Shown in pieces: positions 1 through 64,000 of a DNA stretch of 64,000 nucleotides; position 1 is the first letter of the stretch; every line of letters begins with the position of its first letter. Source of the DNA: Pseudomonas shahriarae (GTDB taxonomy: Bacteria > Pseudomonadota > Gammaproteobacteria > Pseudomonadales > Pseudomonadaceae); NCBI RefSeq assembly GCF_014268455.2, contig NZ_CP077085.1, positions 4,195,001 through 4,259,000 of the forward strand, in the 5' to 3' direction. Under the pieces are notes generated by a model. That model did no database searches and was not told the DNA's origin. It was given only the letters and a program-made list of their open reading frames with translations. Both the position numbers and the translations under genes were made by a program.

Positions 1-548
1 AGGCGTACTACCACGTACGCCACACTGTGCCGTTGATGATGGCCTGTGGCGCGCGCCTGCCGACGCGCCTGGAATGGCTGCGTGAAGCAGTCTGTGAGTA
101 CATCGAAGAAGAATACGGCCATGAAAAATGGGTGCTCAACGACATCCAGGCCTGTGGCGGCGACAAAGAGGCGGTACGCGACGGTCATCCGTCCCTGCCC
201 ATCGAGTTGATGACCAGTTTCCTCTACGACCTGATCGCCCGGGATAACCCGGTAGGTCTGTTTGGCATGGTCAACGTCCTCGAAGGCACCAGCATCGCCC
301 TTGCCACCCACACCGCCGGGGCCATTCGCGATCGCCTTGAGCTGCCGGAAACCGCCTTCAGCTACCTCAGCTCCCACGGCTCCCTGGATATCGGGCACAT
401 GCAGACTTACCGCCGACTGATGGACAAACTGCAGGACCCGAGTGATCAGGCGGCGGTCATTCATGCCTCCAAAGTGGTCTACAAACTCTACACCGACATG
501 TTCCGTGGCTTGCCGCGTGACGGGGAGAGCCTGCATGCGCCTGTCTGA
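1..548 (+). CDS. Iron-containing redox enzyme / TenA-PqqC-like protein, 5' truncated by window edge
   Basis: The reading frame is open from base 3, so the gene starts before the window; a GTG at 27 is only an internal codon. The visible 180 or so residues are helical, with H and E residues spaced as in the TenA/PqqC/CADD haem-oxygenase-like fold: an E-E-Y-G-H-E motif near the visible N-terminus, then H-T-A-G, and G-H-M-Q-T-Y towards the end. In that fold these residues ligand a di-iron centre or an organic cofactor. The 3' end overlaps the SDR gene by 14 bases, which suggests co-translation. The substrate cannot be told from sequence. The family call is fairly secure; the function is not. Confidence 0.7.
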   Translation, partial: AYYHVRHTVPLMMACGARLPTRLEWLREAVCEYIEEEYGHEKWVLNDIQACGGDKEAVRDGHPSLPIELMTSFLYDLIARDNPVGLFGMVNVLEGTSIALATHTAGAIRDRLELPETAFSYLSSHGSLDIGHMQTYRRLMDKLQDPSDQAAVIHASKVVYKLYTDMFRGLPRDGESLHAPV

Positions 549-1344
549 GGCTCGCGTGGTCTTGACCGGCGCCAGCGGCGGCATTGGCGCGGCGATTGCT
601 GACGCACTGTGCGCCAACGGCGCCCAGGTGCTGGCCGTCGCCCGCCACCGCGAGTCGTTGGCGCCGCTGCTCGAGCGCTATCCACAGCAGGTGTTCTGGA
701 TTGGCGCCGACCTGACGTTCCTGGCAGACCGTCGCAAGGTGCTGACCGCTGCGCAGGCAATGGGCGGTATCAACCTGCTGATCAACGCCGCCGGGGTCAA
801 TCACTTCGCCATGCTGGAGCAGCTCGAGGACAGCGATATCAACGCCATGCTGGCAGTCAACATCAGCGCGCCTATCTGCCTGACGAAAATCCTCCTGCCA
901 CTGCTCAAGCAAGCCAGCAGCGCGATGGTCGTCAACGTTGGCTCCACCTATGGCTCGATTGGCTACCCCGGCTACGCCAGCTACTGCGCAAGCAAATTTG
1001 CCTTGCGTGGATTTTCCGAAGCCTTGCGCCGTGAGCTGTCAGACACCCGCGTGGGTGTGTTGTATGTCGCGCCACGCGCCACCAGCACCCCCATGAACAG
1101 TCCGGCCGCGCAGGCGCTCAACGACGCCCTCAACGCGAATGTCGACGACCCTCAAACCGTGGCCTCGGCCGTGATCCGCGCCATTGCCGGTGACCATCGC
1201 GAGTTGTACCTGGGCTGGCCGGAACGGTTTTTTGTACGCCTCAACAGCCTGCTGCCCAACCTGATTGACCGAAGCTTGCGCAAGCACCTACCCCTGATCC
1301 GTCGCCTGAGCCAAAAGACTGACAACGAGGACCTCAATCCATGA
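535..1344 (+). CDS. Short-chain dehydrogenase/reductase (SDR)
   Basis: This is a cytosolic NAD(P)-dependent oxidoreductase of classical SDR length (269 residues). The N-terminal Rossmann motif TGASGGIG binds the dinucleotide; N-A-A-G follows at about residue 85, the catalytic Ser lies in VGSTYGS, and YASYCASK supplies the catalytic Tyr and Lys. I chose the ATG at 535 because the SDR fold begins immediately there and the reading frame upstream lies inside the preceding gene. It overlaps that gene by 14 bases and the following TPR gene by 4 (ATGA), so the three probably form one operon. The substrate is unknown. Confidence 0.88.
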   Translation: MRLSEARVVLTGASGGIGAAIADALCANGAQVLAVARHRESLAPLLERYPQQVFWIGADLTFLADRRKVLTAAQAMGGINLLINAAGVNHFAMLEQLEDSDINAMLAVNISAPICLTKILLPLLKQASSAMVVNVGSTYGSIGYPGYASYCASKFALRGFSEALRRELSDTRVGVLYVAPRATSTPMNSPAAQALNDALNANVDDPQTVASAVIRAIAGDHRELYLGWPERFFVRLNSLLPNLIDRSLRKHLPLIRRLSQKTDNEDLNP

Positions 1345-1985
1345 AAAACACCCTCTGCTTGCTATTACTCGGCGCGTTGAGCCCGGCCGTCTGGGCCCTG
1401 GACGCCGCTGACCAGCAACGCCTCAACGACATCCAGCAGCGCTGGGCGCATATTCAATACGAATTACCCGCCGACCAGCGCGCGGCGAAGTTCGAGCAAC
1501 TCGCCACCCAAGCCAGCGCCTTTACCCAGGACCGCCAATCCGTCGCCGAGGCCTGGATCTGGTCCGGTATCGTCACCAGCAGTTGGGCTGGCGCCCAGGG
1601 TGGGCTCGGCGCGTTGAGCAAGGTCAAGGAGGCGAAGATCGACCTGGAAAAAGCCCTCTCCCTGGACCCCAAAGCCTTGCAAGGCTCGGCCTACACCAGC
1701 CTCGCCGCGCTGTATGATCGGGTACCGGGCTGGCCTATTGGTTTCGGCGATTCGGACAAAGCACAACAATTGCTCGAGCAAGCATTGCAACTGAACCCAG
1801 ACGGCATTGATAGTCTGTACTTCTGGGGCGATCACCTTTACCGTCAAAAACGCTACCCCCAAGCCAGACAGGCGCTACAAAAAGCCCTGCAGGCAGCCCC
1901 GAGGCCAGGCCGTGAAACCGCTGACGCCGGGCGCCGCACGGAAATCGAAGCGTTACTGCAGCACGTGAACCAGAAACTCGACTGA
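1341..1985 (+). CDS. Exported TPR-repeat protein
   Basis: This 214-residue protein begins with a short basic, then hydrophobic signal peptide ending at A-V-W-A, so it should be periplasmic. The rest is helical and has tetratricopeptide-like A/L periodicity, clearest in the segments around residues 95-110 (DLEKALSLDPKA) and 140-190 (LLEQALQLNPDG and ARQALQKALQAAP). TPR modules usually mediate protein contact. Its start overlaps the SDR stop in an ATGA arrangement, and the response regulator starts 12 bases after its stop, so it may be co-transcribed with both. No enzymatic motif is visible. Confidence 0.75.
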   Translation: MKNTLCLLLLGALSPAVWALDAADQQRLNDIQQRWAHIQYELPADQRAAKFEQLATQASAFTQDRQSVAEAWIWSGIVTSSWAGAQGGLGALSKVKEAKIDLEKALSLDPKALQGSAYTSLAALYDRVPGWPIGFGDSDKAQQLLEQALQLNPDGIDSLYFWGDHLYRQKRYPQARQALQKALQAAPRPGRETADAGRRTEIEALLQHVNQKLD

Positions 1986-1996
1986 CAGGAGTCCGT

Positions 1997-2659
1997 GTGC
2001 GCTTACTACTGATCGAGGATGACATGAGCCTGGGCGAAGGTATTCACCAGGCCCTCACGCGCGAGGGCTACACCGTCGACTGGTTGCAGGACGGCAGCAG
2101 CGGCTTGCACGCACTGCTCAGCGAAACGTTTGATCTGGCCGTGCTCGACCTCGGTCTGCCACGAATGGACGGGCTCGACGTCCTGCGTCGCCTGCGTGAC
2201 AGTGGCTCCAACCTGCCGGTCCTGATCCTCACGGCCCGGGACGCCACCGAGGACCGTATCGCCGGCCTGGATGCCGGAGCGGATGACTACCTGATAAAAC
2301 CGTTCGCCCTCGCAGAACTCAAAGCCCGGATACGGGCCTTGTTGCGACGCAGCGCTGGCCGGGCCCAGATGCTGATTGAACACGCGGGCATCAGCCTGAA
2401 CCCCGGTACCCAGCAAGTCAGCTATCTGGGCGAGCCCGTGGCCTTGACCCCCAAGGAGTATCAGTTACTCCATGAATTGCTTTCCCCTCCTGGCCGGGTC
2501 ATGACCCGCGATCAACTGATGCAGATACTCTACGGCTGGAGCGAGGAGGCGGAAAGCAACACGCTGGAAGTGCATATCCATCATCTGCGCAAGAAGTTTT
2601 CCAGCCAGTTGATCCGAACGATCCGTGGTGTCGGCTATCTGGTGGACGAACGCCCATGA
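1997..2659 (+). CDS. OmpR-family DNA-binding response regulator
   Basis: This is a 220-residue two-component regulator. The receiver domain has the acidic pair E7-D8, the phospho-acceptor D51 in VLDLGLPRMDG, the T in LILTARD and the K in LIKPF. A winged-helix C-terminal domain from about residue 125 ends in ...HHLRKKF...IRTIRGVGYLV, which is typical of PmrA/QseB-type OmpR regulators. The start is GTG at 1997, preceded by ACAGGAG, with the canonical MRLLLIEDD start. It overlaps the kinase gene by 4 bases (ATGA), making a standard regulator-kinase pair. Stimulus and targets are unknown. Confidence 0.92.
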   Translation: MRLLLIEDDMSLGEGIHQALTREGYTVDWLQDGSSGLHALLSETFDLAVLDLGLPRMDGLDVLRRLRDSGSNLPVLILTARDATEDRIAGLDAGADDYLIKPFALAELKARIRALLRRSAGRAQMLIEHAGISLNPGTQQVSYLGEPVALTPKEYQLLHELLSPPGRVMTRDQLMQILYGWSEEAESNTLEVHIHHLRKKFSSQLIRTIRGVGYLVDERP

Positions 2660-4023
2660 CCTCCATTCGCCAGCGCACGCTCACCTTGATTCTTGGCCTG
2701 CTGTTCCTCGGTCTACTGATCATGACCGCCGTCAACCTGCATGACAGCAATCATGAAATTGACGAGGTCTACGACGCCCAACTGGCGCAAAACGCGCGTC
2801 TGTTGCAAGGCGTGATGCGCATGCCAATGGCCAGTAAGGAGCAAGCAGAGCTATACCAGGCGTTCAATCAAGCGCTGGGGCTTGCCGTGCCTAAGGTCGA
2901 TGGCCATCCGTATGAAAGCAAGATCGCGTTCCAGGTCTGGAACTCGGACGGCACGTTGCTGGTTCACACCGCCAGCGCACCCGCGTTTACCTCACCACCG
3001 AGCAAGGCCGGTTTCAGCGCCATCACGGACGTCAACAACCGAGCATGGCGCGCGTTTGTCTTGGAGGATGCGCAATATAATTTGAAGATTTGGGTGGGCG
3101 AGCGTGACGACGTGCGTGACGATCTGGTGAATCGGATTGTCCGCCATACGGTGTTGCCCAATCTGATTGGCTGCGTGCTGCTTGCCGCAGTGATCTGGCT
3201 GGCGATTGGCTGGGGCTTGAAACCCCTGGTCAACATGGCGCAAACCCTGCGTGCGCGGCATCCAGGCTCGCTTGAACCCTTGCACTTGAATCCATTGCCC
3301 ACTGAACTGGAGCCCATGCAGGCGGCCCTTAACCGCGTGCTCGCACAAATCCAGGAGGTCATGGGACGCGAGCGGCGTTTTATCGCCGACGCCGCCCATG
3401 AGATGCGCACACCGTTGGCGGTGCTTAAAGTTCACGCAGAAAACCTGAAGGACGCCGCTAGCGAGGATGATCGACGCGCGTCCCTTGAGCACCTCATGGC
3501 AGGTGTCGACCGTACTACCCGACTGGTCAATCAACTACTGACGATGGCCCGTATTGAACCCCGCACCTCCGCCCTTGAGGCGCCAAAAACAGATCTGGTG
3601 GCGACAGTCCGGGACAGTCTGGTGCAGATGACACCCTGGCTCTTGAGCAAGGAACTTGAGCTGGTGTTCGACCCTGTCGAAGAAGTCGGCCTGGTCAAAG
3701 TCGACACCGGGATCATCCAGATTGCCTTGAACAATTTGGTGAGCAATGCGGCAAACTTTTCCCCGCCTGGAGGGCTCATCACCGTCGGGCTGGCCAAACA
3801 CCACGATCACTACGAGTTGAGTGTCGAAGACCAGGGGCCGGGCATTGATGAAGCAGAACGTGATCGACTGTTTGAGCGCTTCTACAGCCGTGGCAATGAC
3901 CACGGCGCAGGCCTGGGCCTGACCATCGTGCAATCCATCGCAAATCGCCTGGGTGGACAGGTCCGCTTGGAAAACCGGCCATCGGGTGGTTTACGGGCAA
4001 CCTTTGAGTTTGCCCGGCTTTAG
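2656..4023 (+). CDS. Membrane sensor histidine kinase
   Basis: This is the partner of the upstream OmpR-type regulator (455 residues). One transmembrane helix lies at residues 8-26 and a second at about 170-190, bracketing a periplasmic sensor loop. The H-box DAAHEMRTPL places the phosphorylated histidine at H248. The ATPase domain follows, with the N-box NNLVSNAANFSPPGG, G1 DQGPGID, F-box ERFY and G2 GAGLGLTIV. This is QseC/PmrB-type architecture. It probably responds to an envelope signal, but the sensor loop gives no clue to the ligand. Confidence 0.92.
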   Translation: MTSIRQRTLTLILGLLFLGLLIMTAVNLHDSNHEIDEVYDAQLAQNARLLQGVMRMPMASKEQAELYQAFNQALGLAVPKVDGHPYESKIAFQVWNSDGTLLVHTASAPAFTSPPSKAGFSAITDVNNRAWRAFVLEDAQYNLKIWVGERDDVRDDLVNRIVRHTVLPNLIGCVLLAAVIWLAIGWGLKPLVNMAQTLRARHPGSLEPLHLNPLPTELEPMQAALNRVLAQIQEVMGRERRFIADAAHEMRTPLAVLKVHAENLKDAASEDDRRASLEHLMAGVDRTTRLVNQLLTMARIEPRTSALEAPKTDLVATVRDSLVQMTPWLLSKELELVFDPVEEVGLVKVDTGIIQIALNNLVSNAANFSPPGGLITVGLAKHHDHYELSVEDQGPGIDEAERDRLFERFYSRGNDHGAGLGLTIVQSIANRLGGQVRLENRPSGGLRATFEFARL

Positions 4024-4115
4024 GTCGGTGCATGCCCGTAAAAGCATTTGGCCAAGCCCACTCGCCCGAGTGCTGAGCTGATATCATCGAAAGATTAACG
4101 CGCCGAGTAAACAGC

Positions 4116-4283
4116 ATGAACCGTCGTAAAAAGATCAATCAGTTATTAAAAGCCAACGCCAAAAAGGCCAGTGCCAAACTGGCCCCCAAAAGCAAAGACA
4201 AGTACATCAGCAAGGCTGACCGCTTGAAGCTGGAAGCGCAGCCGCCTCAGGACCCGACAACTTCCCCTGACACGCCCAACTGA
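4116..4283 (+). CDS. Small basic protein, DUF2986-like
   Basis: This 55-residue gene is too short for most ORF cutoffs. It begins MNRRKKINQLLKANAKKASA and contains KLAPKSKDKYISKADR, which match my recollection of the DUF2986 family of small Lys/Ala-rich proteins in gamma-proteobacteria. It lies 92 bases after the kinase stop and 68 before the GST gene, so it has its own spacing rather than tight operon overlap. The protein is very basic in its N-terminal half and Pro/Thr-rich at the end. Its role is unknown; nucleic acid or ribosome contact would be a guess from charge only. Confidence 0.7.
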   Translation: MNRRKKINQLLKANAKKASAKLAPKSKDKYISKADRLKLEAQPPQDPTTSPDTPN

Positions 4284-4351
4284 TTCAGGGCACTCTACGC
4301 CGGCGCAACAGTCTGCTATCAGACACCCACACTCGCCCGGCGGAGCTTCCC

Positions 4352-4978
4352 ATGATGATTGTTCACCACCTCAACAACTCACGCTCGCAGCGCATTCTCT
4401 GGCTGCTCGAAGAACTCGGCCTGCCCTACGCGCTCAAGCGCTACCAGCGCGACCCAAAAACCAACCTCGCACCACCAGAGCTCAAGGCGATCAACGCGCT
4501 GGGCAAATCGCCGGTGCTTGAAGATGGCAGCCGCGTGGTGATCGAGTCCGGCGCCATTGTTGACTACCTGATCCGCCGCCATGGCCAGGGTCGCCTGCAA
4601 CCCGACCCGGCCACGGCCGCCTACGACACCTACGTGCAATGGCTGCACTTTGCCGAAGGCTCGGCCATGCTGCCGCTGATGCTCAACCTGTACGTCGGCC
4701 GCCTGGGTGATGCCGGTGCGCCGTTGCACCCGCGGATCGAGTCGGAACTGGCCAACTACCTGGGTTACCTGAACGACGCCCTGGCGCAGTCACCGTACCT
4801 GCTGGGTGAGGAACTGAGCGGTGCGGATATCCAGATGAGCTTCATTGGCGAAATCGCCAAGGCCCAGGGCAAGCTGCCGGCGTACCCGAACCTCGCGGCG
4901 TGGGTCCAGCGGTTCCAGGCCCGGCCGGCCTATCGCAAGGCGCTGGAACAGGGTGGGGAATACGCGTTTGCCCAGTAA
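4352..4978 (+). CDS. Glutathione S-transferase family protein
   Basis: This is a 208-residue cytosolic GST. The N-terminal thioredoxin-like domain has the SRSQR(I/L) active-site region (N-S-R-S-Q-R at residues 10-15), the cis-Pro motif K-S-P-V-L and the E-S-G-A-I glutathione-binding turn. The C-terminal all-helical domain runs from about residue 85, with the conserved G-A-D-I-Q hydrophobic-core Asp. Two adjacent ATG codons (4352, 4355) are possible starts. A strong terminator follows 27 bases after the stop. The physiological substrate is unknown. Confidence 0.88.
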   Translation: MMIVHHLNNSRSQRILWLLEELGLPYALKRYQRDPKTNLAPPELKAINALGKSPVLEDGSRVVIESGAIVDYLIRRHGQGRLQPDPATAAYDTYVQWLHFAEGSAMLPLMLNLYVGRLGDAGAPLHPRIESELANYLGYLNDALAQSPYLLGEELSGADIQMSFIGEIAKAQGKLPAYPNLAAWVQRFQARPAYRKALEQGGEYAFAQ

Positions 4979-5005
4979 ATCACCGGGCATTTGACTGCCC
5001 TTCCA

Positions 5006-5032
5006 AAGCCGGCATAATTGCCGGCTTTTTTT
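5006..5032 (+). terminator. Rho-independent terminator after the GST gene
   Basis: A perfect 8-bp stem (AAGCCGGC / GCCGGCTT) with a 6-base AT loop runs straight into a seven-T tract. It separates the GST gene from the P-loop kinase, whose ATG is only 11 bases later, so that kinase probably depends on read-through or on a promoter within the GST gene. Confidence 0.9.
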
Positions 5033-5043
5033 GGGACGTCTCC

Positions 5044-5574
5044 ATGCAACGGATTGTAATTCTGGGCAACGCCGGCAGCGGCAAATCCACCCTCGCCCGC
5101 GCCCTTGGCCAGCGCCTGGGCCTGCCCGTGGTGCACCTGGATACCCTGTTCTGGGAACCCAACTGGGTCGAGACCGACGCCGAACAATTCCGCACGCGGG
5201 TACGCGAAGCCGTTGCGTCGGACACCTGGGTGTGTGAAGGCAACTATGCCCGACGCACCTTCGACCTACGCCTGCCCCGTGCCGACCTGATCATCTGGCT
5301 GGATACACCGCGACTCACCTGTTTCACCCGGGTACTGATACGCAGCGCCATGAAACGCCCTCGCGCGGATCGGCCCGTGGGGTGTACCGACAAGCTCGAC
5401 CGGGAGTTTCTGACCTTTTTGAGTTTTGTATGGAATTTTGATCGCGGCTATCGGCCGGGTATCGAGGCGATGCGCCTGGCAGTGGGGCCGGATGTTCCGA
5501 CAGTGCATTTGCGCGGTAACCGGCAGGTGGCAGATTTTCTCGACCGCTTGCCCGGCCTTGCCATCGGCGTGTGA
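5044..5574 (+). CDS. Small P-loop nucleotide kinase-like protein (FlaR/topology-modulation-like)
   Basis: This is a 176-residue ATPase of the adenylate-kinase-like P-loop class. The Walker A motif GNAGSGKST occurs at residues 8-16. H-L-D-T-L-F-W-E-P-N-W and W-V-C-E-G-N-Y follow, features of proteins often annotated as 'topology modulation protein' or FlaR. A Walker B-like DLIIWLD lies at about residue 80. I chose ATG 5044 over upstream codons because the Walker motif follows the usual short N-terminal strand. The biochemical substrate is unknown. It overlaps the frame upstream of the LysE gene, which may be expressed with it. Confidence 0.75.
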   Translation: MQRIVILGNAGSGKSTLARALGQRLGLPVVHLDTLFWEPNWVETDAEQFRTRVREAVASDTWVCEGNYARRTFDLRLPRADLIIWLDTPRLTCFTRVLIRSAMKRPRADRPVGCTDKLDREFLTFLSFVWNFDRGYRPGIEAMRLAVGPDVPTVHLRGNRQVADFLDRLPGLAIGV

Positions 5575-5612
5575 TAACGTGCGCCCAGGCCCACCGTGCA
5601 GGCACGTGCCCC

Positions 5613-6233
5613 ATGTCCATCGCCGATAATCTGCTCGCCTTTACCCTCGCCGCCACCCTCCTGACCCTCACTCCCGGGCTCGACACCGCGCTGGTGTTGC
5701 GTACCTCGACGGTGGAAGGCAAGCAGCAGGCATTGCGTGCGGCATTGGGTATCAATGCGGGCTGTTTCTTATGGGGCGCGGCGGTGGCCTTTGGTTTGGG
5801 TGCGTTGATCGCGGTGTCGGAGGTGGCCTTCAACCTCTTGAAGTACTGCGGCGCCGCTTATCTGGCCTGGCTGGGCCTGAATATGCTACTGCGCCCACGC
5901 ACCTCCCTGACGGTCGGTGAGGCTCATGCCCAACCCGGCACCCGCTGGTTCTTGAAAGGCATGCTGGGCAATGTGCTCAATCCCAAGATCGGGATTTTCT
6001 ATGTGTCGTTCCTGCCGCAGTTCATTCCCCAGGGCCATTCGTTGATCGCCTGGACATTCGGCCTGGTGAGCATCCATGTGGTGCTCGGCATGGCGTGGTC
6101 GTTGACCCTGATCGGCGCCACCCAGCCACTGGCCGCAGTGCTGCGCCGGGGCAAGGTGATCACCTGGATGGACCGCAGCACCGGCCTGCTTTTTGTGCTG
6201 TTCGCGGCCCGCCTGGCATTGAGCAAACGCTAG
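5613..6233 (+). CDS. LysE/RhtB-family amino-acid exporter
   Basis: This 206-residue inner-membrane protein has about six hydrophobic helices. The N-terminal LTLTPGLDTALVLR and the central GMLGNVLNPKIGIFYVSFLPQF are hallmark motifs of LysE/RhtB translocators, which export amino acids or homoserine-like compounds. The ATG at 5613 gives the canonical N-terminus; an in-frame start at 5571 would add 14 polar residues and is less likely. Its substrate cannot be assigned. It follows the P-loop gene after 38 bases on the same strand. Confidence 0.88.
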   Translation: MSIADNLLAFTLAATLLTLTPGLDTALVLRTSTVEGKQQALRAALGINAGCFLWGAAVAFGLGALIAVSEVAFNLLKYCGAAYLAWLGLNMLLRPRTSLTVGEAHAQPGTRWFLKGMLGNVLNPKIGIFYVSFLPQFIPQGHSLIAWTFGLVSIHVVLGMAWSLTLIGATQPLAAVLRRGKVITWMDRSTGLLFVLFAARLALSKR

Positions 6234-6279
6234 TCAGGGCTTCGACGAAGATCAAGGTGGGCGCTGTCGAGCCCCTGGA

Positions 6280-6579
6280 TCACTGCGGCTTCGGGGCCGT
6301 CATGTACTGGCTGAAGTTGTTGATGTGATCATCCAGATTGTCTTCCAGCATCATCCGGTACTGCTCACAGAAGTACTTCAACATCGCTTCCCGCGCCTCG
6401 GCCATTTCCGCGCCGGACTTGAAGTTGCGCGCACTGGCCCAGGCGTTGAAACGGGTGGTGCCGAACATCATCGAGGCACTGACCTGGCCCAGGTTCTCGA
6501 GGGTTTTCAGTTGCTCGTTCGACAGTTCGATATGCGCGTCGGCGCGGTCGTAGAAGGCTTGGTCGGTAGCGTCTGGCAT
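6280..6579 (-). CDS. DUF3144-like small protein
   Basis: This 99-residue soluble protein carries the motifs F-Y-D-R-A-D-A-H near the N-terminus, V-S-A-S-M-M-F-G-T-T-R-F in the middle and M-L-K-Y-F-C-E-Q-Y-R-M-M-L near the C-terminus. I associate these with the DUF3144 family of short uncharacterised Pseudomonas and Vibrio proteins. It converges on lysE, with 46 bases between the two stops, and lies 57 bases downstream of trmK on the same strand. It is predicted to be helical, with no signal peptide. Function unknown. Confidence 0.65.
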   Translation of the reverse strand: MPDATDQAFYDRADAHIELSNEQLKTLENLGQVSASMMFGTTRFNAWASARNFKSGAEMAEAREAMLKYFCEQYRMMLEDNLDDHINNFSQYMTAPKPQ

Positions 6580-6636
6580 GGTGGAACACCTGGGTTGGAT
6601 AAATGAGTCATTGAAACATTTGCGGCAGGCAAGACC

Positions 6637-7347
6637 CTAGACCGAGTTCGTCGCCTCCAGCAACTGTGTGATCCAGCGCACCTCTTGCGCCAGTTCCTGC
6701 ACTTTCTGTTCGGGCAACGCTTGTCGGGCCTGGGCCAACTGATCCAGGGTACGTTGCTTGTAGCGCAGCAGGCGTTGCCATTTGGCCAGGAACGCCGGGC
6801 TGCGGGCCTGCATCTGCAGGGGCCCGAAGTACAGCTGCTCGGCGCTGTAGCTCACCGGCCCGCTGCGCTCGGCGACGATGATTTCGTAGTCGAAGCGGTT
6901 TTCCCGTAGCAGTTCCTCGCAGAGGATGCGATAGCCGTTGTCCATCAGCCACAGGCGCAGCGGTTGTTCGCCGCCGTTGGGTTGCAGGATCAGGCGTTCC
7001 CGGCCGCTCAGATGCGCCTTGCCGCGCTCGAGGATATCGCGGATGGTCTCGCCGCCCATGCCGCAGATGCTGACTGCGTCGAGCAGGTCGGCCGGTTCGA
7101 TAGCCGCCAGGCCATCGGCCAGGCGCACATGGATGTGCAGTTCGTGGCCGTTGTCGCACACCGTGCGCTGGGCGGCGCGGAACGGCGTCAACGCCACCTC
7201 GCCGGCCACTGCCGCGACAATCGCGCCACGGTTCATCAACGCCACCGGCAGGTAGGCGTGATCCGAGCCGATATCAGCCAGGCGCGCGCCGGCCGGTACC
7301 TGGGCCGCCACGCGCTCCAGGCGCTTGGACAATGTGTTGTGGTTCAA
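6637..7347 (-). CDS. trmK: tRNA (adenine22-N1)-methyltransferase TrmK
   Basis: This 236-residue protein matches the TrmK/YqfN family, which methylates N1 of adenine 22 in tRNA using S-adenosylmethionine. It starts LSKRLERVAAQVPAG, then has the SAM-binding motif LADIGSDHAYLPVAL, then a SICGMGGETI loop and LQPNGGE, all family signatures. The C-terminal third is a coiled-coil, Q/L/R-rich helical extension, also usual in TrmK. The nearest good promoter upstream is the leftward SoxR-type promoter at 7562-7592, about 215 bases from its ATG with only a decayed gene between, so redox-dependent expression is possible. Confidence 0.9.
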   Translation of the reverse strand: MNHNTLSKRLERVAAQVPAGARLADIGSDHAYLPVALMNRGAIVAAVAGEVALTPFRAAQRTVCDNGHELHIHVRLADGLAAIEPADLLDAVSICGMGGETIRDILERGKAHLSGRERLILQPNGGEQPLRLWLMDNGYRILCEELLRENRFDYEIIVAERSGPVSYSAEQLYFGPLQMQARSPAFLAKWQRLLRYKQRTLDQLAQARQALPEQKVQELAQEVRWITQLLEATNSV

Positions 7348-7440
7348 CTGCTGTTCCTTTTCGCGGCACTTTTGCCCTCAGTGCGGGCGCGCATGATGCG
7401 CGGTGCGCGCCGCAGGGTAAAGCGCCGCCGTCGGTGCCCG

Positions 7441-7560
7441 TCAGGCGAGCGCCTTGTACAGGCCCACGGCATTGCCATAGGACACGGCCTGCGCCTGGGC
7501 AATGGCCTGGCGCAGGCTGAGCAGCTCGCGCAGAAAGCGGTTGCAGCAAAGATCGGGCAG
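7441..7560 (-). pseudogene. 3' remnant of an efflux outer-membrane factor (OprM/OpmD-like)
   Basis: Between trmK and soxR the minus strand keeps about 39 sense codons without a start, ending in [20 protein letters not shown] then GLYKALA and a TGA. The 'LYKAL' end after a Q/A-rich helix resembles the C-terminus of TolC/OprM-type outer-membrane factors (usual ending LYKALGGGW). The remnant begins right after a SoxR-activated promoter. This is what would remain if a deletion removed a SoxR-controlled RND pump operon except its last codons. The match is short and the call is inference. Confidence 0.4.
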
Positions 7561-7561
7561 G

Positions 7562-7592
7562 ACTATAAAACCTCAACTTAACTTGAGGGCAA
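7562..7592 (-). promoter_or_regulatory. SoxR box and SoxR-activated promoter, reading left
   Basis: The plus strand reads CCTCAACTTAACTTGAGG at 7571-7588, a near-perfect SoxR operator. Read on the minus strand it lies between a -35 TTGCCC (7592-7587) and a -10 TATAGT (7567-7562) with a 19-bp spacer. The overlong spacer and box position are those of soxS-type promoters activated by oxidised SoxR. The box also ends 9 bases before the soxR ATG, so it can serve for autoregulation of soxR on the other strand. Confidence 0.85.
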
Positions 7593-7597
7593 CCCCC

Positions 7598-8092
7598 ATG
7601 GCAGCAGAAAAGAACCCGGACGGTGTGCGCTCCCTCACCATCGGCGAGGTGGCCAGGCGCAGTGGCGTACCCATCTCCACCCTGCACTTCTACGAGTCCA
7701 AGGGCTTGATCGCCAGCACCCGCAACGCCGGCAACCAGCGGCGCTTCCCGTCGCTGGTGCTGCGCAGCATTGCGATTATCAAAGTGGCGCAACGCACCGG
7801 CATTCCGCTGGAAGAGATCAAACGCGCCATGGGCCGCTATCCGCCGAACAGCAAATTGACGGCCGCGCAATGGGGAGAAATGTCCTCGGCCTGGCGCGAC
7901 AACCTCAACGAACGCATCCGAACCCTGGAAGCCCTGCGCGACAGCCTGGACAACTGCATTGGCTGCGGCTGCCTGTCGCTCAACGACTGCCCGTTGCGCA
8001 ACCCCGGCGATACCTTGAGCCAGGAAGGACCGGGGCCGAGAATCCTCGAACGCGCCGCTGCCGCATCTGAAATGCAATCCTCCAAACCCTGA
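7598..8092 (+). CDS. soxR: Redox-sensing MerR-family activator SoxR
   Basis: This 164-residue MerR-type regulator has an N-terminal winged helix ([20 protein letters not shown]), a dimerisation coiled coil and a C-terminal [12 protein letters not shown] motif. That motif supplies the four cysteines binding the [2Fe-2S] cluster sensed by redox-cycling drugs. ATG 7598 follows directly after the SoxR box at 7571-7588. In Pseudomonas, SoxR usually controls an efflux pump and a monooxygenase rather than soxS. The last seven codons (EMQSSKP and stop) are encoded by the start of the adjacent REPIN repeat unit, so the natural C-terminus has been replaced or extended. Confidence 0.95.
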
Positions 8093-9098
8093 AAATCGAG
8101 GCGGGAACTGTCGAGCCCTGACGAGGCTGCGATGGCGGCGGTATTGCTGGGGTTGATGTTGGCTGAACTACCGCTATCGCAGGCAAGCCAGCTCCCACCT
8201 TGGATCTTCAGCACATTGAGTACCGTATGCATCCTGCGGTAGCAGTGAAATGCAATCCTCCCCCCCTGAAGATCGAGGTGGGAGCTGTCGAGCCCCAGCG
8301 AGGCTGCGATGGCGGCGGCATTGCTGGGGTTGATGTCGGCTGACCCGCCGCTATCGCTGGCAAGCCAGCTCCCACCTTGGATCTTCAGCACATTGAGCAT
8401 CGTATGCATCCTGCGGTGACAGCTGAAATGCAATCCTCCACCCGCTGAAGATCGAGGTGGGAGCTGTCGAGCCCCAGCGAGGCTGCGATGGCGGCAGCAT
8501 TGCTGGGATTGATGTTGGCTGACCCACCGCTATCGCAGGCAAGCCAGCTCCCACATTGGGTCCTCAGTACATTGAGTACCGTATGCATCCTGCGGTGGTA
8601 GTGAAATGCAATCTTCCAACCCCTGAAGATCGAGGTGGGAGCTATCGAGCCCCGGCGAGGCTGCGATGGCGGCGGCATTGCTGGGATTGATATTGGCTGA
8701 CCCACCGCTATCGCAGGCAAGCCAGCTCCCACCTTGGATCTTCAGTACATTGAGTACCGTATGCATCCTGCGGTGGCAGCTGAAATGCAATCTTCCAAAC
8801 CCTGAAGATCGAGGTGGGAGCTGTCGAGCCCCGGCGAGGCTGCGATGGCGGCGGCATTGCTGGGATTGATATTGGCTGACCCACCGCTATCGCAGGCAAG
8901 CCAGCTCCCACCTTGGATCTTCAGCACATTGAGCACCGTATGCATCCTGCGGTGGTAGTGAAATGCAATCTTCCAACCCCTGAAGATCGAGGTGGGAGCT
9001 GTCGAGCCCCGGCGAGGCTGCGATGGCGGCGGTATTGCTGGGATTGATGTCGGCTGACCCGCCGCTATCGCTGGCAAGCCCCCCACATTGGATCTTCA
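8068..9098 (+). repeat. Tandem array of six ~178-bp REPIN units
   Basis: The marker TGAAATGCAATC recurs at 8068, 8246, 8424, 8602, 8781 and 8959, giving spacings of 178, 178, 178, 179 and 178 bases. Each unit has a forward REP-like arm starting GTGGGAGCTGTCGAGCCC and an inverted arm whose reverse complement is GTGGGAGCTGGCTTGCC plus AGCGATAGCGG or a close variant. This is the REPIN layout of fluorescent pseudomonads, here amplified head-to-tail. The last unit has a small deletion in its inverted arm and the array stops at about 9098. No convincing gene lies in it; the ORFs on both strands are repeat translations. Confidence 0.92.
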
Positions 9099-9207
9099 TT
9101 GCCTTGGCAGGTCGGTGCTGACTACGCCGATGACACTTTTGAAGTAAGCCGCCCCGGGCACTTTCCTGATAATCGAACGATTACTGACGAAATGCCGAGG
9201 CCCCGCC

Positions 9208-10506
9208 ATGACGCGTGCATCCACCGAACAGGTCCCGCCGCAAACCCTGAGAAAAGTCATCGTCGCCGCCGGTATCGGCAACTTTGTCGAGTGGTTCGAC
9301 TTCGCCGTGTATGGCTTTCTCGCCACCACCATCGCCCAGCAGTTTTTCCCCAGTGGCGATGCCAGTGCGGCGTTGCTCAAGACCTTCGCGGTGTTTGCCG
9401 TGGCCTTTGCCTTTCGGCCTCTGGGCGGGATTTTCTTTGGCATGCTGGGCGATCGCATTGGCCGCAAGCGCACCCTGGCGATGACGATTTTGCTGATGGC
9501 CGGGGCCACGACCCTGATCGGCCTGCTGCCCACGTATGCCGCGATTGGCGTCACGGCGCCGATCCTGTTGTCGCTGATCCGTTGTGCCCAGGGCTTTTCC
9601 GCCGGCGGTGAATACGCCGGCGCCTGCGCCTACCTGATGGAGCACGCGCCCAGCGATAAACGGGCGTGGTATGGCAGCTTTATCCCGGTATCGACCTTTG
9701 CCGCCTTTGCCTCGGCGGCGGTGGTGGCCTATGCGCTGGAGGCTTCGCTGTCGGCCGAAGCCATGGGCAGCTGGGGCTGGCGCCTGCCATTCCTGATCGC
9801 TGCACCGCTGGGCCTGGTGGGCCTGTACCTGCGCTGGCGGCTGGATGAAACCCCGGCGTTCCAGGCGGTCGAGCAGGAGCACGCGGTGGCCCACTCGCCG
9901 CTCAAGGAAACCCTGCGCAACCATGGCGCGGCAATCTGCTGCCTGGGCGCTTTTGTGTCGCTGACGGCGCTGTCGTTTTATATGTTCACCACCTACTTTG
10001 CCACGTACCTGCAGGTGGCCGGTGGTTTGAGCCGGGCGACGGCGTTGCTGGTGTCGCTGATTGCGCTGATCTTCGCTGCGGCGATATGCCCGCTGGCCGG
10101 CTGGTATTCCGACCGGGTCGGGCGGCGCGTCACAGTAATGACCGCCTGCGGGCTGTTGATGGGGGTGGTATACCCCTCGTTCCTGATGGCCAGTTCAGGC
10201 TCGTTCGCCGCGTCCATCATCGGCGTGATGCTGCTGGCGGTGGGCGCAGTATTGTGCGGCGTGGTCACGGCCGCCCTGCTCTCGGAGACCTTCCCGACCC
10301 GCACGCGCTACACCGCCTCGGCGATCACCTACAACATGGCCTACACGATCTTCGGCGGCACCGCGCCGCTCGTGGCGACCTGGTTAATCAGCACCACCGG
10401 TAGCAACCTGTCACCGGCGTTTTACCTGATTGCCGTGGCCTTGCTCGCGCTGGCCGGCGGCCTGGCCTTGCCGGAGACCTCGCGCATTTCCCTGCACGAC
10501 GCGTAA
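9208..10506 (+). CDS. MFS transporter, metabolite:H+ symporter (MHS) type
   Basis: This 432-residue inner-membrane protein has about twelve hydrophobic helices. The N-terminal VAAGIGNFVEWFDFAVYGF is the MHS-family signature, with FRPLGGIFFGMLGDRIGRKR the classical loop 2-3 motif and DRVGRR its repeat after helix 8. IRCAQGFSAGGEY precedes the fifth helix. Members import dicarboxylates, betaine, proline, shikimate or similar compounds with protons (KgtP/ProP/ShiA relatives); the substrate here is not determinable. It is preceded by the REPIN array and has no clear operon partner. Confidence 0.9.
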   Translation: MTRASTEQVPPQTLRKVIVAAGIGNFVEWFDFAVYGFLATTIAQQFFPSGDASAALLKTFAVFAVAFAFRPLGGIFFGMLGDRIGRKRTLAMTILLMAGATTLIGLLPTYAAIGVTAPILLSLIRCAQGFSAGGEYAGACAYLMEHAPSDKRAWYGSFIPVSTFAAFASAAVVAYALEASLSAEAMGSWGWRLPFLIAAPLGLVGLYLRWRLDETPAFQAVEQEHAVAHSPLKETLRNHGAAICCLGAFVSLTALSFYMFTTYFATYLQVAGGLSRATALLVSLIALIFAAAICPLAGWYSDRVGRRVTVMTACGLLMGVVYPSFLMASSGSFAASIIGVMLLAVGAVLCGVVTAALLSETFPTRTRYTASAITYNMAYTIFGGTAPLVATWLISTTGSNLSPAFYLIAVALLALAGGLALPETSRISLHDA

Positions 10507-10580
10507 GGCGCGAACCTTTCTTGCGCAAACACCGTCCGAGCTAGGGCATCGATGCTTTTCGCCCGCTCGGAGGTTTGTGT

Positions 10581-11474
10581 TTGAAAGCTGCCATCGTCAA
10601 AAAGTACCGCCTGATTATCAAGACCATGGGCTATGTCGGCTGGGCACTGTTCTGGCTGCTGCTGTGGGATATTGCGGTCACCGTGGACTTCATGCTGTTC
10701 CTCAACGCCAAGATCAACCTGCCGCTGATGCCCCTGACGCTGCTCGGCTCGGCGCTGGTGGTGCTGATCAGCTTTCGTAACACCAGCGCCTATAACCGCT
10801 GGTGGGAGGCGCGCACGCTGTGGGGCGCGATGGTCAATAACTCACGCAGCTTTGCGCGGCAGGTGCTGACGCTGCTGGATGACCCCGACAACGAGGTCAA
10901 TCCGATCAAGTCGACCTTGCTGCGCCGCCACGTGGCCTATGTGAATTGCCTGGCGTCGCACCTGCGAGGCGAGCCGTGCCCGGAGGAAGTGCGAGCATTT
11001 ATTCCTGGGGATGAGTTCGCGCGCAACGGCGCTACCAACAACTTTGCCAACGATATCCTCACCGGCTCCGCGGCCCTGCTGGCCCACGAATACAAGGCCG
11101 GGCGCCTGGACAGCATTCGCCTGGCGCGGCTGGAATCAACCATGGTCGATCTGTCCAACAGCCAGGGCGGCATGGAGCGCATCGCCAACACACCACTGCC
11201 CTACCCCTATGTGTATTTCCCCCGGCTGTTTATTTCGCTGTTCTGCCTGATCGTACCAGTGGGGCTGGTGGAGTCCCTGGGCTGGTTCACCCCACTGGCA
11301 TCCACGGTGGTGGGTTTTATGCTGCTGGCCATCGAACGCATCGGCACCGACCTGCAAAGCCCGTTTCGCTCCAGCGAGCACCAGATCCAGACAGAGGCCA
11401 TCTGCGAAACCATCGAGAAAAACCTGCAGTCGATGCAGCGGGATTCGTTGGGGGATGTTCGCAGGGGCCATTAA
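10581..11474 (+). CDS. Bestrophin-like (UPF0187/YneE) membrane channel protein
   Basis: This 297-residue protein of the bacterial bestrophin family forms pentameric ion channels in the inner membrane. Visible features are an N-terminal membrane pair (residues about 15-60), the motif SAYNRWWEARTLWG after helix 2, and a later hydrophobic pair around FISLFCLIVPVGLVESLGWFTPL. The likely start is TTG 10581, seven bases after CGGAGG; the TTG at 10575 overlaps that ribosome-binding site. Bacterial homologues conduct cations, unlike the eukaryotic chloride channels. It stands alone between the MFS gene and a broken transglutaminase gene. Confidence 0.87.
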   Translation: MKAAIVKKYRLIIKTMGYVGWALFWLLLWDIAVTVDFMLFLNAKINLPLMPLTLLGSALVVLISFRNTSAYNRWWEARTLWGAMVNNSRSFARQVLTLLDDPDNEVNPIKSTLLRRHVAYVNCLASHLRGEPCPEEVRAFIPGDEFARNGATNNFANDILTGSAALLAHEYKAGRLDSIRLARLESTMVDLSNSQGGMERIANTPLPYPYVYFPRLFISLFCLIVPVGLVESLGWFTPLASTVVGFMLLAIERIGTDLQSPFRSSEHQIQTEAICETIEKNLQSMQRDSLGDVRRGH

Positions 11475-11586
11475 AAAGCCTGCATTTTTCGAGCGCATAG
11501 ATAATAATGAGTCGCATTAAACATTTCGTTTATCACAGTGCGCTCTTCCCTGCAGAGTGAGCGTCGCATTAATCAGAAGGATCTCT

Positions 11587-13445
11587 ATGCAAAGCTTTTA
11601 CCTGCACTCGATGCGCCTGCTGGGCGCACTTTTTTTGCTTGCCTGTACGCTAAGTGCCCAAGCCGCCACCGATGAAACCGACCATTCGGCCACCTTCGAA
11701 AAAAACCACCAGTCGTACGTGATCAATGCCGATGGCAGCTTTGTCCAGATGGTTGAGTTGGTCACGCGGATCAATGAAGAGCGAGCGATCAAAGACAACG
11801 CACAGCGTTCGCTGAGCTACAACCGCTCCCTGGAAAACCTCGAGGTGCTTGAAGCCTTCACCCAAAAGCCCGACGGCCGCAGGTGAAGGTGGGCGCCGAG
11901 CAGATCAAGGAACAACAGGAGACCGCCTCGTCCGAGGCGCCGATGTTCCAGGACTCGCGGGTCAAAGTGGTGATATTTCCAGAGGTAGCGGTCGGTGACC
12001 GGCTGGTCCTGCGCTACCAGCGCCAGCGCACCACTGCCCTGTTCCCGCAGCAGTTCGAAGACTTCTACGTGCCGGACTTCTACGATGCCGAGCAGTTGAG
12101 CCTGAGCTACGACTTGCCAGCCGACAAGCCGCTGTTCGTCGATGCCCGGGGCTTCAAGGCCAGCACCCCGGCCGCGGCTGCCGGGCGCAAGGTGTACCGT
12201 TGGGACTACGTACCACAGGAAAAGGCGCGCATGGAAACCGGCGCCGTGTCCTACGTCGATTACGGCCAATTCCTCGCGGTCTCGACGTTCGCCAGCTACA
12301 AGGACTTTGCCCAGGCCTATGAGGCCAGGGCCCAGGTCGAAGTGACGCCGGCCATTGCCGCCTTGGCCAAGCAACTTACGGCCAACCTGAGCACCCCGCG
12401 CAGCAAAGCCCTGGCCCTGAGCGACTGGGTTCGTAAGAACATTCGTTATGTAGCGGTGTATGTCGGCGCGGGCGGCGTAGTACCGCACCCAGCCCAGGCC
12501 GTGCTGGACAACCGCTATGGCGACTGCAAGGACCATGTGGCCCTGCTGGAAGCCATGCTGCGCGCGGTAGCGATCGAGAGCTCGCCGGTGCTGGTCAACC
12601 TGGGTAACAGCTACACCCTGGCCAAAGTGCCCACCCTGGGTGTGCTCAACCATGCGATCACTTATGTGCCGGCCCTGGATCTGTACCTGGACTCCACCGC
12701 CACAGCCATTGCCGCGGGCTACCTGCCGATCCCGGTGCTGGGCAAGCCAGTACTGTTGACGCAGTCCGGCGAAATGGCCAAGACCCCGGCCGCGCAAACC
12801 GGCAAGGTCACCAACGACCTACTGTTCAAGGTCGACAGCAACGGCGCGGCGGACTTTGTGCATGCCACCACCGTGGAAGGCTGGGGCTCAGAGTTCAATC
12901 GCTACCTGCTCAATGCAATGAAACCGGCTGACCGCGACTCGATGATCCGCAACGTCCTCGGCTGGTACGGGCAAACGGGCCAGGGCACGTTCAAAAGCGA
13001 CTCCTTGCAGGATGAAGTCAACCCGTTCAAGAACACCCTTGAAGGGCGCACCGACAACCTGGTCAACCTGCCAGGCCCGACCGGCGTGCCGGCGCTCAGC
13101 AGCCTGGTCGGCGGCATTGCGCAGAACGTGTTTGCCTTCGCCTCGGAAAAAGACCGCACCCAAGAGTTCGGTTGCCTCTCGGGAGAAACCCAGGAGCAGG
13201 CCCGTTTCGAGTTCCCCAAGGAAGTCATCGTCCTCGCCGTGCCCAAGCCACAGTCCCTGCAACAGGCCGGCTTTGACTACCAGGCCACCTACGCCAAGGA
13301 AGGCAACACGGTGCTGATCACCCGCCACTTCAAGTTCGCCCATGCCAATACCGTGTGCAGCCCCGAGGACTTCAAGGCGATGAAGCCGGTGATCGAAAGC
13401 ATGGTCAACGACCTGAAGAGCCAGATCATCGTGCAGACGCTGTAA
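11587..13445 (+). pseudogene. DUF3857/transglutaminase-like exported protein, frameshifted
   Basis: Two abutting reading frames make one protein. The first (11587-11886) has an SD (AGAAGGA), a signal peptide ending SAQA and the start of a DUF3857 domain, and stops at ...QKPDGRR. The second (from 11883) resumes with VKVGAEQIKEQQ. Restoring one C at about 11880 (CGC CAG instead of CGCAG) fuses them into about 619 residues. The later part has the transglutaminase core: W-V-R-K-N-I-R-Y-V at about 12425-12450, then NRYGDCKDHVALL with the catalytic Cys, and a later N-H-A-I-T-Y-V with the His. Either a real single-base loss or a sequencing error. Function: periplasmic, unknown. Confidence 0.85.
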
Positions 13446-13454
13446 CTCCCAAGG

Positions 13455-14561
13455 TCATGCCGGCTGGTGACTGGTCACGCAGTGAATACCACCACCGCCG
13501 GCTGCAATCGCGTCGATATCCAGTTGCACCACCTTGCGCCCCGGATAGAGCCTGGACAGCAAGTCAAAGGCCTTGCGGTCGGCGACTTTGTCGCCAAACT
13601 GCGGCGCAATCACCGCGCCGTTGATCACGAAGTAGTTGATGTAGCCGGCGGCATAGTCCGGGTTATCCCGACTGAACCGGTTGCGACGCGGGTTCAGCGG
13701 TGGCGACACGGTGTGTATTTGCAGCGGCCGGCCATCGGCATCGCTAGCCTGCTTGAGCATGTCCAAGTGGGCCAAGGTCACCTGGTGGTCGTAGGATTCA
13801 GGGTCGGTGTCCAGGTTGGCGATGACCACGCCCGGCGAGACAAAGCGTGCGTAAAAGTCGACATGGGCGTCGGTAATGTCCTTGCCCTTGATACCCGGCA
13901 ACCAGATGATCTTGCGCAAGCCCAGTCGGCTCTTCAGCTCAGCCTCGACGTCGGCCTTGCTCCAGCCGGGGTTGCGGTTGGCATTGATCCAGCTACTTTC
14001 GGTCATGATCCCGGTGCCATGGCCATCCACTTCGATGGCACCGCCCTCGCCCACCAGTTCGCTGCGGATGTAAGTTGCGCCTGCCAGCTCGGCAACGTGA
14101 GCCGCCAGTTCGGCATCGTCGGCGTGCTGCTGCTTGTTACCCCAGCCGTTGAAGTTGAAGTCCACTGCGCCCAACTGGCCATTGTCATCCACGACAAAGT
14201 TGGCGCTGGTGTCACGCATCCAGATGTCATCCAGCTCGGCGTGTACGAAGGTGATGTTACGGGTGCCGCATTTTTCTTCGGCCAGCTCACGCTCATCTTC
14301 GCGGCAGAACACCGTGACCGGTTCGTACTCGGCAATCGTACGGGCGATACGGCCCAGGGCGTCCTGCACAGCGGGGGTGAAGTCCTGGTGAATCGCCTCC
14401 TGGGCGCCAAAGGCGATAAAGGCGCGCTGGTGCTTCTCGCCCTCATCGGGCATGAACCAGCGGCCTTGGACCGCCGCGTAGACGGGCAGTCCCATGGACG
14501 CTGCGGCACCCAGGCCGGCCACCACCGCGGCCTGTTGGATGAATTGGCGACGTGTGCTCAT
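13455..14561 (-). CDS. Tat-exported agmatine deiminase-like protein
   Basis: This 368-residue member of the agmatine deiminase/peptidylarginine deiminase family starts at ATG 14561, after AGAGGTACAC. Its N-terminus MSTRRQFIQQ followed by a hydrophobic stretch is a twin-arginine signal, so it should be folded and then sent to the periplasm. Family motifs are D-D-I-W-M-R-D, GEGGAIEVDG, DAHVDFYARF and the C-terminal GGGGIHC with the catalytic Cys. It is paralogous to the cytosolic AguA encoded 2 kb away in the same operon. A periplasmic deimination of agmatine or a related guanidino compound is likely but the substrate is inferred. It is the last gene of the agu operon. Confidence 0.85.
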   Translation of the reverse strand: MSTRRQFIQQAAVVAGLGAAASMGLPVYAAVQGRWFMPDEGEKHQRAFIAFGAQEAIHQDFTPAVQDALGRIARTIAEYEPVTVFCREDERELAEEKCGTRNITFVHAELDDIWMRDTSANFVVDDNGQLGAVDFNFNGWGNKQQHADDAELAAHVAELAGATYIRSELVGEGGAIEVDGHGTGIMTESSWINANRNPGWSKADVEAELKSRLGLRKIIWLPGIKGKDITDAHVDFYARFVSPGVVIANLDTDPESYDHQVTLAHLDMLKQASDADGRPLQIHTVSPPLNPRRNRFSRDNPDYAAGYINYFVINGAVIAPQFGDKVADRKAFDLLSRLYPGRKVVQLDIDAIAAGGGGIHCVTSHQPA

Positions 14562-14581
14562 GTGTACCTCTGGGTTGACCG

Positions 14582-15667
14582 TCATTGACCGATGGCCGTC
14601 TTGAACTTAGTCCAAACCCGCATGCGTGCGCGCATATCGGCCTGGGGAATATCCTGCCCGGCCACCAGTCGTTTGAAGGTGGCGTCGTCCGGGTAAATGT
14701 CCGGGTTGTTGCCCATGGCCGGATCGACGCTGGCGCGGGCCTTGGCATTGGCCGTGGGGTAGCCGGTGAAATTGCTGATGGCCGCCATGTTCTCTGGGCG
14801 CATGACAAAGTTGATAAACGCGTAGGCGTATTCCGGATGCCGTGCATCCACGGGGATGGCCATGGTGTCCATCCACACCGTCGTGCCCTCGCGGGGGATG
14901 TGGTATTGGAAGCGCGCCTTTTTACCCGCCGCATCCGCCGCCCGCTGCGCCTGGGTCATGTCGCCGCTGTAGCCCAGGGACAGGCACAGGTTGCCATTGA
15001 CCAGGTCAGTCACCGGTTGCGACTGAAACTTGCGGATATACGGCCGCAGTTTGAGCAACAGGGCGCTGGCCGCAGCCAGGTCCTCGGGCTTGGCACTGCG
15101 CGGTTCGCGCCCCAGGTAGATCAGCGCCACGGCCAGTACTTCGTCGGGCGAGTCGATCAGCGAGATGCCGCAATCGGCAAATTGGCGAGCCAGTTCCGGC
15201 TTGAATAACAGGTCCAGGCTATTGACCGGCGCATTCGGCATGCGCTGTAGGATTTGCTCTGCGTTATAGGTCAGGCCAATCGTGCCCCAGGTATAGGGCA
15301 CTGTGGCCTGATTGGACGCGCGGTAATGGCTGCGCAGTTGTTGCAGGCCCGGCTCGATATCCTCCAGCGCCTCAAGTTTTGCCGGATCCAGTGGCTGCAG
15401 GCTGCCGGCGCGCATCAAGCGCTCGCCCACCGTATCGCCCGGGAAGATCAGGTCATAACCACTGCCACCGGCCATCAGCTTGGCCTCCAGCGTTTCGCTG
15501 CCATCCATCACGTCATAGATCACCTGGATTCCGGTCTCGGCAGTAAAGCGCGCCAGGGTGTCCTCGGCAAAATAGTCGGCCCAGTTGTACAGGCGCAGGA
15601 TCTTTTCATCGGCCTGTACCGTCGGGATGACGATGCTCAGGGCCAGGGTGCAGTGGATCAGCTTCAT
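14582..15667 (-). CDS. Polyamine ABC transporter substrate-binding protein, PotF/PotD-like
   Basis: This 361-residue periplasmic binding protein has a signal peptide (residues 1-19, ending VQA) and the PotD/PotF hallmark LRLYNWADYF just after it. Later motifs are YDLIFPGD, TVPYTWGTIGLTYN and WMDTMAIP, which in PotF-type proteins line the ligand cleft. It is likely to bind putrescine, agmatine or a related amine. No permease or ATPase genes lie next to it, so it must use components coded elsewhere or act as an orphan receptor. It sits between the Tat-exported deiminase and aguB on the same strand with one-base to twenty-base gaps. Confidence 0.87.
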   Translation of the reverse strand: MKLIHCTLALSIVIPTVQADEKILRLYNWADYFAEDTLARFTAETGIQVIYDVMDGSETLEAKLMAGGSGYDLIFPGDTVGERLMRAGSLQPLDPAKLEALEDIEPGLQQLRSHYRASNQATVPYTWGTIGLTYNAEQILQRMPNAPVNSLDLLFKPELARQFADCGISLIDSPDEVLAVALIYLGREPRSAKPEDLAAASALLLKLRPYIRKFQSQPVTDLVNGNLCLSLGYSGDMTQAQRAADAAGKKARFQYHIPREGTTVWMDTMAIPVDARHPEYAYAFINFVMRPENMAAISNFTGYPTANAKARASVDPAMGNNPDIYPDDATFKRLVAGQDIPQADMRARMRVWTKFKTAIGQ

Positions 15668-15668
15668 G

Positions 15669-16577
<909 letters not shown>

Positions 16578-16581
16578 GGCA

Positions 16582-17634
16582 TCACTCCTTTACCGGCCAG
16601 GCTGGCTGCTGCTGGGTGATGCAATGCACACCGCCGCCGCCATGGGCCAGGTGGTTGATGCGCACCGGCACCACCACACGATCCGGGAATACCTGGGCCA
16701 GCACATCGGCAGCCACCTGGTCCGCCGCGATGCCATAGGCGGGCATGATGATCGCGCCGTTGGCAATATAGAAGTTGGTGTAGGAGGCGCAAAACACCTC
16801 GGCGTCGGTATCCACCGCCTCGCTGGCCTCAAAGAGTTCGATCAACTCGAACCGGCGGCCCTTGGCATCGGTGGCCAATTCCAGGGCGCGGCGGTTTTCC
16901 CGTGCGACCTCGGCGTACACCGAACCCTGGTCGTGCGTGGCATCTACCAGCAGCACGCCGGGGCGGGCAAAGGCGCACACGCCATCGACATGGCCATCGG
17001 TCACATCCCCGGTGACATGCTGCGGGTCGCCTGGCAACCAGATGGTTTTTGTCACCCCAAGCCAGCGCGCAAAGATCGCCTCCATTTCGGCCTTGCTCAT
17101 GCCCGGGTTGCGATTGGGGTTGAGCAACACCGACTCGGTGGTGATCAACGTGCCCTCACCGTCCACATGAATCGCCCCGCCTTCATTGCTCAACGGCGTG
17201 CCAAAGCACGGCAGGCCCAAGTGGTTGAGGGTGCGCCGAGCGAAGCTTTCATCCAGGTCATAGGCTGACTTGCCGCCCCACGCGTTAAAACGCCAGCTCA
17301 CACCGGCCAGGCCCAATTGCGGGTGGCCAATAAAGCTGGGGCCGGAGTCGCGGCACCAACTGTCGTTGACCGCCAGCGTGATCAGTTCAATGTTGGGGCC
17401 GCACAGGGCTTTGGCCGTGTCGAGTGCAGAAGGGTCAACCACCAGCTTCACCGGCTCGAACCGCGCGATGGCATTGGCGACCCGGGCAAAATCCGCCTGC
17501 ACCTGGGCCAGCGTTACGCGCCATCCCGACTCCCAGAGCGCCTGGTTATGGGGCCAGACCATCCAGGTCGCAGCATGCCTGGCCCATTCCGCCGGCATCC
17601 TCCAGCCGCTGTGTGGCATCTCGTTCTGCAGCAT
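16582..17634 (-). CDS. aguA: Agmatine deiminase AguA
   Basis: This 350-residue cytosolic enzyme converts agmatine to N-carbamoylputrescine. I chose ATG 17634 because AAGGGGG lies just upstream and the family start (MPAEWARHAATWMVWP) follows after a dozen residues; in-frame codons up to 17727 lie in the regulatory region. Motifs are NDSWCRDSGP, SNEGGAIHVDGEGT, GHVDG and the C-terminal HGGGGVHCITQQQP with the nucleophilic Cys. It heads a four-gene operon transcribed away from the LysR-type gene at 17770. Confidence 0.96.
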   Translation of the reverse strand: MLQNEMPHSGWRMPAEWARHAATWMVWPHNQALWESGWRVTLAQVQADFARVANAIARFEPVKLVVDPSALDTAKALCGPNIELITLAVNDSWCRDSGPSFIGHPQLGLAGVSWRFNAWGGKSAYDLDESFARRTLNHLGLPCFGTPLSNEGGAIHVDGEGTLITTESVLLNPNRNPGMSKAEMEAIFARWLGVTKTIWLPGDPQHVTGDVTDGHVDGVCAFARPGVLLVDATHDQGSVYAEVARENRRALELATDAKGRRFELIELFEASEAVDTDAEVFCASYTNFYIANGAIIMPAYGIAADQVAADVLAQVFPDRVVVPVRINHLAHGGGGVHCITQQQPAWPVKE

Positions 17635-17705
17635 GACAACCCCCTTCTGAGTTAAGCCTTTGTGTTCACCAAAAACGGCGTACACGCTATGGGGATCCAT
17701 GCTAC

Positions 17706-17725
17706 GTTTGGCCAAACCGCCAAAC
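17706..17725. promoter_or_regulatory. Inverted repeat in the aguA-lysR intergenic region
   Basis: GTTTGGC and GCCAAAC flank a 6-base centre (CAAACC) between the two divergent genes. Position and symmetry suit a LysR-family operator acting on the aguA operon and on the regulator itself. It is not a standard T-N11-A match, and binding is inferred from location only. Confidence 0.5.
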
Positions 17726-17769
17726 AAACGATGGATTTTGCAGATAAATGATTAGAAAAACTTATCAGC

Positions 17770-18642
17770 ATGCTTAAACACTGGCCGCCCCTTGGGGCAC
17801 TGCGCGGCTTTGAAGCGGCGGCGCGGCTGGGCAGTTTTCACAAGGCTGCCAACGAACTGCACCTGACCCAATCGGCCATCAGCCAGCAGATCCGTAGCCT
17901 GGAAGCGTACCTGGAACAGCCGCTGTTCTTTCGCAACGGGCGCAGCGTCGCCCTGACCGATGCCGGCCATGATTTCCTCAGCACCACCCAGGCCCTGTTA
18001 CAGCAGTTGTCCGTGGGTGTGCGCCGGCTGGGGCAGTACCGCAAGGCCAATCAACTGGTGCTCAACACCACCCCAGCCTTTGCTCGCCACTGGCTGCTGC
18101 CGCGTCTGGCCGACTTCCGCCGGCACCACCCGGACGTGGATTTGTGGCTGTTCAGCACCGACGAAGTACCCGACATGGCCACCCAGACCATCGACCTCGC
18201 CGTGCGCGATGACATCAGCGCCCAGGCCGAGTGCAGCTTCAAAGTGCTGCATACCGACCGCCTGTATCCCGCCGCCCACCCCAGCGTACTGGCCCTGCCC
18301 CGCGAGCAACGCACCACCCTGCATGGCGAGCGGGAAATGGATTGGAGCCATTGGGCGGTGGAAGCCGGGATTGATGTCGGCCAGCAGGACCAGGGGCTGA
18401 ATTTTTCCGACCCCGGCCTGCTGCTGGACGCGGCCTGCGGTGGCCTGGGGATCGCACTGGTCAGCCAGCTACTGAGCCAGCACGCACGCGAAAATGGCCT
18501 GCTGCACCCCTTGGTCGACGCCACCATTCGCGGCCCCAACTGGGCCTTGCTGACCCACCGCGACAGCGAAAGCGACCCACTGGCGCGCAGCTTCAGCCAG
18601 TGGTTACTGGACAACCTGGCACAGGGTGCCGCACATGAGTGA
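17770..18642 (+). CDS. LysR-family transcriptional regulator, GcvA-like
   Basis: This 290-residue regulator has an N-terminal winged helix of the LysR type (PPLGALRGFEAAARLGSFHK then ANELHLTQSAISQQIRSLE), and a C-terminal periplasmic-binding-like effector domain from about residue 90. The GcvA-like signature 'W..DG' class is suggested by the hydrophobic N-terminus and by HWLLPRLADFRRHHPDV. It is divergently transcribed from the aguA operon across a 135-base gap, the usual place for the LysR regulator of that operon; agmatine or N-carbamoylputrescine would be a sensible effector. It overlaps mug by 8 bases. Confidence 0.88.
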   Translation: MLKHWPPLGALRGFEAAARLGSFHKAANELHLTQSAISQQIRSLEAYLEQPLFFRNGRSVALTDAGHDFLSTTQALLQQLSVGVRRLGQYRKANQLVLNTTPAFARHWLLPRLADFRRHHPDVDLWLFSTDEVPDMATQTIDLAVRDDISAQAECSFKVLHTDRLYPAAHPSVLALPREQRTTLHGEREMDWSHWAVEAGIDVGQQDQGLNFSDPGLLLDAACGGLGIALVSQLLSQHARENGLLHPLVDATIRGPNWALLTHRDSESDPLARSFSQWLLDNLAQGAAHE

Positions 18643-19207
18643 AGGACTGGAGGACATCCTGGCCGAGCGCCTGGCGGTGATTTTTTGCGGGATCAATCCG
18701 GGCCTGCTGGCGGCCGCGCAGGGCCATCACTTTGCCGGGCGTGGCAACCGCTTCTGGCGCACCTTGCACCTGGCCGGGTTCACTGCGCATCAAGTGCTAC
18801 CTGAGAATGACCGGACGCTGCTGCAGTACCACTGCGGGCTGACGACCGTCGTGGAACGGCCAACGGCGCGGGCCGATCAATTGTCGCGGGATGAATTCAA
18901 GGCGGCGGCCAACGGGTTTGAACACAAGATCCGCCGTTATGCACCGCGCTATGTGGCGTTCCTGGGCAAGGCGGGTTATTGCGCGCTGTCGGGGCTGCGC
19001 GAGGTGGCGTGGGGGCTGCAACCGCAGACACTGGGGGATGCTGCAGTGTGGGTACTGCCCAATCCCAGCGGGCGGAATCTGGCATTTACGTTGGAGCAAT
19101 TGGTGCAGGCGTATGGGCAGCTCTATTTGGCAGCATTCCCTGGAAGCCGCGCTGCTTGCGCCCGTTCAGATAGCGACATGCTGGGTGGCAGCAACGACAG
19201 CACATAA
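18635..19207 (+). CDS. mug: G/U mismatch-specific DNA glycosylase Mug
   Basis: This is a uracil-DNA glycosylase family 2 protein (190 residues) that removes uracil or ethenocytosine opposite guanine. The active-site motif FCGINPG is at residues 17-23 and the second motif LPNPSGRN at about 148-155, as in E. coli Mug. The start MSEGLEDILAERL at 18635 overlaps the LysR stop by 8 bases. The C-terminal 28 codons overlap, convergently, the 3' end of the membrane protein gene on the other strand (19123-19207); this tail is Ser/Asp-rich and probably not part of the fold. Confidence 0.92.
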   Translation: MSEGLEDILAERLAVIFCGINPGLLAAAQGHHFAGRGNRFWRTLHLAGFTAHQVLPENDRTLLQYHCGLTTVVERPTARADQLSRDEFKAAANGFEHKIRRYAPRYVAFLGKAGYCALSGLREVAWGLQPQTLGDAAVWVLPNPSGRNLAFTLEQLVQAYGQLYLAAFPGSRAACARSDSDMLGGSNDST

Positions 19208-19617
19208 GCCATGCGCGACGCACTCCCCAGGTTCACGATCAATGTGAACGGCGAGTCGCTGAACTCAAACACCAGATTAAAAGTGCCATAAGCACTGCGC
19301 ACATCCACCCGCGACACATCGCACAACGGCCGTTGCTTCTGACGTAAAACCCGGTAAATCATCTGCTGGCCATCAAGACGAAATACCGGGTTGAGGCTGT
19401 TGGTGGCCAACGCCACCCAAGGCACCCTGCGCAACCCGACAAAACTGGCCAATACCGGAATCGCCTTGCCATCAATGCCAGTACCGGGGGCATAGGCAGG
19501 AGCTACCGACTTGGGTTTGCGCAGCTTCTTGAACAGCCAGTACATGAACCAAAACGACAGCCCCTGGCCGATAACCACCACCGCGCCGAAGGCTAAATCC
19601 AACCAGCTGATATTCAT
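19123..19617 (-). CDS. Small membrane-anchored protein of unknown function
   Basis: This 164-residue protein has one N-terminal hydrophobic helix (residues about 4-27), a basic stop-transfer KKLRKPK and a soluble domain of mixed strands, including FVGLRRVPWVALATNSLNP and FNLVFEFSDSPFTLIV, which resembles a pleckstrin-like or bacterial PH fold in composition only. ATG 19617 is preceded by AAGGAAA. I do not recognise the family. Its 3' end overlaps the mug tail on the opposite strand by 85 bases. Confidence 0.65.
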   Translation of the reverse strand: MNISWLDLAFGAVVVIGQGLSFWFMYWLFKKLRKPKSVAPAYAPGTGIDGKAIPVLASFVGLRRVPWVALATNSLNPVFRLDGQQMIYRVLRQKQRPLCDVSRVDVRSAYGTFNLVFEFSDSPFTLIVNLGSASRMAYVLSLLPPSMSLSERAQAARLPGNAAK

Positions 19618-19714
19618 GGTTTTTCCTTAAACGCCCAATATCCATAGCATTTCGGCGAAGAGTAAAACGTTTCCACACCCTGCCACGCACAGGTTGAAAA
19701 ATCATACAAAATGA

Positions 19715-19742
19715 TTGACTTATCCTTTTCAATCAGTAAGAT
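19715..19742 (+). promoter_or_regulatory. Promoter of tRNA-Asn
   Basis: A -35 TTGACT at 19715-19720 and a -10 TAAGAT at 19737-19742 are 16 bases apart. The predicted start is within a few bases of the tRNA 5' end at 19752. Confidence 0.7.
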
Positions 19743-19751
19743 ACGCCGCAT

Positions 19752-19827
19752 TCCGCGATAGCTCAGTTGGTAGAGCAAATGACTGTTAATCATTGGGTCC
19801 CTGGTTCGAGTCCAGGTCGTGGAGCCA
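19752..19827 (+). tRNA. tRNA-Asn (anticodon GTT), likely attachment site
   Basis: A 76-base cloverleaf reads TCCGCGATAGCTCAGTTGG... to ...GTGGAGCCA. The acceptor arms TCCGCGA and TCGTGGA pair with one G-U. The D-arm is GCTC/GAGC, the anticodon loop is CTGTTAA and the T-arm is GTTCGAGTC. CCA is encoded. An ICE-type ParA gene starts 87 bases later, so its 3' end is the probable chromosomal integration site; I could not find a second copy of the 3' end inside the window. Confidence 0.97.
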
Positions 19828-19837
19828 TATCTCAATC

Positions 19838-19859
19838 GGATCACCCAAGCTGGTGATCC
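19838..19859. other. Hairpin just downstream of tRNA-Asn
   Basis: GGATCACC and GGTGATCC form a perfect 8-bp stem around CAAGCT. It lacks a following T-run, so it is a weak terminator candidate; it may instead be part of the processing or attachment region between the tRNA and the ICE-type genes. Confidence 0.5.
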
Positions 19860-19914
19860 AGGCATAGCATAATCTACGCGTCGTCTCTGATTCTTCACTT
19901 TAGAGACCATTGCC

Positions 19915-20802
19915 ATGAAAATCGCTGCAGTACTCTCAACAAAAGGCGGACCGGGGAAAACCACGGTCACAGCCAGTCTAGGCGCGTTCTGCGCCGACTC
20001 CGGTCTTCGCACCCTGCTCATTGATCTAGATAATCAGCCTTCGCTATCGTCGTTTTATGCATTAACGCATGAAGCACCTGGCGGCGCTTACGAGCTGATT
20101 GCCAACAATGAGACCCGACGCGATCAGATCATCTCCCAAACCTGCATACCCAACCTTTCCCTCATTCATTCAAATGATCCCTTCAACCAGCTAGGCACTC
20201 TGTTACTCCACGCCGCCGACGGACGCCTTCGACTCAAAAACCTCATCTCGACGTTTGAACCAGATTTCGACCTCGTACTGGTCGACACACAAGGCGCACG
20301 ATCCATCATCCTGGAAATGGCCCTTTTAGGTGCCGACATGGCGATCTCCCCCATCACTCCAGATATGCTGACCGCTAGAGAGTTTCATCGCGGCATGCTT
20401 CAGCTTTACCGCGACCTTCAACCTCTAGCCGCTCTGGGGGCGGTGACACCACCACTCAATGTCGTGATAAACAAACTTGATGCGACAAAAGATGCCCGCC
20501 TAATTCATCAGTCTCTCTCTGAAACTTTTGCTGATCATCCTCAAGCACGCCTGCGTCGTACAACCATTCCGGCAGCGGTCAGCTTTCGTCGGGCAGCCAC
20601 TGAGGGCATACCGGCTCATCGACTGGAATACAGGCTTCCTGCCAACCGACAGTCTCCGACCGCATTTACTGTCATCAAGGAACTCTGTTTGGAGCTCTTC
20701 CCAGAATGGCACCATAAATTCAATGCGCTCACCGCGGAGCAACTCAGCCTACGGTCCTCCCAGCACACCAAGAAAAACACCGTTGGAGGGCCTGCCAAAT
20801 GA
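19915..20802 (+). CDS. ParA/Soj-type ATPase of an integrative conjugative element
   Basis: This 295-residue ParA-family ATPase has the deviant Walker A STKGGPGKTT at residues 8-17 (Pro where Val is usual), the D-L-D-N-Q-P motif at 37-42 and a Walker B region with LVDTQGA. In PFGI-1/pKLC102/SPI-7-type ICEs a soj gene lies next to the tRNA at one end and is needed to maintain the excised circle. Position (87 bases after tRNA-Asn) and neighbours (dnaB-like, ICE ParB, DUF2857, STY4528-like) fit that exactly. It overlaps dnaB by 4 bases. Confidence 0.9.
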   Translation: MKIAAVLSTKGGPGKTTVTASLGAFCADSGLRTLLIDLDNQPSLSSFYALTHEAPGGAYELIANNETRRDQIISQTCIPNLSLIHSNDPFNQLGTLLLHAADGRLRLKNLISTFEPDFDLVLVDTQGARSIILEMALLGADMAISPITPDMLTAREFHRGMLQLYRDLQPLAALGAVTPPLNVVINKLDATKDARLIHQSLSETFADHPQARLRRTTIPAAVSFRRAATEGIPAHRLEYRLPANRQSPTAFTVIKELCLELFPEWHHKFNALTAEQLSLRSSQHTKKNTVGGPAK

Positions 20803-22145
20803 CCCACTTGGATTTGATGCCACCTCACTCCATTGAAGCAGAGCAAGGCGTAATTGGTGGACTGATGCTGGATAACTCCGCTTGGGACCTCGTAGCAGAT
20901 ACTGTTTCAACTGAAGACTTCTTTCGGCGCGATCACCGCCTGATTTTCCAAGCCATCGCGCAACTCGCTGAAAGCAGCAGTCCCATCGACGTTGTGACCG
21001 TGCTGGAGTCTCTAGAGACGCCATCCGAGATCGGTGGCCTTGCGTACCTTGGCGAGTTGGCTAAGAACACCCCCTCGGTTGCCAACATCGCTACGTATGC
21101 AGAAATCGTTCGAGAGCGCGCTCATTTACGTCGCTTAGTTTCACTGGGATATGAGTGCAGTAGAGATGCGTCATCGAGCCAAGCAAAGAGTGCTGAGGTA
21201 CAAGACCGCATTGAGCAAAAGCTTTTCGCACTGGGGCAGAACAGCCAACAAAGCGACTTCGTCGACCTCAAGCACACCCTGATGGAGGTGGTTGAAAGAA
21301 TCGATTTCCACTTCAATGAAGGTGACAGTATCACCGGTGTTCCGAGTGGCTTGGACGCAATGGATCAAGTGACCGGAGGCTTTCAGGATGCAGACCTGGT
21401 CGTGATCGCGGCGAGGCCCTCCATGGGAAAAACAAGTCTGGCCCTAAGCGTAGTTGATGCTGTCCTGCAGCAAAAACCCTGCAATACAGTCCAGATCTAC
21501 AGCCAAGAAATGCCGGCTCATGCACTCACTTTCAGACTCATTGCGATCCTGGGCCAGCTCAACCTTGCGAACTTAATGCGCGGCCAACTGGAAGATGAGG
21601 ATTGGCCCAAGATCATTGCGGCCGTTAAGCGAATCAATGACTACGGTAGCCGCCTGATCATTGATGAAACATCAAGCCTCACCCCCTCTGAACTTCGCTC
21701 AAAAGCACGCCGAGCAGCTCGACGCTTTGGGATGCCGCGCCTGATCCTGATTGATTACCTCCAATTAATGCGACTAGGGGGGAAAGAAAACAGAAACCTC
21801 GAAATTGCAGGCATCACTGCTGCCCTAAAAGCGTTGGCCAAGGAGTTTAACTGCCCCGTAGTCGCCCTTTCCCAACTCAATAGATCAGTGGAACAACGTG
21901 CCGATAAACGCCCCTTCAACGGAGACCTTCGTGAGTCCGGGGCCATCGAGCAAGATGCTGACGTGATCATGTTCATTTATAGAGATGAGGTTTATCACCC
22001 CGACACTACCGAGCAAGGCACTGCGGAACTGATCTTCGGAAAGCACCGAAACGGCCCGACGGGCACCGTTCGAGTGGCCTTCATTCCAGAACAAACTCGC
22101 TTTACAAACCTCCATTCCGGCGTTGAACGGAGGACTGTACGGTGA
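20799..22145 (+). CDS. Replicative DNA helicase, DnaB family, ICE-encoded
   Basis: This 448-residue hexameric helicase has an N-terminal DnaB domain starting PHSIEAEQGVIGGLMLD and a RecA-like C-terminal domain with Walker A ARPSMGKTSLAL, Walker B LILIDYLQLM and the sensor ALSQLNRSVEQR and RESGAIEQDAD motifs. It is a second DnaB typical of ICEs of this type, where it supports replication of the excised element. It lies in a tight operon: ATGA overlap with the ParA gene and GTGA overlap with the following small gene. Confidence 0.93.
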   Translation: MTHLDLMPPHSIEAEQGVIGGLMLDNSAWDLVADTVSTEDFFRRDHRLIFQAIAQLAESSSPIDVVTVLESLETPSEIGGLAYLGELAKNTPSVANIATYAEIVRERAHLRRLVSLGYECSRDASSSQAKSAEVQDRIEQKLFALGQNSQQSDFVDLKHTLMEVVERIDFHFNEGDSITGVPSGLDAMDQVTGGFQDADLVVIAARPSMGKTSLALSVVDAVLQQKPCNTVQIYSQEMPAHALTFRLIAILGQLNLANLMRGQLEDEDWPKIIAAVKRINDYGSRLIIDETSSLTPSELRSKARRAARRFGMPRLILIDYLQLMRLGGKENRNLEIAGITAALKALAKEFNCPVVALSQLNRSVEQRADKRPFNGDLRESGAIEQDADVIMFIYRDEVYHPDTTEQGTAELIFGKHRNGPTGTVRVAFIPEQTRFTNLHSGVERRTVR

Positions 22146-22501
22146 GTGCCTTTACGCAGCGAGGGCGCTGCAGTGATTGCTTCGCTGAGTTTGCTCTGCA
22201 TGCAGCCATCAAACGATTTGTCGGCGATGACGTGCCTGCCGGCGAAGTGGATCTTGATATCTGCCCGGAATGTGGCAGCTACAACGTTTTGGATGCCTCG
22301 ATGGAGTTGAGTTGTGACGAATCTGGCGACGACACCTGCACAGTGACCTTCCGAATTAATAGAGGACAGCTGGAAGGCCAGAGTTTTCTCTATGCCCTAG
22401 CTTGCCGTACTGAGGGATGGAAAGGCGTAGAAGTTCTGCAAATCCAGTTGCCAGACGCCATCTATGAGCCTTCTTTTGAGGTGGGAGAAAGCTATGAGTA
22501 A
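22142..22501 (+). CDS. Zinc-ribbon-like small protein of ICE replication operon
   Basis: This 119-residue protein starts at GTG 22142, overlapping the dnaB stop. It has two Cys pairs, RCSDCF near residue 9 and CPECGSYN near residue 40, the spacing of a zinc ribbon, followed by an acidic strand-rich half with no further motifs. I do not recognise a named family. Its position between dnaB and parB and the translational coupling imply that it works with element replication or partition. Confidence 0.7.
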   Translation: MSAFTQRGRCSDCFAEFALHAAIKRFVGDDVPAGEVDLDICPECGSYNVLDASMELSCDESGDDTCTVTFRINRGQLEGQSFLYALACRTEGWKGVEVLQIQLPDAIYEPSFEVGESYE

Positions 22502-22528
22502 TCATCCGTTTGGCAGGAGGATCGCCTG

Positions 22529-24277
22529 ATGGCCAGCAAATCACTCTCAACCGATCAAATCAAAGGGAAGCTGCTGCAAGGTGCCTTTACCAGCAGCACG
22601 CCATCTGCAAGCCGCCTCTCCGATCCAATCGTCGATACCCCAATGCTTGTGACACTGGACCAGCTCAGGCCATATGAACACAACCCCCGAGTTAATCGAA
22701 ATCCACAATACGAAGAAATTCGCGAATCCATCCAAAATCGTGGGTTAGATGCCCCTCCCCCCATTACTCGCCGTCCTGGTGAGGACCACTTCATCATCCG
22801 CAATGGCGGTAATACGCGGCTCGCGATACTCAATGATTTATGGAGAGAGACTCAGGATGATCGCTTCTTCCGCCTTCACTGCCTGTTTCGCCCATGGCCC
22901 ACCCGCGGTGAAATTGTCGCCCTGACTGGGCATCTCGCTGAAAGCGACCTCCATGGTGGACTGACCTTCATAGAGCGTGCACTGGGTGTAGAAAGAGCAA
23001 GAAACTTTTACCAGGAAGAATCAGGAACAATGCTTTCGCAGAGGGAGCTAGCCAAACGGCTGAGAGAGGATGGATACCCCATCTCTCAGTCACACACCTG
23101 CAAAATGCAGGATGCCATTCGCTACCTTCTGCCAGCCATTCCCAATGCTCTTTACGGGGGGCTTGGCAAGCCACAGATTGAGAGACTGACAGTACTGCGC
23201 CGGCTGAGCGAAAAAGCATGGCTAAAATATGACGGTGCTTTGATTCAAGACGTTAATCACGAGCAGTTGTTCCAAGAAACCCTGTCATTGTTTGACCACG
23301 GCGAGTTCGGTTACGAGCGCTTCCAAGATGAGCTGCTTCACAGAATGGGCGAGCATCTTGCTCAGGACTACAACCGATTAAGAGTAGACATCCTTGATCC
23401 GGACAGTCACTCCAGCACGCCTACCCCGGCCGATCTGACCAACAGCACCACTGAGCCTGAGACAAGCACACAGGCAACGGCCTCGCCTCTCAAAGCACCA
23501 CAAACCTCTCGTGAAAAAATTCCGGTCGTAGAATCCACCGCGCCGCAGACGGACAACGCTGAGGGGGTGCCGCATCCCGAAAAGCTTCCCTTACCACTCC
23601 ACGAACAAGAACTGCAGGAACGTATTCAAGCCAACACACTATCGCCAATAGCAGGCCTAACCCCTAGAACACAGGCAATCAAACATCAGTTGGCACAAGC
23701 CACGGGGGAGGAAATCCCTCTCTTTGAGGAGTCCTGCCTTCACTCCATTCCCATCCAAGCGGGGGGCCTGCATCCCGTTGCCGATCTTTGGTATATCGAA
23801 CGCGCTGTAGACGTACCAGAGGCCTTACGTAGCGACATTTTAGCGCTGGTACACGATATAGCCGATGAGCTAGCAATGCCTCAACACCACTTCATTCAAA
23901 GCGATTGGGGCATTGGTTTTGTAGTGGTTCGGCCACCCGATTGGGACAGCGACATTTTTGCGAGGCCTCCTGCCCAGATCACCCAGCAGGCTTTCACTGT
24001 GCTGAATCTGCTTGACGGAATAAGTGGCCGCTTCGCGCCCGCACTCGACTGGCTTCGATCCGAGGAAAATACCGCCAGTGGACCCGAGATGAACAATCTT
24101 CGATTCATAGCGGAGCTTGGACAGGTACTGCTAGGCGACTCTCCTCTCAAAGCCCAGTCAGCCTCGGTATCAGAAAGACTGAGTGATGTCGCTTTGGTGA
24201 AACTTTTCAGAGTCATTCGTTTGGCACGACGACTCATTGAGCTGGAATCCACACAATCGTCTTGCGACGACATCTAA
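22529..24277 (+). CDS. ParB-family partition protein, PFGI-1 ICE class
   Basis: This 582-residue protein contains a ParB N-terminal domain (residues about 40-130) with the features TLDQLRPYEHNPRV, ESIQNRGLDAPPPI and RNGGNTRLAIL. It then has a helix-turn-helix region (SQRELAKRLREDGYPISQSH), a long Pro/Thr/Ser-rich linker at about 290-370 and a C-terminal helical domain. Size and layout match the long ParB proteins that define PFGI-1-class integrative elements. It lies 27 bases after the zinc-ribbon gene and overlaps the region upstream of DUF2857. Confidence 0.88.
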   Translation: MASKSLSTDQIKGKLLQGAFTSSTPSASRLSDPIVDTPMLVTLDQLRPYEHNPRVNRNPQYEEIRESIQNRGLDAPPPITRRPGEDHFIIRNGGNTRLAILNDLWRETQDDRFFRLHCLFRPWPTRGEIVALTGHLAESDLHGGLTFIERALGVERARNFYQEESGTMLSQRELAKRLREDGYPISQSHTCKMQDAIRYLLPAIPNALYGGLGKPQIERLTVLRRLSEKAWLKYDGALIQDVNHEQLFQETLSLFDHGEFGYERFQDELLHRMGEHLAQDYNRLRVDILDPDSHSSTPTPADLTNSTTEPETSTQATASPLKAPQTSREKIPVVESTAPQTDNAEGVPHPEKLPLPLHEQELQERIQANTLSPIAGLTPRTQAIKHQLAQATGEEIPLFEESCLHSIPIQAGGLHPVADLWYIERAVDVPEALRSDILALVHDIADELAMPQHHFIQSDWGIGFVVVRPPDWDSDIFARPPAQITQQAFTVLNLLDGISGRFAPALDWLRSEENTASGPEMNNLRFIAELGQVLLGDSPLKAQSASVSERLSDVALVKLFRVIRLARRLIELESTQSSCDDI

Positions 24278-24303
24278 CGACCACGGAATGGTGGAGGTTT
24301 CTT

Positions 24304-24855
24304 ATGCATCCCTTAAATCTGGCTGTCGCCTTTCAAATACTGAACAACATCAAAAATGGTCAGCTTCGTAGTTGCCTGGCCATGGGGTTCGAAGAGAAGG
24401 ATCTGAAGACGTTAATCGACCCACATTGCATGGGGGCGCTGGTTAACTCACCGGTGCCTTGGTTCAAGGTCGTGGTGGACGGCGTAGTAGTTAATCGCCT
24501 TCTGGCACATGCCAAGCACTCGGAGGAAGAAGAGCTCATCACTCGCGCAATAGCCTTGGGAGGAAGCTCACCCATGATGCAAGAGCTTTTTGGTCTTCCC
24601 GCAAAAGAGGTCGCTGTCAGGCGCGCTATTCTCGGCGTACCCAATCGAAAGGGACGATGGCCCAATGTGAGTGCCGAGGAAGAGACCTTTTTGTGGAAGC
24701 TCTGGATCAAATACACCAAAGAGCAGAATACGGACCTGAAAGACCTACGTTCGGTCCTTGAGGCGGCCATGGCAATGACGGGACACCAGCCCGCGCTGAA
24801 CCTTGCGATGATCTGGAACACCATTAAAAGCTGGATTGAGCAGGATTTGGTGTAA
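24304..24855 (+). CDS. DUF2857-family ICE protein
   Basis: This 183-residue helical protein starts at ATG 24304 (after GGAGGTTTCTT), giving MHPLNLAVAFQILNNIKNGQ, the typical N-terminus of DUF2857 proteins found next to parB in pathogenicity-island and ICE backbones. Residues about 80-130 contain a helix-turn-helix-like AKEVAVRRAILGVPNRKGR. It ends in the ATG of the next gene. Its role is unknown; context suggests replication or regulation of the element. Confidence 0.78.
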   Translation: MHPLNLAVAFQILNNIKNGQLRSCLAMGFEEKDLKTLIDPHCMGALVNSPVPWFKVVVDGVVVNRLLAHAKHSEEEELITRAIALGGSSPMMQELFGLPAKEVAVRRAILGVPNRKGRWPNVSAEEETFLWKLWIKYTKEQNTDLKDLRSVLEAAMAMTGHQPALNLAMIWNTIKSWIEQDLV

Positions 24856-26198
24856 TGGCCGTGAGCGCAAATGGACGCTTCACGCCCGGAAATCTCGATG
24901 TACTCAACGCTCTCCTTGACTCTGCAGGCGCAGCGCTTCGCGAGTCCAGACCTACGAAACCGTCGACGTCACCCTACGCCAAGTCTCCCACAAGACCTCT
25001 CTCCGGTTCTGCCGAACCGGAGAGAGCCGGCATATTCTTCACTGGAAATCCCCATGAAGCGGTTCCTCGACGTCTGTTGCTGGACAACCGCCTGACTCCT
25101 CTAGAGCGCAATGCCTGGCAAGTTCTTCGACTGTTGCTCAATGATGATGGCCTTACTTCTTTTCCTACGTACGAACAACTACGCCCCTACCTAGCCTCTT
25201 CGCCCTTTAAACAGGCCTCCAAGGAAAGCATAGCCAAGGCGCTTACCGCCTTGCGAATGACGCGATGGCTTAGTCTGGGAGGCAAGGTACGAGACAACAT
25301 TACCGGACAAATGAAGGGCAATATTTACCTGTTGCATGACGAGCCCGTCAGCATCGCCGAAGCCATGTTGCTTGATGGCCAATACCTGGAACTGATCGGC
25401 ACCAGCATTTGCCACGCCAATAGATCCATTCAAGAACTGGCAGCACATGTATTGGAAGAACTGGCTGCTGACCCCTATTCACGCGAAAACGCTCTCCCCA
25501 CTCACCTCGAGAAAATTCAGCAGCGGCTCAAAGATCAGAAATGGCACAAACCCAAGCATGATGATCAAGCCGACACACCCACCTCAAAGCATGGTTCAAG
25601 CGAATCCGAACTCAGCAAAGCGCGATCCGAACTCAGGGGAAAACCCTCAGTTCGGAGTCGATTCAAACAGGGTTCGGAATCCGAACCCTGCCCGTTTATC
25701 GACGCTAGCAACCAAGTTCGGAATCCGAACTCATTTAGTACTGGTACAGATACACATCTTTGTAAAAGTACAGTACCGGCGACACGAGAGCCTCTCCGCC
25801 TGCCCAGTGCTTTCCTCGAGCTTGCGATGGAGCAACGCCAAAAAATCAAGAACGCGCTCAGTGCGCTTGATGAGCCGTTGCAGCAGTCGGTCTTGGATCA
25901 GTGGTCTTTGCGCTGCACTGACCCCAACGTTCGAAACCCAGCCGGATACCTATTCGGAATGATTCAGAAGGCAAAACGCGGCGAGTTCAACGCACTCGCA
26001 GATGCATCCAAAGCAGCAACCTCCATACCCTCCAGAAACGGACTGGGGACGCCTCCACCAAAATCGCCTCCGTCGTTGGAGCATTTGACACAGAGGGATA
26101 AACCCCGGGGCCAGCGATTGGCAACGGGGCAGGACTGTATGAATGAAATTTGGCTGCTTTTAAAATCGAAGGGGGTGGGCAGCACCTCTAAACCCTAG
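24855..26198 (+). CDS. STY4528-like ICE replication-associated protein
   Basis: This 447-residue protein matches the layout of STY4528-family pathogenicity-island proteins. It has a disordered N-terminus, a winged-helix-like region at about residues 60-160 (FTGNPHEAVPRRLLLDNRLT then PLERNAWQVLRLLLN), a low-complexity charged middle, and a C-terminal domain with LQQSVLDQWSLRC and NPAGYLFGMIQKA. It follows DUF2857 with a one-base overlap. The middle section contains a cluster of DNA palindromes (25602-25731), encoding repeated S-E-L and V-R-N-P-N peptides, so this stretch may have a cis-acting role besides coding. Confidence 0.75.
   Translation: MAVSANGRFTPGNLDVLNALLDSAGAALRESRPTKPSTSPYAKSPTRPLSGSAEPERAGIFFTGNPHEAVPRRLLLDNRLTPLERNAWQVLRLLLNDDGLTSFPTYEQLRPYLASSPFKQASKESIAKALTALRMTRWLSLGGKVRDNITGQMKGNIYLLHDEPVSIAEAMLLDGQYLELIGTSICHANRSIQELAAHVLEELAADPYSRENALPTHLEKIQQRLKDQKWHKPKHDDQADTPTSKHGSSESELSKARSELRGKPSVRSRFKQGSESEPCPFIDASNQVRNPNSFSTGTDTHLCKSTVPATREPLRLPSAFLELAMEQRQKIKNALSALDEPLQQSVLDQWSLRCTDPNVRNPAGYLFGMIQKAKRGEFNALADASKAATSIPSRNGLGTPPPKSPPSLEHLTQRDKPRGQRLATGQDCMNEIWLLLKSKGVGSTSKP
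25602..25731. repeat. Palindromic iteron-like repeats inside the STY4528-like gene
   Basis: The half-site TCCGAAC(T/C) or its complement occurs seven times in 130 bases: singly at about 25605, 25626 and 25650, and paired in a perfect 23-base palindrome at 25668-25690 (core GGTTCGGAATCCGAACC) and a perfect 17-base palindrome at 25715-25731. This density and symmetry go beyond what the coding sequence needs. They could be binding sites for a replication or partition protein, or an origin. Confidence 0.7.
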
Positions 26199-26298
26199 AT
26201 CTTTCATTTACACCGACAAACAATACTCAATGGCCGTGGCCGCGCACATCCACGCTTGTAAGTGACATCGTCAAAAAGCTATTGGCATGCATCCATTA

Positions 26299-27222
26299 CT
26301 AACGCATTTCCTCCAACGCGTACCTCACTTGGTCAACATCCACGTGGACGTACTTCAGGGTCGTACTGATGCTCCGATGCCCTAAGAGATCTTTGACAAT
26401 GTGTAAATTGCACTTGGGCTGCCTCATCAAATCGGTGGCGATCGTATGCCTGAAACGATGCGGGCTCACGTGGACCCCAAGCTTCCGACTGAGCGACGTG
26501 TAGAAGCGCGAGAGCTGGTTCATATCCATGGTTCTGCGCATATGCCGCTGAGAGAACTTGTTCACGTTGAACAACTGCTCGGTCGAGCTAATCCCGCGCG
26601 ATTTGGCATTGAGGAGCAAAATCCTCAAGTATTTGGCGAGCTTGCTATGGATAGGGACATGGTGCTCATCGAAATTTTTTGAAACCTCCGGATGAATGCA
26701 GATCGTCATGGTTTCCAAGTCCACATCGAGCGGGCGAAGGTTCAAAAGCTCATTCGCCCGGATACCCGTATAGAAAAACGTTTCGAACACCGTCCGCCAG
26801 AACCAGGCGGGATGGAGCGACGCCATTACCAGGGTTTTCATTTCAGAGCGGGCCATACCCACAAGGAGAATTCTAGAGTCTCGAATCAAGCGCTGTTTAA
26901 CGGTTTTCGGCGGCCGATTAGGACAACGCACACCACACCCCTCGAAAGGATTCTCGAGGAGACTGGTTAAATTGTTTTTGATTGCATAGCCAAAGAGCGC
27001 CCTCAGGTGACGAGCGTAGGTGTTCCAACTCACCTCTTTGATGTCGCGCCCCAGGACTGACTTACGCCAGCTCAAAACAGTCTTCCTGTCGATCTCATCA
27101 ATGAGACAGTCCCCTGCAAACCGAATCAGTGCATTGGTGGCAACACGGTAACCCTGCTCCGTCGTAGCTCGCAGACGCATATCAAAGAAATAGACCTCCG
27201 GTAATTCTGAGATCACATGCAT
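26299..27222 (-). CDS. Tyrosine site-specific recombinase of the ICE
   Basis: This 307-residue XerC-like recombinase has an N-terminal SAM-like core-binding domain (residues about 1-100). Its catalytic domain carries the Arg in FFYTGIRANELLNL, H-x-x-R in SPHRFRHTIATDL, the second His in LLGHRSISTTLKY and the nucleophilic Tyr in LKYVHVD. It overlaps the 3' end of traI by 10 bases. The recombinase-traI pair is a known right-end module of PFGI-1-like elements. Here it lies next to the left-end replication module in the opposite orientation, so the element has been rearranged or shortened. Confidence 0.92.
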   Translation of the reverse strand: MHVISELPEVYFFDMRLRATTEQGYRVATNALIRFAGDCLIDEIDRKTVLSWRKSVLGRDIKEVSWNTYARHLRALFGYAIKNNLTSLLENPFEGCGVRCPNRPPKTVKQRLIRDSRILLVGMARSEMKTLVMASLHPAWFWRTVFETFFYTGIRANELLNLRPLDVDLETMTICIHPEVSKNFDEHHVPIHSKLAKYLRILLLNAKSRGISSTEQLFNVNKFSQRHMRRTMDMNQLSRFYTSLSRKLGVHVSPHRFRHTIATDLMRQPKCNLHIVKDLLGHRSISTTLKYVHVDVDQVRYALEEMR

Positions 27223-29099
27223 GGTGCTTCATCCTTGAAAATAGGTGACCCTTTCAACGCCAAATAGGGGTTGTCATAAGGTTTCTCAGTAAATATCTGA
27301 AGCGGATCCTTGAGCAGATAGCCTCTAATGTCTCTGGTTTTACGTGGGCCTTTTATCTCACAAGCCCATATGTTCATCCCGCTTGCGCACTTCTCATGAA
27401 TGCCCAGCTTCTCAAAGCAGCGCTGTACCCACCTCCAATCGGTAGTGCCCTGCTCTTTTGCGACCCTTGCCAACTCAGGATGCTCTTGGGCATACCGCTG
27501 GAAGATTCCGGGTGTGACCAGAAATGCCGTACCGGCTACGCTGTGAACTTTGGCTTTGGCATCGTTTATGATCACTTTGTGCGTTAATACGCCCTGTCGA
27601 AGCCATCTCACAAAGGCTTCTCCCTGCTCCTTTACGCTCCACGTTTCAGACGTCGCGGGTACAACCTCCGGTAGAGATCGAGGCTGGAGATAGACGTCAA
27701 AAGCTTCAGCAGGTGAAGCACACGACATGGGAGAGCGACACGAAGTCGTAATTTCGTTTTCCTCGGTCATACACATCCGCTGCCCCTCCCAGAGATCGTC
27801 CGGATACTGCGTCGCCTCCATGTATTCCAGCGGTACTAATTTGTAGCTTGTCTCCGTAGGCTTTTCCGTAAGAACGGGCGACGCGTTCACGCGAATAGCA
27901 GGCGGGTCTTGTGGGAACGACGAAACCTCTATGTGCGCCTCCTTCCCTAAAGGCTCTAGGACAGGGCCCAACGAGATCAAACCCGCAAAAGATGGCGGTC
28001 GCTCGCCTTTATCCCAAATCAATGCAGGCGCGACCTTGAGAAAGGTAAGTGTTTTTTGCCATTTACCGCTTTGGACTGTGGCAGTCCATATCGCCTTTCC
28101 TTCAGCATTCGCTTGGATGATCGCGTTGTCCTGGAGGACGTTGAACAGCGTGGAATTCGACGAGGGGATCGAGTCCGTCCCTTGGGACAACAAGTGAGCT
28201 CTTAGCTTGTCGGCCACTGTCTTGCTCACCAACCACAACGCATCATCAGTTAGCCACCCATCTGAAGCCCGGGGCTGGTTCAGTTTCAATTGTTCCGTTA
28301 CGAGGTAGCGCAGCCCCTCAATTAGTTGACGTTGAGACGAATGCTTAGGTGCAGCCAACACACGCGATGGATTACCACCAAGCTCTTGGGCGACCGACGC
28401 CTGATCAGCCTGGATAACGAGCTCTCCCAATATGCCGGCGTGTTCGTATTGGCCGGCGAGGACATAGATGAGCGCGCTCCAAGGAGCTGTGTAGTCGCTC
28501 AGCCAGTCTAGGATCGCCTTGGTCAGTATTTGCGTGTAGAGCAGTCCTGCCGCTGCACCATGGAGTTTGTACTCACGCTCCTTCCGATACTTGAAGCGGT
28601 ACCCCCGAGAGATAGGGCCGTGCCACGGATACCAGCGAGTTCCGTCAGCAAAATGCACCTCCACATCAACAGCTATCTTGCCGATGTCATGAAGCAAAGC
28701 GGCGTAGGCCAAAGCAGCTGTCCAAGTTTCGGTTTGTGCTGCTTGGGTTTCAGGAGTGGCTCCCGCAGGCAGTAAATGGGACTGACGGATCTTGAGTGCG
28801 AACGCAACGATCTCCAGCCCATGGTCGAGCATCCCGCCGGGATACGCGTGATGGTGGTTTTCTGAGGCGGGAAGTTGTTGGACCAACTCGGCGTAGCGCC
28901 TCACAGGCTCCAGGTAGAGATCGTCAAACTGGGATCGGGAGAGTGAGGTGCGTTGCCAGATGTGCTCAAGCAGCTTGCTTCGTCGCGGCGTCGACAGAAG
29001 CTCGGATGCTGTCTTAGGAGCAAAGTACTCATGAGGATCTGCGGCGATGACTTGAGATTCAGTTTGGGACGCCGTTTTTACCTTCGATTGCCAGAACAT
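27213..29099 (-). CDS. TraI-type MobH relaxase
   Basis: This 628-residue conjugative relaxase is of the MobH/TraI_2 class. The N-terminal half has the HAYPGGMLDHGLEI motif with the paired His, then ALLHDIGKIAVDVEVHFADG, the HD-like metal site characteristic of this relaxase type. A hydrophobic helical middle and a C-terminal TraI_2_C-like domain ending ...KDPLQIFTEKPYDNP follow. In an intact ICE it nicks oriT and is carried to the recipient. No coupling protein or type IV secretion genes are near, so it could act only with a helper element, if at all. Confidence 0.9.
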   Translation of the reverse strand: MFWQSKVKTASQTESQVIAADPHEYFAPKTASELLSTPRRSKLLEHIWQRTSLSRSQFDDLYLEPVRRYAELVQQLPASENHHHAYPGGMLDHGLEIVAFALKIRQSHLLPAGATPETQAAQTETWTAALAYAALLHDIGKIAVDVEVHFADGTRWYPWHGPISRGYRFKYRKEREYKLHGAAAGLLYTQILTKAILDWLSDYTAPWSALIYVLAGQYEHAGILGELVIQADQASVAQELGGNPSRVLAAPKHSSQRQLIEGLRYLVTEQLKLNQPRASDGWLTDDALWLVSKTVADKLRAHLLSQGTDSIPSSNSTLFNVLQDNAIIQANAEGKAIWTATVQSGKWQKTLTFLKVAPALIWDKGERPPSFAGLISLGPVLEPLGKEAHIEVSSFPQDPPAIRVNASPVLTEKPTETSYKLVPLEYMEATQYPDDLWEGQRMCMTEENEITTSCRSPMSCASPAEAFDVYLQPRSLPEVVPATSETWSVKEQGEAFVRWLRQGVLTHKVIINDAKAKVHSVAGTAFLVTPGIFQRYAQEHPELARVAKEQGTTDWRWVQRCFEKLGIHEKCASGMNIWACEIKGPRKTRDIRGYLLKDPLQIFTEKPYDNPYLALKGSPIFKDEAPCM

Positions 29100-29613
29100 T
29101 CAGCTATCACCTGCTTCAGTCGTTGGAGAGCCTTTTCGCTTTTCAGCTCAATGACAGCCCATTTGCAGGTAGGCCCGTTCCCCTTAGACTCCCTTCCAAT
29201 AGACCCTTCCATTTCGCCGTTGCTTTATGGCTTTTTCAGATGATCAATTCGACGACAAAACTGATATGCGATGCTGTATGTTTAATGCTTGTTTATTGGC
29301 AATGATGGCCTTGGATTTTTTAGCCTTTTCTAAGATTTCTACTGTCAGAAAAGAAAATCTAGACAGCTATCTCCTGAGACTTGCATGAGGGAGAAGCACA
29401 AAGCGTCTGGAACCATTTCAGGACGAGGACACGCAAAGACATACAAAGCGAGCGCTCTTCGTGGTAGCCGATGAATACTCAATTCTGCAGAGTGGTCTGC
29501 ACGGTTCATGTGGACGGTATTGACTGAATCCTCCAGAATTTCAAGGATCAGCTCGCATAAGCAACATATGAGCCCAAGCCTGACATGCCAGCAAGAACTG
29601 CTGATGAAGGGAA

Positions 29614-29637
29614 TTTTTTAACACCGGTGGTAAAAAA
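29614..29637. promoter_or_regulatory. 24-base palindrome in the 29.1-29.75 kb gap
   Basis: The 655 bases between traI and the next gene hold no convincing coding sequence; the short ORFs look random. At 29614-29637 there is a palindrome: six T, then A(A)CACCGGTG(G)T, then six A, with one mismatched pair. There is no loop, so it is more likely a protein-binding site than a terminator. A TATAAA-like -10 lies near 29690-29705 before the gene at 29755. Confidence 0.5.
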
Positions 29638-29754
29638 TCACCCGACCCACCCGGTTATCAACTCTGATTGTCGGCTAGCCGTGAGCTCGATATAAACTAT
29701 AAAACTCGCTGCCTGAAATAGCATAGATCTGCCCCCCCTAAGAAAGGAGCCACA

Positions 29755-30987
29755 ATGACTGTTATTGCACTCATCAACCCCGAGACAGACCCTCACTTAA
29801 TAGCGGATTGCCTCATAAGCGCGGACGGTGAAGACCGAAGAGAAAAACAATTAGTTTGGCTACCTTCTTTAGGGCTAATACGAACTGACTGGCAAGAGCC
29901 TAAAGGGTCATGGCATATCGTACGAATGGGTAGAAAAACAATCATCCTACCTAATAACGGCGGCATACTTGCCTTTGCTGGGGACTGCAACTCCGCCTTT
30001 AAGTTCTGGATAAAACTTTCCGACGCAATAAACAGCACACATGGATATAATCCAGATGCACGCGTAGATAGCGGGTTAATTGATCGAGTCCTGTCCGACA
30101 TGGGAGTTACAGCACTCGAATTTCACATGTTAGGGATCTTGGTCGACGAAAATGGTGTGCGAACCCCATTTATCCATAATTCGGATAAAATGGTCGAAAC
30201 CTCCAGTTTTGGCACATGCTATTTTGCAGGATCCGGAACTATAAAACTTTCCGCCGCGGTAATTTCAGAAGACGAAAGGCATTCAAAAATCTCAGATTGG
30301 CCATGGGACAAAATATCTCCAACAGAAGAGCTAGCAGAGTCACTCTGCTCTACCATGCTCTATTTCGAGTCATATGCCAGCAATAGCGAGAACCTGAACA
30401 CACCTATATCTGATAGATTCGGCGGCTTTTATGAATGGTATGGCGTCAAAAAGGACGGCATTCGTTTTATGCCTTCTAGAATAGACTTAAACCTACTCGT
30501 AGAAAATGAGAGACTCTATATAACCCGCCTACATCTTTATGAACCTATCCAGCCTCGAGATCCTAAAAAAACGATTTTCAAAGGCCAACAAGCTGTTCTG
30601 TCCGTACTGACATTTTGCAGCAAGCGAATAGAAATCCCAATTGATGATCTCTTCAAACAAAGGCTTGAAATTTCCACAAGCCAAGTCGATGCCGTTCTAA
30701 TCGAACGAATGTTCGCGAGTTACGATCGACCTTCAGATATCGACCCTAGGTTCTCCGGAATTGTGCCGCCCGAAGTGCTCGCAGAAAGCTTCGCCGATCC
30801 CGTTGAGATTAGAAGAGTTCGGCTGGTTATCAGTATGAATGGAAAAGCAATTGCAAAAGGCTTGACAAAAATCGATAAAGATTCCCCGCTCGCCGACATC
30901 ACCCACAAAGATGGAAAAACAATAATCACTCTATTTGAAGGCACAACCATGAACATCGCAGATTTGGTTTCAAGACACAGCACTTAA
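29755..30987 (+). CDS. Ntn-hydrolase-like (proteasome/HslV-fold-like) protein, ICE cargo
   Basis: This 410-residue protein has a strong SD (AAAGGAG) and begins M-T-V-I-A-L. If Met is removed, Thr becomes residue 1 and LIADCL places Asp at residue 17, as in HslV/proteasome beta subunits, where Thr1 is the nucleophile and Asp17 supports it. A G-G-I-L-A-F-A-G-D strand follows at about residue 70, also typical of that fold, and a Lys lies near position 30 (family Lys33). The rest (from about residue 180) is unfamiliar. AT-rich codon use contrasts with the flanks and suggests recent import. I infer an Ntn-hydrolase-type activity; this is not proven. Confidence 0.45.
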   Translation: MTVIALINPETDPHLIADCLISADGEDRREKQLVWLPSLGLIRTDWQEPKGSWHIVRMGRKTIILPNNGGILAFAGDCNSAFKFWIKLSDAINSTHGYNPDARVDSGLIDRVLSDMGVTALEFHMLGILVDENGVRTPFIHNSDKMVETSSFGTCYFAGSGTIKLSAAVISEDERHSKISDWPWDKISPTEELAESLCSTMLYFESYASNSENLNTPISDRFGGFYEWYGVKKDGIRFMPSRIDLNLLVENERLYITRLHLYEPIQPRDPKKTIFKGQQAVLSVLTFCSKRIEIPIDDLFKQRLEISTSQVDAVLIERMFASYDRPSDIDPRFSGIVPPEVLAESFADPVEIRRVRLVISMNGKAIAKGLTKIDKDSPLADITHKDGKTIITLFEGTTMNIADLVSRHST

Positions 30988-31277
30988 AAACCAACACTTC
31001 AATACCTCTCCCCATGGTGGGGCCGGCATGTCTCATCACCGGTGTACCAATCGCTGCCTGACATTTCTTGTTGAAGCTGTCACCTTGACTCAAGCCTCGC
31101 ATTTTTTCATTCTCGCAAGGTGTCATGCTGATTATGTCAGCAATTTGCGGAGGGCAGCCCAGATCTAGAAAGCTGCAGCGCGTAGTTCACGCGCCGATCA
31201 CTCGACCGCCATCGCGTTCACCATCGCGGTCACTCGTCAGCGTTGTTGACGACCGAATGCCTATCACACCACCCAAC

Positions 31278-31295
31278 GGGGAAATCACTTTCCCC
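31278..31295 (+). promoter_or_regulatory. Leader hairpin before DUF3577 gene
   Basis: GGGGAAA and TTTCCCC pair round a TCAC loop, 45 bases before the ATG at 31341. The 353-base gap before the gene has no coding sequence I trust. Similar GC-rich leader hairpins occur before single genes in ICEs of this type; another (GGCGCCTT/AAGGCGCC) lies at 31830-31847 before radC. Confidence 0.5.
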
Positions 31296-31340
31296 GGGGA
31301 TGAGTGACTCCTCGTTTTTCGCTAAGACAGGGAGAAACTC

Positions 31341-31811
31341 ATGACCCACCCCTTCACCAACGAAACGAAATACTACGACCTGCACACCCGCGGTATCGGT
31401 TACCTGTGTCGCGCACGAGAGGTCCAGGTGCGCAAGGCAGAACCGTTTATGGCAGTGACTGTTGCTGCGCTCCATGGCGCCGCTGACGACGTTGAATACA
31501 CCTACATCGACTGCCGAGTGACAGGCGCTGAAGCGGACACGCTGATTCGCCACTGCAAGGACGAGATCAACTCAGGGGATAAAGTCCTGGTGTGCTTCAC
31601 CATTGGAGATATCTGGATTTCACCTTTCACGTACCAGAAAGGCGACAAAAAAGGTCAACCTGGTGCGAGTCTCAAAGGACGACTGCTCTATTTGTCCATG
31701 ATCAGAATCAACGGTGAGACCGTGTTCAGGGCTCCGCCCAAGGAAGCAGCACAGGACACCCAACCCAACACAGTCACGGAAAACTCGGCGCCCGCCGCAA
31801 GTGAGTCCTGA
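31341..31811 (+). CDS. STY4534-like ICE replication protein (DUF3577)
   Basis: This 156-residue protein begins with KYYDLHTRGIGYLCRAREVQ and continues with a strand-rich single-stranded-DNA-binding-like region (FMAVTVAALHG, YTYIDCRVTG, VLVCFTIGDI), the signature of the DUF3577/STY4534 family. The C-terminal 30 residues are a disordered acidic/Ala tail, as in SSB-like proteins. These genes sit between the replication block and radC/topB in the SPI-7/pKLC102 backbone. Here topB, ssb and the pilus genes that usually follow are missing. Confidence 0.8.
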   Translation: MTHPFTNETKYYDLHTRGIGYLCRAREVQVRKAEPFMAVTVAALHGAADDVEYTYIDCRVTGAEADTLIRHCKDEINSGDKVLVCFTIGDIWISPFTYQKGDKKGQPGASLKGRLLYLSMIRINGETVFRAPPKEAAQDTQPNTVTENSAPAASES

Positions 31812-31921
31812 CCGGCATCAAACCACCTAGGCGCCTTACAAGGCGCCCTTACCCACCTTCGGGGGACAACGATTCCCTCGGGAACCGCGTGCCTCCTGCA
31901 ATCCAGACAGAGGTTTACGCG

Positions 31922-32416
31922 ATGAGTAATACCAGCGTCTTAAGCACTGCTGCCCTACCCACAATCACCTGCCGCGAGGACGAAGATCAGTTGATTGAGA
32001 CCGCCCTTCAGATCCTCGACCGCCGGCTCTTTACCCGAGGGCCAAAGCTTGAGGCACCTCATGAGGTGCGCAATTATCTGAAGCTACAGCTTGCTGCTAT
32101 GGACCACGAAGTCTTTGCGGTCATCTATATGGACAGCGTGCACAGGCCAATTACATTCGAGGTGCTTTTTCACGGAAGTATCAATATGGCATTCATCCAT
32201 CCAAGGCAGGTTATCAAGCGTGCTTTAGCGCACAACGCCGCAGCGATTATCATCGCTCACAACCACCCCTCTGGATGCCACACACCCAGCCTGGCGGATA
32301 AACGAATTACGGCTTCCCTCAAGGAGTCGCTGGAGCTGGTCGAAATCAGAGTATTGGACCATTTCATCATTGCTGAAGGCACCCCGCTCTCACTGGCGGA
32401 GTATGGCTGGCTCTAG
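31922..32416 (+). CDS. RadC-like JAB-domain protein of the ICE
   Basis: This 164-residue RadC/MPN+ protein has the JAMM metal motif visible as AHNHPSGCHTPSLAD (H-x-H-x7-S-x2-D) at about residues 115-130, with upstream Glu in FEVLFHGS. RadC family members on mobile elements lack the N-terminal HhH domain, as here. ATG 31922 is preferred; the in-frame upstream codons lie in the leader. The function of these proteins is uncertain: no repair role has been firmly shown. A GC-rich hairpin follows at 32427-32445. Confidence 0.88.
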   Translation: MSNTSVLSTAALPTITCREDEDQLIETALQILDRRLFTRGPKLEAPHEVRNYLKLQLAAMDHEVFAVIYMDSVHRPITFEVLFHGSINMAFIHPRQVIKRALAHNAAAIIIAHNHPSGCHTPSLADKRITASLKESLELVEIRVLDHFIIAEGTPLSLAEYGWL

Positions 32417-32426
32417 CATCGACCAA

Positions 32427-32445
32427 GGCGCCCTTCCCGGGCGCC
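32427..32445 (+). terminator. Hairpin after radC, terminator-like
   Basis: GGCGCCC and GGGCGCC pair with a 5-base loop just after the radC stop, followed by a weakly T-rich GTTGTTT. It is a probable terminator without a strong U-tract. Confidence 0.5.
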
Positions 32446-32545
32446 CGTTGTTTATCCAACAGACGCAACATTGCCGACCTCACTTAGGAATTCGCCTTCA
32501 TCGACGAGCTCAGCTTCTATGCGGGCTCAACGTTCAGGATCAAGA

Positions 32546-33283
32546 ATGAATGAGCTGGCTCTTTTCTCAGGTGCTGGTGGAGGAATACTCGGTGGCCAAC
32601 TCATGGGATGGCGCACCGTCTGCGCCGTTGAGTGTGATGCCTACGCTGCACAGGTTCTCGCGCAACGACAAAATGATAGAACCCTGCCGCCTTTCCCGAT
32701 TTGGTCTGATGTGTGCAGTTTTGACGGTAGGTCGTGGCGAGGCATTATTGACGTGGTATCTGGCGGGTTTACATGCCAGGACTTCTCCATTCAAGGCCGA
32801 GGCGCTGGCATTGAGGGGGCCCGATCGGGTCTTTGGAAAGAAATGGCAAGAATCGTCGATGAGGTTCGACCCACATATGTGTGGCTGGAAAACTCCCCAA
32901 TGCTCGTCACACGAGGTCTTGCCCTGGTCCTCGGTAATCTTACCCAAATGGGGTATAACACTCACTGGTGTCGTGTATCAGCGGCTGAATGCGGTGCGCC
33001 CCATAAACGCGACAGGATCTGGTTGTTGGCCTACTCCAACAGCGAGCATGGCCAAAGGCTCATCACCCAAATCGCTGAAGCGCAGGTGTGGCAGAGACCG
33101 TACGAGAGACAGACTGGATCACGCAGTGATGGCGTCAAACGGTGGCCAACTGAACCCGGAGTGGGTCAAGTGGTTGATGGGCTGGCCCAGCGGGTGGACC
33201 GGATTAAAGCCCTTGGAAATGGGCAGATACCAAGAGTGGTGGCAAGCGCATTCGGTATTTTGAAGGTCGAAGTAAACCCCTGA
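32546..33283 (+). CDS. DNA (cytosine-5) methyltransferase, short form
   Basis: This 245-residue C5-type methyltransferase has motif I ELALFSGAGGGILGGQL for SAM. Motif IV is GGFTCQDFS, with catalytic Cys77 preceded by Thr instead of the usual Pro. Motif VI is V-W-L-E-N-S-P and motif VIII is GAPHKRDRIW. The end ALGNGQIPRVVASA is motif X. It starts at ATG 32546. A second long frame (32550-33263) overlaps it; its last 80 codons resemble the ending of other phage-type methyltransferases. The sizes of the domains suggest a short target-recognition region. No cognate endonuclease is adjacent, so it is probably an orphan methylase. Confidence 0.8.
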   Translation: MNELALFSGAGGGILGGQLMGWRTVCAVECDAYAAQVLAQRQNDRTLPPFPIWSDVCSFDGRSWRGIIDVVSGGFTCQDFSIQGRGAGIEGARSGLWKEMARIVDEVRPTYVWLENSPMLVTRGLALVLGNLTQMGYNTHWCRVSAAECGAPHKRDRIWLLAYSNSEHGQRLITQIAEAQVWQRPYERQTGSRSDGVKRWPTEPGVGQVVDGLAQRVDRIKALGNGQIPRVVASAFGILKVEVNP

Positions 33284-33419
33284 CGATCACTGTCGAGACG
33301 CCGAGGTAAGCGTAACCGTCCAGGCATCCCACCGTGTGGTGGCGAGTTCTGGGAGGAAGTTACAGGTGGCTGGGCTGGACGCTTAAGTAACACTTACGGT
33401 GGGTGACGAAGTAACTTAA

Positions 33420-33605
33420 GGATTCAAGGCCACTCTCATTCAGACTACCGCCGGCAAGATCAACATCGCAGCTTCGAGCAGCCACACGATCTACAGCAAC
33501 GCTGGGAACCGTACACGTACGCTCAACCCGCTGGATGAGCTAGAAATCATTGCATTCCCCGGCGGCCCTCTGTTCCTGGCCTTCCGAGTCAGACCTACCG
33601 TCTGA
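33420..33605 (+). pseudogene. Orphan coding fragment, 3' end of an unrecognised gene
   Basis: From 33420, directly after an in-frame TAA, 61 codons run without a start codon to TGA at 33603. The peptide has a coherent composition (...TTAGKINIAASSSH... then ...LDELEIIAFPGGPLFLAFRV...), as if it were the last domain of a larger protein. The family is not recognised. It sits at the boundary between the ICE-type genes and the flagellum-like operon, where recombination debris would be expected. Confidence 0.35.
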
Positions 33606-33659
33606 CGATCTGCAGCGTACTGGCTAAGGATGCTTTTAAGGCCAGCGCCACATTGATGT

Positions 33660-34364
33660 TCACCACCGCACCCCGCCCATGAAATGTTCGTGAGTTTGCC
33701 GCACACGCTTCAACGCTTGAGCATGCAACTGTGAAATCCTCCCTTTCGAAAGCCCCATTAACTCACTGATCTCCGTGAAGCTCAAATGTTGATAGTAATG
33801 AGCAACGATAACCTGCTGCTCGCTGGGCGGCAGCTGTTTCACACACTCATTAAGGTGGTCATGGTTTTGCTCCACCTCATACACATTCAAAGGGTTACTG
33901 GCCTCAGGCTCATGATCAATGATGCCTGACTCCAAGAACAGTCCAAACGCCAATCCTATCGCTACGTTGGCAACGTGCTCCAGATCGCTCGCGCCCTCGT
34001 CCTCACTGCCAGACAGGCTCACAAGACGGTCCTGGTAAATTTTTCGACTATCGCGTACGTAACACGCCAAGCCTTTGAGTACGTTGCCTTTCACATAGGG
34101 TTCGGCATAGGCCTGAAAACGGGTCTTCAACGCCGGATTAAATCGGTCGATGGCTTGCAGCAAGCCGATAGACGCCAGATTCACGTAGTCGTGCCACTCG
34201 GCGAGTGGGTGGGGATATCGCACGTAAAGCAAGCGCGTAATCATGTGCAACCACTGCCCATAAAAGAAAAACAGATGGCTGCGGGCATCGCTGGATTTTC
34301 CGCTCAGCCAAGCCTGCCAGAGCGAAAGCTCATCGGTTTTGTAAGCATCTTTTCCCGGTTCCAT
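33660..34364 (-). CDS. Sigma-28/FliA-like sigma factor at the end of the flagellum-like operon
   Basis: This 234-residue sigma-70-family factor has region 2 visible as HDYVNLASIGLLQAIDRF then FQAYAEPYVKGNVLKGL, which corresponds to the FliA 'IGLLNAVERYD...' segment. Region 4 is LPPSEQQVIVAHYYQHLSFT then SELMGLSKGRISQLHAQALK, with a helix-turn-helix. A recognised region 3 is reduced. It is the last gene of the minus-strand cluster, 18 bases after fliP. FliA normally turns on filament and motor genes, yet none are in the window, so either its targets lie elsewhere or it serves another purpose. No anti-sigma FlgM is adjacent. Confidence 0.75.
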   Translation of the reverse strand: MEPGKDAYKTDELSLWQAWLSGKSSDARSHLFFFYGQWLHMITRLLYVRYPHPLAEWHDYVNLASIGLLQAIDRFNPALKTRFQAYAEPYVKGNVLKGLACYVRDSRKIYQDRLVSLSGSEDEGASDLEHVANVAIGLAFGLFLESGIIDHEPEASNPLNVYEVEQNHDHLNECVKQLPPSEQQVIVAHYYQHLSFTEISELMGLSKGRISQLHAQALKRVRQTHEHFMGGVRW

Positions 34365-34382
34365 GGAGTGGGTCGACTCTGG

Positions 34383-35105
34383 CTAGCCCAAACCACGCAT
34401 CAATGTCTGGGCGATCAATCCCCAACCATCGATGAGCAGGAACAACATGATTTTCAACGGCAGTGAAATGGTGATGGGGGGCACCATGATCATGCCCAGG
34501 GACATCAAGATAGAGGCCACAACCAGGTCTATGATCAAGAACGGAAGGAAAATCATGAAGCCAATCTGAAAGGCAACCTTCAACTCGCTAAGCATGAAGG
34601 CTGGCACCAATTTGACTGGAGAAAGGCCATCCGGGCTTGAGGGTAACGGCGCCTTGGCCAGTTCGTAGATCAGCCGCAGATCAGACTCATGGGTCTGACG
34701 GACCATAAAGTCACGGATCGGCACCCAGCCTTGCTGGGCGGCCCCCTCCAATCCGACCTTGCTGGCAAGAAACGGGCGAACGCCAGTGTCATAGGTTTTT
34801 TCCAAAGTAGGCGCCATGGCAAACAAGGTCAGAAACATCGACAACACAATCAACACGATATTCGGTGGCGTTTGCTGTAGGCCAAGCGCCTGGCGCGTCA
34901 GGGACAGCACCACAATATTTCGGGTGAAGGTGGTGAGGGCGATCACCATAAAAGGCACAAACGACAGTGCCGTCAGCAGCACCACAATGCTGACGGGCGA
35001 CTGGATCTGATTGATGTGCAGGCTGCCCCAGTCAGAGAAGTCATCGGCGGCAAATGCCGTCAGAGGCAGTAACCCCAGGAGCAAAAGCGCAAAGCCTTGG
35101 ATCAT
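34383..35105 (-). CDS. fliP: Export gate protein FliP
   Basis: This 240-residue inner-membrane component of the flagellar type III export gate has a cleavable signal (ending AFA) and four hydrophobic segments. The SFVPFMVIALTTFTRNIVVL motif after helix 1 and KVAFQIGFMIFLPFLIIDLV in the third are FliP/SctR signatures, with MVPPITISLPLKIMLFLLIDG at the end. I prefer ATG 35105, where the FliO stop overlaps (TGATG). The protein is complete, which argues that the export gate is functional. Confidence 0.93.
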   Translation of the reverse strand: MIQGFALLLLGLLPLTAFAADDFSDWGSLHINQIQSPVSIVVLLTALSFVPFMVIALTTFTRNIVVLSLTRQALGLQQTPPNIVLIVLSMFLTLFAMAPTLEKTYDTGVRPFLASKVGLEGAAQQGWVPIRDFMVRQTHESDLRLIYELAKAPLPSSPDGLSPVKLVPAFMLSELKVAFQIGFMIFLPFLIIDLVVASILMSLGMIMVPPITISLPLKIMLFLLIDGWGLIAQTLMRGLG

Positions 35106-35446
35106 CACGATTGAAGATCCGGAACAGGCGCAGAGGCAGATTGGCTGAGCACAGTCACCGTCGCCCCGTTGGATGATTCCGTGACCAATACCAGTGCCCC
35201 ATCCGCGCGCACCAGATAGACCTTGGTTTTGGTCGATAGCCTCAGTGCTCGAGTACAGTTCAACTCCGTAGTCGGAGCACTTGCACTACCAGTTGCCTGA
35301 CGCTTGGCGTACCAACGCATGACCAAGTACACAATGGCCAGCAGTAAAGCCGTGACCAATAGCACCTTGATCATTAGTACAAACGACACCGGGTCGTCCT
35401 GGCGAAGCGGCAAGCTCAAGGGCTGGGAAGTAATTTCCGTGGTCAC
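35105..35446 (-). CDS. fliO: FliO-like export gate assembly protein
   Basis: This 113-residue bitopic protein starts at a GTG overlapping the FliN stop (GTGA). A single hydrophobic helix (FVLMIKVLLVTALLLAIVYL) is followed by a basic patch RWYAKR and a cytoplasmic strand-rich domain (RALRLSTKTKVYLVRADG), the layout of FliO, which helps assemble FliP. FliO is specific to flagellar systems and is absent from virulence injectisomes, so its presence supports a flagellar origin of this cluster. Confidence 0.75.
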   Translation of the reverse strand: MTTEITSQPLSLPLRQDDPVSFVLMIKVLLVTALLLAIVYLVMRWYAKRQATGSASAPTTELNCTRALRLSTKTKVYLVRADGALVLVTESSNGATVTVLSQSASAPVPDLQS

Positions 35447-35748
35447 AGTATTTCCGTCAACTGAATGCCAAAGTTGTCGTCGACGGCAACCAAGTTGCCA
35501 CGCGCTACGGCCTTGCCATCTAGACACAGCGACGCGGGTTCGTGGACTTGCTGCAAGAGCTTGACGATGTCCCCGCTCTTGAGTGCAAACAGTTCGTCGA
35601 CACTCATCGACGCGTTGCCTAACTCAACCACCAGTTCCACGACCACATGCTTGATCAGGTTCATGTCCCGCTTGATCAGCGCCGGCATGCTTTCATTTGC
35701 GACGTTTTTTGCCTCTTCCAACTCGATTGAATCGACTGTAGCTGTCAC
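35443..35748 (-). CDS. fliN: FliN-like C-ring SpoA-domain protein
   Basis: This 101-residue protein starts at GTG 35748 and is made almost only of a SpoA domain: VVVELVVELGNASMSVDELF then LKSGDIVKLLQQVHEPASLC and the end VDDNFGIQLTEIL. In flagella FliN forms the lower C-ring and the FliH docking site. The protein has a short charged N-terminal region. It lies between fliO (GTGA overlap) and fliM (overlap region at 35748-35750). Confidence 0.87.
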   Translation of the reverse strand: MTATVDSIELEEAKNVANESMPALIKRDMNLIKHVVVELVVELGNASMSVDELFALKSGDIVKLLQQVHEPASLCLDGKAVARGNLVAVDDNFGIQLTEIL

Positions 35749-35749
35749 G

Positions 35750-36505
35750 CTAAAACTCCCTTGGCGATTGACCGGAAATCAGTTGTACGGCGAGATTATC
35801 CTGCTGCCGGGCGAGGTATCCCGACGCGACTACCCTTGTGCCGACCCGCAGTTGCAGGGTTTGGGAAAGCAGTGCCTGAGCGCGCAAGGTGTCCCCCGGG
35901 TGCAGGTCGTTCATCTCGCCAATGGACAGGCTGGCGAGTGGCAATTGCAGCGACAGCTTGACCTTGGCCTTGCCCAGGGCATTTTCACGCGGTAACAGCG
36001 GCGGCTTCACCTCGTGTGGTCCCAGCGCGCTGTTCAACAACGCAGCGTCCAGCACGATATAGACCCGAAAAGACTCAACGCTCACGCGCAGTAGAATGTC
36101 GGTACTCATCGGTTTGCCGAGTGCTCTTGCCGGTGCCGCCAGCAATTCTGCGGCTGGGGCCTGGCCGATTGACGCCAAGACACCATTAACCAGCGCTCGC
36201 TGGGCGCCCTGAAGCAAATAGTCCGCGGTTTCGCCTGCTGGCAACTCCTGGGCGAATGCGCCAAACACCAGTGCCGTCCAGTCGCCCGCCACGTACACCG
36301 CAGCACCTGCACTACCGGCCTTGAGCCACGTCAGAGGGTACACGCGCTCCTGATCAGCGGTATCAACACGCTCCAGGCACTCAATCTGCCAAGGTTTTCC
36401 CACCTGGCTGAAGCACCATTGCTCACGCCAGGCTTCCACCGCCGGTGGCAGTTTTTCTGAGGCTGCGTTCCAGCGGCTCTTGCCAATAAACCCCAACGCT
36501 CTCAT
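35750..36505 (-). CDS. fliM: Reduced FliM-like/SctQ-like SpoA protein
   Basis: This 251-residue protein lies in the fliM position. The C-terminal SpoA domain is clear (KVKLSLQLPLASLSIGEMND then LHPGDTLRAQ). The middle domain is diverged and there is no N-terminal EIDALL-like CheY-binding motif that ordinary FliM (about 320 residues) carries. It is more like T3SS SctQ proteins in size and layout. This implies a C-ring platform that is not steered by chemotaxis. It follows flgE with a 3-base gap. Confidence 0.7.
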   Translation of the reverse strand: MRALGFIGKSRWNAASEKLPPAVEAWREQWCFSQVGKPWQIECLERVDTADQERVYPLTWLKAGSAGAAVYVAGDWTALVFGAFAQELPAGETADYLLQGAQRALVNGVLASIGQAPAAELLAAPARALGKPMSTDILLRVSVESFRVYIVLDAALLNSALGPHEVKPPLLPRENALGKAKVKLSLQLPLASLSIGEMNDLHPGDTLRAQALLSQTLQLRVGTRVVASGYLARQQDNLAVQLISGQSPREF

Positions 36506-36508
36506 CGA

Positions 36509-37687
36509 TTACCCACCCCGAGTGCCGTTGTAGAGTTGCTCCAGCATTTCGTTGGAGACCGTCATAACCCGGGAGCTGGCCTGATAACCGCGCTGAATGA
36601 TGAGGATGTCACCGAACTCCTGCGCTAAGTCGACATTGGACAACTCAAGGTAACCGCCTTGGATACGACCGAACTGAGCCTCACCTGCCCTGCCAAATTC
36701 GGCACGCAGGGTGGAGGGCGTCCTGTACTGCGAATTCGCGCCAGCAATCAGCGCTGTCTCGTCAGCAAAATCGGCCAGGGCCAACTGGCTCCCAGTGCGT
36801 TTTTCGCCGCTGGCATAGGTAAATTGCAGAACACCTTTCTCATCGAAGACGTAACTGCTCAGCCCCGCAACCGCACTGCCGTCTACCACACGAGCGCCCA
36901 AGGTGTGGCTCGGACCACTGGCCACCTGTGAGGTCAGGTTGAAACTGCCTGGCGTACCGAAATCCAGCTGAATGCTCTGGGCGGCGCCGTTGGCGGTCAG
37001 GGTGAAGTTCAGCGTATTGGAGCCTGCCACGGGACTGCCGTCAGGACCAAAGGCAATGGTGCCGCTTTGCAGCAATGCGCCGCTGGCATCTGAAACACTG
37101 ACTTTCCAACTGTTGGGCGGTGTGGTTTGCGGCTCAAACTTGACACTCAACGTGTGGCTGGCGCCTGTCGCGTCAAACACCTGGATAGAGTTGATCTGGT
37201 GGGTGGAATCCGTAGGGCCGCTACGCGCTAAGGCACCTATCATCTCGATGCGGGTGGTGGCCTTGGGTGGCAACGTCCGCTGGCCCTTGATATTGATGTC
37301 CCGCAAGTTACCCGCAGAGTCGATGCCTGCCACTTTCAATTGGGTCACGGTGTCCACCAGATACCCATCTTGGTCCACCTGGAACTGCCCGGCCCGCGTA
37401 TAAGACAGTTCGCCGCGTGCATCGCGCAACACGAAATAACCTGAACCGTTGACGGCAACGTTGGTGTTGTTACCAGTCTGACGATTTTCTCCGGCTTTGA
37501 TCCGCACCTCGGTACCGGCGATACCGGAGCCAAAGCTTTGTCCATTCTGGCCGTTGACGCTGCGGTAAAACGTGTCGCTACCGCGGTACCCAGGTGTGTT
37601 CATATTGGAAACGTTATTGGAAACGTTGTCCAAGCCCTTGGAAAAGGAAAACAGGCCACTCATTCCGTTATAGAAAGCTTGCAGCAT
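36509..37687 (-). CDS. flgE: Flagellar hook protein FlgE
   Basis: This 392-residue hook protein has the N-terminal rod/hook signature MLQAFYNGMSGLFSFSKGLD then NVSNNVSNMNTPGYRGSD and the C-terminal SNVDLAQEFGDILIIQRGYQ then ASSRVMTVSNEMLEQL, both coiled coils that pack in the axial core. A hook-body TRAGQFQVDQDG motif follows the N-terminal domain. ATG 37687 overlaps the FlgD stop (TGATG). The hook protein is full size, so an external hook-like filament is likely built even though no filament genes are here. Confidence 0.93.
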   Translation of the reverse strand: MLQAFYNGMSGLFSFSKGLDNVSNNVSNMNTPGYRGSDTFYRSVNGQNGQSFGSGIAGTEVRIKAGENRQTGNNTNVAVNGSGYFVLRDARGELSYTRAGQFQVDQDGYLVDTVTQLKVAGIDSAGNLRDINIKGQRTLPPKATTRIEMIGALARSGPTDSTHQINSIQVFDATGASHTLSVKFEPQTTPPNSWKVSVSDASGALLQSGTIAFGPDGSPVAGSNTLNFTLTANGAAQSIQLDFGTPGSFNLTSQVASGPSHTLGARVVDGSAVAGLSSYVFDEKGVLQFTYASGEKRTGSQLALADFADETALIAGANSQYRTPSTLRAEFGRAGEAQFGRIQGGYLELSNVDLAQEFGDILIIQRGYQASSRVMTVSNEMLEQLYNGTRGG

Positions 37688-38109
37688 CACGCCCCCTGCC
37701 TGACCAGTTTGATTTGCGAGAGACGCACGTCCGTAAGCACGGATCCGTCGGTTTTTTTGATAGAGAGCACTGGCCCAGTCGAAGAAAACGCAATGGCTGA
37801 TACCGAACCGATCACGCTACCTCCCGTGGTCATATTGATCTCCACCTGACGCCCCAGGAGCCCGAGAGACTGCGACGTCGCGCTCATCGACACCAAGTTG
37901 TTGGTGTTTTCATTGGTGACGCGGGTCTGCTCAAGGTTGGCGAACTGCGCCATCTGGGCCAAAAACTCACGGTTATTGATGGGTTCCAGGGGGTCTTGGA
38001 ACGTCAACTCGGTAAGGAACAACTTGATAAAGTCCTCCTGGCCCAAGCGGCTTTGCGCCAGCTCCGATGTGGTGGTACTCAGTTCGTTGCCGATCGCTTC
38101 AATGGCCAT
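37687..38109 (-). CDS. flgD: Hook-cap protein FlgD
   Basis: This 140-residue protein starts at ATG 38109, overlapping the FliK-like stop by 11 bases. The family core LGQEDFIKLFLTELTFQDPL then NNREFLAQMAQFANLEQ is intact at residues about 20-60. The C-terminal half is shorter than in the common 220-residue FlgD, keeping one SPOR-like or Ig-like strand set (SIKKTDGSVLTDVRLSQI). FlgD is the scaffold for hook assembly and is lost after completion. Confidence 0.88.
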   Translation of the reverse strand: MAIEAIGNELSTTTSELAQSRLGQEDFIKLFLTELTFQDPLEPINNREFLAQMAQFANLEQTRVTNENTNNLVSMSATSQSLGLLGRQVEINMTTGGSVIGSVSAIAFSSTGPVLSIKKTDGSVLTDVRLSQIKLVRQGA

Positions 38110-38830
38110 TGGAGTCGCCTGCTGAATGACGTGAGAGAGACGGGGCCTGCCACGCTGGCTGGCCATTGATCCAGATGCTTTCAGGGCGTACAGCCTGACG
38201 TGTCAGGTCTTGCACCAGGGCCCGCTGTTCCTCCGTGCCCAGGTGGTAGTCGCGAATGATCACTTCGATGCCCTTACCACGAGGCAAAACCTGTACATAA
38301 CGTTCTGGCCACTTTCTTATCAAGTAGGCTAGGGCCGGACTCGCGCCGGGCAATTCATGGCCGGCATCCGCCAAGTCATCGCTGGCAATGTGAATGGCTT
38401 TCTGCTCAAAGGCGCTGTTGTCGTCAAATGAGGGTAATGGCCTTTGAAGCGGGAGGCCCCCCCCGGTTTGATAGAACGCACGTTCGTTATCAGCCGCAGC
38501 AACCCCGCGTTCAACATGTGTCGTCTGCTCAAATAATTGCGGTACATACGAAAGATGTTTTCCAGCGCGAAGCCCGAGGCTAAAGAGCTCCAACACGCCC
38601 CTCTCGGGTGTTTTCAAACTCGACTGAAGCAGGCGCTGAATATTGAGCAAACCAGCCTCCTGAGCCAGATGATCATCGGTTGGCGGCAACAATTGATCCG
38701 CCTTTGCCAGCAACGGCTCAACCCCCGCTCTCTGCGCGAACGATTGCCCTTGAGGCTTATTGTCACGCAGCACTGGCGCTTGCGCGTCCGGCGGCGTAAC
38801 CCATAGCGACACCCCGACGTTAAGCCCCAT
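38099..38830 (-). CDS. FliK-slot protein, candidate hook-length/substrate-switch protein
   Basis: This 243-residue protein occupies the place between fliJ and flgD where fliK lies in many flagellar operons. It lacks the long Gln/Pro-rich central ruler of FliK. Its C-terminal third (RYVQVLPRGKGIEVIIRDYH then GTEEQRALVQDL and WINGQPAW) is compact, as a substrate-switch domain would be, but I cannot match it to FliK with confidence. It starts at ATG 38830, overlapping the FliJ stop. If it is the ruler, the predicted hook would be short. Confidence 0.55.
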   Translation of the reverse strand: MGLNVGVSLWVTPPDAQAPVLRDNKPQGQSFAQRAGVEPLLAKADQLLPPTDDHLAQEAGLLNIQRLLQSSLKTPERGVLELFSLGLRAGKHLSYVPQLFEQTTHVERGVAAADNERAFYQTGGGLPLQRPLPSFDDNSAFEQKAIHIASDDLADAGHELPGASPALAYLIRKWPERYVQVLPRGKGIEVIIRDYHLGTEEQRALVQDLTRQAVRPESIWINGQPAWQAPSLSRHSAGDSNGH

Positions 38831-39281
38831 GAATCGCCCCTCGCGCCTGCTGCGCGTCAAAGATATCGATGGATTCCTGATCCCTCTGGTAGCACTGCAG
38901 GTCATGCAATGCTGTGTTGAAGGCCTTTTGCGTCACCTGCACCTCAAGCGTGCGGCGCCCCAACAGCGTCCTGCATGCGCTTTCCTCGTCCTGTACCTCA
39001 CCCAAGGCCAGTACCCGAGACTTCAACGCAGCAAAACTCTGCGATTGGGCCAGTAGACGCTGCTCGTATTGCGACGGGTCCAACGCCACGCCTACGCGAC
39101 CTTGCTGCTCAAACGACGATTGGAGTTGCGCATACCGCTGGTGCTCTTCCTCCAGCAGACGTTCGGCGGTGCGCACACCGCGTAAACAGGCAGCGTGACT
39201 CAATGCAGCTTTTTCCCGTTGCAATGCTCGCAAGCGGGCCGCGGCCGCCAGTTGCCGGAGCTTGCGCTGTTCATCCTGCAT
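38820..39281 (-). CDS. fliJ: FliJ/SctO-like coiled-coil stalk protein
   Basis: This 153-residue, almost wholly helical protein is rich in Q, E, R, A and L, with the coiled-coil pattern of FliJ (e.g. LRALQREKAALSHAA, RTAERLLEEEHQRYAQLQ). In flagellar and injectisome machines this protein sits in the centre of the ATPase ring. It overlaps FliI by 11 bases at its start and the FliK-slot gene by 11 bases at its stop. The assignment rests on position and coiled-coil nature, since sequence is poorly conserved in this family. Confidence 0.7.
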   Translation of the reverse strand: MQDEQRKLRQLAAAARLRALQREKAALSHAACLRGVRTAERLLEEEHQRYAQLQSSFEQQGRVGVALDPSQYEQRLLAQSQSFAALKSRVLALGEVQDEESACRTLLGRRTLEVQVTQKAFNTALHDLQCYQRDQESIDIFDAQQARGAIHGA

Positions 39282-40617
39282 GGGCGGCTCCTGCGGTCAG
39301 TTGTTGCGACAACCGCCGCACGGTCTTCCAGGCGTCAGCCGTCGGTACATGTTCGTTCGAGCGTTGTTTGAGCAGTTCATCGAACTGTGGTTTAAGCGTG
39401 ATCATGCTATCCAGCAATGGGCTGGTGCCCTTCTCATAGGCTCCCAACTCAATCAGGTCCGCGCTGCTCTGGTAAGCACCCATCCCCGCACGAAGATGAT
39501 CGATCTGGGCTTTTTGCTCGTCGCTGCGCAACGCATTGGCAAGGCGGCTGACACTGTGCAACACATCGATCGCAGGCCAATGACCCCGCGCGGCGATGGT
39601 CCGGCTCAGGACGATGTGCCCGTCGAGAATGGCGCGCATATGATCCGCTACCGGCTCATTCATATCGTCACCTTCCACCAGGACGGTATAAACGCCGGTG
39701 ATCGAGCCTTGATCATTGAGGCCGCCGGCACGCTCCATTAACGGTGGCAGGAGAGCAAACACCGAAGGGGTGTAGCCCCGGCTGCCCATTGGCTCCCCGG
39801 TGGACAAACCAATTTCACGCTGCGCCAGGGCAAAACGGGTGATCGAATCCATGATCAACAGCACATGCTGACCCTGGGCACGAAACCACTCAGCGATGGT
39901 GGTCGCAGTGTAGGCCGCCTGGCGTCGCAGCACCGCAGGTTGCTCAGCCGCAGCGGCGATGACTACGGCCCTTTTCAAGCCCTCGGGGCCCAGGCTTTCA
40001 CGAATGAAATCGCCGACTTCCCGGCCGCGCTCACCGATCAGGGCAATGACAATCACATCAGCGTCCGCGTACTGACTCATCATCCCCAGCAGTGTGCTTT
40101 TGCCCACGCCGCTGCCCGCAAAAATCCCCACGCGCTGCCCACGCCCCAATGGCATAAATACGTCAACGGCCTTCACGCCGGTGACCAGTACCTGGCTGAT
40201 AGGTGAGCGATGCAACGGATTGATGGGGGCAACAAAACGCGGCATCAGCACCAGATCCGATGGCACAGGTTTATCGTCCAAAGGCTGGCAAGTGGCGTCC
40301 AGCACACGACCCAATAGTCCCTGCCCCACTGGCACCCGATAAGCCTCACCACGGGCAATCACCTCACTGGCCAGGCACAACCCGTCTACCGGACCATAAG
40401 GCATGAGCAATACGCACTCACGGCGCAAACCGACCACTTCGGCGACGAGCGCGTCGCCCCCAGCCGCCGGAACAATGTCCACTAATTCGCCCAATTTCAC
40501 ATCCAGCCCGGTCGCCTGCAGTATCAGGCCCTGGATTGAAATCAAACGTCCCATGCGCCGACACAGCTTCGCCCGTGCCAACTCTGCTATCCGCTGATCT
40601 TCATACACCTGCCACAT
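39271..40617 (-). CDS. fliI: Export ATPase FliI
   Basis: This 448-residue hexameric ATPase energises export. The Walker A motif GIFAGSGVGKSTLLGM is complete, as are Walker B LLIMDSITRFALAQREIGL and the conserved STGEPMGSRGYTPSVFALLP arm. I prefer ATG 40617 because the GGGGG tract lies 6 bases upstream; ATG 40623 would be too close to it. Its start overlaps the FliH stop. The protein is full length, so the apparatus should be capable of active secretion. Confidence 0.94.
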   Translation of the reverse strand: MWQVYEDQRIAELARAKLCRRMGRLISIQGLILQATGLDVKLGELVDIVPAAGGDALVAEVVGLRRECVLLMPYGPVDGLCLASEVIARGEAYRVPVGQGLLGRVLDATCQPLDDKPVPSDLVLMPRFVAPINPLHRSPISQVLVTGVKAVDVFMPLGRGQRVGIFAGSGVGKSTLLGMMSQYADADVIVIALIGERGREVGDFIRESLGPEGLKRAVVIAAAAEQPAVLRRQAAYTATTIAEWFRAQGQHVLLIMDSITRFALAQREIGLSTGEPMGSRGYTPSVFALLPPLMERAGGLNDQGSITGVYTVLVEGDDMNEPVADHMRAILDGHIVLSRTIAARGHWPAIDVLHSVSRLANALRSDEQKAQIDHLRAGMGAYQSSADLIELGAYEKGTSPLLDSMITLKPQFDELLKQRSNEHVPTADAWKTVRRLSQQLTAGAAHAG

Positions 40618-41323
40618 TGGCATCCCCCCTTTTATCGGGAGCTAAAAGCGCTTTAATGGCCGCAAGCTGTGTGTCCAAACCAGCGTCCAGTTGGCCAATG
40701 CCGTGGTCGATCAGGCAACTGCCCGGTGTCGCTGCCGCGTCCGGCTGAAACAACGTCAGTAACGGATCGTCCTGCATGCAGGCCTGTAGCGTGGCGTAAT
40801 CCAAAGCAGCGATACGGATGCGCAGCGGTGCCTGCAATTGATACTCTTCAATCGCCTGCCGGGCCATATCGGCCACCAGCGACCGACCGGGAGCATGCTG
40901 TCCCAGCAACCGCACAACCACTGCCAACGCCAACCGGCCTACCGCTGGTGTCATCGAGGCAATCATCTGCGAGCCTTGTTTCTCCAACTGGCTGGCCATC
41001 TCGACCAGTTGCAATCGCTGAGACTCCAACGCCTCGCGCAACGCCGCTTCTTTCTTCAGCCAGGCCTGCTGCTGTTGAGCCAGTTCCGTGGCTGCCTGTT
41101 TGGCAAATTCGGTGCGAGCCAGAGCCAGGCCTGCGGCATGGGATTGCTGGTGCAAATCGGCCAGTTCCTGCGCAAACGTCGCGCGCAGTACCTCCAGTGC
41201 TGGGGACGGAGTGGCAACAGGATCGACGCTACCCGCCGCTGCCATCACCGGCAGGCGCCGCCCACCAGCCCCCTGACCTGGCTGACGCAGCACGGTGTGG
41301 TGGCCCGGTACCTTAGCGTTCAT
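40601..41323 (-). CDS. fliH: FliH/SctL-like ATPase regulator
   Basis: This 240-residue protein has an N-terminal flexible basic region, a long central coiled coil rich in E, L, Q and A (residues about 45-120) and the C-terminal FliH/SctL domain with the ending ...PGSCLIDHGIGQLDAGLDTQ then LAAIKALL. FliH links the ATPase to the C-ring through FliN. It overlaps both neighbours (fliG-slot gene and fliI). Confidence 0.82.
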   Translation of the reverse strand: MNAKVPGHHTVLRQPGQGAGGRRLPVMAAAGSVDPVATPSPALEVLRATFAQELADLHQQSHAAGLALARTEFAKQAATELAQQQQAWLKKEAALREALESQRLQLVEMASQLEKQGSQMIASMTPAVGRLALAVVVRLLGQHAPGRSLVADMARQAIEEYQLQAPLRIRIAALDYATLQACMQDDPLLTLFQPDAAATPGSCLIDHGIGQLDAGLDTQLAAIKALLAPDKRGDANVAGV

Positions 41324-41759
41324 CCTGGCCTCCTGAGCGCGCCATATACTCTCGCAGGCTGCTGGCCAGTGCGGGCGGCATTGTGTGCTTTGCGAAAGCC
41401 GTGTCCCAACGTCTTATCGACGCACTGTTGGCCAATGTGCTCAACGCTTCACGCCGTTGCACGGGCGTTTCCAACTGCAAGACTAAGCCGGCCCAGAATG
41501 GGTGGCCGGCCTTGAGCAACCGTTCGTGGATAATATGGCTATGAGCACTTGCCTGGACCTGAGGCTGTGCCGCCAGTTCATTGATCAACCCAGCCATCAC
41601 CGACGGTTCGCTGGCCAGGCCCAATTCGTTGATTTCGCCCAACAACGCATCCATTTTTCGGCGTTCATCAGCGGCTAAATTGGCCAGGATCCATTTACGA
41701 TCATCAGCGTGCAGACAGGCCAGGCGGATCGCAGCCTTGCGCAGTGGCGAAAATTCCAT
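41313..41759 (-). CDS. 148-residue protein in place of FliG
   Basis: In canonical operons fliF-fliG-fliH follow each other and FliG is about 330 residues with a C-terminal torque domain. Here this slot holds a 148-residue helical protein starting LRKAAIRLACLHADDRKWIL, which faintly resembles the FliG N-terminal domain that binds FliF. No torque domain or charged motor residues can be found in the rest (ELAAQPQVQASAHSHIIHER...). I infer an adapter between FliF and the SpoA ring rather than a rotor protein. It starts 4 bases after FliF ends and overlaps fliH by 11. Confidence 0.6.
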   Translation of the reverse strand: MEFSPLRKAAIRLACLHADDRKWILANLAADERRKMDALLGEINELGLASEPSVMAGLINELAAQPQVQASAHSHIIHERLLKAGHPFWAGLVLQLETPVQRREALSTLANSASIRRWDTAFAKHTMPPALASSLREYMARSGGQDER

Positions 41760-41762
41760 AGT

Positions 41763-43142
41763 TCAGCGGCCCTCCACCAGCCAGCGACGCAAGTCGCCCA
41801 GCAATTGTTCACGCTCCATGGAAGACAGGCGGGGCAGGCTATTGGCGATGCGGGACTCACGCTTGCGGGTTGCCATCCATAGCATCAACAGAATGATCGA
41901 CAGCGCAGCAGCCAGTGCTGCAATCCCCCAACGCATCCATGGCACCGCAACGCCTGGTGGTGCCTGCGGATCGCCAGAGGACACCACCGGTGAGGTGGCG
42001 ATATTGGTGGCGGCGGGCTTCGCGGCAGAAGTGGCGGGCATGGGCGGGATATACGCGATCACCAGACGGTCGCCCCGCGCTGGATCAAGGCCCAAGGCCG
42101 CTTCCAGCAAGCCCTGGATATCCTTGAGTTGAGCATTCGCTGACGGCGTGCTGAGTACGATGCCTACTGTGATCCGCTCGATCTTCCCCGTGGCATGTTC
42201 AGTTTCAGCGCGCTCTTTACCCACCTCGTAGTCCACTTCACGGTTATTTTGCGAACGTTTTGAATTGCTTTCGCCTGTCGAGCGATCGGTGGACGCCGTG
42301 GTTTTTTCTCGGCGAATGGAGCGTTTGTCGGCAAGGGGTTGTTCGCTGATGGATTTGACCCGGTCAAAATTCATCTGCACCCGCACGGAGACGTCGGCGC
42401 CATTACTACCCAATGGGCGCAACAGCAACTGCTCGGCCTTTTGCTTCAGGGCCTGTTCAACCTGGGCCGTCAGTTGCTGATGCTCGGGCGCCCCTGCTGC
42501 CCCGTCTGAACTGCTCAAAACCAGGCCGTCTTCATTCAGTACGGCGACGCGTTCCAGGGACATGCCCTCCACGGCAGAGGCCACTACTTGTTGAATGCCG
42601 CGCACGCGCTGAGGATTCAAGGCGCCTTGCAACCGCGGTCGGACAATCACCGAGGCCTTGGGCGGCTCTTCCGCTTGCTGGTAAAGGCTGGTTTTCTTGA
42701 ACGTCAGGTGAACTCGGGCGTATTCAACTTCGGACATGCTCATGATTGAGCGCGCCAATTCACCCTCCATCGCCCGTTGATAGTTAATCTTCTGGCTGAA
42801 CTCCGACATGCCGTAGTCGGCCTTGTCGAACAACTCGAAACCCGTGCTGCTACGGCTCGGTATTCCCGCTTGCGCAAGGTACATGCGCGCAGTGGCTGCC
42901 TCTTCTGCTGCGACCTCGATCACACCTTCCTTGGTGTTGATGCGATACGGCACTTGACGCTGGCTGAGAATTGCCAGGATTTCGGCTTGTGAGGCTTCGC
43001 TGGCGTCCTTGTACAGCGCCACGTAGCTGGGCCGAAACACCCACCAGATGGATAACGCCAACAGCGCGATGATCAGCACCACGCCACCGAGGAATACGCT
43101 GGAACGACCGGTAAAAAGCTTCGACACGGGTTTGTCTTCCAT
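41763..43142 (-). CDS. fliF: MS-ring protein FliF, short form
   Basis: This 459-residue membrane-ring protein has two transmembrane helices, near residues 17-36 and about 405-425. Ring-building motifs typical of FliF are present: VALYKDASEASQAEILAILS, TGFELFDKADYGMSEFSQKI then NYQRAMEGELARSI, and the later ERITVGIVLS. FliF is usually about 550 residues, so the periplasmic collar is reduced. The C-terminal tail SSMEREQLLGDLRRWLVEG keeps the amphipathic helix that docks FliG, suggesting a partner, probably the 148-residue slot protein. Starts 3 bases after FliE stops. Confidence 0.92.
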   Translation of the reverse strand: MEDKPVSKLFTGRSSVFLGGVVLIIALLALSIWWVFRPSYVALYKDASEASQAEILAILSQRQVPYRINTKEGVIEVAAEEAATARMYLAQAGIPSRSSTGFELFDKADYGMSEFSQKINYQRAMEGELARSIMSMSEVEYARVHLTFKKTSLYQQAEEPPKASVIVRPRLQGALNPQRVRGIQQVVASAVEGMSLERVAVLNEDGLVLSSSDGAAGAPEHQQLTAQVEQALKQKAEQLLLRPLGSNGADVSVRVQMNFDRVKSISEQPLADKRSIRREKTTASTDRSTGESNSKRSQNNREVDYEVGKERAETEHATGKIERITVGIVLSTPSANAQLKDIQGLLEAALGLDPARGDRLVIAYIPPMPATSAAKPAATNIATSPVVSSGDPQAPPGVAVPWMRWGIAALAAALSIILLMLWMATRKRESRIANSLPRLSSMEREQLLGDLRRWLVEGR

Positions 43143-43145
43143 GGG

Positions 43146-43451
43146 TTAAATTTGCAACCGCGCCAATTCCTGGTAGGCATCCACCAGACGATTACGTACC
43201 TCGACCGCCAATTGAAGCGACAGCTTTGCCTGCTCCATGGCCATGACCAAGTCATGGGGAGCAACGTTTTCACCCACGGCATACGACGACAGCAAGGCTG
43301 TTGCCTGGTCAGTCTGCTCGTTCAGTTGTACGGCGCCCGATTTCAACTGGCCAAGAAAGTCAGTGCCGCTGACGTTATTCGTCTCAAAGGCCATCCCGTT
43401 CACCGACGACAGCGGTGAGGTCAGCCCAATGGGGGTAATCGCTACGCTCAT
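43146..43451 (-). CDS. fliE: Rod-base protein FliE
   Basis: This 101-residue protein starts at ATG 43451, overlapping the flgC stop. The C-terminal half VAPHDLVMAMEQAKLSLQLA then VEVRNRLVDAYQEL is the FliE signature helix that joins the MS ring and export gate to the rod. The Ser/Thr-rich N-terminus is disordered. It is the first rod substrate exported. Confidence 0.9.
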   Translation of the reverse strand: MSVAITPIGLTSPLSSVNGMAFETNNVSGTDFLGQLKSGAVQLNEQTDQATALLSSYAVGENVAPHDLVMAMEQAKLSLQLAVEVRNRLVDAYQELARLQI

Positions 43452-43452
43452 G

Positions 43453-43848
43453 TCATTTCCCGATTTCAAAGGCTTTGAGCGTCATGGCTCGCAAGCTGTT
43501 GTAGGAGCGGATATTCGCCTCGTAAGCGCGGGTCGCCGAGACCAGGGTGGCCATCTCTCGGGCGGCTTCGATGTTGGGGTAGTGCACCATGCCGTTATGG
43601 TCGGCCATGGGGTGGCCGGGGTCCTGTACCACACGGGTTTCGCTTCCTTGATAGGCTTGAACCCGAGGAGCATGCAACCCCACCTGACTGGCAAAACTGT
43701 CGGTCGGAGCTACCCGCAACAAGGGCGAATCCTGACCCGGGCTGAGTGCCACATTGGCAATCGCCAAGTTGTAGCTGGCGACTTCAACCCGGGTGCGTTC
43801 ATAGGCCATGCTGCCGCGGATCACCTCGCTGATATTGTCCAACGGCAT
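43453..43848 (-). CDS. flgC: Proximal rod protein FlgC
   Basis: This 131-residue rod protein has an N-terminal helix with the axial signature RTRVEVASYNLAIANVALS, a middle loop and the C-terminal YPNIEAAREMATLVSATRAY plus EANIRSYNSLRAMTLKAFEI, typical FlgC. Length matches the family (about 135). It is translationally linked to flgB and fliE. Confidence 0.92.
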   Translation of the reverse strand: MPLDNISEVIRGSMAYERTRVEVASYNLAIANVALSPGQDSPLLRVAPTDSFASQVGLHAPRVQAYQGSETRVVQDPGHPMADHNGMVHYPNIEAAREMATLVSATRAYEANIRSYNSLRAMTLKAFEIGK

Positions 43849-43850
43849 GC

Positions 43851-44228
43851 TCAGCGCCCTCCCTTGATCGCCAATTGCATCAAGCCGAACTGGCGAGAAA
43901 CGCCATCGGCCAACGCTTGGTAGCGGCCGCTCGCAGCCGACAACTCAGCTACCTCGGTGTCTGGAGAGAGCGGCGTGATCGGTGTGTAGTGCTGCAGGTA
44001 AGGCGCCAGCGCGCTGTCCTGCATCGCTCGCAGTGACTGCGCGAATAATTGGGCGTCACCCTGGGCGCCCCGCAAGGCCGCCAGTGGCTCATGGCTGTTT
44101 ACGCGCATGGCCTGACCGCCGGGAACGCTGGCCGTGGCGATATTGTGCGCCGCGACCTTGGCCCGCAGATGCTCCAGGCTCATGGCGAAACGTACGGTCT
44201 CTACCGCTAGACTCATATCCGCAGACAT
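43851..44228 (-). CDS. flgB: Proximal rod protein FlgB
   Basis: This 125-residue rod protein begins at ATG 44228 five bases after AAGGAG; a GTG three bases upstream is less well spaced. The N-terminal helix SLEHLRAKVAAHNIATASVP is FlgB-like and the C-terminal helix ASGRYQALADGVSRQFGLMQ then LAIKGG matches the family ending. It follows flgI by about 10 bases. Confidence 0.88.
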   Translation of the reverse strand: MSADMSLAVETVRFAMSLEHLRAKVAAHNIATASVPGGQAMRVNSHEPLAALRGAQGDAQLFAQSLRAMQDSALAPYLQHYTPITPLSPDTEVAELSAASGRYQALADGVSRQFGLMQLAIKGGR

Positions 44229-44237
44229 CACCGCTCC

Positions 44238-45347
44238 TTATTGAACAATCAGTTCGGCGTGCAAGGCGCCGGCTTGTTTGATGGCTTGCAACACGGTGAT
44301 CACTTCACGGGTATTCAGACGCACCTTATTGAGTGCCTGCACCAGATCGCCAACCGTAGCGCCTTCTGCCAGCTTGACCGGGCCATGTTGCTCCTCGGTC
44401 ACATTCAGCTCGGTGTCCGGCACCACGACCGTGCCCACACTCGGCCCGGTACGACCAATCCAGGACGGCTGGGACACCTGGTACTTGGTGCTGATCACCA
44501 CACTGAGTGAGCCCTGGGAAATACTCACCTCACCCAAGCGCACATGCGCGCCCGCCACGACCGTGCCAGTGCGCTCGTTGACCACCACGCGCGCGGCATA
44601 GTCAGGCGCAACGGATACGTTCTCGATGCGGGAAATCAATCGGGGCAAACCTGCCGCACTGCTCAGCGGAACTTCAACCTTCGCCGCATGCACGACTCGC
44701 ACGCCGGGCAATCCCAGCTCACGTGTCAATGCATCGGCAATACGTTGCGCAGTGGTGTAGTCAGGCTCGTTGAGTACCAGTACCAGATTGCGCGCAGAGG
44801 CGTCACTTTCGGTAAAAGCCGAGCGTTCAACGCTGGCTCCTCGGGGAATGCGGCCTACCGTGGGGTGGTTTTTCTGCACCGAGTTTTGGTTGGCTTCAAA
44901 GACATATCCCCCCACCGACATCGGGCCCTGGGCCAGGGCGTAGAGTTTTTCATCGGGCCCATACAACGGCGTCATCAGCAAGGTGCCACCCAACAAGCTG
45001 CGCGCATCGCCCAGGGAAGAAACCTCGACATCCACCTTGTCACCCGTCTCACTGAATGAACGCAGGTTGCCGGTGACCATCACCGCCGCCGTGTTGCGCG
45101 CATTGAGATCCGAGTCCGCCACGTTCACATTGAAATTTTTCAGGGTATTGACCAGCGACTGGCGCGTGGCACGGTTGCGGTCGGTATCCCCCGTACCGGC
45201 CAGTCCTACCACGAGGCCGTAGCCAATAATTGCGTAATCACGCACGCCCTGGATGCGTGTCAGTTCCTTGATCCTTACATCGGCCCATCCCGCAGGCAGC
45301 CAAAGGCTGAGCAACAGACCCAAAAACCCCATCGTCAGCTGTTTCAT
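44238..45347 (-). CDS. flgI: P-ring protein FlgI
   Basis: This 369-residue periplasmic ring protein starts at ATG 45347 (ATGA overlap with the FlgH stop). A signal peptide ends GWA; then come the FlgI motifs KELTRIQGVRDYAIIGYGLV, VGLAGTGDTDRNRATRQSL, NTAAVMVTGNLRSFSETGDK, and GTLLMTPLYGPDEKLYALAQ. The complete P ring implies that the structure crosses the peptidoglycan layer. Confidence 0.94.
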   Translation of the reverse strand: MKQLTMGFLGLLLSLWLPAGWADVRIKELTRIQGVRDYAIIGYGLVVGLAGTGDTDRNRATRQSLVNTLKNFNVNVADSDLNARNTAAVMVTGNLRSFSETGDKVDVEVSSLGDARSLLGGTLLMTPLYGPDEKLYALAQGPMSVGGYVFEANQNSVQKNHPTVGRIPRGASVERSAFTESDASARNLVLVLNEPDYTTAQRIADALTRELGLPGVRVVHAAKVEVPLSSAAGLPRLISRIENVSVAPDYAARVVVNERTGTVVAGAHVRLGEVSISQGSLSVVISTKYQVSQPSWIGRTGPSVGTVVVPDTELNVTEEQHGPVKLAEGATVGDLVQALNKVRLNTREVITVLQAIKQAGALHAELIVQ

Positions 45348-45913
45348 AGGATTCGCAACCACTTGAGGGTTCGGAAAACGATGCTTTGCTTCTGCGCGTC
45401 GGTGATCACCCCATCACCAACAATGTCGATTTGTGCATCGGCCAGGCGGTATGACAACACGGTGTTGTTGTAGGCAATATCATCGGGGCGCACCAAACCA
45501 CTGATACGCACCTGCTGCTTCTCGTCATTGACAGTCACCAATTGCTCACCGCTGACCCGCAGCAAGCCTTCGGGCAGTTGGTCAATGATTCGCACCGACA
45601 CATTAGTGCGGATCTGCCCGCTACGATTGGTCTGGCCTTTGCCGCTGGAGTCGCCTTGCAGGCCGAGGCGGCCTTGATGGTTGTTGTTGTCCCATCCCAG
45701 GCGCGCAGAAATATCGGTACTACTATCGGCCCCTGTCCCGGCTGCGCTTTGCGCCGAGGTCGATTCCACCACCAGAATCGTCAGGGTGTCCCCCACGTGG
45801 TAGCCACGGCGGTCGCCAGTGAGAGAGCGATAGCCATCGGGATTGATCAGGCTTTGCGCGCTGGCGCAAATCGGTAGCAGCACAACCAGCCAAAACGCCT
45901 TAGCGTTGAACAT
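45344..45913 (-). CDS. flgH: L-ring protein FlgH, atypical lipobox
   Basis: This 189-residue outer-membrane ring protein is recognised by DRRGYHVGDTLTILVVESTS, SAQSAAGTGADSSTDISARL and the C-terminal YRLADAQIDIVGDGVITDAQ. It starts at ATG 45913, overlapping FlgA by 14 bases. The family is normally a lipoprotein with a consensus L-x-G-C. Here the only cysteine is in LPICASAQ, where Ile precedes Cys, so lipidation is doubtful and a type I cleavage at ASA is possible. The protein is shorter than E. coli FlgH (about 230). Confidence 0.9.
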   Translation of the reverse strand: MFNAKAFWLVVLLPICASAQSLINPDGYRSLTGDRRGYHVGDTLTILVVESTSAQSAAGTGADSSTDISARLGWDNNNHQGRLGLQGDSSGKGQTNRSGQIRTNVSVRIIDQLPEGLLRVSGEQLVTVNDEKQQVRISGLVRPDDIAYNNTVLSYRLADAQIDIVGDGVITDAQKQSIVFRTLKWLRIL

Positions 45914-46598
45914 GGACTTCCCCTTTGCCGGCCACCACTGCCAACAGGCTCGACTCCGCACCGTTGACCAACACGGGGATAGGCTCACCCAGCACGCCGG
46001 GGCGCATCGCCTTGCCCTCGGTGCGCAGCATCAGGCCTGGGCCATAGACCACGACAGTGACGGTGGCATCACGTAGCACCAGCGGTTCGGCTTTCAAGTG
46101 CCGATTGAGAATCGGCATGCCGGCGTTGACCATTTGCCCCAACCACGCCCCCTCCAGGTTGCTGGCCAAATCGTCGGGGGATACTTGCGCGGCAACCACG
46201 TCCAGACGCTCACGGCGTGGCTGGGTATCGCTCAGTGCCTGATCCGTGCGCCCATTGCGGCCATAAACCCAGGCCTGACCCCACGCCTGGACCTTGAACC
46301 AAACTGTCACTTGGCTGGCATGCGTCTGCCCGCATACCGTGCCTTTAAGTTCAACCGCAACGCGGCTGCGCAGGGACGTCGACAACAACCGCACCCGGGG
46401 CGATGCCATGGCCGGCAAGCCACCGATAGGCGTCAGTTGGATATCCAGTTGCTCGTTGGCGAATGCCGGGCGCACGCGCTCAGTGATGTACTGTGCCATC
46501 TGGCTGGGCGTTTGCCCTGTTGCACACTCAAGCGCGTTTGCCTGCCCTCCCCAAAGGCAGACGGCTGCGATAGCGACGCACGTAATCTTCATACTCAT
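45900..46598 (-). CDS. flgA: P-ring assembly chaperone FlgA
   Basis: This 232-residue periplasmic protein has a signal peptide ending ANA. The N-terminal domain is diverged; the C-terminal SAF domain has ERLDVVAAQVSPDDLASNLE, ILNRHLKAEPLVLRDATVTV and VLGEPIPVLV, as in FlgA. Its job is to help FlgI assemble. The ATG at 46598 overlaps the flgG stop (TGATG); 46592 is an alternative. Confidence 0.82.
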   Translation of the reverse strand: MSMKITCVAIAAVCLWGGQANALECATGQTPSQMAQYITERVRPAFANEQLDIQLTPIGGLPAMASPRVRLLSTSLRSRVAVELKGTVCGQTHASQVTVWFKVQAWGQAWVYGRNGRTDQALSDTQPRRERLDVVAAQVSPDDLASNLEGAWLGQMVNAGMPILNRHLKAEPLVLRDATVTVVVYGPGLMLRTEGKAMRPGVLGEPIPVLVNGAESSLLAVVAGKGEVHVQR

Positions 46599-47371
46599 CA
46601 GCGACGCAGGTTATTGATGGTTTCTAGTATCTGATCGCCGGCTTGAAGCAAGCGCGCGTTCATTTGGTAGGCACGTTGCGCCAGTACCAGGCTACTCATC
46701 TCATCAATCAGGTTGACGTTGGACATCTCGACATACCCCTGCAACAGCACGCCTTGGCCATCCCGGCCGGGTTCGGCGTAGATCGCTTCACCGCTGGTTT
46801 GAGAAGGTCGGTACAGACCATCGCTGAGCTTTTTCAGTCCATCGGCACTGGCAAACTTCGCCAGCTGTACTTGGCCGACGGTAATCACCTCTCCCGTCTC
46901 GACAACGGTCGCCTGCACCGAACCGTCTTGTTTGATCACCAGGTTGCGCGCATCAGGCGGCACTCGAAGGTCCGCTGTCAGGACTTGGCCGGTGTTCATC
47001 GCCAACTGTCCGTCAGTGTTCAAATGAAAGCGACCGGCACGGCTATAGGCCAATTCACCCGTTGGCAATTCGACTTCAAAAAAACCATCGCCCTGGATGG
47101 CCAGATCCAACTCGTTACCGGTCTGGCGCACTGCGCCCGGACTGAACACCTGAGTGGGCTCCGACGCCTGGATGCCTGCACCGGACAGCAGGTTTTCGGT
47201 CATGCCGCCGCCGTCATCCCGCGTGCCAACGTCACGCACCATGTCATGGAAATTGACCTGGCTACGCTTGTAGCCAATCGTCTGCATATTGGCCACGTTA
47301 TTGGAAATACTGTCGATCCAGGCCTGGTTCGCGGATAAGCCGGAACTGGCAATACTCAATGCATCAATCAC
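46598..47371 (-). CDS. flgG: Distal rod protein FlgG
   Basis: This 257-residue distal rod protein has the N-terminal IASSGLSANQAWIDSISNNV then ANMQTIGYKRSQVNF and the C-terminal EMSNVNLIDEMSSLVLAQRA plus YQMNARLLQAGDQILETINN signatures. The length is that of canonical FlgG, suggesting the rod spans the whole periplasm. Confidence 0.94.
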   Translation of the reverse strand: MIDALSIASSGLSANQAWIDSISNNVANMQTIGYKRSQVNFHDMVRDVGTRDDGGGMTENLLSGAGIQASEPTQVFSPGAVRQTGNELDLAIQGDGFFEVELPTGELAYSRAGRFHLNTDGQLAMNTGQVLTADLRVPPDARNLVIKQDGSVQATVVETGEVITVGQVQLAKFASADGLKKLSDGLYRPSQTSGEAIYAEPGRDGQGVLLQGYVEMSNVNLIDEMSSLVLAQRAYQMNARLLQAGDQILETINNLRR

Positions 47372-47386
47372 ACCCGCACTCCCTGG

Positions 47387-48097
47387 TCAGTCCTTGCCCA
47401 ATTGATTGATCCCGCTGTTCAGCAAACCGTCGTAGGCCGACAAGGCGCGCTGCAGGGTCTCGACGTGTCGCGATACTTCCATCATCTTCACCATGTCTGT
47501 GCCCATGGCGGCGTTGGAGCGCTCTAAAAGACCCTGGTGCACCACGTATTGCGTGGCAGGTTGCCAGGCGACGTCCATCGAATAGAGCCCGGCCCCACGG
47601 GAAACCAGATCGCTGGCCCGTTCAATACGTACCAGACTGAGTTGCCCTACCGGGGTGTCGTCCACGCTCACTTCACCCAGGCTGCTCACCTTCACCACAC
47701 CGCCGGCGACCTGAATGGGACCGCCCTGGCCGAGCACAGGATGGCCGGCATGGCTAACAAGGAAGCCCTGATTGTCGACCTGGAAACGTCCATCTCGGGT
47801 CAGCGCCGCGCCTTGTGGGGTGTTCACGGCAAACCAAGCATCGCCGGACAGCGCGAAATCTGTCACGCGCCCGGTGTACTGCAGCGCACCGCCATCGGTA
47901 TTGATCGATGTCTGGGTTTGCAGGCCATCAAGCCCGACGGCTACGCCAGAGGCGGGTTGCCCCAATGCCTGGACGCTGAACGCGCGCCCGGCCTTGTAGC
48001 CGGTGGTGTTGGCATTGGCGACGTTCTGCGATACCTCCTTCAAGGTATCGATATCCCGCTGGATCACCCCGGCCAGTTGCATGATCATGTCGCTCAT
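47387..48097 (-). CDS. flgF: Proximal rod protein FlgF
   Basis: This 236-residue rod protein starts at ATG 48097 (ATGA overlap with the FlhA stop). The N-terminal helix DIDTLKEVSQNVANANTTGY and C-terminal ERSNAAMGTDMVKMMEVSRH then VETLQRALSAYDGLLNSGIN are FlgF-like, with SRDGRFQVDNQGFL-like core strand (LTRDGRFQVDNQGFLV). It is placed next to flhA rather than next to flgE, an unusual gene order. Confidence 0.9.
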   Translation of the reverse strand: MSDMIMQLAGVIQRDIDTLKEVSQNVANANTTGYKAGRAFSVQALGQPASGVAVGLDGLQTQTSINTDGGALQYTGRVTDFALSGDAWFAVNTPQGAALTRDGRFQVDNQGFLVSHAGHPVLGQGGPIQVAGGVVKVSSLGEVSVDDTPVGQLSLVRIERASDLVSRGAGLYSMDVAWQPATQYVVHQGLLERSNAAMGTDMVKMMEVSRHVETLQRALSAYDGLLNSGINQLGKD

Positions 48098-50175
48098 GCC
48101 GACTCCAGACTGGGGAACCCAGGCAAATCAATCATTCCGGCGGATGTCACGCGAGCATGCTGACCGACTTCGCTGACCGACAGCACAGCCATATGCGGCA
48201 CCGCCCGTGACATGAATGCGCGCAATACCCGCCTTAATGGCGCGGCACACAACAATACTGGCTGCTTGTTATCACCCAACTGACGCTCCGCTTCACGGGC
48301 CACAGTGGTGACGAACCGTTCCAATTCCTGAGCCGGCAGCAATGCGCTTTGCTGGCCCTCACGCGGTCGGGATGCGGCAAGCATGTAGCCTTCCAGTTGA
48401 GGGGCGATGGTCAACACGTTGAGATCACCGTTTTTGTCCACCAGGCGCTCATACAGCGCAGCACCCAGCCGTTCACGTACACGCTCTGCCAGGTCTTCCG
48501 CGTTTTTGTTAGTCCGCCCAGCATCCACCAGCACCTCAAGGATGGTTTCCAGGTTGCGCACCGGCACTTGTTCACGCAGGAGCAATTGCAAGACGCGCTG
48601 AATATCGGAATAACTGAGGACTTGGGGGATCAGCTCATCCACCAGGCTACCCAACGCGGCACGCTTGCTTTCCACCAGACGCTCGGTCTCTGCGCGGGTG
48701 AGAAAATCAGGGGCGTAGCGTCGGGCAAGTTCGGAGAGGTGTGTCAACAGCACTGTGTCCGGCTCAACCAGCGTATAGCCGCTCATTCGTGCCTGGTTGC
48801 GTAACGCTTGGTCTATCCAAAGGGCCTGGAGGCCATAAGTAGGCTCCTTGGTTTCGCGCCCTTCCAGCGCCGCCGCCGCACCACCTGGGTTGATGGCCAG
48901 CAACTTGTCGAACTCCAACTCACCGTTGGCCACCACCGCGCCCTGGACACAGACCTGATAGGTGCCTGGCAGCAGTTTCTTCTCCGCGTGCACACTCAGT
49001 TGCGGCAGGGCAAAACCGTAATCCCGGGCGAACTGTTTGCGAAGGTTGTCGATACGCAAGCTGAGGGTACTGGTGGCCGCCAAAACCTGTGCCGCCAAGT
49101 CATTGCTCAGGCGCAGTTCAAACGCATCGCTGCTCATCAGCGCGTAGATATCATCCGAGGCAGTATCGGCCTGGGTTTGCGTCCCCTCTGACGCCGATTC
49201 GCCCTTGGCCTTACGCTGCAACTGGCGGAATGAATAGCCAGCCGCTACGGCAAACGCCAGAAACAGCATCAGCAACGGCACCAATGGCAGGCCCGGCATC
49301 ATCGCTAGCAACAGCGTGACGATCGCCACCACCACCAGTGTCTTGGGGTAGGCCGAGACCTGTCGACCCAGTTCCGGCCCCAGGCGTGCGTCGGTAGCGG
49401 CGCGGGTAATGATGATGCCGGCGGCCACCGCGATGATGAGCGATGGAATCTGCGTGACGATACCGTCACCGACCGTCAACAGAGTGTAGTGGTGCAGTGC
49501 ATCGCCCCAACTCTGTCCCTTTTGCAAAATGCCTACCGACAGGCCGCCAATGATGTTGATCGCAATGATGACAATCCCGGCGATCGCATCGCCCTTTACG
49601 AACTTAGATGCGCCATCCATTGCGCCGTAGAAATTTGACTCGCGCTCCAACTGGCCGCGGCGCCGCTTGGCCTCATCCTGGTCGATGATGCCCATGTTCA
49701 GGTCGGCATCGATGCTCATCTGTTTGCCTGGCAGCGAGTCGAGAGTAAAGCGCGCGGCCACCTCCGCGACCCGTTGTGCGCCACTGGTGACCACCACGTA
49801 TTGCACCACCACCAGAATCAGGAACACCACGAAGCCGATCACGTAATTGCCACCGACCACGTGGGTACCGATCGCGGCAATAACCTGGCCGGCATCACCG
49901 TCCGCGAGAATCAGCCGCGTCGCAGAGATGTTCAGTGCTAGACGAAACAAGGTGGTCATCAGTAGTAGCGAAGGGAATGTTGAGAAGCTCAAGGGCTTGT
50001 CGATGTCGAAGGTCACCAGCAACACCAACAGTGCGACAGCGAAGTTGGTCAGCAGCAACAGGTCGAGCAACCAGGTAGGAATCGGTGTGAACAGCACCAG
50101 CAAAATGCCAATGATGGCGACTGCTAACAGCAGGTCGCTGCTTTCCGACAGTGCGCGCGTCCAGAATGGCTTCAT
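48094..50175 (-). CDS. flhA: Export gate ring protein FlhA
   Basis: This 693-residue protein is the largest export-gate component. Eight or so transmembrane helices occupy residues 15-320, including the FHIPEP stretch DADLNMGIIDQDEAKRRRGQ then LERESNFYGAMDGASKFVKG, which is diagnostic. The cytosolic C-terminal half has the usual four subdomains (e.g. VLQLLLREQVPVRNLETILE). The ATG at 50175 overlaps the FlhB stop. Full length. Confidence 0.95.
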   Translation of the reverse strand: MKPFWTRALSESSDLLLAVAIIGILLVLFTPIPTWLLDLLLLTNFAVALLVLLVTFDIDKPLSFSTFPSLLLMTTLFRLALNISATRLILADGDAGQVIAAIGTHVVGGNYVIGFVVFLILVVVQYVVVTSGAQRVAEVAARFTLDSLPGKQMSIDADLNMGIIDQDEAKRRRGQLERESNFYGAMDGASKFVKGDAIAGIVIIAINIIGGLSVGILQKGQSWGDALHHYTLLTVGDGIVTQIPSLIIAVAAGIIITRAATDARLGPELGRQVSAYPKTLVVVAIVTLLLAMMPGLPLVPLLMLFLAFAVAAGYSFRQLQRKAKGESASEGTQTQADTASDDIYALMSSDAFELRLSNDLAAQVLAATSTLSLRIDNLRKQFARDYGFALPQLSVHAEKKLLPGTYQVCVQGAVVANGELEFDKLLAINPGGAAAALEGRETKEPTYGLQALWIDQALRNQARMSGYTLVEPDTVLLTHLSELARRYAPDFLTRAETERLVESKRAALGSLVDELIPQVLSYSDIQRVLQLLLREQVPVRNLETILEVLVDAGRTNKNAEDLAERVRERLGAALYERLVDKNGDLNVLTIAPQLEGYMLAASRPREGQQSALLPAQELERFVTTVAREAERQLGDNKQPVLLCAAPLRRVLRAFMSRAVPHMAVLSVSEVGQHARVTSAGMIDLPGFPSLESA

Positions 50176-51245
50176 GGGCTCAGCACCTTATTGCCCGACA
50201 GAGCAATAACCCAGCGATAGACGCGTGCGACATCGGTCTGTGTGATATCCGGAATCGCTGAATCGACCCGCGCCAGTGCGTGCAGGGTACGCGCCAACGG
50301 CGGACGGCGCAGGATTGGCACCTGGTGCTTGCGTGCCATCTGGCAGATACGCTGGGCATGAAAGCCACGTCCGATAGCCAGCACCTTGGGCGCAAGCATC
50401 GTTGCCGGACGGTATTGCAGGGCCACGGCGTAGTGGGTTGGGTTGGTGATGATGACATCAGCATCTTTGACTTGCCCCAGTGCGGACGCTTTTTTCAGCA
50501 GGTCCTGCTGGATGCCTTTACGCTTGGAGCGAACCTCGGGATCACCTTCGCGGCGCTTGTGTTCATCCTTGGTCTCGCGCTTGCTCATGCGCATTTGCCG
50601 GCCAAATTCGCGACGCGAATACCACACATCAAACAGCGCGGCAGCCGCCATGATCGACAACACGGTAAAACCCAATTGCATCAGCAATTGCTTGCCGGCC
50701 AGGGGCAGTTCCATAGGAGAGACCGTCGCCATGCCCAACAGGCGCGGCAAAAGACTTTGGAATAGGTAATACAGCACCAGCGCAAACAGCCCACCCTTGA
50801 CCAGTACCTTGAGCAACTCAACAAACATACGCCGCGAGAAAATGCGCTTGAGACCCTGGATGGGGTTAAGCCGCTTGAAGTCAGGCTTGATTGCGAAGGC
50901 CGAAAACACCGGCCCGCTGAACAACAGATTGGCCAAGACGGCCACCAACACCAAGGCACCGATCAGTGGCAGAAAGGCATACACCACCTGTCTCACGCTG
51001 TAGCCGCCCTGCTCGCCCAGATAGCCAAAGCTGGTCCCCAGTTGTCCTGCGTTGGCTAACCACCAATGGGTGTGGGCAGCGATCACACTGGCAAGCGGCG
51101 CGGCGATGGCCGAGAACACCATCAGGAACGTCAGGATCATGGCGAACGACAACAGGTCCGGGCTGCGCGGCACCTGGCCTTTCTTGCGCGCCTCCTCGAG
51201 TTTGTAGGGGGTAGCCTCTTCACTCTTGTCCTGTTGATCGCTCAT
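50172..51245 (-). CDS. flhB: Export gate switch protein FlhB
   Basis: This 357-residue protein starts at ATG 51245. The N-terminal SDQQDKSEEATPYKLEEARK is the FlhB signature, then four transmembrane helices, then the cytosolic domain with the autocleavage NPTH in DADVIITNPTHYAVALQYRP. Cleavage there allows switching from hook to later substrates; its retention suggests that substrate switching still occurs, although no late substrate is encoded nearby. Confidence 0.95.
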   Translation of the reverse strand: MSDQQDKSEEATPYKLEEARKKGQVPRSPDLLSFAMILTFLMVFSAIAAPLASVIAAHTHWWLANAGQLGTSFGYLGEQGGYSVRQVVYAFLPLIGALVLVAVLANLLFSGPVFSAFAIKPDFKRLNPIQGLKRIFSRRMFVELLKVLVKGGLFALVLYYLFQSLLPRLLGMATVSPMELPLAGKQLLMQLGFTVLSIMAAAALFDVWYSRREFGRQMRMSKRETKDEHKRREGDPEVRSKRKGIQQDLLKKASALGQVKDADVIITNPTHYAVALQYRPATMLAPKVLAIGRGFHAQRICQMARKHQVPILRRPPLARTLHALARVDSAIPDITQTDVARVYRWVIALSGNKVLSP

Positions 51246-51985
51246 GGTACACCTGCCAGGGAAAGCGCGAATCGCAACGCGTTTTCGATCAACAGCGGCA
51301 CGCGCTGAACAATGATCGGCAGTGTCAGGATCAGGATAAATACGCCGACGCCGAGTTTGATCGGCAACGAAAGGAAATAGACATTGGCCTGCGGCATCGA
51401 GCGAGAGAGCAGCGCAAAGGCAGTGTCGATCAACCACAGCCCAAGGATAACGGGCACAACGATCATGAACGCCAACAGAAATTGCTGGATCAGAATGCCT
51501 ATGATCGGCCCCGAGAAAGTCATCAGAGAAACACTGCCGGGAGGTACCGCGACCAGTAGCAGACTGAAGACGCGCAGCAAGTCGTGATGCAGGTTCAACG
51601 TGACGAACAGGATACCCAAAGTCCAGACCAGCACTTCAGCGACCAGGCCGGTCATATTGGAAGTGCCCGGGTCGAACACCCCGGCGGCATTCAGGCCGAT
51701 CTGGGTGTCGATGAGCTTACCTGCCATGTCCAGGCCGGCATGGGCTGCATGAAAACCGAAGGCCATCAACGCCCCCAGCATTAACTCGCCGAGTACCGAC
51801 GATAGGCTCAATGCAGGCATGCCAGTCACATTCAAAGAACTGGCCAGGACGGCCGATAAGACCAATCCCAGCAACACCCGAACGGTCATGGGCAATCGCG
51901 AGAAAAATACAATAGGGGCGACAACAAGCAGCGGCGCCAGCCTCATGAAGATGAGGAGCAGATTGGCCATGTAGGGCGTCAACAC
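51242..51985 (-). CDS. fliR: Export gate protein FliR
   Basis: This protein of about 247 residues has five to six hydrophobic helices: LLLIFMRLAPLLVVAPIVFF, RLPMTVRVLLGLVLSAVLAS, and the later QQFLLAFMIVVPVILGLWL. The D-T-A-F-A-L-L-S-R-S-M-P-Q-A-N-V-Y-F loop is FliR-like. The best start is GTG 51985, two bases after the FliQ stop; ATG 51970 is the alternative. Confidence 0.92.
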   Translation of the reverse strand: MLTPYMANLLLIFMRLAPLLVVAPIVFFSRLPMTVRVLLGLVLSAVLASSLNVTGMPALSLSSVLGELMLGALMAFGFHAAHAGLDMAGKLIDTQIGLNAAGVFDPGTSNMTGLVAEVLVWTLGILFVTLNLHHDLLRVFSLLLVAVPPGSVSLMTFSGPIIGILIQQFLLAFMIVVPVILGLWLIDTAFALLSRSMPQANVYFLSLPIKLGVGVFILILTLPIIVQRVPLLIENALRFALSLAGVP

Positions 51986-51987
51986 GG

Positions 51988-52251
51988 CTAGAAACCAGCA
52001 GCCTGAGTGAGTGCACTCAGCGCAAACTGCTTGAGGATCGTCAGCATCCAACCGCCCAAAACCAACAGCATCACGACGGTGATGATCAGTTTAGGGATGA
52101 ACGTGAGGGTCATTTCCTGGATCTGCGTGGCCACCTGAAGAATGCTGACCAACAGGCCGATGATCAGGATCGCCAATAGCAAAGGGGCGGCAACCAGGGC
52201 TGCAGTGAGCAGCGCTTCCTTGAGCGCGTACAGCATGAAATCCTGTGTCAT
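51988..52251 (-). CDS. fliQ: Export gate protein FliQ, first gene of the operon
   Basis: This 87-residue protein of two transmembrane helices starts at ATG 52251 with MTQDFMLYALKEALLTAALV, a typical FliQ N-terminus. It has the LLVSILQVATQIQEMTLTFI then PKLIITVVMLLVL core. Being first, its upstream region (52252-52613) should hold the promoter of the long operon that ends at the sigma factor. Confidence 0.93.
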   Translation of the reverse strand: MTQDFMLYALKEALLTAALVAAPLLLAILIIGLLVSILQVATQIQEMTLTFIPKLIITVVMLLVLGGWMLTILKQFALSALTQAAGF

Positions 52252-52613
52252 CCATGTCCCCAGGTAGCGCATTTTGATCCGGAGACATCACATGCCATCC
52301 AGCGTTCCATGGCTAGTAGCCATTATTTTGGTGGCTGATCATAGCCATTCCTGAAGTCGCGAAACAAGAGAGTGTGGAGGAATAATCAAGAATATTTTTT
52401 TACGCTACTTTTGAATAGCGCGGCACGCTTAAGCCCCCCCAAAAAAAACGGTCCACGTTGGCACGATGCGACCTGCAATCGACAGCGAAAACGCTTGGCT
52501 TTGAAGCTATGACAAACGCTCATGCCATTTACCCCCTGGGCTTTCCAAGTCATTCACTCGGCCTGAAGATCGCACTAGAGCTATCGTCAATGGGTGAAAG
52601 CGTTGTTCTGCAT
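52252..52613 (-). promoter_or_regulatory. Upstream region of the flagellum-like operon
   Basis: These 362 bases have no credible gene. On the minus strand a possible sigma-70 pair, TTGTTT (52367-52362) and TATGAT (52343-52338), has an 18-base spacer and lies about 90 bases before fliQ. A C7A8 (T8G7 on the minus strand) homopolymer tract is at 52434-52448, and CGCTA-N8-TAGCG at 52402-52419 is a small inverted repeat. No convincing sigma-54 or sigma-28 promoter was found. Confidence 0.35.
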
Positions 52614-53054
52614 TTACAGCTTTGCCCGTGTTTTTAGAAAGTTCAGGTAATGCGAGCTTTCATTCGCGAAAATCTCTGGCCCCGCCCCCATGTAAGCACG
52701 CATCAATTCATCAGCCGCACTGTTCTCTTGTCCCTCATCGAGATAAACCTGCCCAAGACGCAAGTGCAAAAATGGGTTACCGATACCGTTAGGACAAGTC
52801 ATTGCATACTGCAATGCATCACGCCCAGAGCCTTTGTAACCAGACAGAAAACACGCATCTGCTATTGCGGCTAAAATCCAAGTAGAGGCTTCCCAGTTAT
52901 TTTTAGGTTCGGGAACTGATCGCCAGGCACTGTTGTACTGGGCCATTGCCTTCTCATAGCTCCCTTGCTCAGCCAGCATGTCACCGAAACGGCAATATTC
53001 TTTTAGTTTCTCATCCAGAACGACATCAAGCTCAGCACTCATATTGACATCCAT
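52614..53054 (-). CDS. TPR-repeat protein, possible immunity protein
   Basis: This 146-residue soluble helical protein has TPR-like segments (LAEQGSYEKAMAQYNSAWRS, DACFLSGYKGSGRDALQYAM, HLRLGQVYLDEGQENSAADE). Such small TPR proteins are common as immunity genes behind polymorphic toxins. It is the last of the string after the RHS gene. ATG 53042 is an alternative start. The toxin it counters is unknown; a direct pairing with the LHH nuclease is not implied because the SMI1 gene lies closer. Confidence 0.65.
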   Translation of the reverse strand: MDVNMSAELDVVLDEKLKEYCRFGDMLAEQGSYEKAMAQYNSAWRSVPEPKNNWEASTWILAAIADACFLSGYKGSGRDALQYAMTCPNGIGNPFLHLRLGQVYLDEGQENSAADELMRAYMGAGPEIFANESSHYLNFLKTRAKL

Positions 53055-53108
53055 TTAAGCCACATTAAGGCGCTCGAAAAATGCAAAAATAACCAAGGTC
53101 AAATCACA

Positions 53109-53808
53109 CTACCATCGCCAAAGATGAGCGCTGGTGCCGAAATAATCGAGATATTTCAAAATAGCACCCAGCCTGTAATCAACAACGAGCCCATTATCTA
53201 ACCCACCGCCTTCCGATTCATAGCCATTGACATAAAACGCGTCCGCGGCCTGCTGGCGATAAAGATCGCCCGCCGTGTCAACCTCACCTACACCTTCACA
53301 CCTAAAAATATTAAAGTAGAGTTGGTAGGTCTTTGCAGCGAGAGCAGATCTTTTCACTTTTGATAACTTAATTAATTCAACAGCAACAGCATCACTGTAA
53401 GAGCTAATCGACCCTCCTGCCAAAATCGCCGCTAAGATACAGTCTAACTTCCGATCTGAAGGCTCAATCGACCTACAATCTTTTTCTACTTCTATTTCCC
53501 CATCAACAAGAAATGCAAAAATCTTTAACTTTTCGATAGTAAACGCATTATTCAAGTTAGCTTCAGGATCTAGCTCAAGCAGAGCTTTCACACTTTCCAA
53601 GCCTCGCTTAACACCCTGATCAATGAATAAGCGAGGACTTTCTCCACTCCGCCATGTAATCAACGCCTACATTAGCTGACTCAAAAAAAATATGACGACT
53701 GTCAAGCGAAAGCAAATGATAATTTCTGTGGCTTTTGGCGTAAGCAAACCCTTCTTCAAAAGTAGTGACTTGTTTTGCGTAAAATCGAATGTTTTCTATA
53801 GACGACAT
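53109..53808 (-). pseudogene. Immunity-like protein, apparently frameshifted
   Basis: A 62-codon frame starts at ATG 53808 (after AGGAA) with RFYAKQVTTFEEGFAYAKSH, and stops at 53620. A second frame of 184 codons opens at TTG 53663 with ITWRSGESPRLFIDQGVKRG and runs to 53109. The two overlap by 44 bases and are one frame apart; joining them near VGVDY makes a plausible 233-residue protein. I do not recognise the family, though it has features of Imm49-like proteins. Either a small indel has broken the gene or there are two small overlapping genes. An A8 run lies just upstream of the break. Confidence 0.55.
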
Positions 53809-53810
53809 GT

Positions 53811-54556
53811 TCAATTCCTACCAATACTCACAACCTCTCCAGATCTAAAATTGAAGCCCACCACGCCATCTTTAGATACGTAACCAGCCAAATACTTGTC
53901 AAGCACCCCGTCAGCCTGCTTCAACAAATGGCAATCACCAAACTCACCATTCTTGATGTGGTACACCTTATGATCACAGCGTGCCTCATCGAGAAACAAG
54001 GCATCTCCACTCTCAGTAAGCAGCCAGCAATTTAATCGTTTCGATCCTACTAATAACTCTTCCAAAGCTCTCATGTCCGCCTTCTTACCCCCCGCATGAA
54101 CCCTGTATTGCTCGAGCGTCAAGCGTGATGCGTAATCAAAGGGTGCATTTAACCACCCAGTAGGTTGTACCGACGAATCAGTTACAACAAACGAGTTAAA
54201 AAGTCGATAGAGTTCACGCCATTTCAGTGGGAGCATGGCATGCTCAACATCATAATGCTGCCCTGACGTCGCTTCATTTACAAATGTCAAATTAAAAAAA
54301 GGTTTTTCTCAAGCCCCTGACATACCAAAGAAGGCAACCACAAACGGACTCCTTTTTTGAAAGCTGCTACGGGGGGCGGCCATTGTTCATCAATTGCACG
54401 CGCAGTTAAATGAAAAGCCACTGCAAAATCTTTGAACATGACGCTGACAGGAGTTCCGAGAGTGGCTTTAATCTCTGGTTTTAGCTCATCCACAATCGAA
54501 GGATCTAATTGATCAGCGGTCGAATAAATAAAATTATACTTATTTATGTCCAGCAT
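53811..54556 (-). pseudogene. Immunity-like protein broken at a T7 tract
   Basis: One frame (54556-54287, 89 codons) begins MLDINKYNFIYSTADQLDPS, with its ATG overlapping the TAA stop of the orphan toxin tip upstream, a toxin-immunity type of coupling. It stops just after a run of seven T. Adding one T to that run joins it to the next frame (54290-53811, LKWRELYRLFNSFVVTDSSV... ending ...VSIGRN), giving about 248 residues. The join segment reads naturally. Likely the true gene is single and was broken by slippage, or it is phase-variable. The second half resembles SMI1/GAD-like immunity folds only loosely. Confidence 0.6.
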
Positions 54557-54732
54557 TATTCTCCACCTAGTCTATTGGATGACTCATAGGCTCGAATTTG
54601 ATTCTGAATTAGCGGCTCCATTTCCCGCTGGGTATTTTTAAGACCTTCGATATATTCACCATGCAGATTATCCTTTCCATAAGTCTCCCACTTAACCGAA
54701 GCCCCTTTCGACGCATTAAATCCTTTGGGCAA
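54556..54732 (-). pseudogene. Orphan RHS C-terminal toxin tip fragment
   Basis: Between the SMI1-like gene and the next immunity frame, a 58-codon stretch runs LPKGFNASKGASVKWETYGK then DNLHGEYIEGLKNTQREMEP and ...RAYESSNRLGGE. It has no ATG (a TTG at 54732 is the first possible codon) and reads directly into TAATG of the following immunity frame. It lacks the RHS core, so it looks like a former toxin C-terminus displaced when the present LHH tip was inserted. The activity is unknown. Confidence 0.65.
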
Positions 54733-54743
54733 CGACTGTAAAC

Positions 54744-55193
54744 TTACAGTCGATCAGACTCTTCCTCCGATAACAAATACTCAACAAAATCCAAGTAGGA
54801 GCCCCACACCTCAGGCGCTGTCATCAATGCGTCTCTACCTAGGCGATTAACATCAATTGCATCACACCAGAGCACCTGACCCAATTGGGAGTTGCAGTCC
54901 ATCACGATTAAGCCTTCAGTAGGTTCGCCCAACACAAGATAGTTTGGTAAAAGTTGTCCACTGCTTCTCAAGCGTTTCGTTTCACTAAGAACATTAGTCG
55001 GAGACTCCCAACCGATCTGGTGCAGCGGTAAAACGTAAATGCCACTTCCGTCAAAAAACTCCCCCACCAATTTGAAGCTAGTGGGAAGTGATATTTTCAA
55101 CTCGCGCTCCAGATTTTCAATAAAATCCGGATCCACTGCGCGAATACCATTCAACGACTCAAATCGACTCTTTACCTTCTCTAGACTTGACAT
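54744..55193 (-). CDS. SMI1/KNR4-like immunity protein to the RHS toxin
   Basis: This 149-residue protein starts 7 bases after the RHS stop (GAGG as SD). Its features VDPDFIENLERELKISLPTS then FKLVGEFFDGSG are those of SMI1/KNR4 (SUKH) proteins, the commonest immunity superfamily of polymorphic nuclease toxins. The rest (NYLVLGEPTEGLIVMDCNSQ and WGSYLDFVEYLL) fits. It should bind and block the LHH nuclease tip of the upstream gene in the producing cell. Confidence 0.82.
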   Translation of the reverse strand: MSSLEKVKSRFESLNGIRAVDPDFIENLERELKISLPTSFKLVGEFFDGSGIYVLPLHQIGWESPTNVLSETKRLRSSGQLLPNYLVLGEPTEGLIVMDCNSQLGQVLWCDAIDVNRLGRDALMTAPEVWGSYLDFVEYLLSEEESDRL

Positions 55194-55200
55194 ACCAACC

Positions 55201-58200
55201 TCACTGATTCTTTACGCGCCACTGCCAATATTCTCTAGTATCGACTGAAAAGGCCCGTCTATCAATTGGAAAGTTTGGGTTTGGAATATTTTTCCCATAC
55301 TGACTATGCAGGGCATTTTGACCAGGCGTCCCTACTCCGTGGTAACGAGTACTCGCTTCAGCCAAGGCACCGCGTGAATCCTGCCCCATATGATGTAACG
55401 TAGCAAAACTACCATCACGCAACTGTGGAGACAAACCTTTTGCAGCCGCCTCTGCATTCGATCTTCCTATGAAGTCTTTAGGCCCATCACTGCGAATAAT
55501 CCCCCAATCGACATCATTTCTTTGAATGACTGTATAAGTTTGGCCAGTACCTTTTGGCCTAGTGGCGGTCCATTCCACCTTATCAGTAAAGTAAATGTTA
55601 TCTGCGAATGTCCTCCAAGGTTTAGCAGCGTTCGTTAATGTAGTTTCAATGACAGGCACGTCATCACTAATCAAAATAACGTCTTGTAACGTCGAGGTCC
55701 GAGAGGCGGTACCGATATTAACGCTGAATGCGTCCGACTGCATTACACGGGCAAGTGTTGGATCAATCTTGTTAGACAGCATGGTCGAAGGCGCAAGTAA
55801 TCTCCCAGTAAGTGTGCCTCCGGGCAACGACAGCATAGACACCATCACGTCCTGACTCGCCTGATCAAAAGTACGATCCCCCACTGCGGCCCACGCAATT
55901 GGGATAGCGTTCGCTCCAGCCCATACTGTATTAACTCCAAGTGCCACACCATTATGGATCATAGAGTTCAAACCATAAGTCATATCAAGCAGTGAGCTAC
56001 CAGTCTCGAAATGAGTCGGAAAGGTACTCATTAGATCGGTATCTTCATACACGCCAGCGGAAAACAGCGGCTCCGGCTCTTTAAACAAAGCCCGCCGCAA
56101 CTCTACGGGTAGCACACCCTGATTTTTTTCAGTTTCACGCGCTAGAAAACGAACTTCCGCCGTTGTTAACGTATCAGGCAACTCCCCACTATCCAGCATT
56201 TTTTGCCATTGATTAGTGGCAAGCGAAGCGACTAAATTTTGCTTAGATGCATCTTCAACACGTAACTGACTCACCATAAAGTCACCCAACGTGTTGCCGA
56301 ACGCATCGGCCGCAACCTGCCCGAAATCAGGTCGAGCACCTCCAAACCACTTATCTTTCAAAACCGCAGAAGCATAAGCACTGATCTGCCCACGCACCGT
56401 TGAACTCACTAAACCAGTGCCATTCCCACCGACGTATCCAGCAACAGTAGCCCCGACCGCCGATGCAGCAACATTGCGCCAACTGAATGAATTATCCAGC
56501 CCCACTACCCGGCTGGCGATCTGGCTGTTGGCATAGTTGAATGTCCCCAGTGCCGCGTAGCCGGTGCCGTAAGCACCTCCGGACTTCATGGCTTCTGCAG
56601 CAGTGCTCGCCCACGGGCCCAGGGTCCCTGCCCGTGCTAGGGCGCCAAACCCCGATGTGAAGCCGGCCGTCAGGCTACCGACCGCCACTTGTTTCCAGGA
56701 AAAACTATCTACGACACCCATCGCCCGGCCGGCCAACTGCGATGCGGCGGCTCCCACCGCTCCGCCAATAAGAGCCGCGCCAACGACCCCCATAGTTAGG
56801 CCCGCTGCGCCCGTTAAAACCGCTGCGCCTGTTACCATCACCCCTCCTGCCGATGCGACACCTAGCAGAGGAGCCGCGGCACCAGCGGTCAGAACGGTAG
56901 CCACCACAGCAACTACCACCATGACAACACTGGCGAGACCGCTGCTTTTCTTTTTCTTGGGCTTGGGTGGTGGAGGCAAAGTTGGAGTTGGTGTAGTATC
57001 TCCAACTATTTCGTCTGAGTTATACGGCTTAAATGTTGTTGCGTTATTATGATTACTACTGACAACGTTAGGTATACGCAGACTGTTACCAGCGAGTAAA
57101 ATTTTAGATGGTTCCAATCCGTTCGCATCAGCTATCAAGTACCACATTCCTGAGTCACCCCATACGGCCTGGGCGATCCCGGCAAGCGTATCACCTTGAT
57201 TAACAATATAGACAGTAGGATTAGCGCCTGGATAACTGGTTAAAATAGGTGTCAGCGTGTCACTGATTTCTGAAGCATTAGCGGTGCCAACATTCGCAAG
57301 TGACTTACCCTCGTAGTAAAAATAGTTCTGAGCAGTTCCATTTTGCTCTAACCTACCAATGAGCCGGCCTTCACGATTGGACCGAAACTCCCGATATGAA
57401 ACCCCTGAATTACCAGAGCTTATCCCTACCAATTCTCCTTGCTGAGAATAAAAAAAGTTTGTATTGCCGGGCTGCCCCCCCAAACTCCAAGTCGCCACCG
57501 TCTCACGTTCTTTATATGAATCTATTTTATGGTAAGTTTTACTATAATTGCCCGTATAGCTAATACTAACTCCATCCCCACCATAAACCACGTAACGATA
57601 AGACCTCTGGTTAGCTGCCGCATCGATCATTGAGGCTTCGCCATAATAAACGGCCTGAGAAAGTTTCTGGAGGCCACTTAAAATCTTATGCGACTTTTGT
57701 GAAAACAGCTTTCCATCCCCACGGTACACATAGGTTTCCGAAGCACTGGCAACACCACTACCAAAGACAACCTGACTTGTCCGGCTGCCACGAGCGTCAT
57801 AAACATTAGTAAATTCAAGAACTGCCTTATCCTGACTAGTGACTGCTCCTGCGCTGTTCCCACCAAGGGACCGATATATACTCCGCCCACTTGAACTTAC
57901 AACCAGATGTGTATCACTGTAGATATATTCTTCTCTTAAATATCGCTCAGAGGAACCACTTGTAGAACTCCACTTTTCTGAGCTGAGGCGTCGCCCCGCC
58001 GTATCGTAAGTATAAGAAACACCTCGAGCCTTACCCCCAACAACTCCCGATACAACCCCGCCCCCCGACAAATACCCATCACCCACGACAACCTTATCTT
58101 CAAGATCGAACTTATTCCAACTCTCTACAACAGATCTAACTCCAGCTTGTGTTGTCGCATCTAAGAAAGATCGACGACGATTGCCAAGCTCATCAAAGTC

Positions 58201-61200
58201 ATATTTCAAAGAGTCTATCCGAGCTGTGCTTGCAAGGGATGCCATGAACGCCCCATACACAGTTGTGCCCGCAGGCGCCCTGGTCTCTTTCAATCTTGAC
58301 TGCTCATCATGAAAATAGCGAGTCTCCATTGACGAGCTTACATCCCAAGGAATAAACAATTCGCTTTTTGATCTTATCGTATCAACGGAACGAACTTTCA
58401 AACCCAGAAGATTGTATTGATAAATCGATGTTGATGTATCACCTTCTCTAGGACCGAACGCTAAGCTAGAGTCTGCTCTAGACTTCAACATACCATTAGC
58501 ATAATAACTATACAACGTCTGATATTTCAGTTCAAAATCTTGGAAATCTCCAGGACTTACCTCAACCAAAATCGGACTAATCTCTTTTATGGTCTGACCA
58601 AACACATTATATGAATAGTCATAAACCACCCCATTTAGATTTTTGTATGAAGTTAACCTGCCGAAGTCTGCTTCATTATAGGACCACACTAACGAAGCAC
58701 TTAACCCATCAACCTCCTTAACTTTACGATTAGCATCATTAAACTCATATCCTTTTTCAACTTTTGACTCATTACGAGTCCTTATCGCGTTACCTCGCTC
58801 ATCAAACAACGTATACCGTACATTCCCCGCCACCCCAGTCGCCACCCCTGACCCACTGGCGCTGGCCAACGTCTCCTCTACCGCACTACTCCCAGTGATC
58901 TCCCCAACCAACCGACCCGCCTGGTCGTACTGATTGGTCGACAACGTAACAGCAACGCGATTACGGACGATCCCGTGCGTCAACTGCCGATCCATCGCGT
59001 CGTAGCTGTCAACCAATACAGTTCCCAGCGCATCCTGGGTGGCAACCCGATTGCCGTGGCTATCCATCAGGTAATTGCGCGAATACCCCAACGCATCGAT
59101 ATCACGCAGCAACTCACCCACTTTGTTGTAGACATGCTGACGCGTACGCAAGGCGGTGCTGGTAGGCATGCCTGCATAAGGCCCTACCAGATCCACTTCC
59201 TGGATCAACTGCCCCAGCACGTCATAACGCTTTTCATGGATCAGGCTGGCGCGATAGCTGGTGCCGTTTTCCCGCAGGATGTCGGTGACCGGCAAGGTTT
59301 CGGTCAGTTGCTTGTTGTTGTGATCGTAGGTGTAGGTGGTGATGTAGCCACGCGCATCGGTGCGGGCTAGGAGGTTGCCCCAGCGGTCGTAGCTCTGGCG
59401 AATGATCGGCGTGGCCAGGGTCAGGTTGATGTTGTTCAGCGTATCGGCATTGATGTTGGCTTCAAATGCGGGCAGATGCTGCTCAAGGGCTCGGCCGAGA
59501 ACGTCGTAGCGGATGTAGGTAATGCGATCATCTGCGGCAGAACTGGCGTCGCCGATCTGATTACTGCGGCTGGCCTTGGCATTGAGGTCATAATCGACGC
59601 GGGTAATGCCTTGGGCATTTTGCTGCTGGGTCACGCGCCCGCCCTGGTCATAGACATATCCGGCTTGCAGGTAGCCATTCAACAACTGGCTGGTCACCTC
59701 TCCGAAACGGTTGTACACGGCTGAGTTTATGGTGGTTCTCTGGGTATTGTCGGCGGCCGTATACCAGTCGGTGGTGGACAACTGCTGGCCCATGACATCG
59801 TAAGTGTAGCCACGACGGATGGTTTGGGTGCGAGTGAGCGCAACGCCGCCAACCGTCCAGCCTCCCAAGGTCACGTTGATCTGGCGACTTTCCTCCACAC
59901 GCCGACCAGCCGCGTCGACCTTATAGGACTGCGCCGAACCACTAGCGTCGATGCTTTGAACTTCGTAACCTGCCGCATCAAAACGGGAGCGCGTGACACG
60001 GGTGACGCCGGCCTGTTGATTGCCTGCCGAATCGACCCCAGCACTTTCGGTTTCGCTCAACACCTGGCCGAACGCATTGAGTGCGTAGGTGGTAGTAGGT
60101 GACGCATAGACGAGACCGACCGCAAAGGGATCCACTGCGCCGTTTTTCGCCGTGGCTCGGGCCGGCTCTACAAGCCGCACGGTCTGCCCCAGGGCATTGT
60201 ATTCGGTTGAAGTGACGTTACCGGCAGCGTCCACCACTGCCCGCACGTTACCCACGCCGTCGTAGTCCATCTGGCTGACCAACTGGTTGCCGACTACCGC
60301 TACTGCCGAGACCGTACCTGACTGACCATTGATAGTCTGTTGCCAGTAACGTACTCCTTCCTGGGTCACTTGGCTCAAGCGCCCCATAGCGTCGTAGTCA
60401 AAGCGCGTGCTACGGTCGTTGAAACTGGCCACCGGCGGGCTCGGCGGAGTGCTGTCGCCCCAACCGCTCAGGCCATTGGCGTACTCGACCTGGCGACTAA
60501 CCTTGCCCAGTACGTTGTATTCCATGCGGGTGTAATTGCCCTGGCCATCGACGCTGCCGATGCGTTGCCCGGCCAAGTCGTAGTAGTACACATTGCTGGC
60601 ACCGCTCTGCACGGTCACGCCGCTGGCATTACGCGCGATAAGGGTTTCACGCACCAATTGGCCCAAGGCGTTGTAGCTGTAAACCGTGGTCGGCGAGGCG
60701 GTGATCAAGGTCGAGGTGGCAACGTTGCCGGTGAAGGTGTAGACACTGACGGCGTCCTGTTGCACTGCGGTCTTGCGTCCCAAGGCGTCGTAGGTGGTGA
60801 TCAGCGTTCGGTCTTGTGAGGCATTGGCTATGAGCGTTGAGCCGTTCAGGTCCCTGACCGTGTAATAACCGGCTGTCGGCACGGGTGCCGTCAAGGCATT
60901 GGCATATCGCTTGGTGGTCAGGCGGTTGCCTTGGGCATCATAGGTGTAGGCCGTCACACCCTTAAGGGGGTCAATGTCATGGGTCAGTCGGCCGAGGCTG
61001 TCGTAGACCTTATAGCTGTCGACAAAGTCAGTCCCCGGCGCGCCAGTGTTGTTGACTCGGACACGATTGCGCAGCGCATTTCCGAGTGCATCGTAGGTTA
61101 CGTCCGTGGTCACCTTCAGCGTATTGGCTGTTCCGTCCGAGGCTTGCTGATAGGCACCGGTGGCCTTGTTGTACCATCCTGGAGCGGTGATCTGCACTTG

Positions 61201-64000
61201 ATGGCCGACAGCGTCGTAGGCATACCCGGTGGTCCTTGCCTGGCTCAGGTCATCGCCAGCCGGATCAGCCGCCAATGCACTGCGCAAGCGTCCCACCGTT
61301 CGGCTGGTGACGTTACTCAAGGCATCGTAGGTGATGCGGGTGACTTGCAGTACCGAGCGAGTACTGACCACCCCATTGATATCAATGCTCGACACGGCAA
61401 CCGCTGGGGTGATTTCCTCTACCAGCCGGTTCACGTTGTCGTAGCGGTAGTTCCACACCGAGCCGTTTTTGTTGGTCAAGGTGGTCCGATTGCCCACGGC
61501 ATCGTAGGTGTAGGATTCGGTCTTGCCGGAGGCGTCGGTCACACTGCTGAGCTGCCCGGCGGCATCGTATACCGAACGCGTGGTGTACGTCAGCGCGCCT
61601 AGGTTAGTCAGCGCCGCAGTCACACCCTCAGAGGTGCGCAGTGTGCCCGCCGGCATTGCCTTGCCGTAAAGGCGGCTTTCAGTGATGCGTCCCTGTTGGT
61701 CATACAGCGTTTCTGTAACCTGGTTCAGTGCATCGATGGTCACCCGCACTCGACCCATCTGATCGTAGAGATAGGTGGTGACCTGGTCCTTGGCGCTGGC
61801 GCCTGCCGCAACGCTGGCCGGCGCATTGCCCAAGGCGGCCAGCGCGCTGGCACTCAGCGCGGTGGCAAAACGAGTAGTGCTGGCCAGGCGACCATCAGGA
61901 TCATAGGTACTGCGGGTGACACCGCCGAGAGCATCCACTGTGTCAGTCACGCGCCCGGCATTGTCATAGACGTACCAGGTACTGTTGCCACCCGGATCTA
62001 GCTTGCGAGTCACCTGGTCATTGGCGTTGTAGAAATATTGCGTAGTGAGGTTGTACCCGTTGGGATCAAGTCGTTCGGCGGTGCGACGGCCCAGGTTATC
62101 GAATACATACAGAACGATCTGCTGATTCGGATTGGCGGTGGTGCCGCGTGCCACCTGGACCTGTCGACCAAAACCGTCATAGGTGTAGGTGGTCGTCAGC
62201 TTGAGGCCGTTCGGGTCTTGCACCACCGTCAGCAATTGACCCTTGCGGTCGTAGGCATAGTCAGTGATGCGTTGACCCGCCTCGGTCATACGCACTTTGC
62301 GCCCCTGCCCATCAAACGCATATTGGGTCACGACCCCGGCAGCGTCGGTACGACTGATCATGCGGTTCGCAGCATCGTAGCCATAGGTCGTCACCCGGCC
62401 CACTGCGTCAGTCACGCTCAGCAGATGTCCGGCGGCATCGTAAGTATTTGTATTGGTGCGACCCAGACCATCGGTACTGGCGATCTGTTGACCGTTTTTG
62501 TCATAGCTGAAGGCCTGGGTACGGCCTTTGCTGTCGGTGATCGTCAGTGTTTCACCGTGACGATTACGCACGGTAGTCATGGCCAGGCCATCCGGCGTGG
62601 TCACCACCAACGTGCGCGTGCTGTCGTTGTAGCTATAGGTCGTGATCAGCCCACGCGCGTCCATCTGGCGCAAGACACGGCCAAAGGCGTCATATTCGCG
62701 GCCCTGAGTCTGGCTGAGGGGATTGCTTTCAACGATCATGCGACCATTTTCTTGGTAGCTGGTGCTGTTGATCTGCCCTCGTCCATCGATCCTGTTGATC
62801 ACCCGTCCGAAGGCGTCATAGGAAAGTCCGGAAGTGCGCGATAAGCCGCCGACATCCTCTTCCTTGCCAATCAACTCACCCCGCCGATTATAAGCCAGGC
62901 TTTCACGAATCTTGGTGCCACTGGAGCTGGTACGCAGGCTGCCAACCTGCTCGCCGAACAGGTTGTAGGCGTAGCCAACGGTATTGCCCAGCGCATCGGA
63001 ACTGCCAGCCAGCGTGCCGGAGGTGGTGTAGGTGTAAAAGCTGCGATTATCGGTGTTGGCATCACGAATCGCCTGAACCAGCGCATTGACCTGCACCGTC
63101 AACAAGCCGCCCGACAGCGTGGCGGTGTTGGCCTTACTGAGTCGGTTTGTCAGGGTCGCGCGCTCGCTGGCATCACCGAAGGCGGTATAGCGGGTTTCAC
63201 TGACTTCACCCAGGGCGTTGATTACATGGGTCAAACGTCCTGCCGCGTCGTAGTAGGACAGCGTCCGGTTGCCCAATGCATCGCTGGCGCTGGCGACGCG
63301 GCCAGCGGCGTCGTAATGATAGGTCAGACCGTATTGCGCATAAACGGCGGCCACTTGGGCGTCGGTCATGCCGACCGTAATGCGACCCGACGCCGCGCCC
63401 AGCAGTTTTCCGATGGTTTGCCCGAAGGCGTCATAACGGGTGAGTACACTGCGAGCCTCGGGTGTACCTTGAGCCTGGGTTTCGCTTACCAGGCGTCCTG
63501 CCGCGTCATATTTATAGGCAGTCACCGTACCGTCGGTAGCCGTACGCTGGGCCACTCGCCCCTGGCTGTCAAAAGCGGTGGTACTGGTTTGCCGCGCACT
63601 GCCGGACACCGCGGCCTTGAGCGTGGCGAACCCGGTATTGCTGTTGACCGCAGCGGTATAGGCTGCGGCGTATCGGACGGTTTGCTGGGTGTTGGCGGCT
63701 TCGTCGAACACAGTCTCAGTGACAAACTGCTGCTCATCGAGGCTGCCAACCTGCCTGCCGGCCGCATCATAAAAATACCAGGTCGACAGGCTGCCACCTT
63801 TACTTGGCCTCAGTTGATCAAGTGTGCCTGATTCGCGGTTGGTGGCAGCGGTCACTGCGGCATAACGAAGGGTCTGGACCAGTCGGCCAGCGGCGTCATA
63901 ACGGTTTTCCCGCAGGTAGCCTTCAGCATCCAACTGCCCGGTCTGATGTCCACTGGCATCGTAGAAAAACCGCGTGATGCGATCCCCACCCTGCTGCCGC
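55201..64000 (-). CDS. Giant RHS/YD-repeat polymorphic toxin with LysM domain and LHH nuclease tip (5' truncated)
   Basis: The gene runs off the right edge (frame open from 64000), giving at least 2,930 residues. Over two thirds are YD/RHS repeats such as TYDAAGRVT, YAYDALGN, RTTYDALGRK, which form a shell. After the repeats comes a LysM motif (YIVNQGDTLAGIAQAVWGDS then GMWYLIADANGLEPSKILLA), then a strongly hydrophobic Ala/Gly/Val stretch (VVMVVVAVVATVLTAGAAAP...), then a linker and the C-terminal tip. The tip has SFATLHHMGQDSRGALAEAS and a final His, the LHH-type HNH nuclease pattern. The first half is GC-rich and the 55.2-58.8 kb part notably AT-rich except near the hydrophobic stretch, a mosaic typical of exchanged C-termini. 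The canonical DPxGL peptide was not found. Confidence 0.9.
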   Translation of the reverse strand, partial: RQQGGDRITRFFYDASGHQTGQLDAEGYLRENRYDAAGRLVQTLRYAAVTAATNRESGTLDQLRPSKGGSLSTWYFYDAAGRQVGSLDEQQFVTETVFDEAANTQQTVRYAAAYTAAVNSNTGFATLKAAVSGSARQTSTTAFDSQGRVAQRTATDGTVTAYKYDAAGRLVSETQAQGTPEARSVLTRYDAFGQTIGKLLGAASGRITVGMTDAQVAAVYAQYGLTYHYDAAGRVASASDALGNRTLSYYDAAGRLTHVINALGEVSETRYTAFGDASERATLTNRLSKANTATLSGGLLTVQVNALVQAIRDANTDNRSFYTYTTSGTLAGSSDALGNTVGYAYNLFGEQVGSLRTSSSGTKIRESLAYNRRGELIGKEEDVGGLSRTSGLSYDAFGRVINRIDGRGQINSTSYQENGRMIVESNPLSQTQGREYDAFGRVLRQMDARGLITTYSYNDSTRTLVVTTPDGLAMTTVRNRHGETLTITDSKGRTQAFSYDKNGQQIASTDGLGRTNTNTYDAAGHLLSVTDAVGRVTTYGYDAANRMISRTDAAGVVTQYAFDGQGRKVRMTEAGQRITDYAYDRKGQLLTVVQDPNGLKLTTTYTYDGFGRQVQVARGTTANPNQQIVLYVFDNLGRRTAERLDPNGYNLTTQYFYNANDQVTRKLDPGGNSTWYVYDNAGRVTDTVDALGGVTRSTYDPDGRLASTTRFATALSASALAALGNAPASVAAGASAKDQVTTYLYDQMGRVRVTIDALNQVTETLYDQQGRITESRLYGKAMPAGTLRTSEGVTAALTNLGALTYTTRSVYDAAGQLSSVTDASGKTESYTYDAVGNRTTLTNKNGSVWNYRYDNVNRLVEEITPAVAVSSIDINGVVSTRSVLQVTRITYDALSNVTSRTVGRLRSALAADPAGDDLSQARTTGYAYDAVGHQVQITAPGWYNKATGAYQQASDGTANTLKVTTDVTYDALGNALRNRVRVNNTGAPGTDFVDSYKVYDSLGRLTHDIDPLKGVTAYTYDAQGNRLTTKRYANALTAPVPTAGYYTVRDLNGSTLIANASQDRTLITTYDALGRKTAVQQDAVSVYTFTGNVATSTLITASPTTVYSYNALGQLVRETLIARNASGVTVQSGASNVYYYDLAGQRIGSVDGQGNYTRMEYNVLGKVSRQVEYANGLSGWGDSTPPSPPVASFNDRSTRFDYDAMGRLSQVTQEGVRYWQQTINGQSGTVSAVAVVGNQLVSQMDYDGVGNVRAVVDAAGNVTSTEYNALGQTVRLVEPARATAKNGAVDPFAVGLVYASPTTTYALNAFGQVLSETESAGVDSAGNQQAGVTRVTRSRFDAAGYEVQSIDASGSAQSYKVDAAGRRVEESRQINVTLGGWTVGGVALTRTQTIRRGYTYDVMGQQLSTTDWYTAADNTQRTTINSAVYNRFGEVTSQLLNGYLQAGYVYDQGGRVTQQQNAQGITRVDYDLNAKASRSNQIGDASSAADDRITYIRYDVLGRALEQHLPAFEANINADTLNNINLTLATPIIRQSYDRWGNLLARTDARGYITTYTYDHNNKQLTETLPVTDILRENGTSYRASLIHEKRYDVLGQLIQEVDLVGPYAGMPTSTALRTRQHVYNKVGELLRDIDALGYSRNYLMDSHGNRVATQDALGTVLVDSYDAMDRQLTHGIVRNRVAVTLSTNQYDQAGRLVGEITGSSAVEETLASASGSGVATGVAGNVRYTLFDERGNAIRTRNESKVEKGYEFNDANRKVKEVDGLSASLVWSYNEADFGRLTSYKNLNGVVYDYSYNVFGQTIKEISPILVEVSPGDFQDFELKYQTLYSYYANGMLKSRADSSLAFGPREGDTSTSIYQYNLLGLKVRSVDTIRSKSELFIPWDVSSSMETRYFHDEQSRLKETRAPAGTTVYGAFMASLASTARIDSLKYDFDELGNRRRSFLDATTQAGVRSVVESWNKFDLEDKVVVGDGYLSGGGVVSGVVGGKARGVSYTYDTAGRRLSSEKWSSTSGSSERYLREEYIYSDTHLVVSSSGRSIYRSLGGNSAGAVTSQDKAVLEFTNVYDARGSRTSQVVFGSGVASASETYVYRGDGKLFSQKSHKILSGLQKLSQAVYYGEASMIDAAANQRSYRYVVYGGDGVSISYTGNYSKTYHKIDSYKERETVATWSLGGQPGNTNFFYSQQGELVGISSGNSGVSYREFRSNREGRLIGRLEQNGTAQNYFYYEGKSLANVGTANASEISDTLTPILTSYPGANPTVYIVNQGDTLAGIAQAVWGDSGMWYLIADANGLEPSKILLAGNSLRIPNVVSSNHNNATTFKPYNSDEIVGDTTPTPTLPPPPKPKKKKSSGLASVVMVVVAVVATVLTAGAAAPLLGVASAGGVMVTGAAVLTGAAGLTMGVVGAALIGGAVGAAASQLAGRAMGVVDSFSWKQVAVGSLTAGFTSGFGALARAGTLGPWASTAAEAMKSGGAYGTGYAALGTFNYANSQIASRVVGLDNSFSWRNVAASAVGATVAGYVGGNGTGLVSSTVRGQISAYASAVLKDKWFGGARPDFGQVAADAFGNTLGDFMVSQLRVEDASKQNLVASLATNQWQKMLDSGELPDTLTTAEVRFLARETEKNQGVLPVELRRALFKEPEPLFSAGVYEDTDLMSTFPTHFETGSSLLDMTYGLNSMIHNGVALGVNTVWAGANAIPIAWAAVGDRTFDQASQDVMVSMLSLPGGTLTGRLLAPSTMLSNKIDPTLARVMQSDAFSVNIGTASRTSTLQDVILISDDVPVIETTLTNAAKPWRTFADNIYFTDKVEWTATRPKGTGQTYTVIQRNDVDWGIIRSDGPKDFIGRSNAEAAAKGLSPQLRDGSFATLHHMGQDSRGALAEASTRYHGVGTPGQNALHSQYGKNIPNPNFPIDRRAFSVDTREYWQWRVKNQ

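Follow-up and report, generated by a model that had tools for sequence, protein, structure and literature searches.

The 64,000-nucleotide stretch of Pseudomonas shahriarae DNA analysed here (the window) carries a flagellum-type cluster. There is good support for reading it as a hook-basal body that lacks filament and motor and is specialised in secretion: its genes are a conserved set evolving under purifying selection, one genome with such a cluster (G668) has no other FlhA, and the neighbourhood showed neither a filament gene nor a FliG_C match nor a second linked locus. Motorless clusters of this type are paired with giant Rhs/YD-repeat toxins that share an N-terminal leader, and this pairing is newly described here. 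We consider it probable that the cluster encodes a dedicated flagellum-derived secretion system whose late cargo would be the giant Rhs polymorphic toxin in place of flagellin. A wider proposal, which we hold with even confidence for and against, is that it represents an antibacterial class of type III secretion: a non-rotating hook-basal body with an adaptor FliG, its own sigma28-type switch, TPR chaperones and a giant Rhs exported for flagellin, so that an assembly checkpoint would have become a weapon-loading checkpoint. No published description of this system was found in the literature searched; an earlier sequence-only reading of the window had proposed a candidate undescribed system.

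Gene content and conservation of the cluster

The cluster consists of 25 contiguous ORFs on the minus strand (33660-52272, Table 1). When the longest ORFs are taken, 16 of the 24 junctions between them overlap, consistent with the mostly overlapping genes described previously. The longest FliQ ORF starts at 52272; the previously given cluster end, 52251, corresponds to a FliQ start at MTQDF. The export gate, MS ring, rod, P and L rings, and hook are all encoded, according to Pfam and NCBIfam. The component list of the sequence-only reading was mostly borne out by family matches; the exceptions are FliO and FlgB, which matched below the cut-offs, and FliJ and FliK, which are assigned by position only. 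A Pfam search of the 25 ORFs returned no match to flagellin (FliC), FliD, FlgK, FlgL, FlgJ, stator (MotA/B), or chemotaxis families, as that reading had stated. The cluster in the window adjoins ICE-like genes. A tRNA-Asn direct repeat was considered as the island end, and no 14-18 nt copy was present in the window and the 20 kb beyond.

Table 1. Features of the cluster and its neighbourhood, with window coordinates and supporting evidence
Feature	Coordinates	Strand	Evidence
FliA/WhiG-like sigma factor, sigma28 type, divergent	33660..34364	-	Pfam Sigma70_r4 54.6 bits; NCBIfam FliA_WhiG 85.7 bits, cut-off 189.6 not reached
FliP, export gate	34383..35108	-	Pfam PF00813, 239.7 bits
FliO, export gate	35105..35527	-	Pfam E 0.0021 and NCBIfam 25.7 bits, both below cut-off; position
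FliN, C-ring	35443..35748	-	Pfam FliMN_C 68 bits
FliM, short, 251 aa	35750..36505	-	Pfam FliMN_C at residues 176-243; no other domain recognised
FlgE, hook	36509..37690	-	Pfam Flg_bbr_C, FlgE_D2
FlgD, hook cap	37687..38166	-	Pfam FlgD 60.5 bits
FliK-position protein	38099..38905	-	Position only; no Pfam/NCBIfam match
FliJ-position protein	38820..39281	-	Position only; no Pfam/NCBIfam match
FliI, ATPase	39271..40623	-	Pfam ATP-synt_ab 288.8 bits and T3SS_ATPase_C; P-loop GSGVGKS kept
FliH	40601..41323	-	Pfam FliH 29.4 bits
FliG-short, truncated FliG (N and M regions, without torque domain), 148 aa	41313..41759	-	In fliG slot; present in 24/24 clusters
FliF, MS ring	41763..43142	-	Pfam YscJ_FliF 181.4 bits; NCBIfam fliF above cut-off; C-terminal Trp kept
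FliE	43146..43469	-	Pfam FliE 71.6 bits
FlgC, rod	43453..43848	-	NCBIfam FlgC 73.6 bits, below cut-off; Pfam Flg_bbr_C
FlgB, rod	43851..44231	-	NCBIfam FlgB 28.7 bits, below cut-off; position
FlgI, P ring	44238..45362	-	Pfam FlgI 384.6 bits
FlgH, L ring	45344..45988	-	Pfam FlgH 147.2 bits
FlgA, P-ring chaperone	45900..46598	-	Pfam ChapFlgA 48.4 bits
FlgG, distal rod	46598..47371	-	Pfam LlgE_F_G_D1, Flg_bbr_C
FlgF, rod	47387..48097	-	Pfam
FlhA, export gate	48094..50175	-	Pfam FHIPEP 782.8 bits
FlhB, export gate and substrate switch	50172..51437	-	Pfam Bac_export_2 335.6 bits; NPTH motif present
FliR, export gate	51242..52051	-	Pfam Bac_export_1 137.1 bits
FliQ, export gate	51988..52272	-	Pfam Bac_export_3 82.2 bits
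Putative Rhs immunity protein, SUKH-like	54744..55193	-	Pfam SMI1_KNR4 E 5.7e-4, 20.9 bits, below cut-off; directly downstream of Rhs gene
Giant Rhs/YD-repeat polymorphic toxin, C-terminal part, proposed cargo	55201..64000	-	RHS_repeat; C-terminal LHH nuclease 37.6 bits, above cut-off

FliG had been listed as absent from the cluster. Its slot is in fact filled: the ORF there is FliG cut down to its adaptor (N and M) regions, with the torque domain gone. Homologous clusters were sought and 24 were read, 13 of them located by FliF alone. FliG-short was present in every cluster, including all 13, and the order fliF-X-fliH-fliI (X being the fliG-slot gene) was kept in 23; a canonical-FliG match occurred in none of the 24. 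In other genomes, the FliG-short profile also picks up ORFs of canonical FliG. When the orders of G668 (41 genomes) and G704 (24 genomes) were surveyed, there were, beyond the seed genomes, weak matches only, to ORFs of 337-360 aa, and the four of these that were read are canonical FliG. The same gene set recurs in far-diverged clusters, the FlhB NP-T/A motif and the FliI P-loop are conserved, and the tested genes are under purifying selection (omega 0.04-0.27 in 18 of 21 comparisons, the computable ones).

Giant Rhs genes and their shared leader

The Rhs gene at the window edge encodes 3680 aa in full, as calculated from its coordinates, and reaches G000:C1:4261243, beyond the window; TPR genes lie past it, outside the window. 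The sequence-only reading had missed this likely cargo, since the TPR genes and the greater part of the Rhs gene are at or beyond the edge. The N-terminal 1081 aa of the protein match PF05593 (RHS repeats, 247.8 bits), and this part gave no match to PAAR or any other T6SS domain. Of the 24 clusters, 13 have a giant Rhs gene at a distance of 20 kb or less. Such Rhs proteins are about 3700-4300 aa, which would be unusually long for a substrate and speaks against their export by this machine; those linked to clusters share an N-terminal leader. Toxin ends vary within the leader family: LHH in the window, TNT in GM48, and otherwise scabin-related ADP-ribosyltransferase or TNT-related domains, as named by the sources. 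A PADLOC search of five Rhs or immunity proteins had no relevant match. In the flanks fetched, 16 of 24 clusters have TPR proteins and 10 of 24 have a small protein. For the small protein S2 no credible PDB relative was found; the best, ribosomal S20 at E 0.16, was taken as chance.

In the 200 nt before the gene, 9 of the 12 Rhs genes examined and none of 7 fliQ genes have a common sigma28-like motif, which was derived from these same Rhs upstream sequences. The general sigma28 consensus was tried as a prior test and discarded; it reached P < 0.05 at only 2 of the 12 Rhs genes and is not significant for most of them singly. Control of the Rhs genes by the cluster sigma factor is a prediction.

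It is rather unlikely that this flagellum-derived organelle, whether for secretion or at the surface, has other cargo and that the leader-bearing Rhs is exported otherwise and only shares genomic islands with it. In Pseudomonas, gene X occurs in 5 of 398 genomes, and the full leader is found in the same 5 and in 0 of the 393 others (P 1.2e-11, before any kinship correction), an exact match that argues against this alternative. In a class-wide sample of 369 genomes, X is present in 4, and a strong leader (78-125 bits, positions 1-73) in the same 4 only. In 7 of the 369, giant proteins match the leader more weakly and for the most part only partially (22-43 bits), and 6 of these 7 genomes have no FlhA-type gate, which speaks for export by another route. 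Likewise, no Rhs was found in the fetched long flanks of four clusters (G857, G869, G927, and G888), where the TPR genes are kept. Co-occurrence can also stem from joint transfer of a linked block, and the ICE-like genes beside the window cluster could move such a block. Against the alternative, the same pairing is seen in clusters that have diverged deeply, with the Rhs gene at either cluster end, and in G624 another contig carries a second Rhs with the leader.

Reduced C-ring and flagellar genes elsewhere

The reduced C-ring noted earlier was upheld. In FliM only FliMN_C is recognised, the PDB profile matches to this C domain are FliM/FliN/SctQ, and the NCBIfam models for FliM and SctQ are equally weak on the short protein; FliG-short has no torque domain. 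Such a torque-less C-ring would resemble the injectisome sorting platform, and several of the named carrier species come from soil or plants. An injectisome-like device delivering Rhs or other effectors into eukaryotic cells (fungi, protists, or plants) is nevertheless improbable. Neither a secretin nor a translocon was found by Pfam among the 25 ORFs, and FlgI and FlgH are present instead; the C-terminal nuclease of Rhs and the putative immunity gene point to bacterial targets. The cluster FliF scored 194.2 bits with NCBIfam fliF, above the cut-off, vs 61.6 bits with SctJ, below it.

It is very unlikely that the cluster is a second flagellum that borrows FliG, stator, and flagellin from the primary one. 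A genome-wide profile search located the sole FliG_C match of P. shahriarae at 1.871 Mb and both Flagellin_N matches at 1.856 and 1.859 Mb, about 2.4 Mb from the cluster; a second fliG/fliC set, which had been suggested as something to look for, lies there, away from the cluster. FliG_C occurs once in each of the seven genomes searched, always away from the cluster, as borrowing would have it. However, a FliG homologue already occupies the slot, G668 (97% complete) has the cluster FlhA and no other, and G892, G918, G864, and G869 have cluster-type FliF alone at E <= 1e-60. The missing motor and filament genes would fit the decay of a second flagellum that was lost; this reading was rejected given the intact ORFs, the purifying selection, and the conserved gene set and motifs.

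The secretion-specialised hook-basal body is close to the organelle first proposed, able to secrete and unable to swim; that proposal agrees with the conserved gene set, the surroundings of the cluster, and G668, and is amended in that FliG is truncated, not lost.

Proposed mechanism and known systems

In the proposed Rhs secretion system, the cluster would build a hook-basal body across both membranes, in which the truncated FliG acts as an adaptor joining the MS ring (FliF) to the reduced C-ring. This ring would dock cargo and take no torque, so the machine would be non-rotating and without a filament. The FliA-like sigma factor would turn on late genes once, as in flagella. The late gene would be the giant Rhs toxin, with its conserved leader and exchangeable C-terminal toxin domain, and not flagellin. 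TPR proteins, perhaps with a small partner protein, may hold the Rhs chain unfolded or bring it to the FlhA gate. Rhs would exit via the hook, fold outside, and attack competing bacteria, and the immunity protein would shield the producer cell.

If this is true, a flagellum has become a dedicated secretion system by a route separate from that of the injectisome, and has done so in free-living bacteria that for the most part still have a normal flagellum too. It would be a plausible exporter for leader-bearing giant Rhs proteins showing no T6SS domain in the part scanned. Motor loss in a flagellar machine also becomes testable, the adaptor half of FliG being kept and the torque half gone.

Rhs toxins delivered by T6SS or displayed at the surface have a YD-repeat shell, an exchangeable C-terminal toxin, and an immunity gene. 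The Rhs proteins described here have the shell, the exchangeable toxin, and a putative immunity gene, and differ in their leader, in their pairing with a flagellum-type exporter, and in the lack of a T6SS domain match in the part scanned. Such toxins are also treated in the available part of PMC10433427, which describes the Myxococcus T3SS*, an antibacterial type III system that is incomplete, is kept within its group, and has TPR-type (LcrH) chaperone homologues. The present system resembles it in being incomplete, proposedly antibacterial, and accompanied by TPR-type proteins. T3SS*, in contrast, has injectisome-type Sct parts without an outer-membrane component or needle, and its effectors are given as unknown in that part of the source, whereas the cluster has P ring, L ring, rod, and hook (PMC10433427). 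According to the available part of PMC8109811, Buchnera hook-basal bodies keep the basal body, rod, hook, and export gate, have lost flagellin and motA/motB, and are proposed to secrete. The cluster likewise retains these parts without flagellin or motA/motB; Buchnera, however, retains a FliG of ~38 kDa and is a reduced endosymbiont with a relic of its only flagellum, for which that part describes no toxin cargo (PMC8109811). The second flagellum of Pseudomonas fluorescens F113 is, in the sections available, a second flagellar set in few Pseudomonas strains on a genetic island, like the present cluster, but it encodes the flagellin fliC2, is under flhDC control, and forms a visible tuft of flagella (PMC5031763). 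Enterobacterial flag-2, as covered in the accessible text, is a secondary flagellar locus with cargo genes, which in one strain are Rhs and an immunity gene; unlike the cluster, it has the flagellin LafA among its conserved proteins, and its Rhs sits by VgrG and is assigned to T6SS (PMC6993521).

Composition of the cluster in the source genome

The window belongs to a single-contig genome of 6.05 Mb. The cluster of 25 minus-strand ORFs described in the sequence-only reading was real, and its ORFs are contiguous. From the promoter side, the gene order is fliQ, fliR, flhB, flhA, flgF, flgG, flgA, flgH, flgI, flgB, flgC, fliE, fliF, FliG-short, fliH, fliI, fliJ, fliK, flgD, flgE, fliM, fliN, fliO, fliP, and a FliA/WhiG-like sigma factor gene. 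FliO and FlgB are assigned at family scores below the cut-offs, and FliJ and FliK from their position in the cluster. The reported absence of FliG was not upheld: FliG-short, a truncated FliG of 148 aa (N and M regions, without the torque domain FliG_C), lies between fliF and fliH. Searches of the whole genome located a FliG_C gene, two Flagellin_N genes, and two FlhA-family genes besides that of the cluster. The third FlhA-family gene, the most divergent in the FlhA tree, is probably part of an injectisome. Elsewhere in the window, GC drops from ~0.62 to 0.52 over a run of ICE-like genes, ~4.5 kb beyond which the flagellar cluster begins.

Coordinates of the features (window positions unless a contig or locus is named)
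Feature	Position	Description
Window	G000:C1:4195001-4259000
Cluster	33660-52272	minus strand
FliG-short	41313-41759
ICE-like region	19752-29099	tRNA-Asn, then ParA-type ATPase, DnaB helicase, DUF2857, phage-type integrase, TraI_2 relaxase/helicase
Small low-GC ORFs	52614-54556	four, between fliQ and SUKH-like gene
Rhs ORF	55201	extends past window edge
FliG_C and Flagellin_N genes	1.856-1.871 Mb	source genome
Second FlhA-family gene	1.885 Mb	source genome
Third FlhA-family gene (L006)	G000:C1:1175288-1177231	at 1.175 Mb
Extra small ORFs	L140 3609-3896; L150 3120-3410	between flhA and flgF
Chemosensory-looking operon	L155 8530-17191	genome G857

Distribution and independence of the cluster family

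The search for homologous clusters with the same gene set, also proposed earlier, yielded 24, source included. Ten were recovered via FliG-short, six in named records (Pseudomonas sp. SJZ074, Pseudomonas sp. GM48, P. japonica, a Moraxellaceae MAG, P. uvaldensis, and Solimicrobium silvestre) and four in genomes G060, G624, G668, and G704. Thirteen more came from searching the family to which Solimicrobium belongs with FliF as the sole query: of 145 genomes, 14, counting Solimicrobium itself, matched at 411-713 bits, and all other matches were at ≤284 bits.

On recount, FliG-short was present in 24/24 clusters, none of which gave a canonical-FliG match. The order fliF-FliG-short-fliH-fliI was found in 23, with fliH uncalled in the remaining one. 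The genes found kept the window's order in 22; the exceptions are a rearranged cluster (L148) and one in which a small extra FlhB-like ORF was called (L028). In several stretches, which end at contig ends or at the 20 kb fetch limit, missing fliQ, fliR, or sigma calls are not losses. Omega was 0.04-0.27 in the 18 computable of 21 gene comparisons. In the FlhA tree, with one SctV as outgroup and long branches flagged, 11 clusters and 7 primary flagella fell on opposite sides of a fully supported branch. By sequence comparison, the cluster is a conserved family. Searches of a library of open-licence papers (including PMC7861908, PMC10433427, PMC8036289, PMC5031763, PMC8109811, PMC6993521, and PMC9380563) gave no account of such a system.

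The cluster stands alone. The only FlhA-family gene of G668 (97% complete, 1% contaminated) is that of the cluster, and in G892, G918, G864, and G869, genomes without a completeness figure, no FliF other than the cluster type was matched at E ≤ 1e-60. A second FlhA was present in the other cluster-bearing genomes searched, and each of the six named carriers (6/6) had one FliG_C.

Two clusters (L140, L150) have extra small ORFs resembling a second FlhB C-terminal domain. In G857, CheA-, MCP-, CheR-, CheD-, and CheB-like ORFs, judged by eye, adjoin the cluster and its TPR gene.

Giant Rhs proteins, their leader, and accessory genes

The Rhs ORF encodes a 3680-aa protein with RHS repeats and a C-terminal LHH nuclease, followed by a SUKH-like gene whose match is below the cut-off. 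Its N-terminal leader of ~73 residues, the first ~38 outside the DUF6531 region, is common to Rhs proteins beside other clusters. Among 398 Pseudomonas genomes, FliG-short occurred in five, and exactly these five carried the full leader; a sixth genome (G337, locus L058), without the cluster, matched leader positions 39-73 only, in a short Rhs fragment. In the class sample (n = 369), the four genomes with FliG-short carried the leader at 78-125 bits. Seven others had leader matches of 22-43 bits, and no FlhA-type gate was found in six of these, which speaks against the leader being exclusive to the cluster exporter. The sequences show the parts and their conservation, the truncation of FliG, the co-occurrence with the leader, and the upstream motif; we infer that the cluster machine exports the leader-bearing proteins, presumably against competing bacteria.

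A giant Rhs gene or leader lay within 20 kb of 13/24 clusters (G000, GM48, P. japonica, G060, P. uvaldensis, Solimicrobium, G704, G668, G624, G848, G890, G892, and G933); in G704 it is a piece of the leader lying where the contig breaks off, and a further copy of the leader sits on a different contig in G624. Several of the remaining 11 end at contig ends, and neither Rhs nor leader was found in the long flanks of the G857, G869, G927, and G888 clusters. Loci L083-L089, L092, and L093 encode giant YD-type proteins that carry a related motif at the N-terminus and adjoin leucine-rich-repeat-like ORFs; their genomes, of 1.0-2.3 Mb, are mostly without any FlhA-type gate.

A TPR protein (~390 or ~190 aa) was present in the fetched flanks of 16/24 clusters and a small protein (118-141 aa) in those of 10/24. 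This evidence is weaker than the rest because TPR matches are promiscuous; chaperoning is putative. The four low-GC ORFs, one with TPR-like matches, resemble immunity genes kept in store, or orphan genes, belonging to the Rhs region.

Upstream motif and its likeness to the sigma28 consensus

The motif T-A/T-AAC, 16 bases, R-V-AT-R, derived from the same sequences in which it was counted, occurred in the 200 nt preceding 9 of 12 Rhs genes, and farther upstream in Solimicrobium. It was contained in 0-1.7% of shuffled sequences and lay within 200 nt upstream of none of seven fliQ genes. A narrower form had seven sites in 12 loci, six upstream of Rhs and one within Rhs coding sequence. The fliQ genes of P. 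uvaldensis, GM48, and SJZ074 (L042, L046, L049) are preceded by a GTAACAT-CTGTTGC-like block, which is conserved, together with a TGGC...GCCA inverted repeat; these differ from the Rhs motif and are a possible early-gene control site.

Control of the Rhs genes by the sigma factor of the cluster is proposed. The sigma28 consensus reached P < 0.05 in only 2/12 Rhs upstream regions; the 16-base spacing of the Rhs motif equals the spacing in that consensus.
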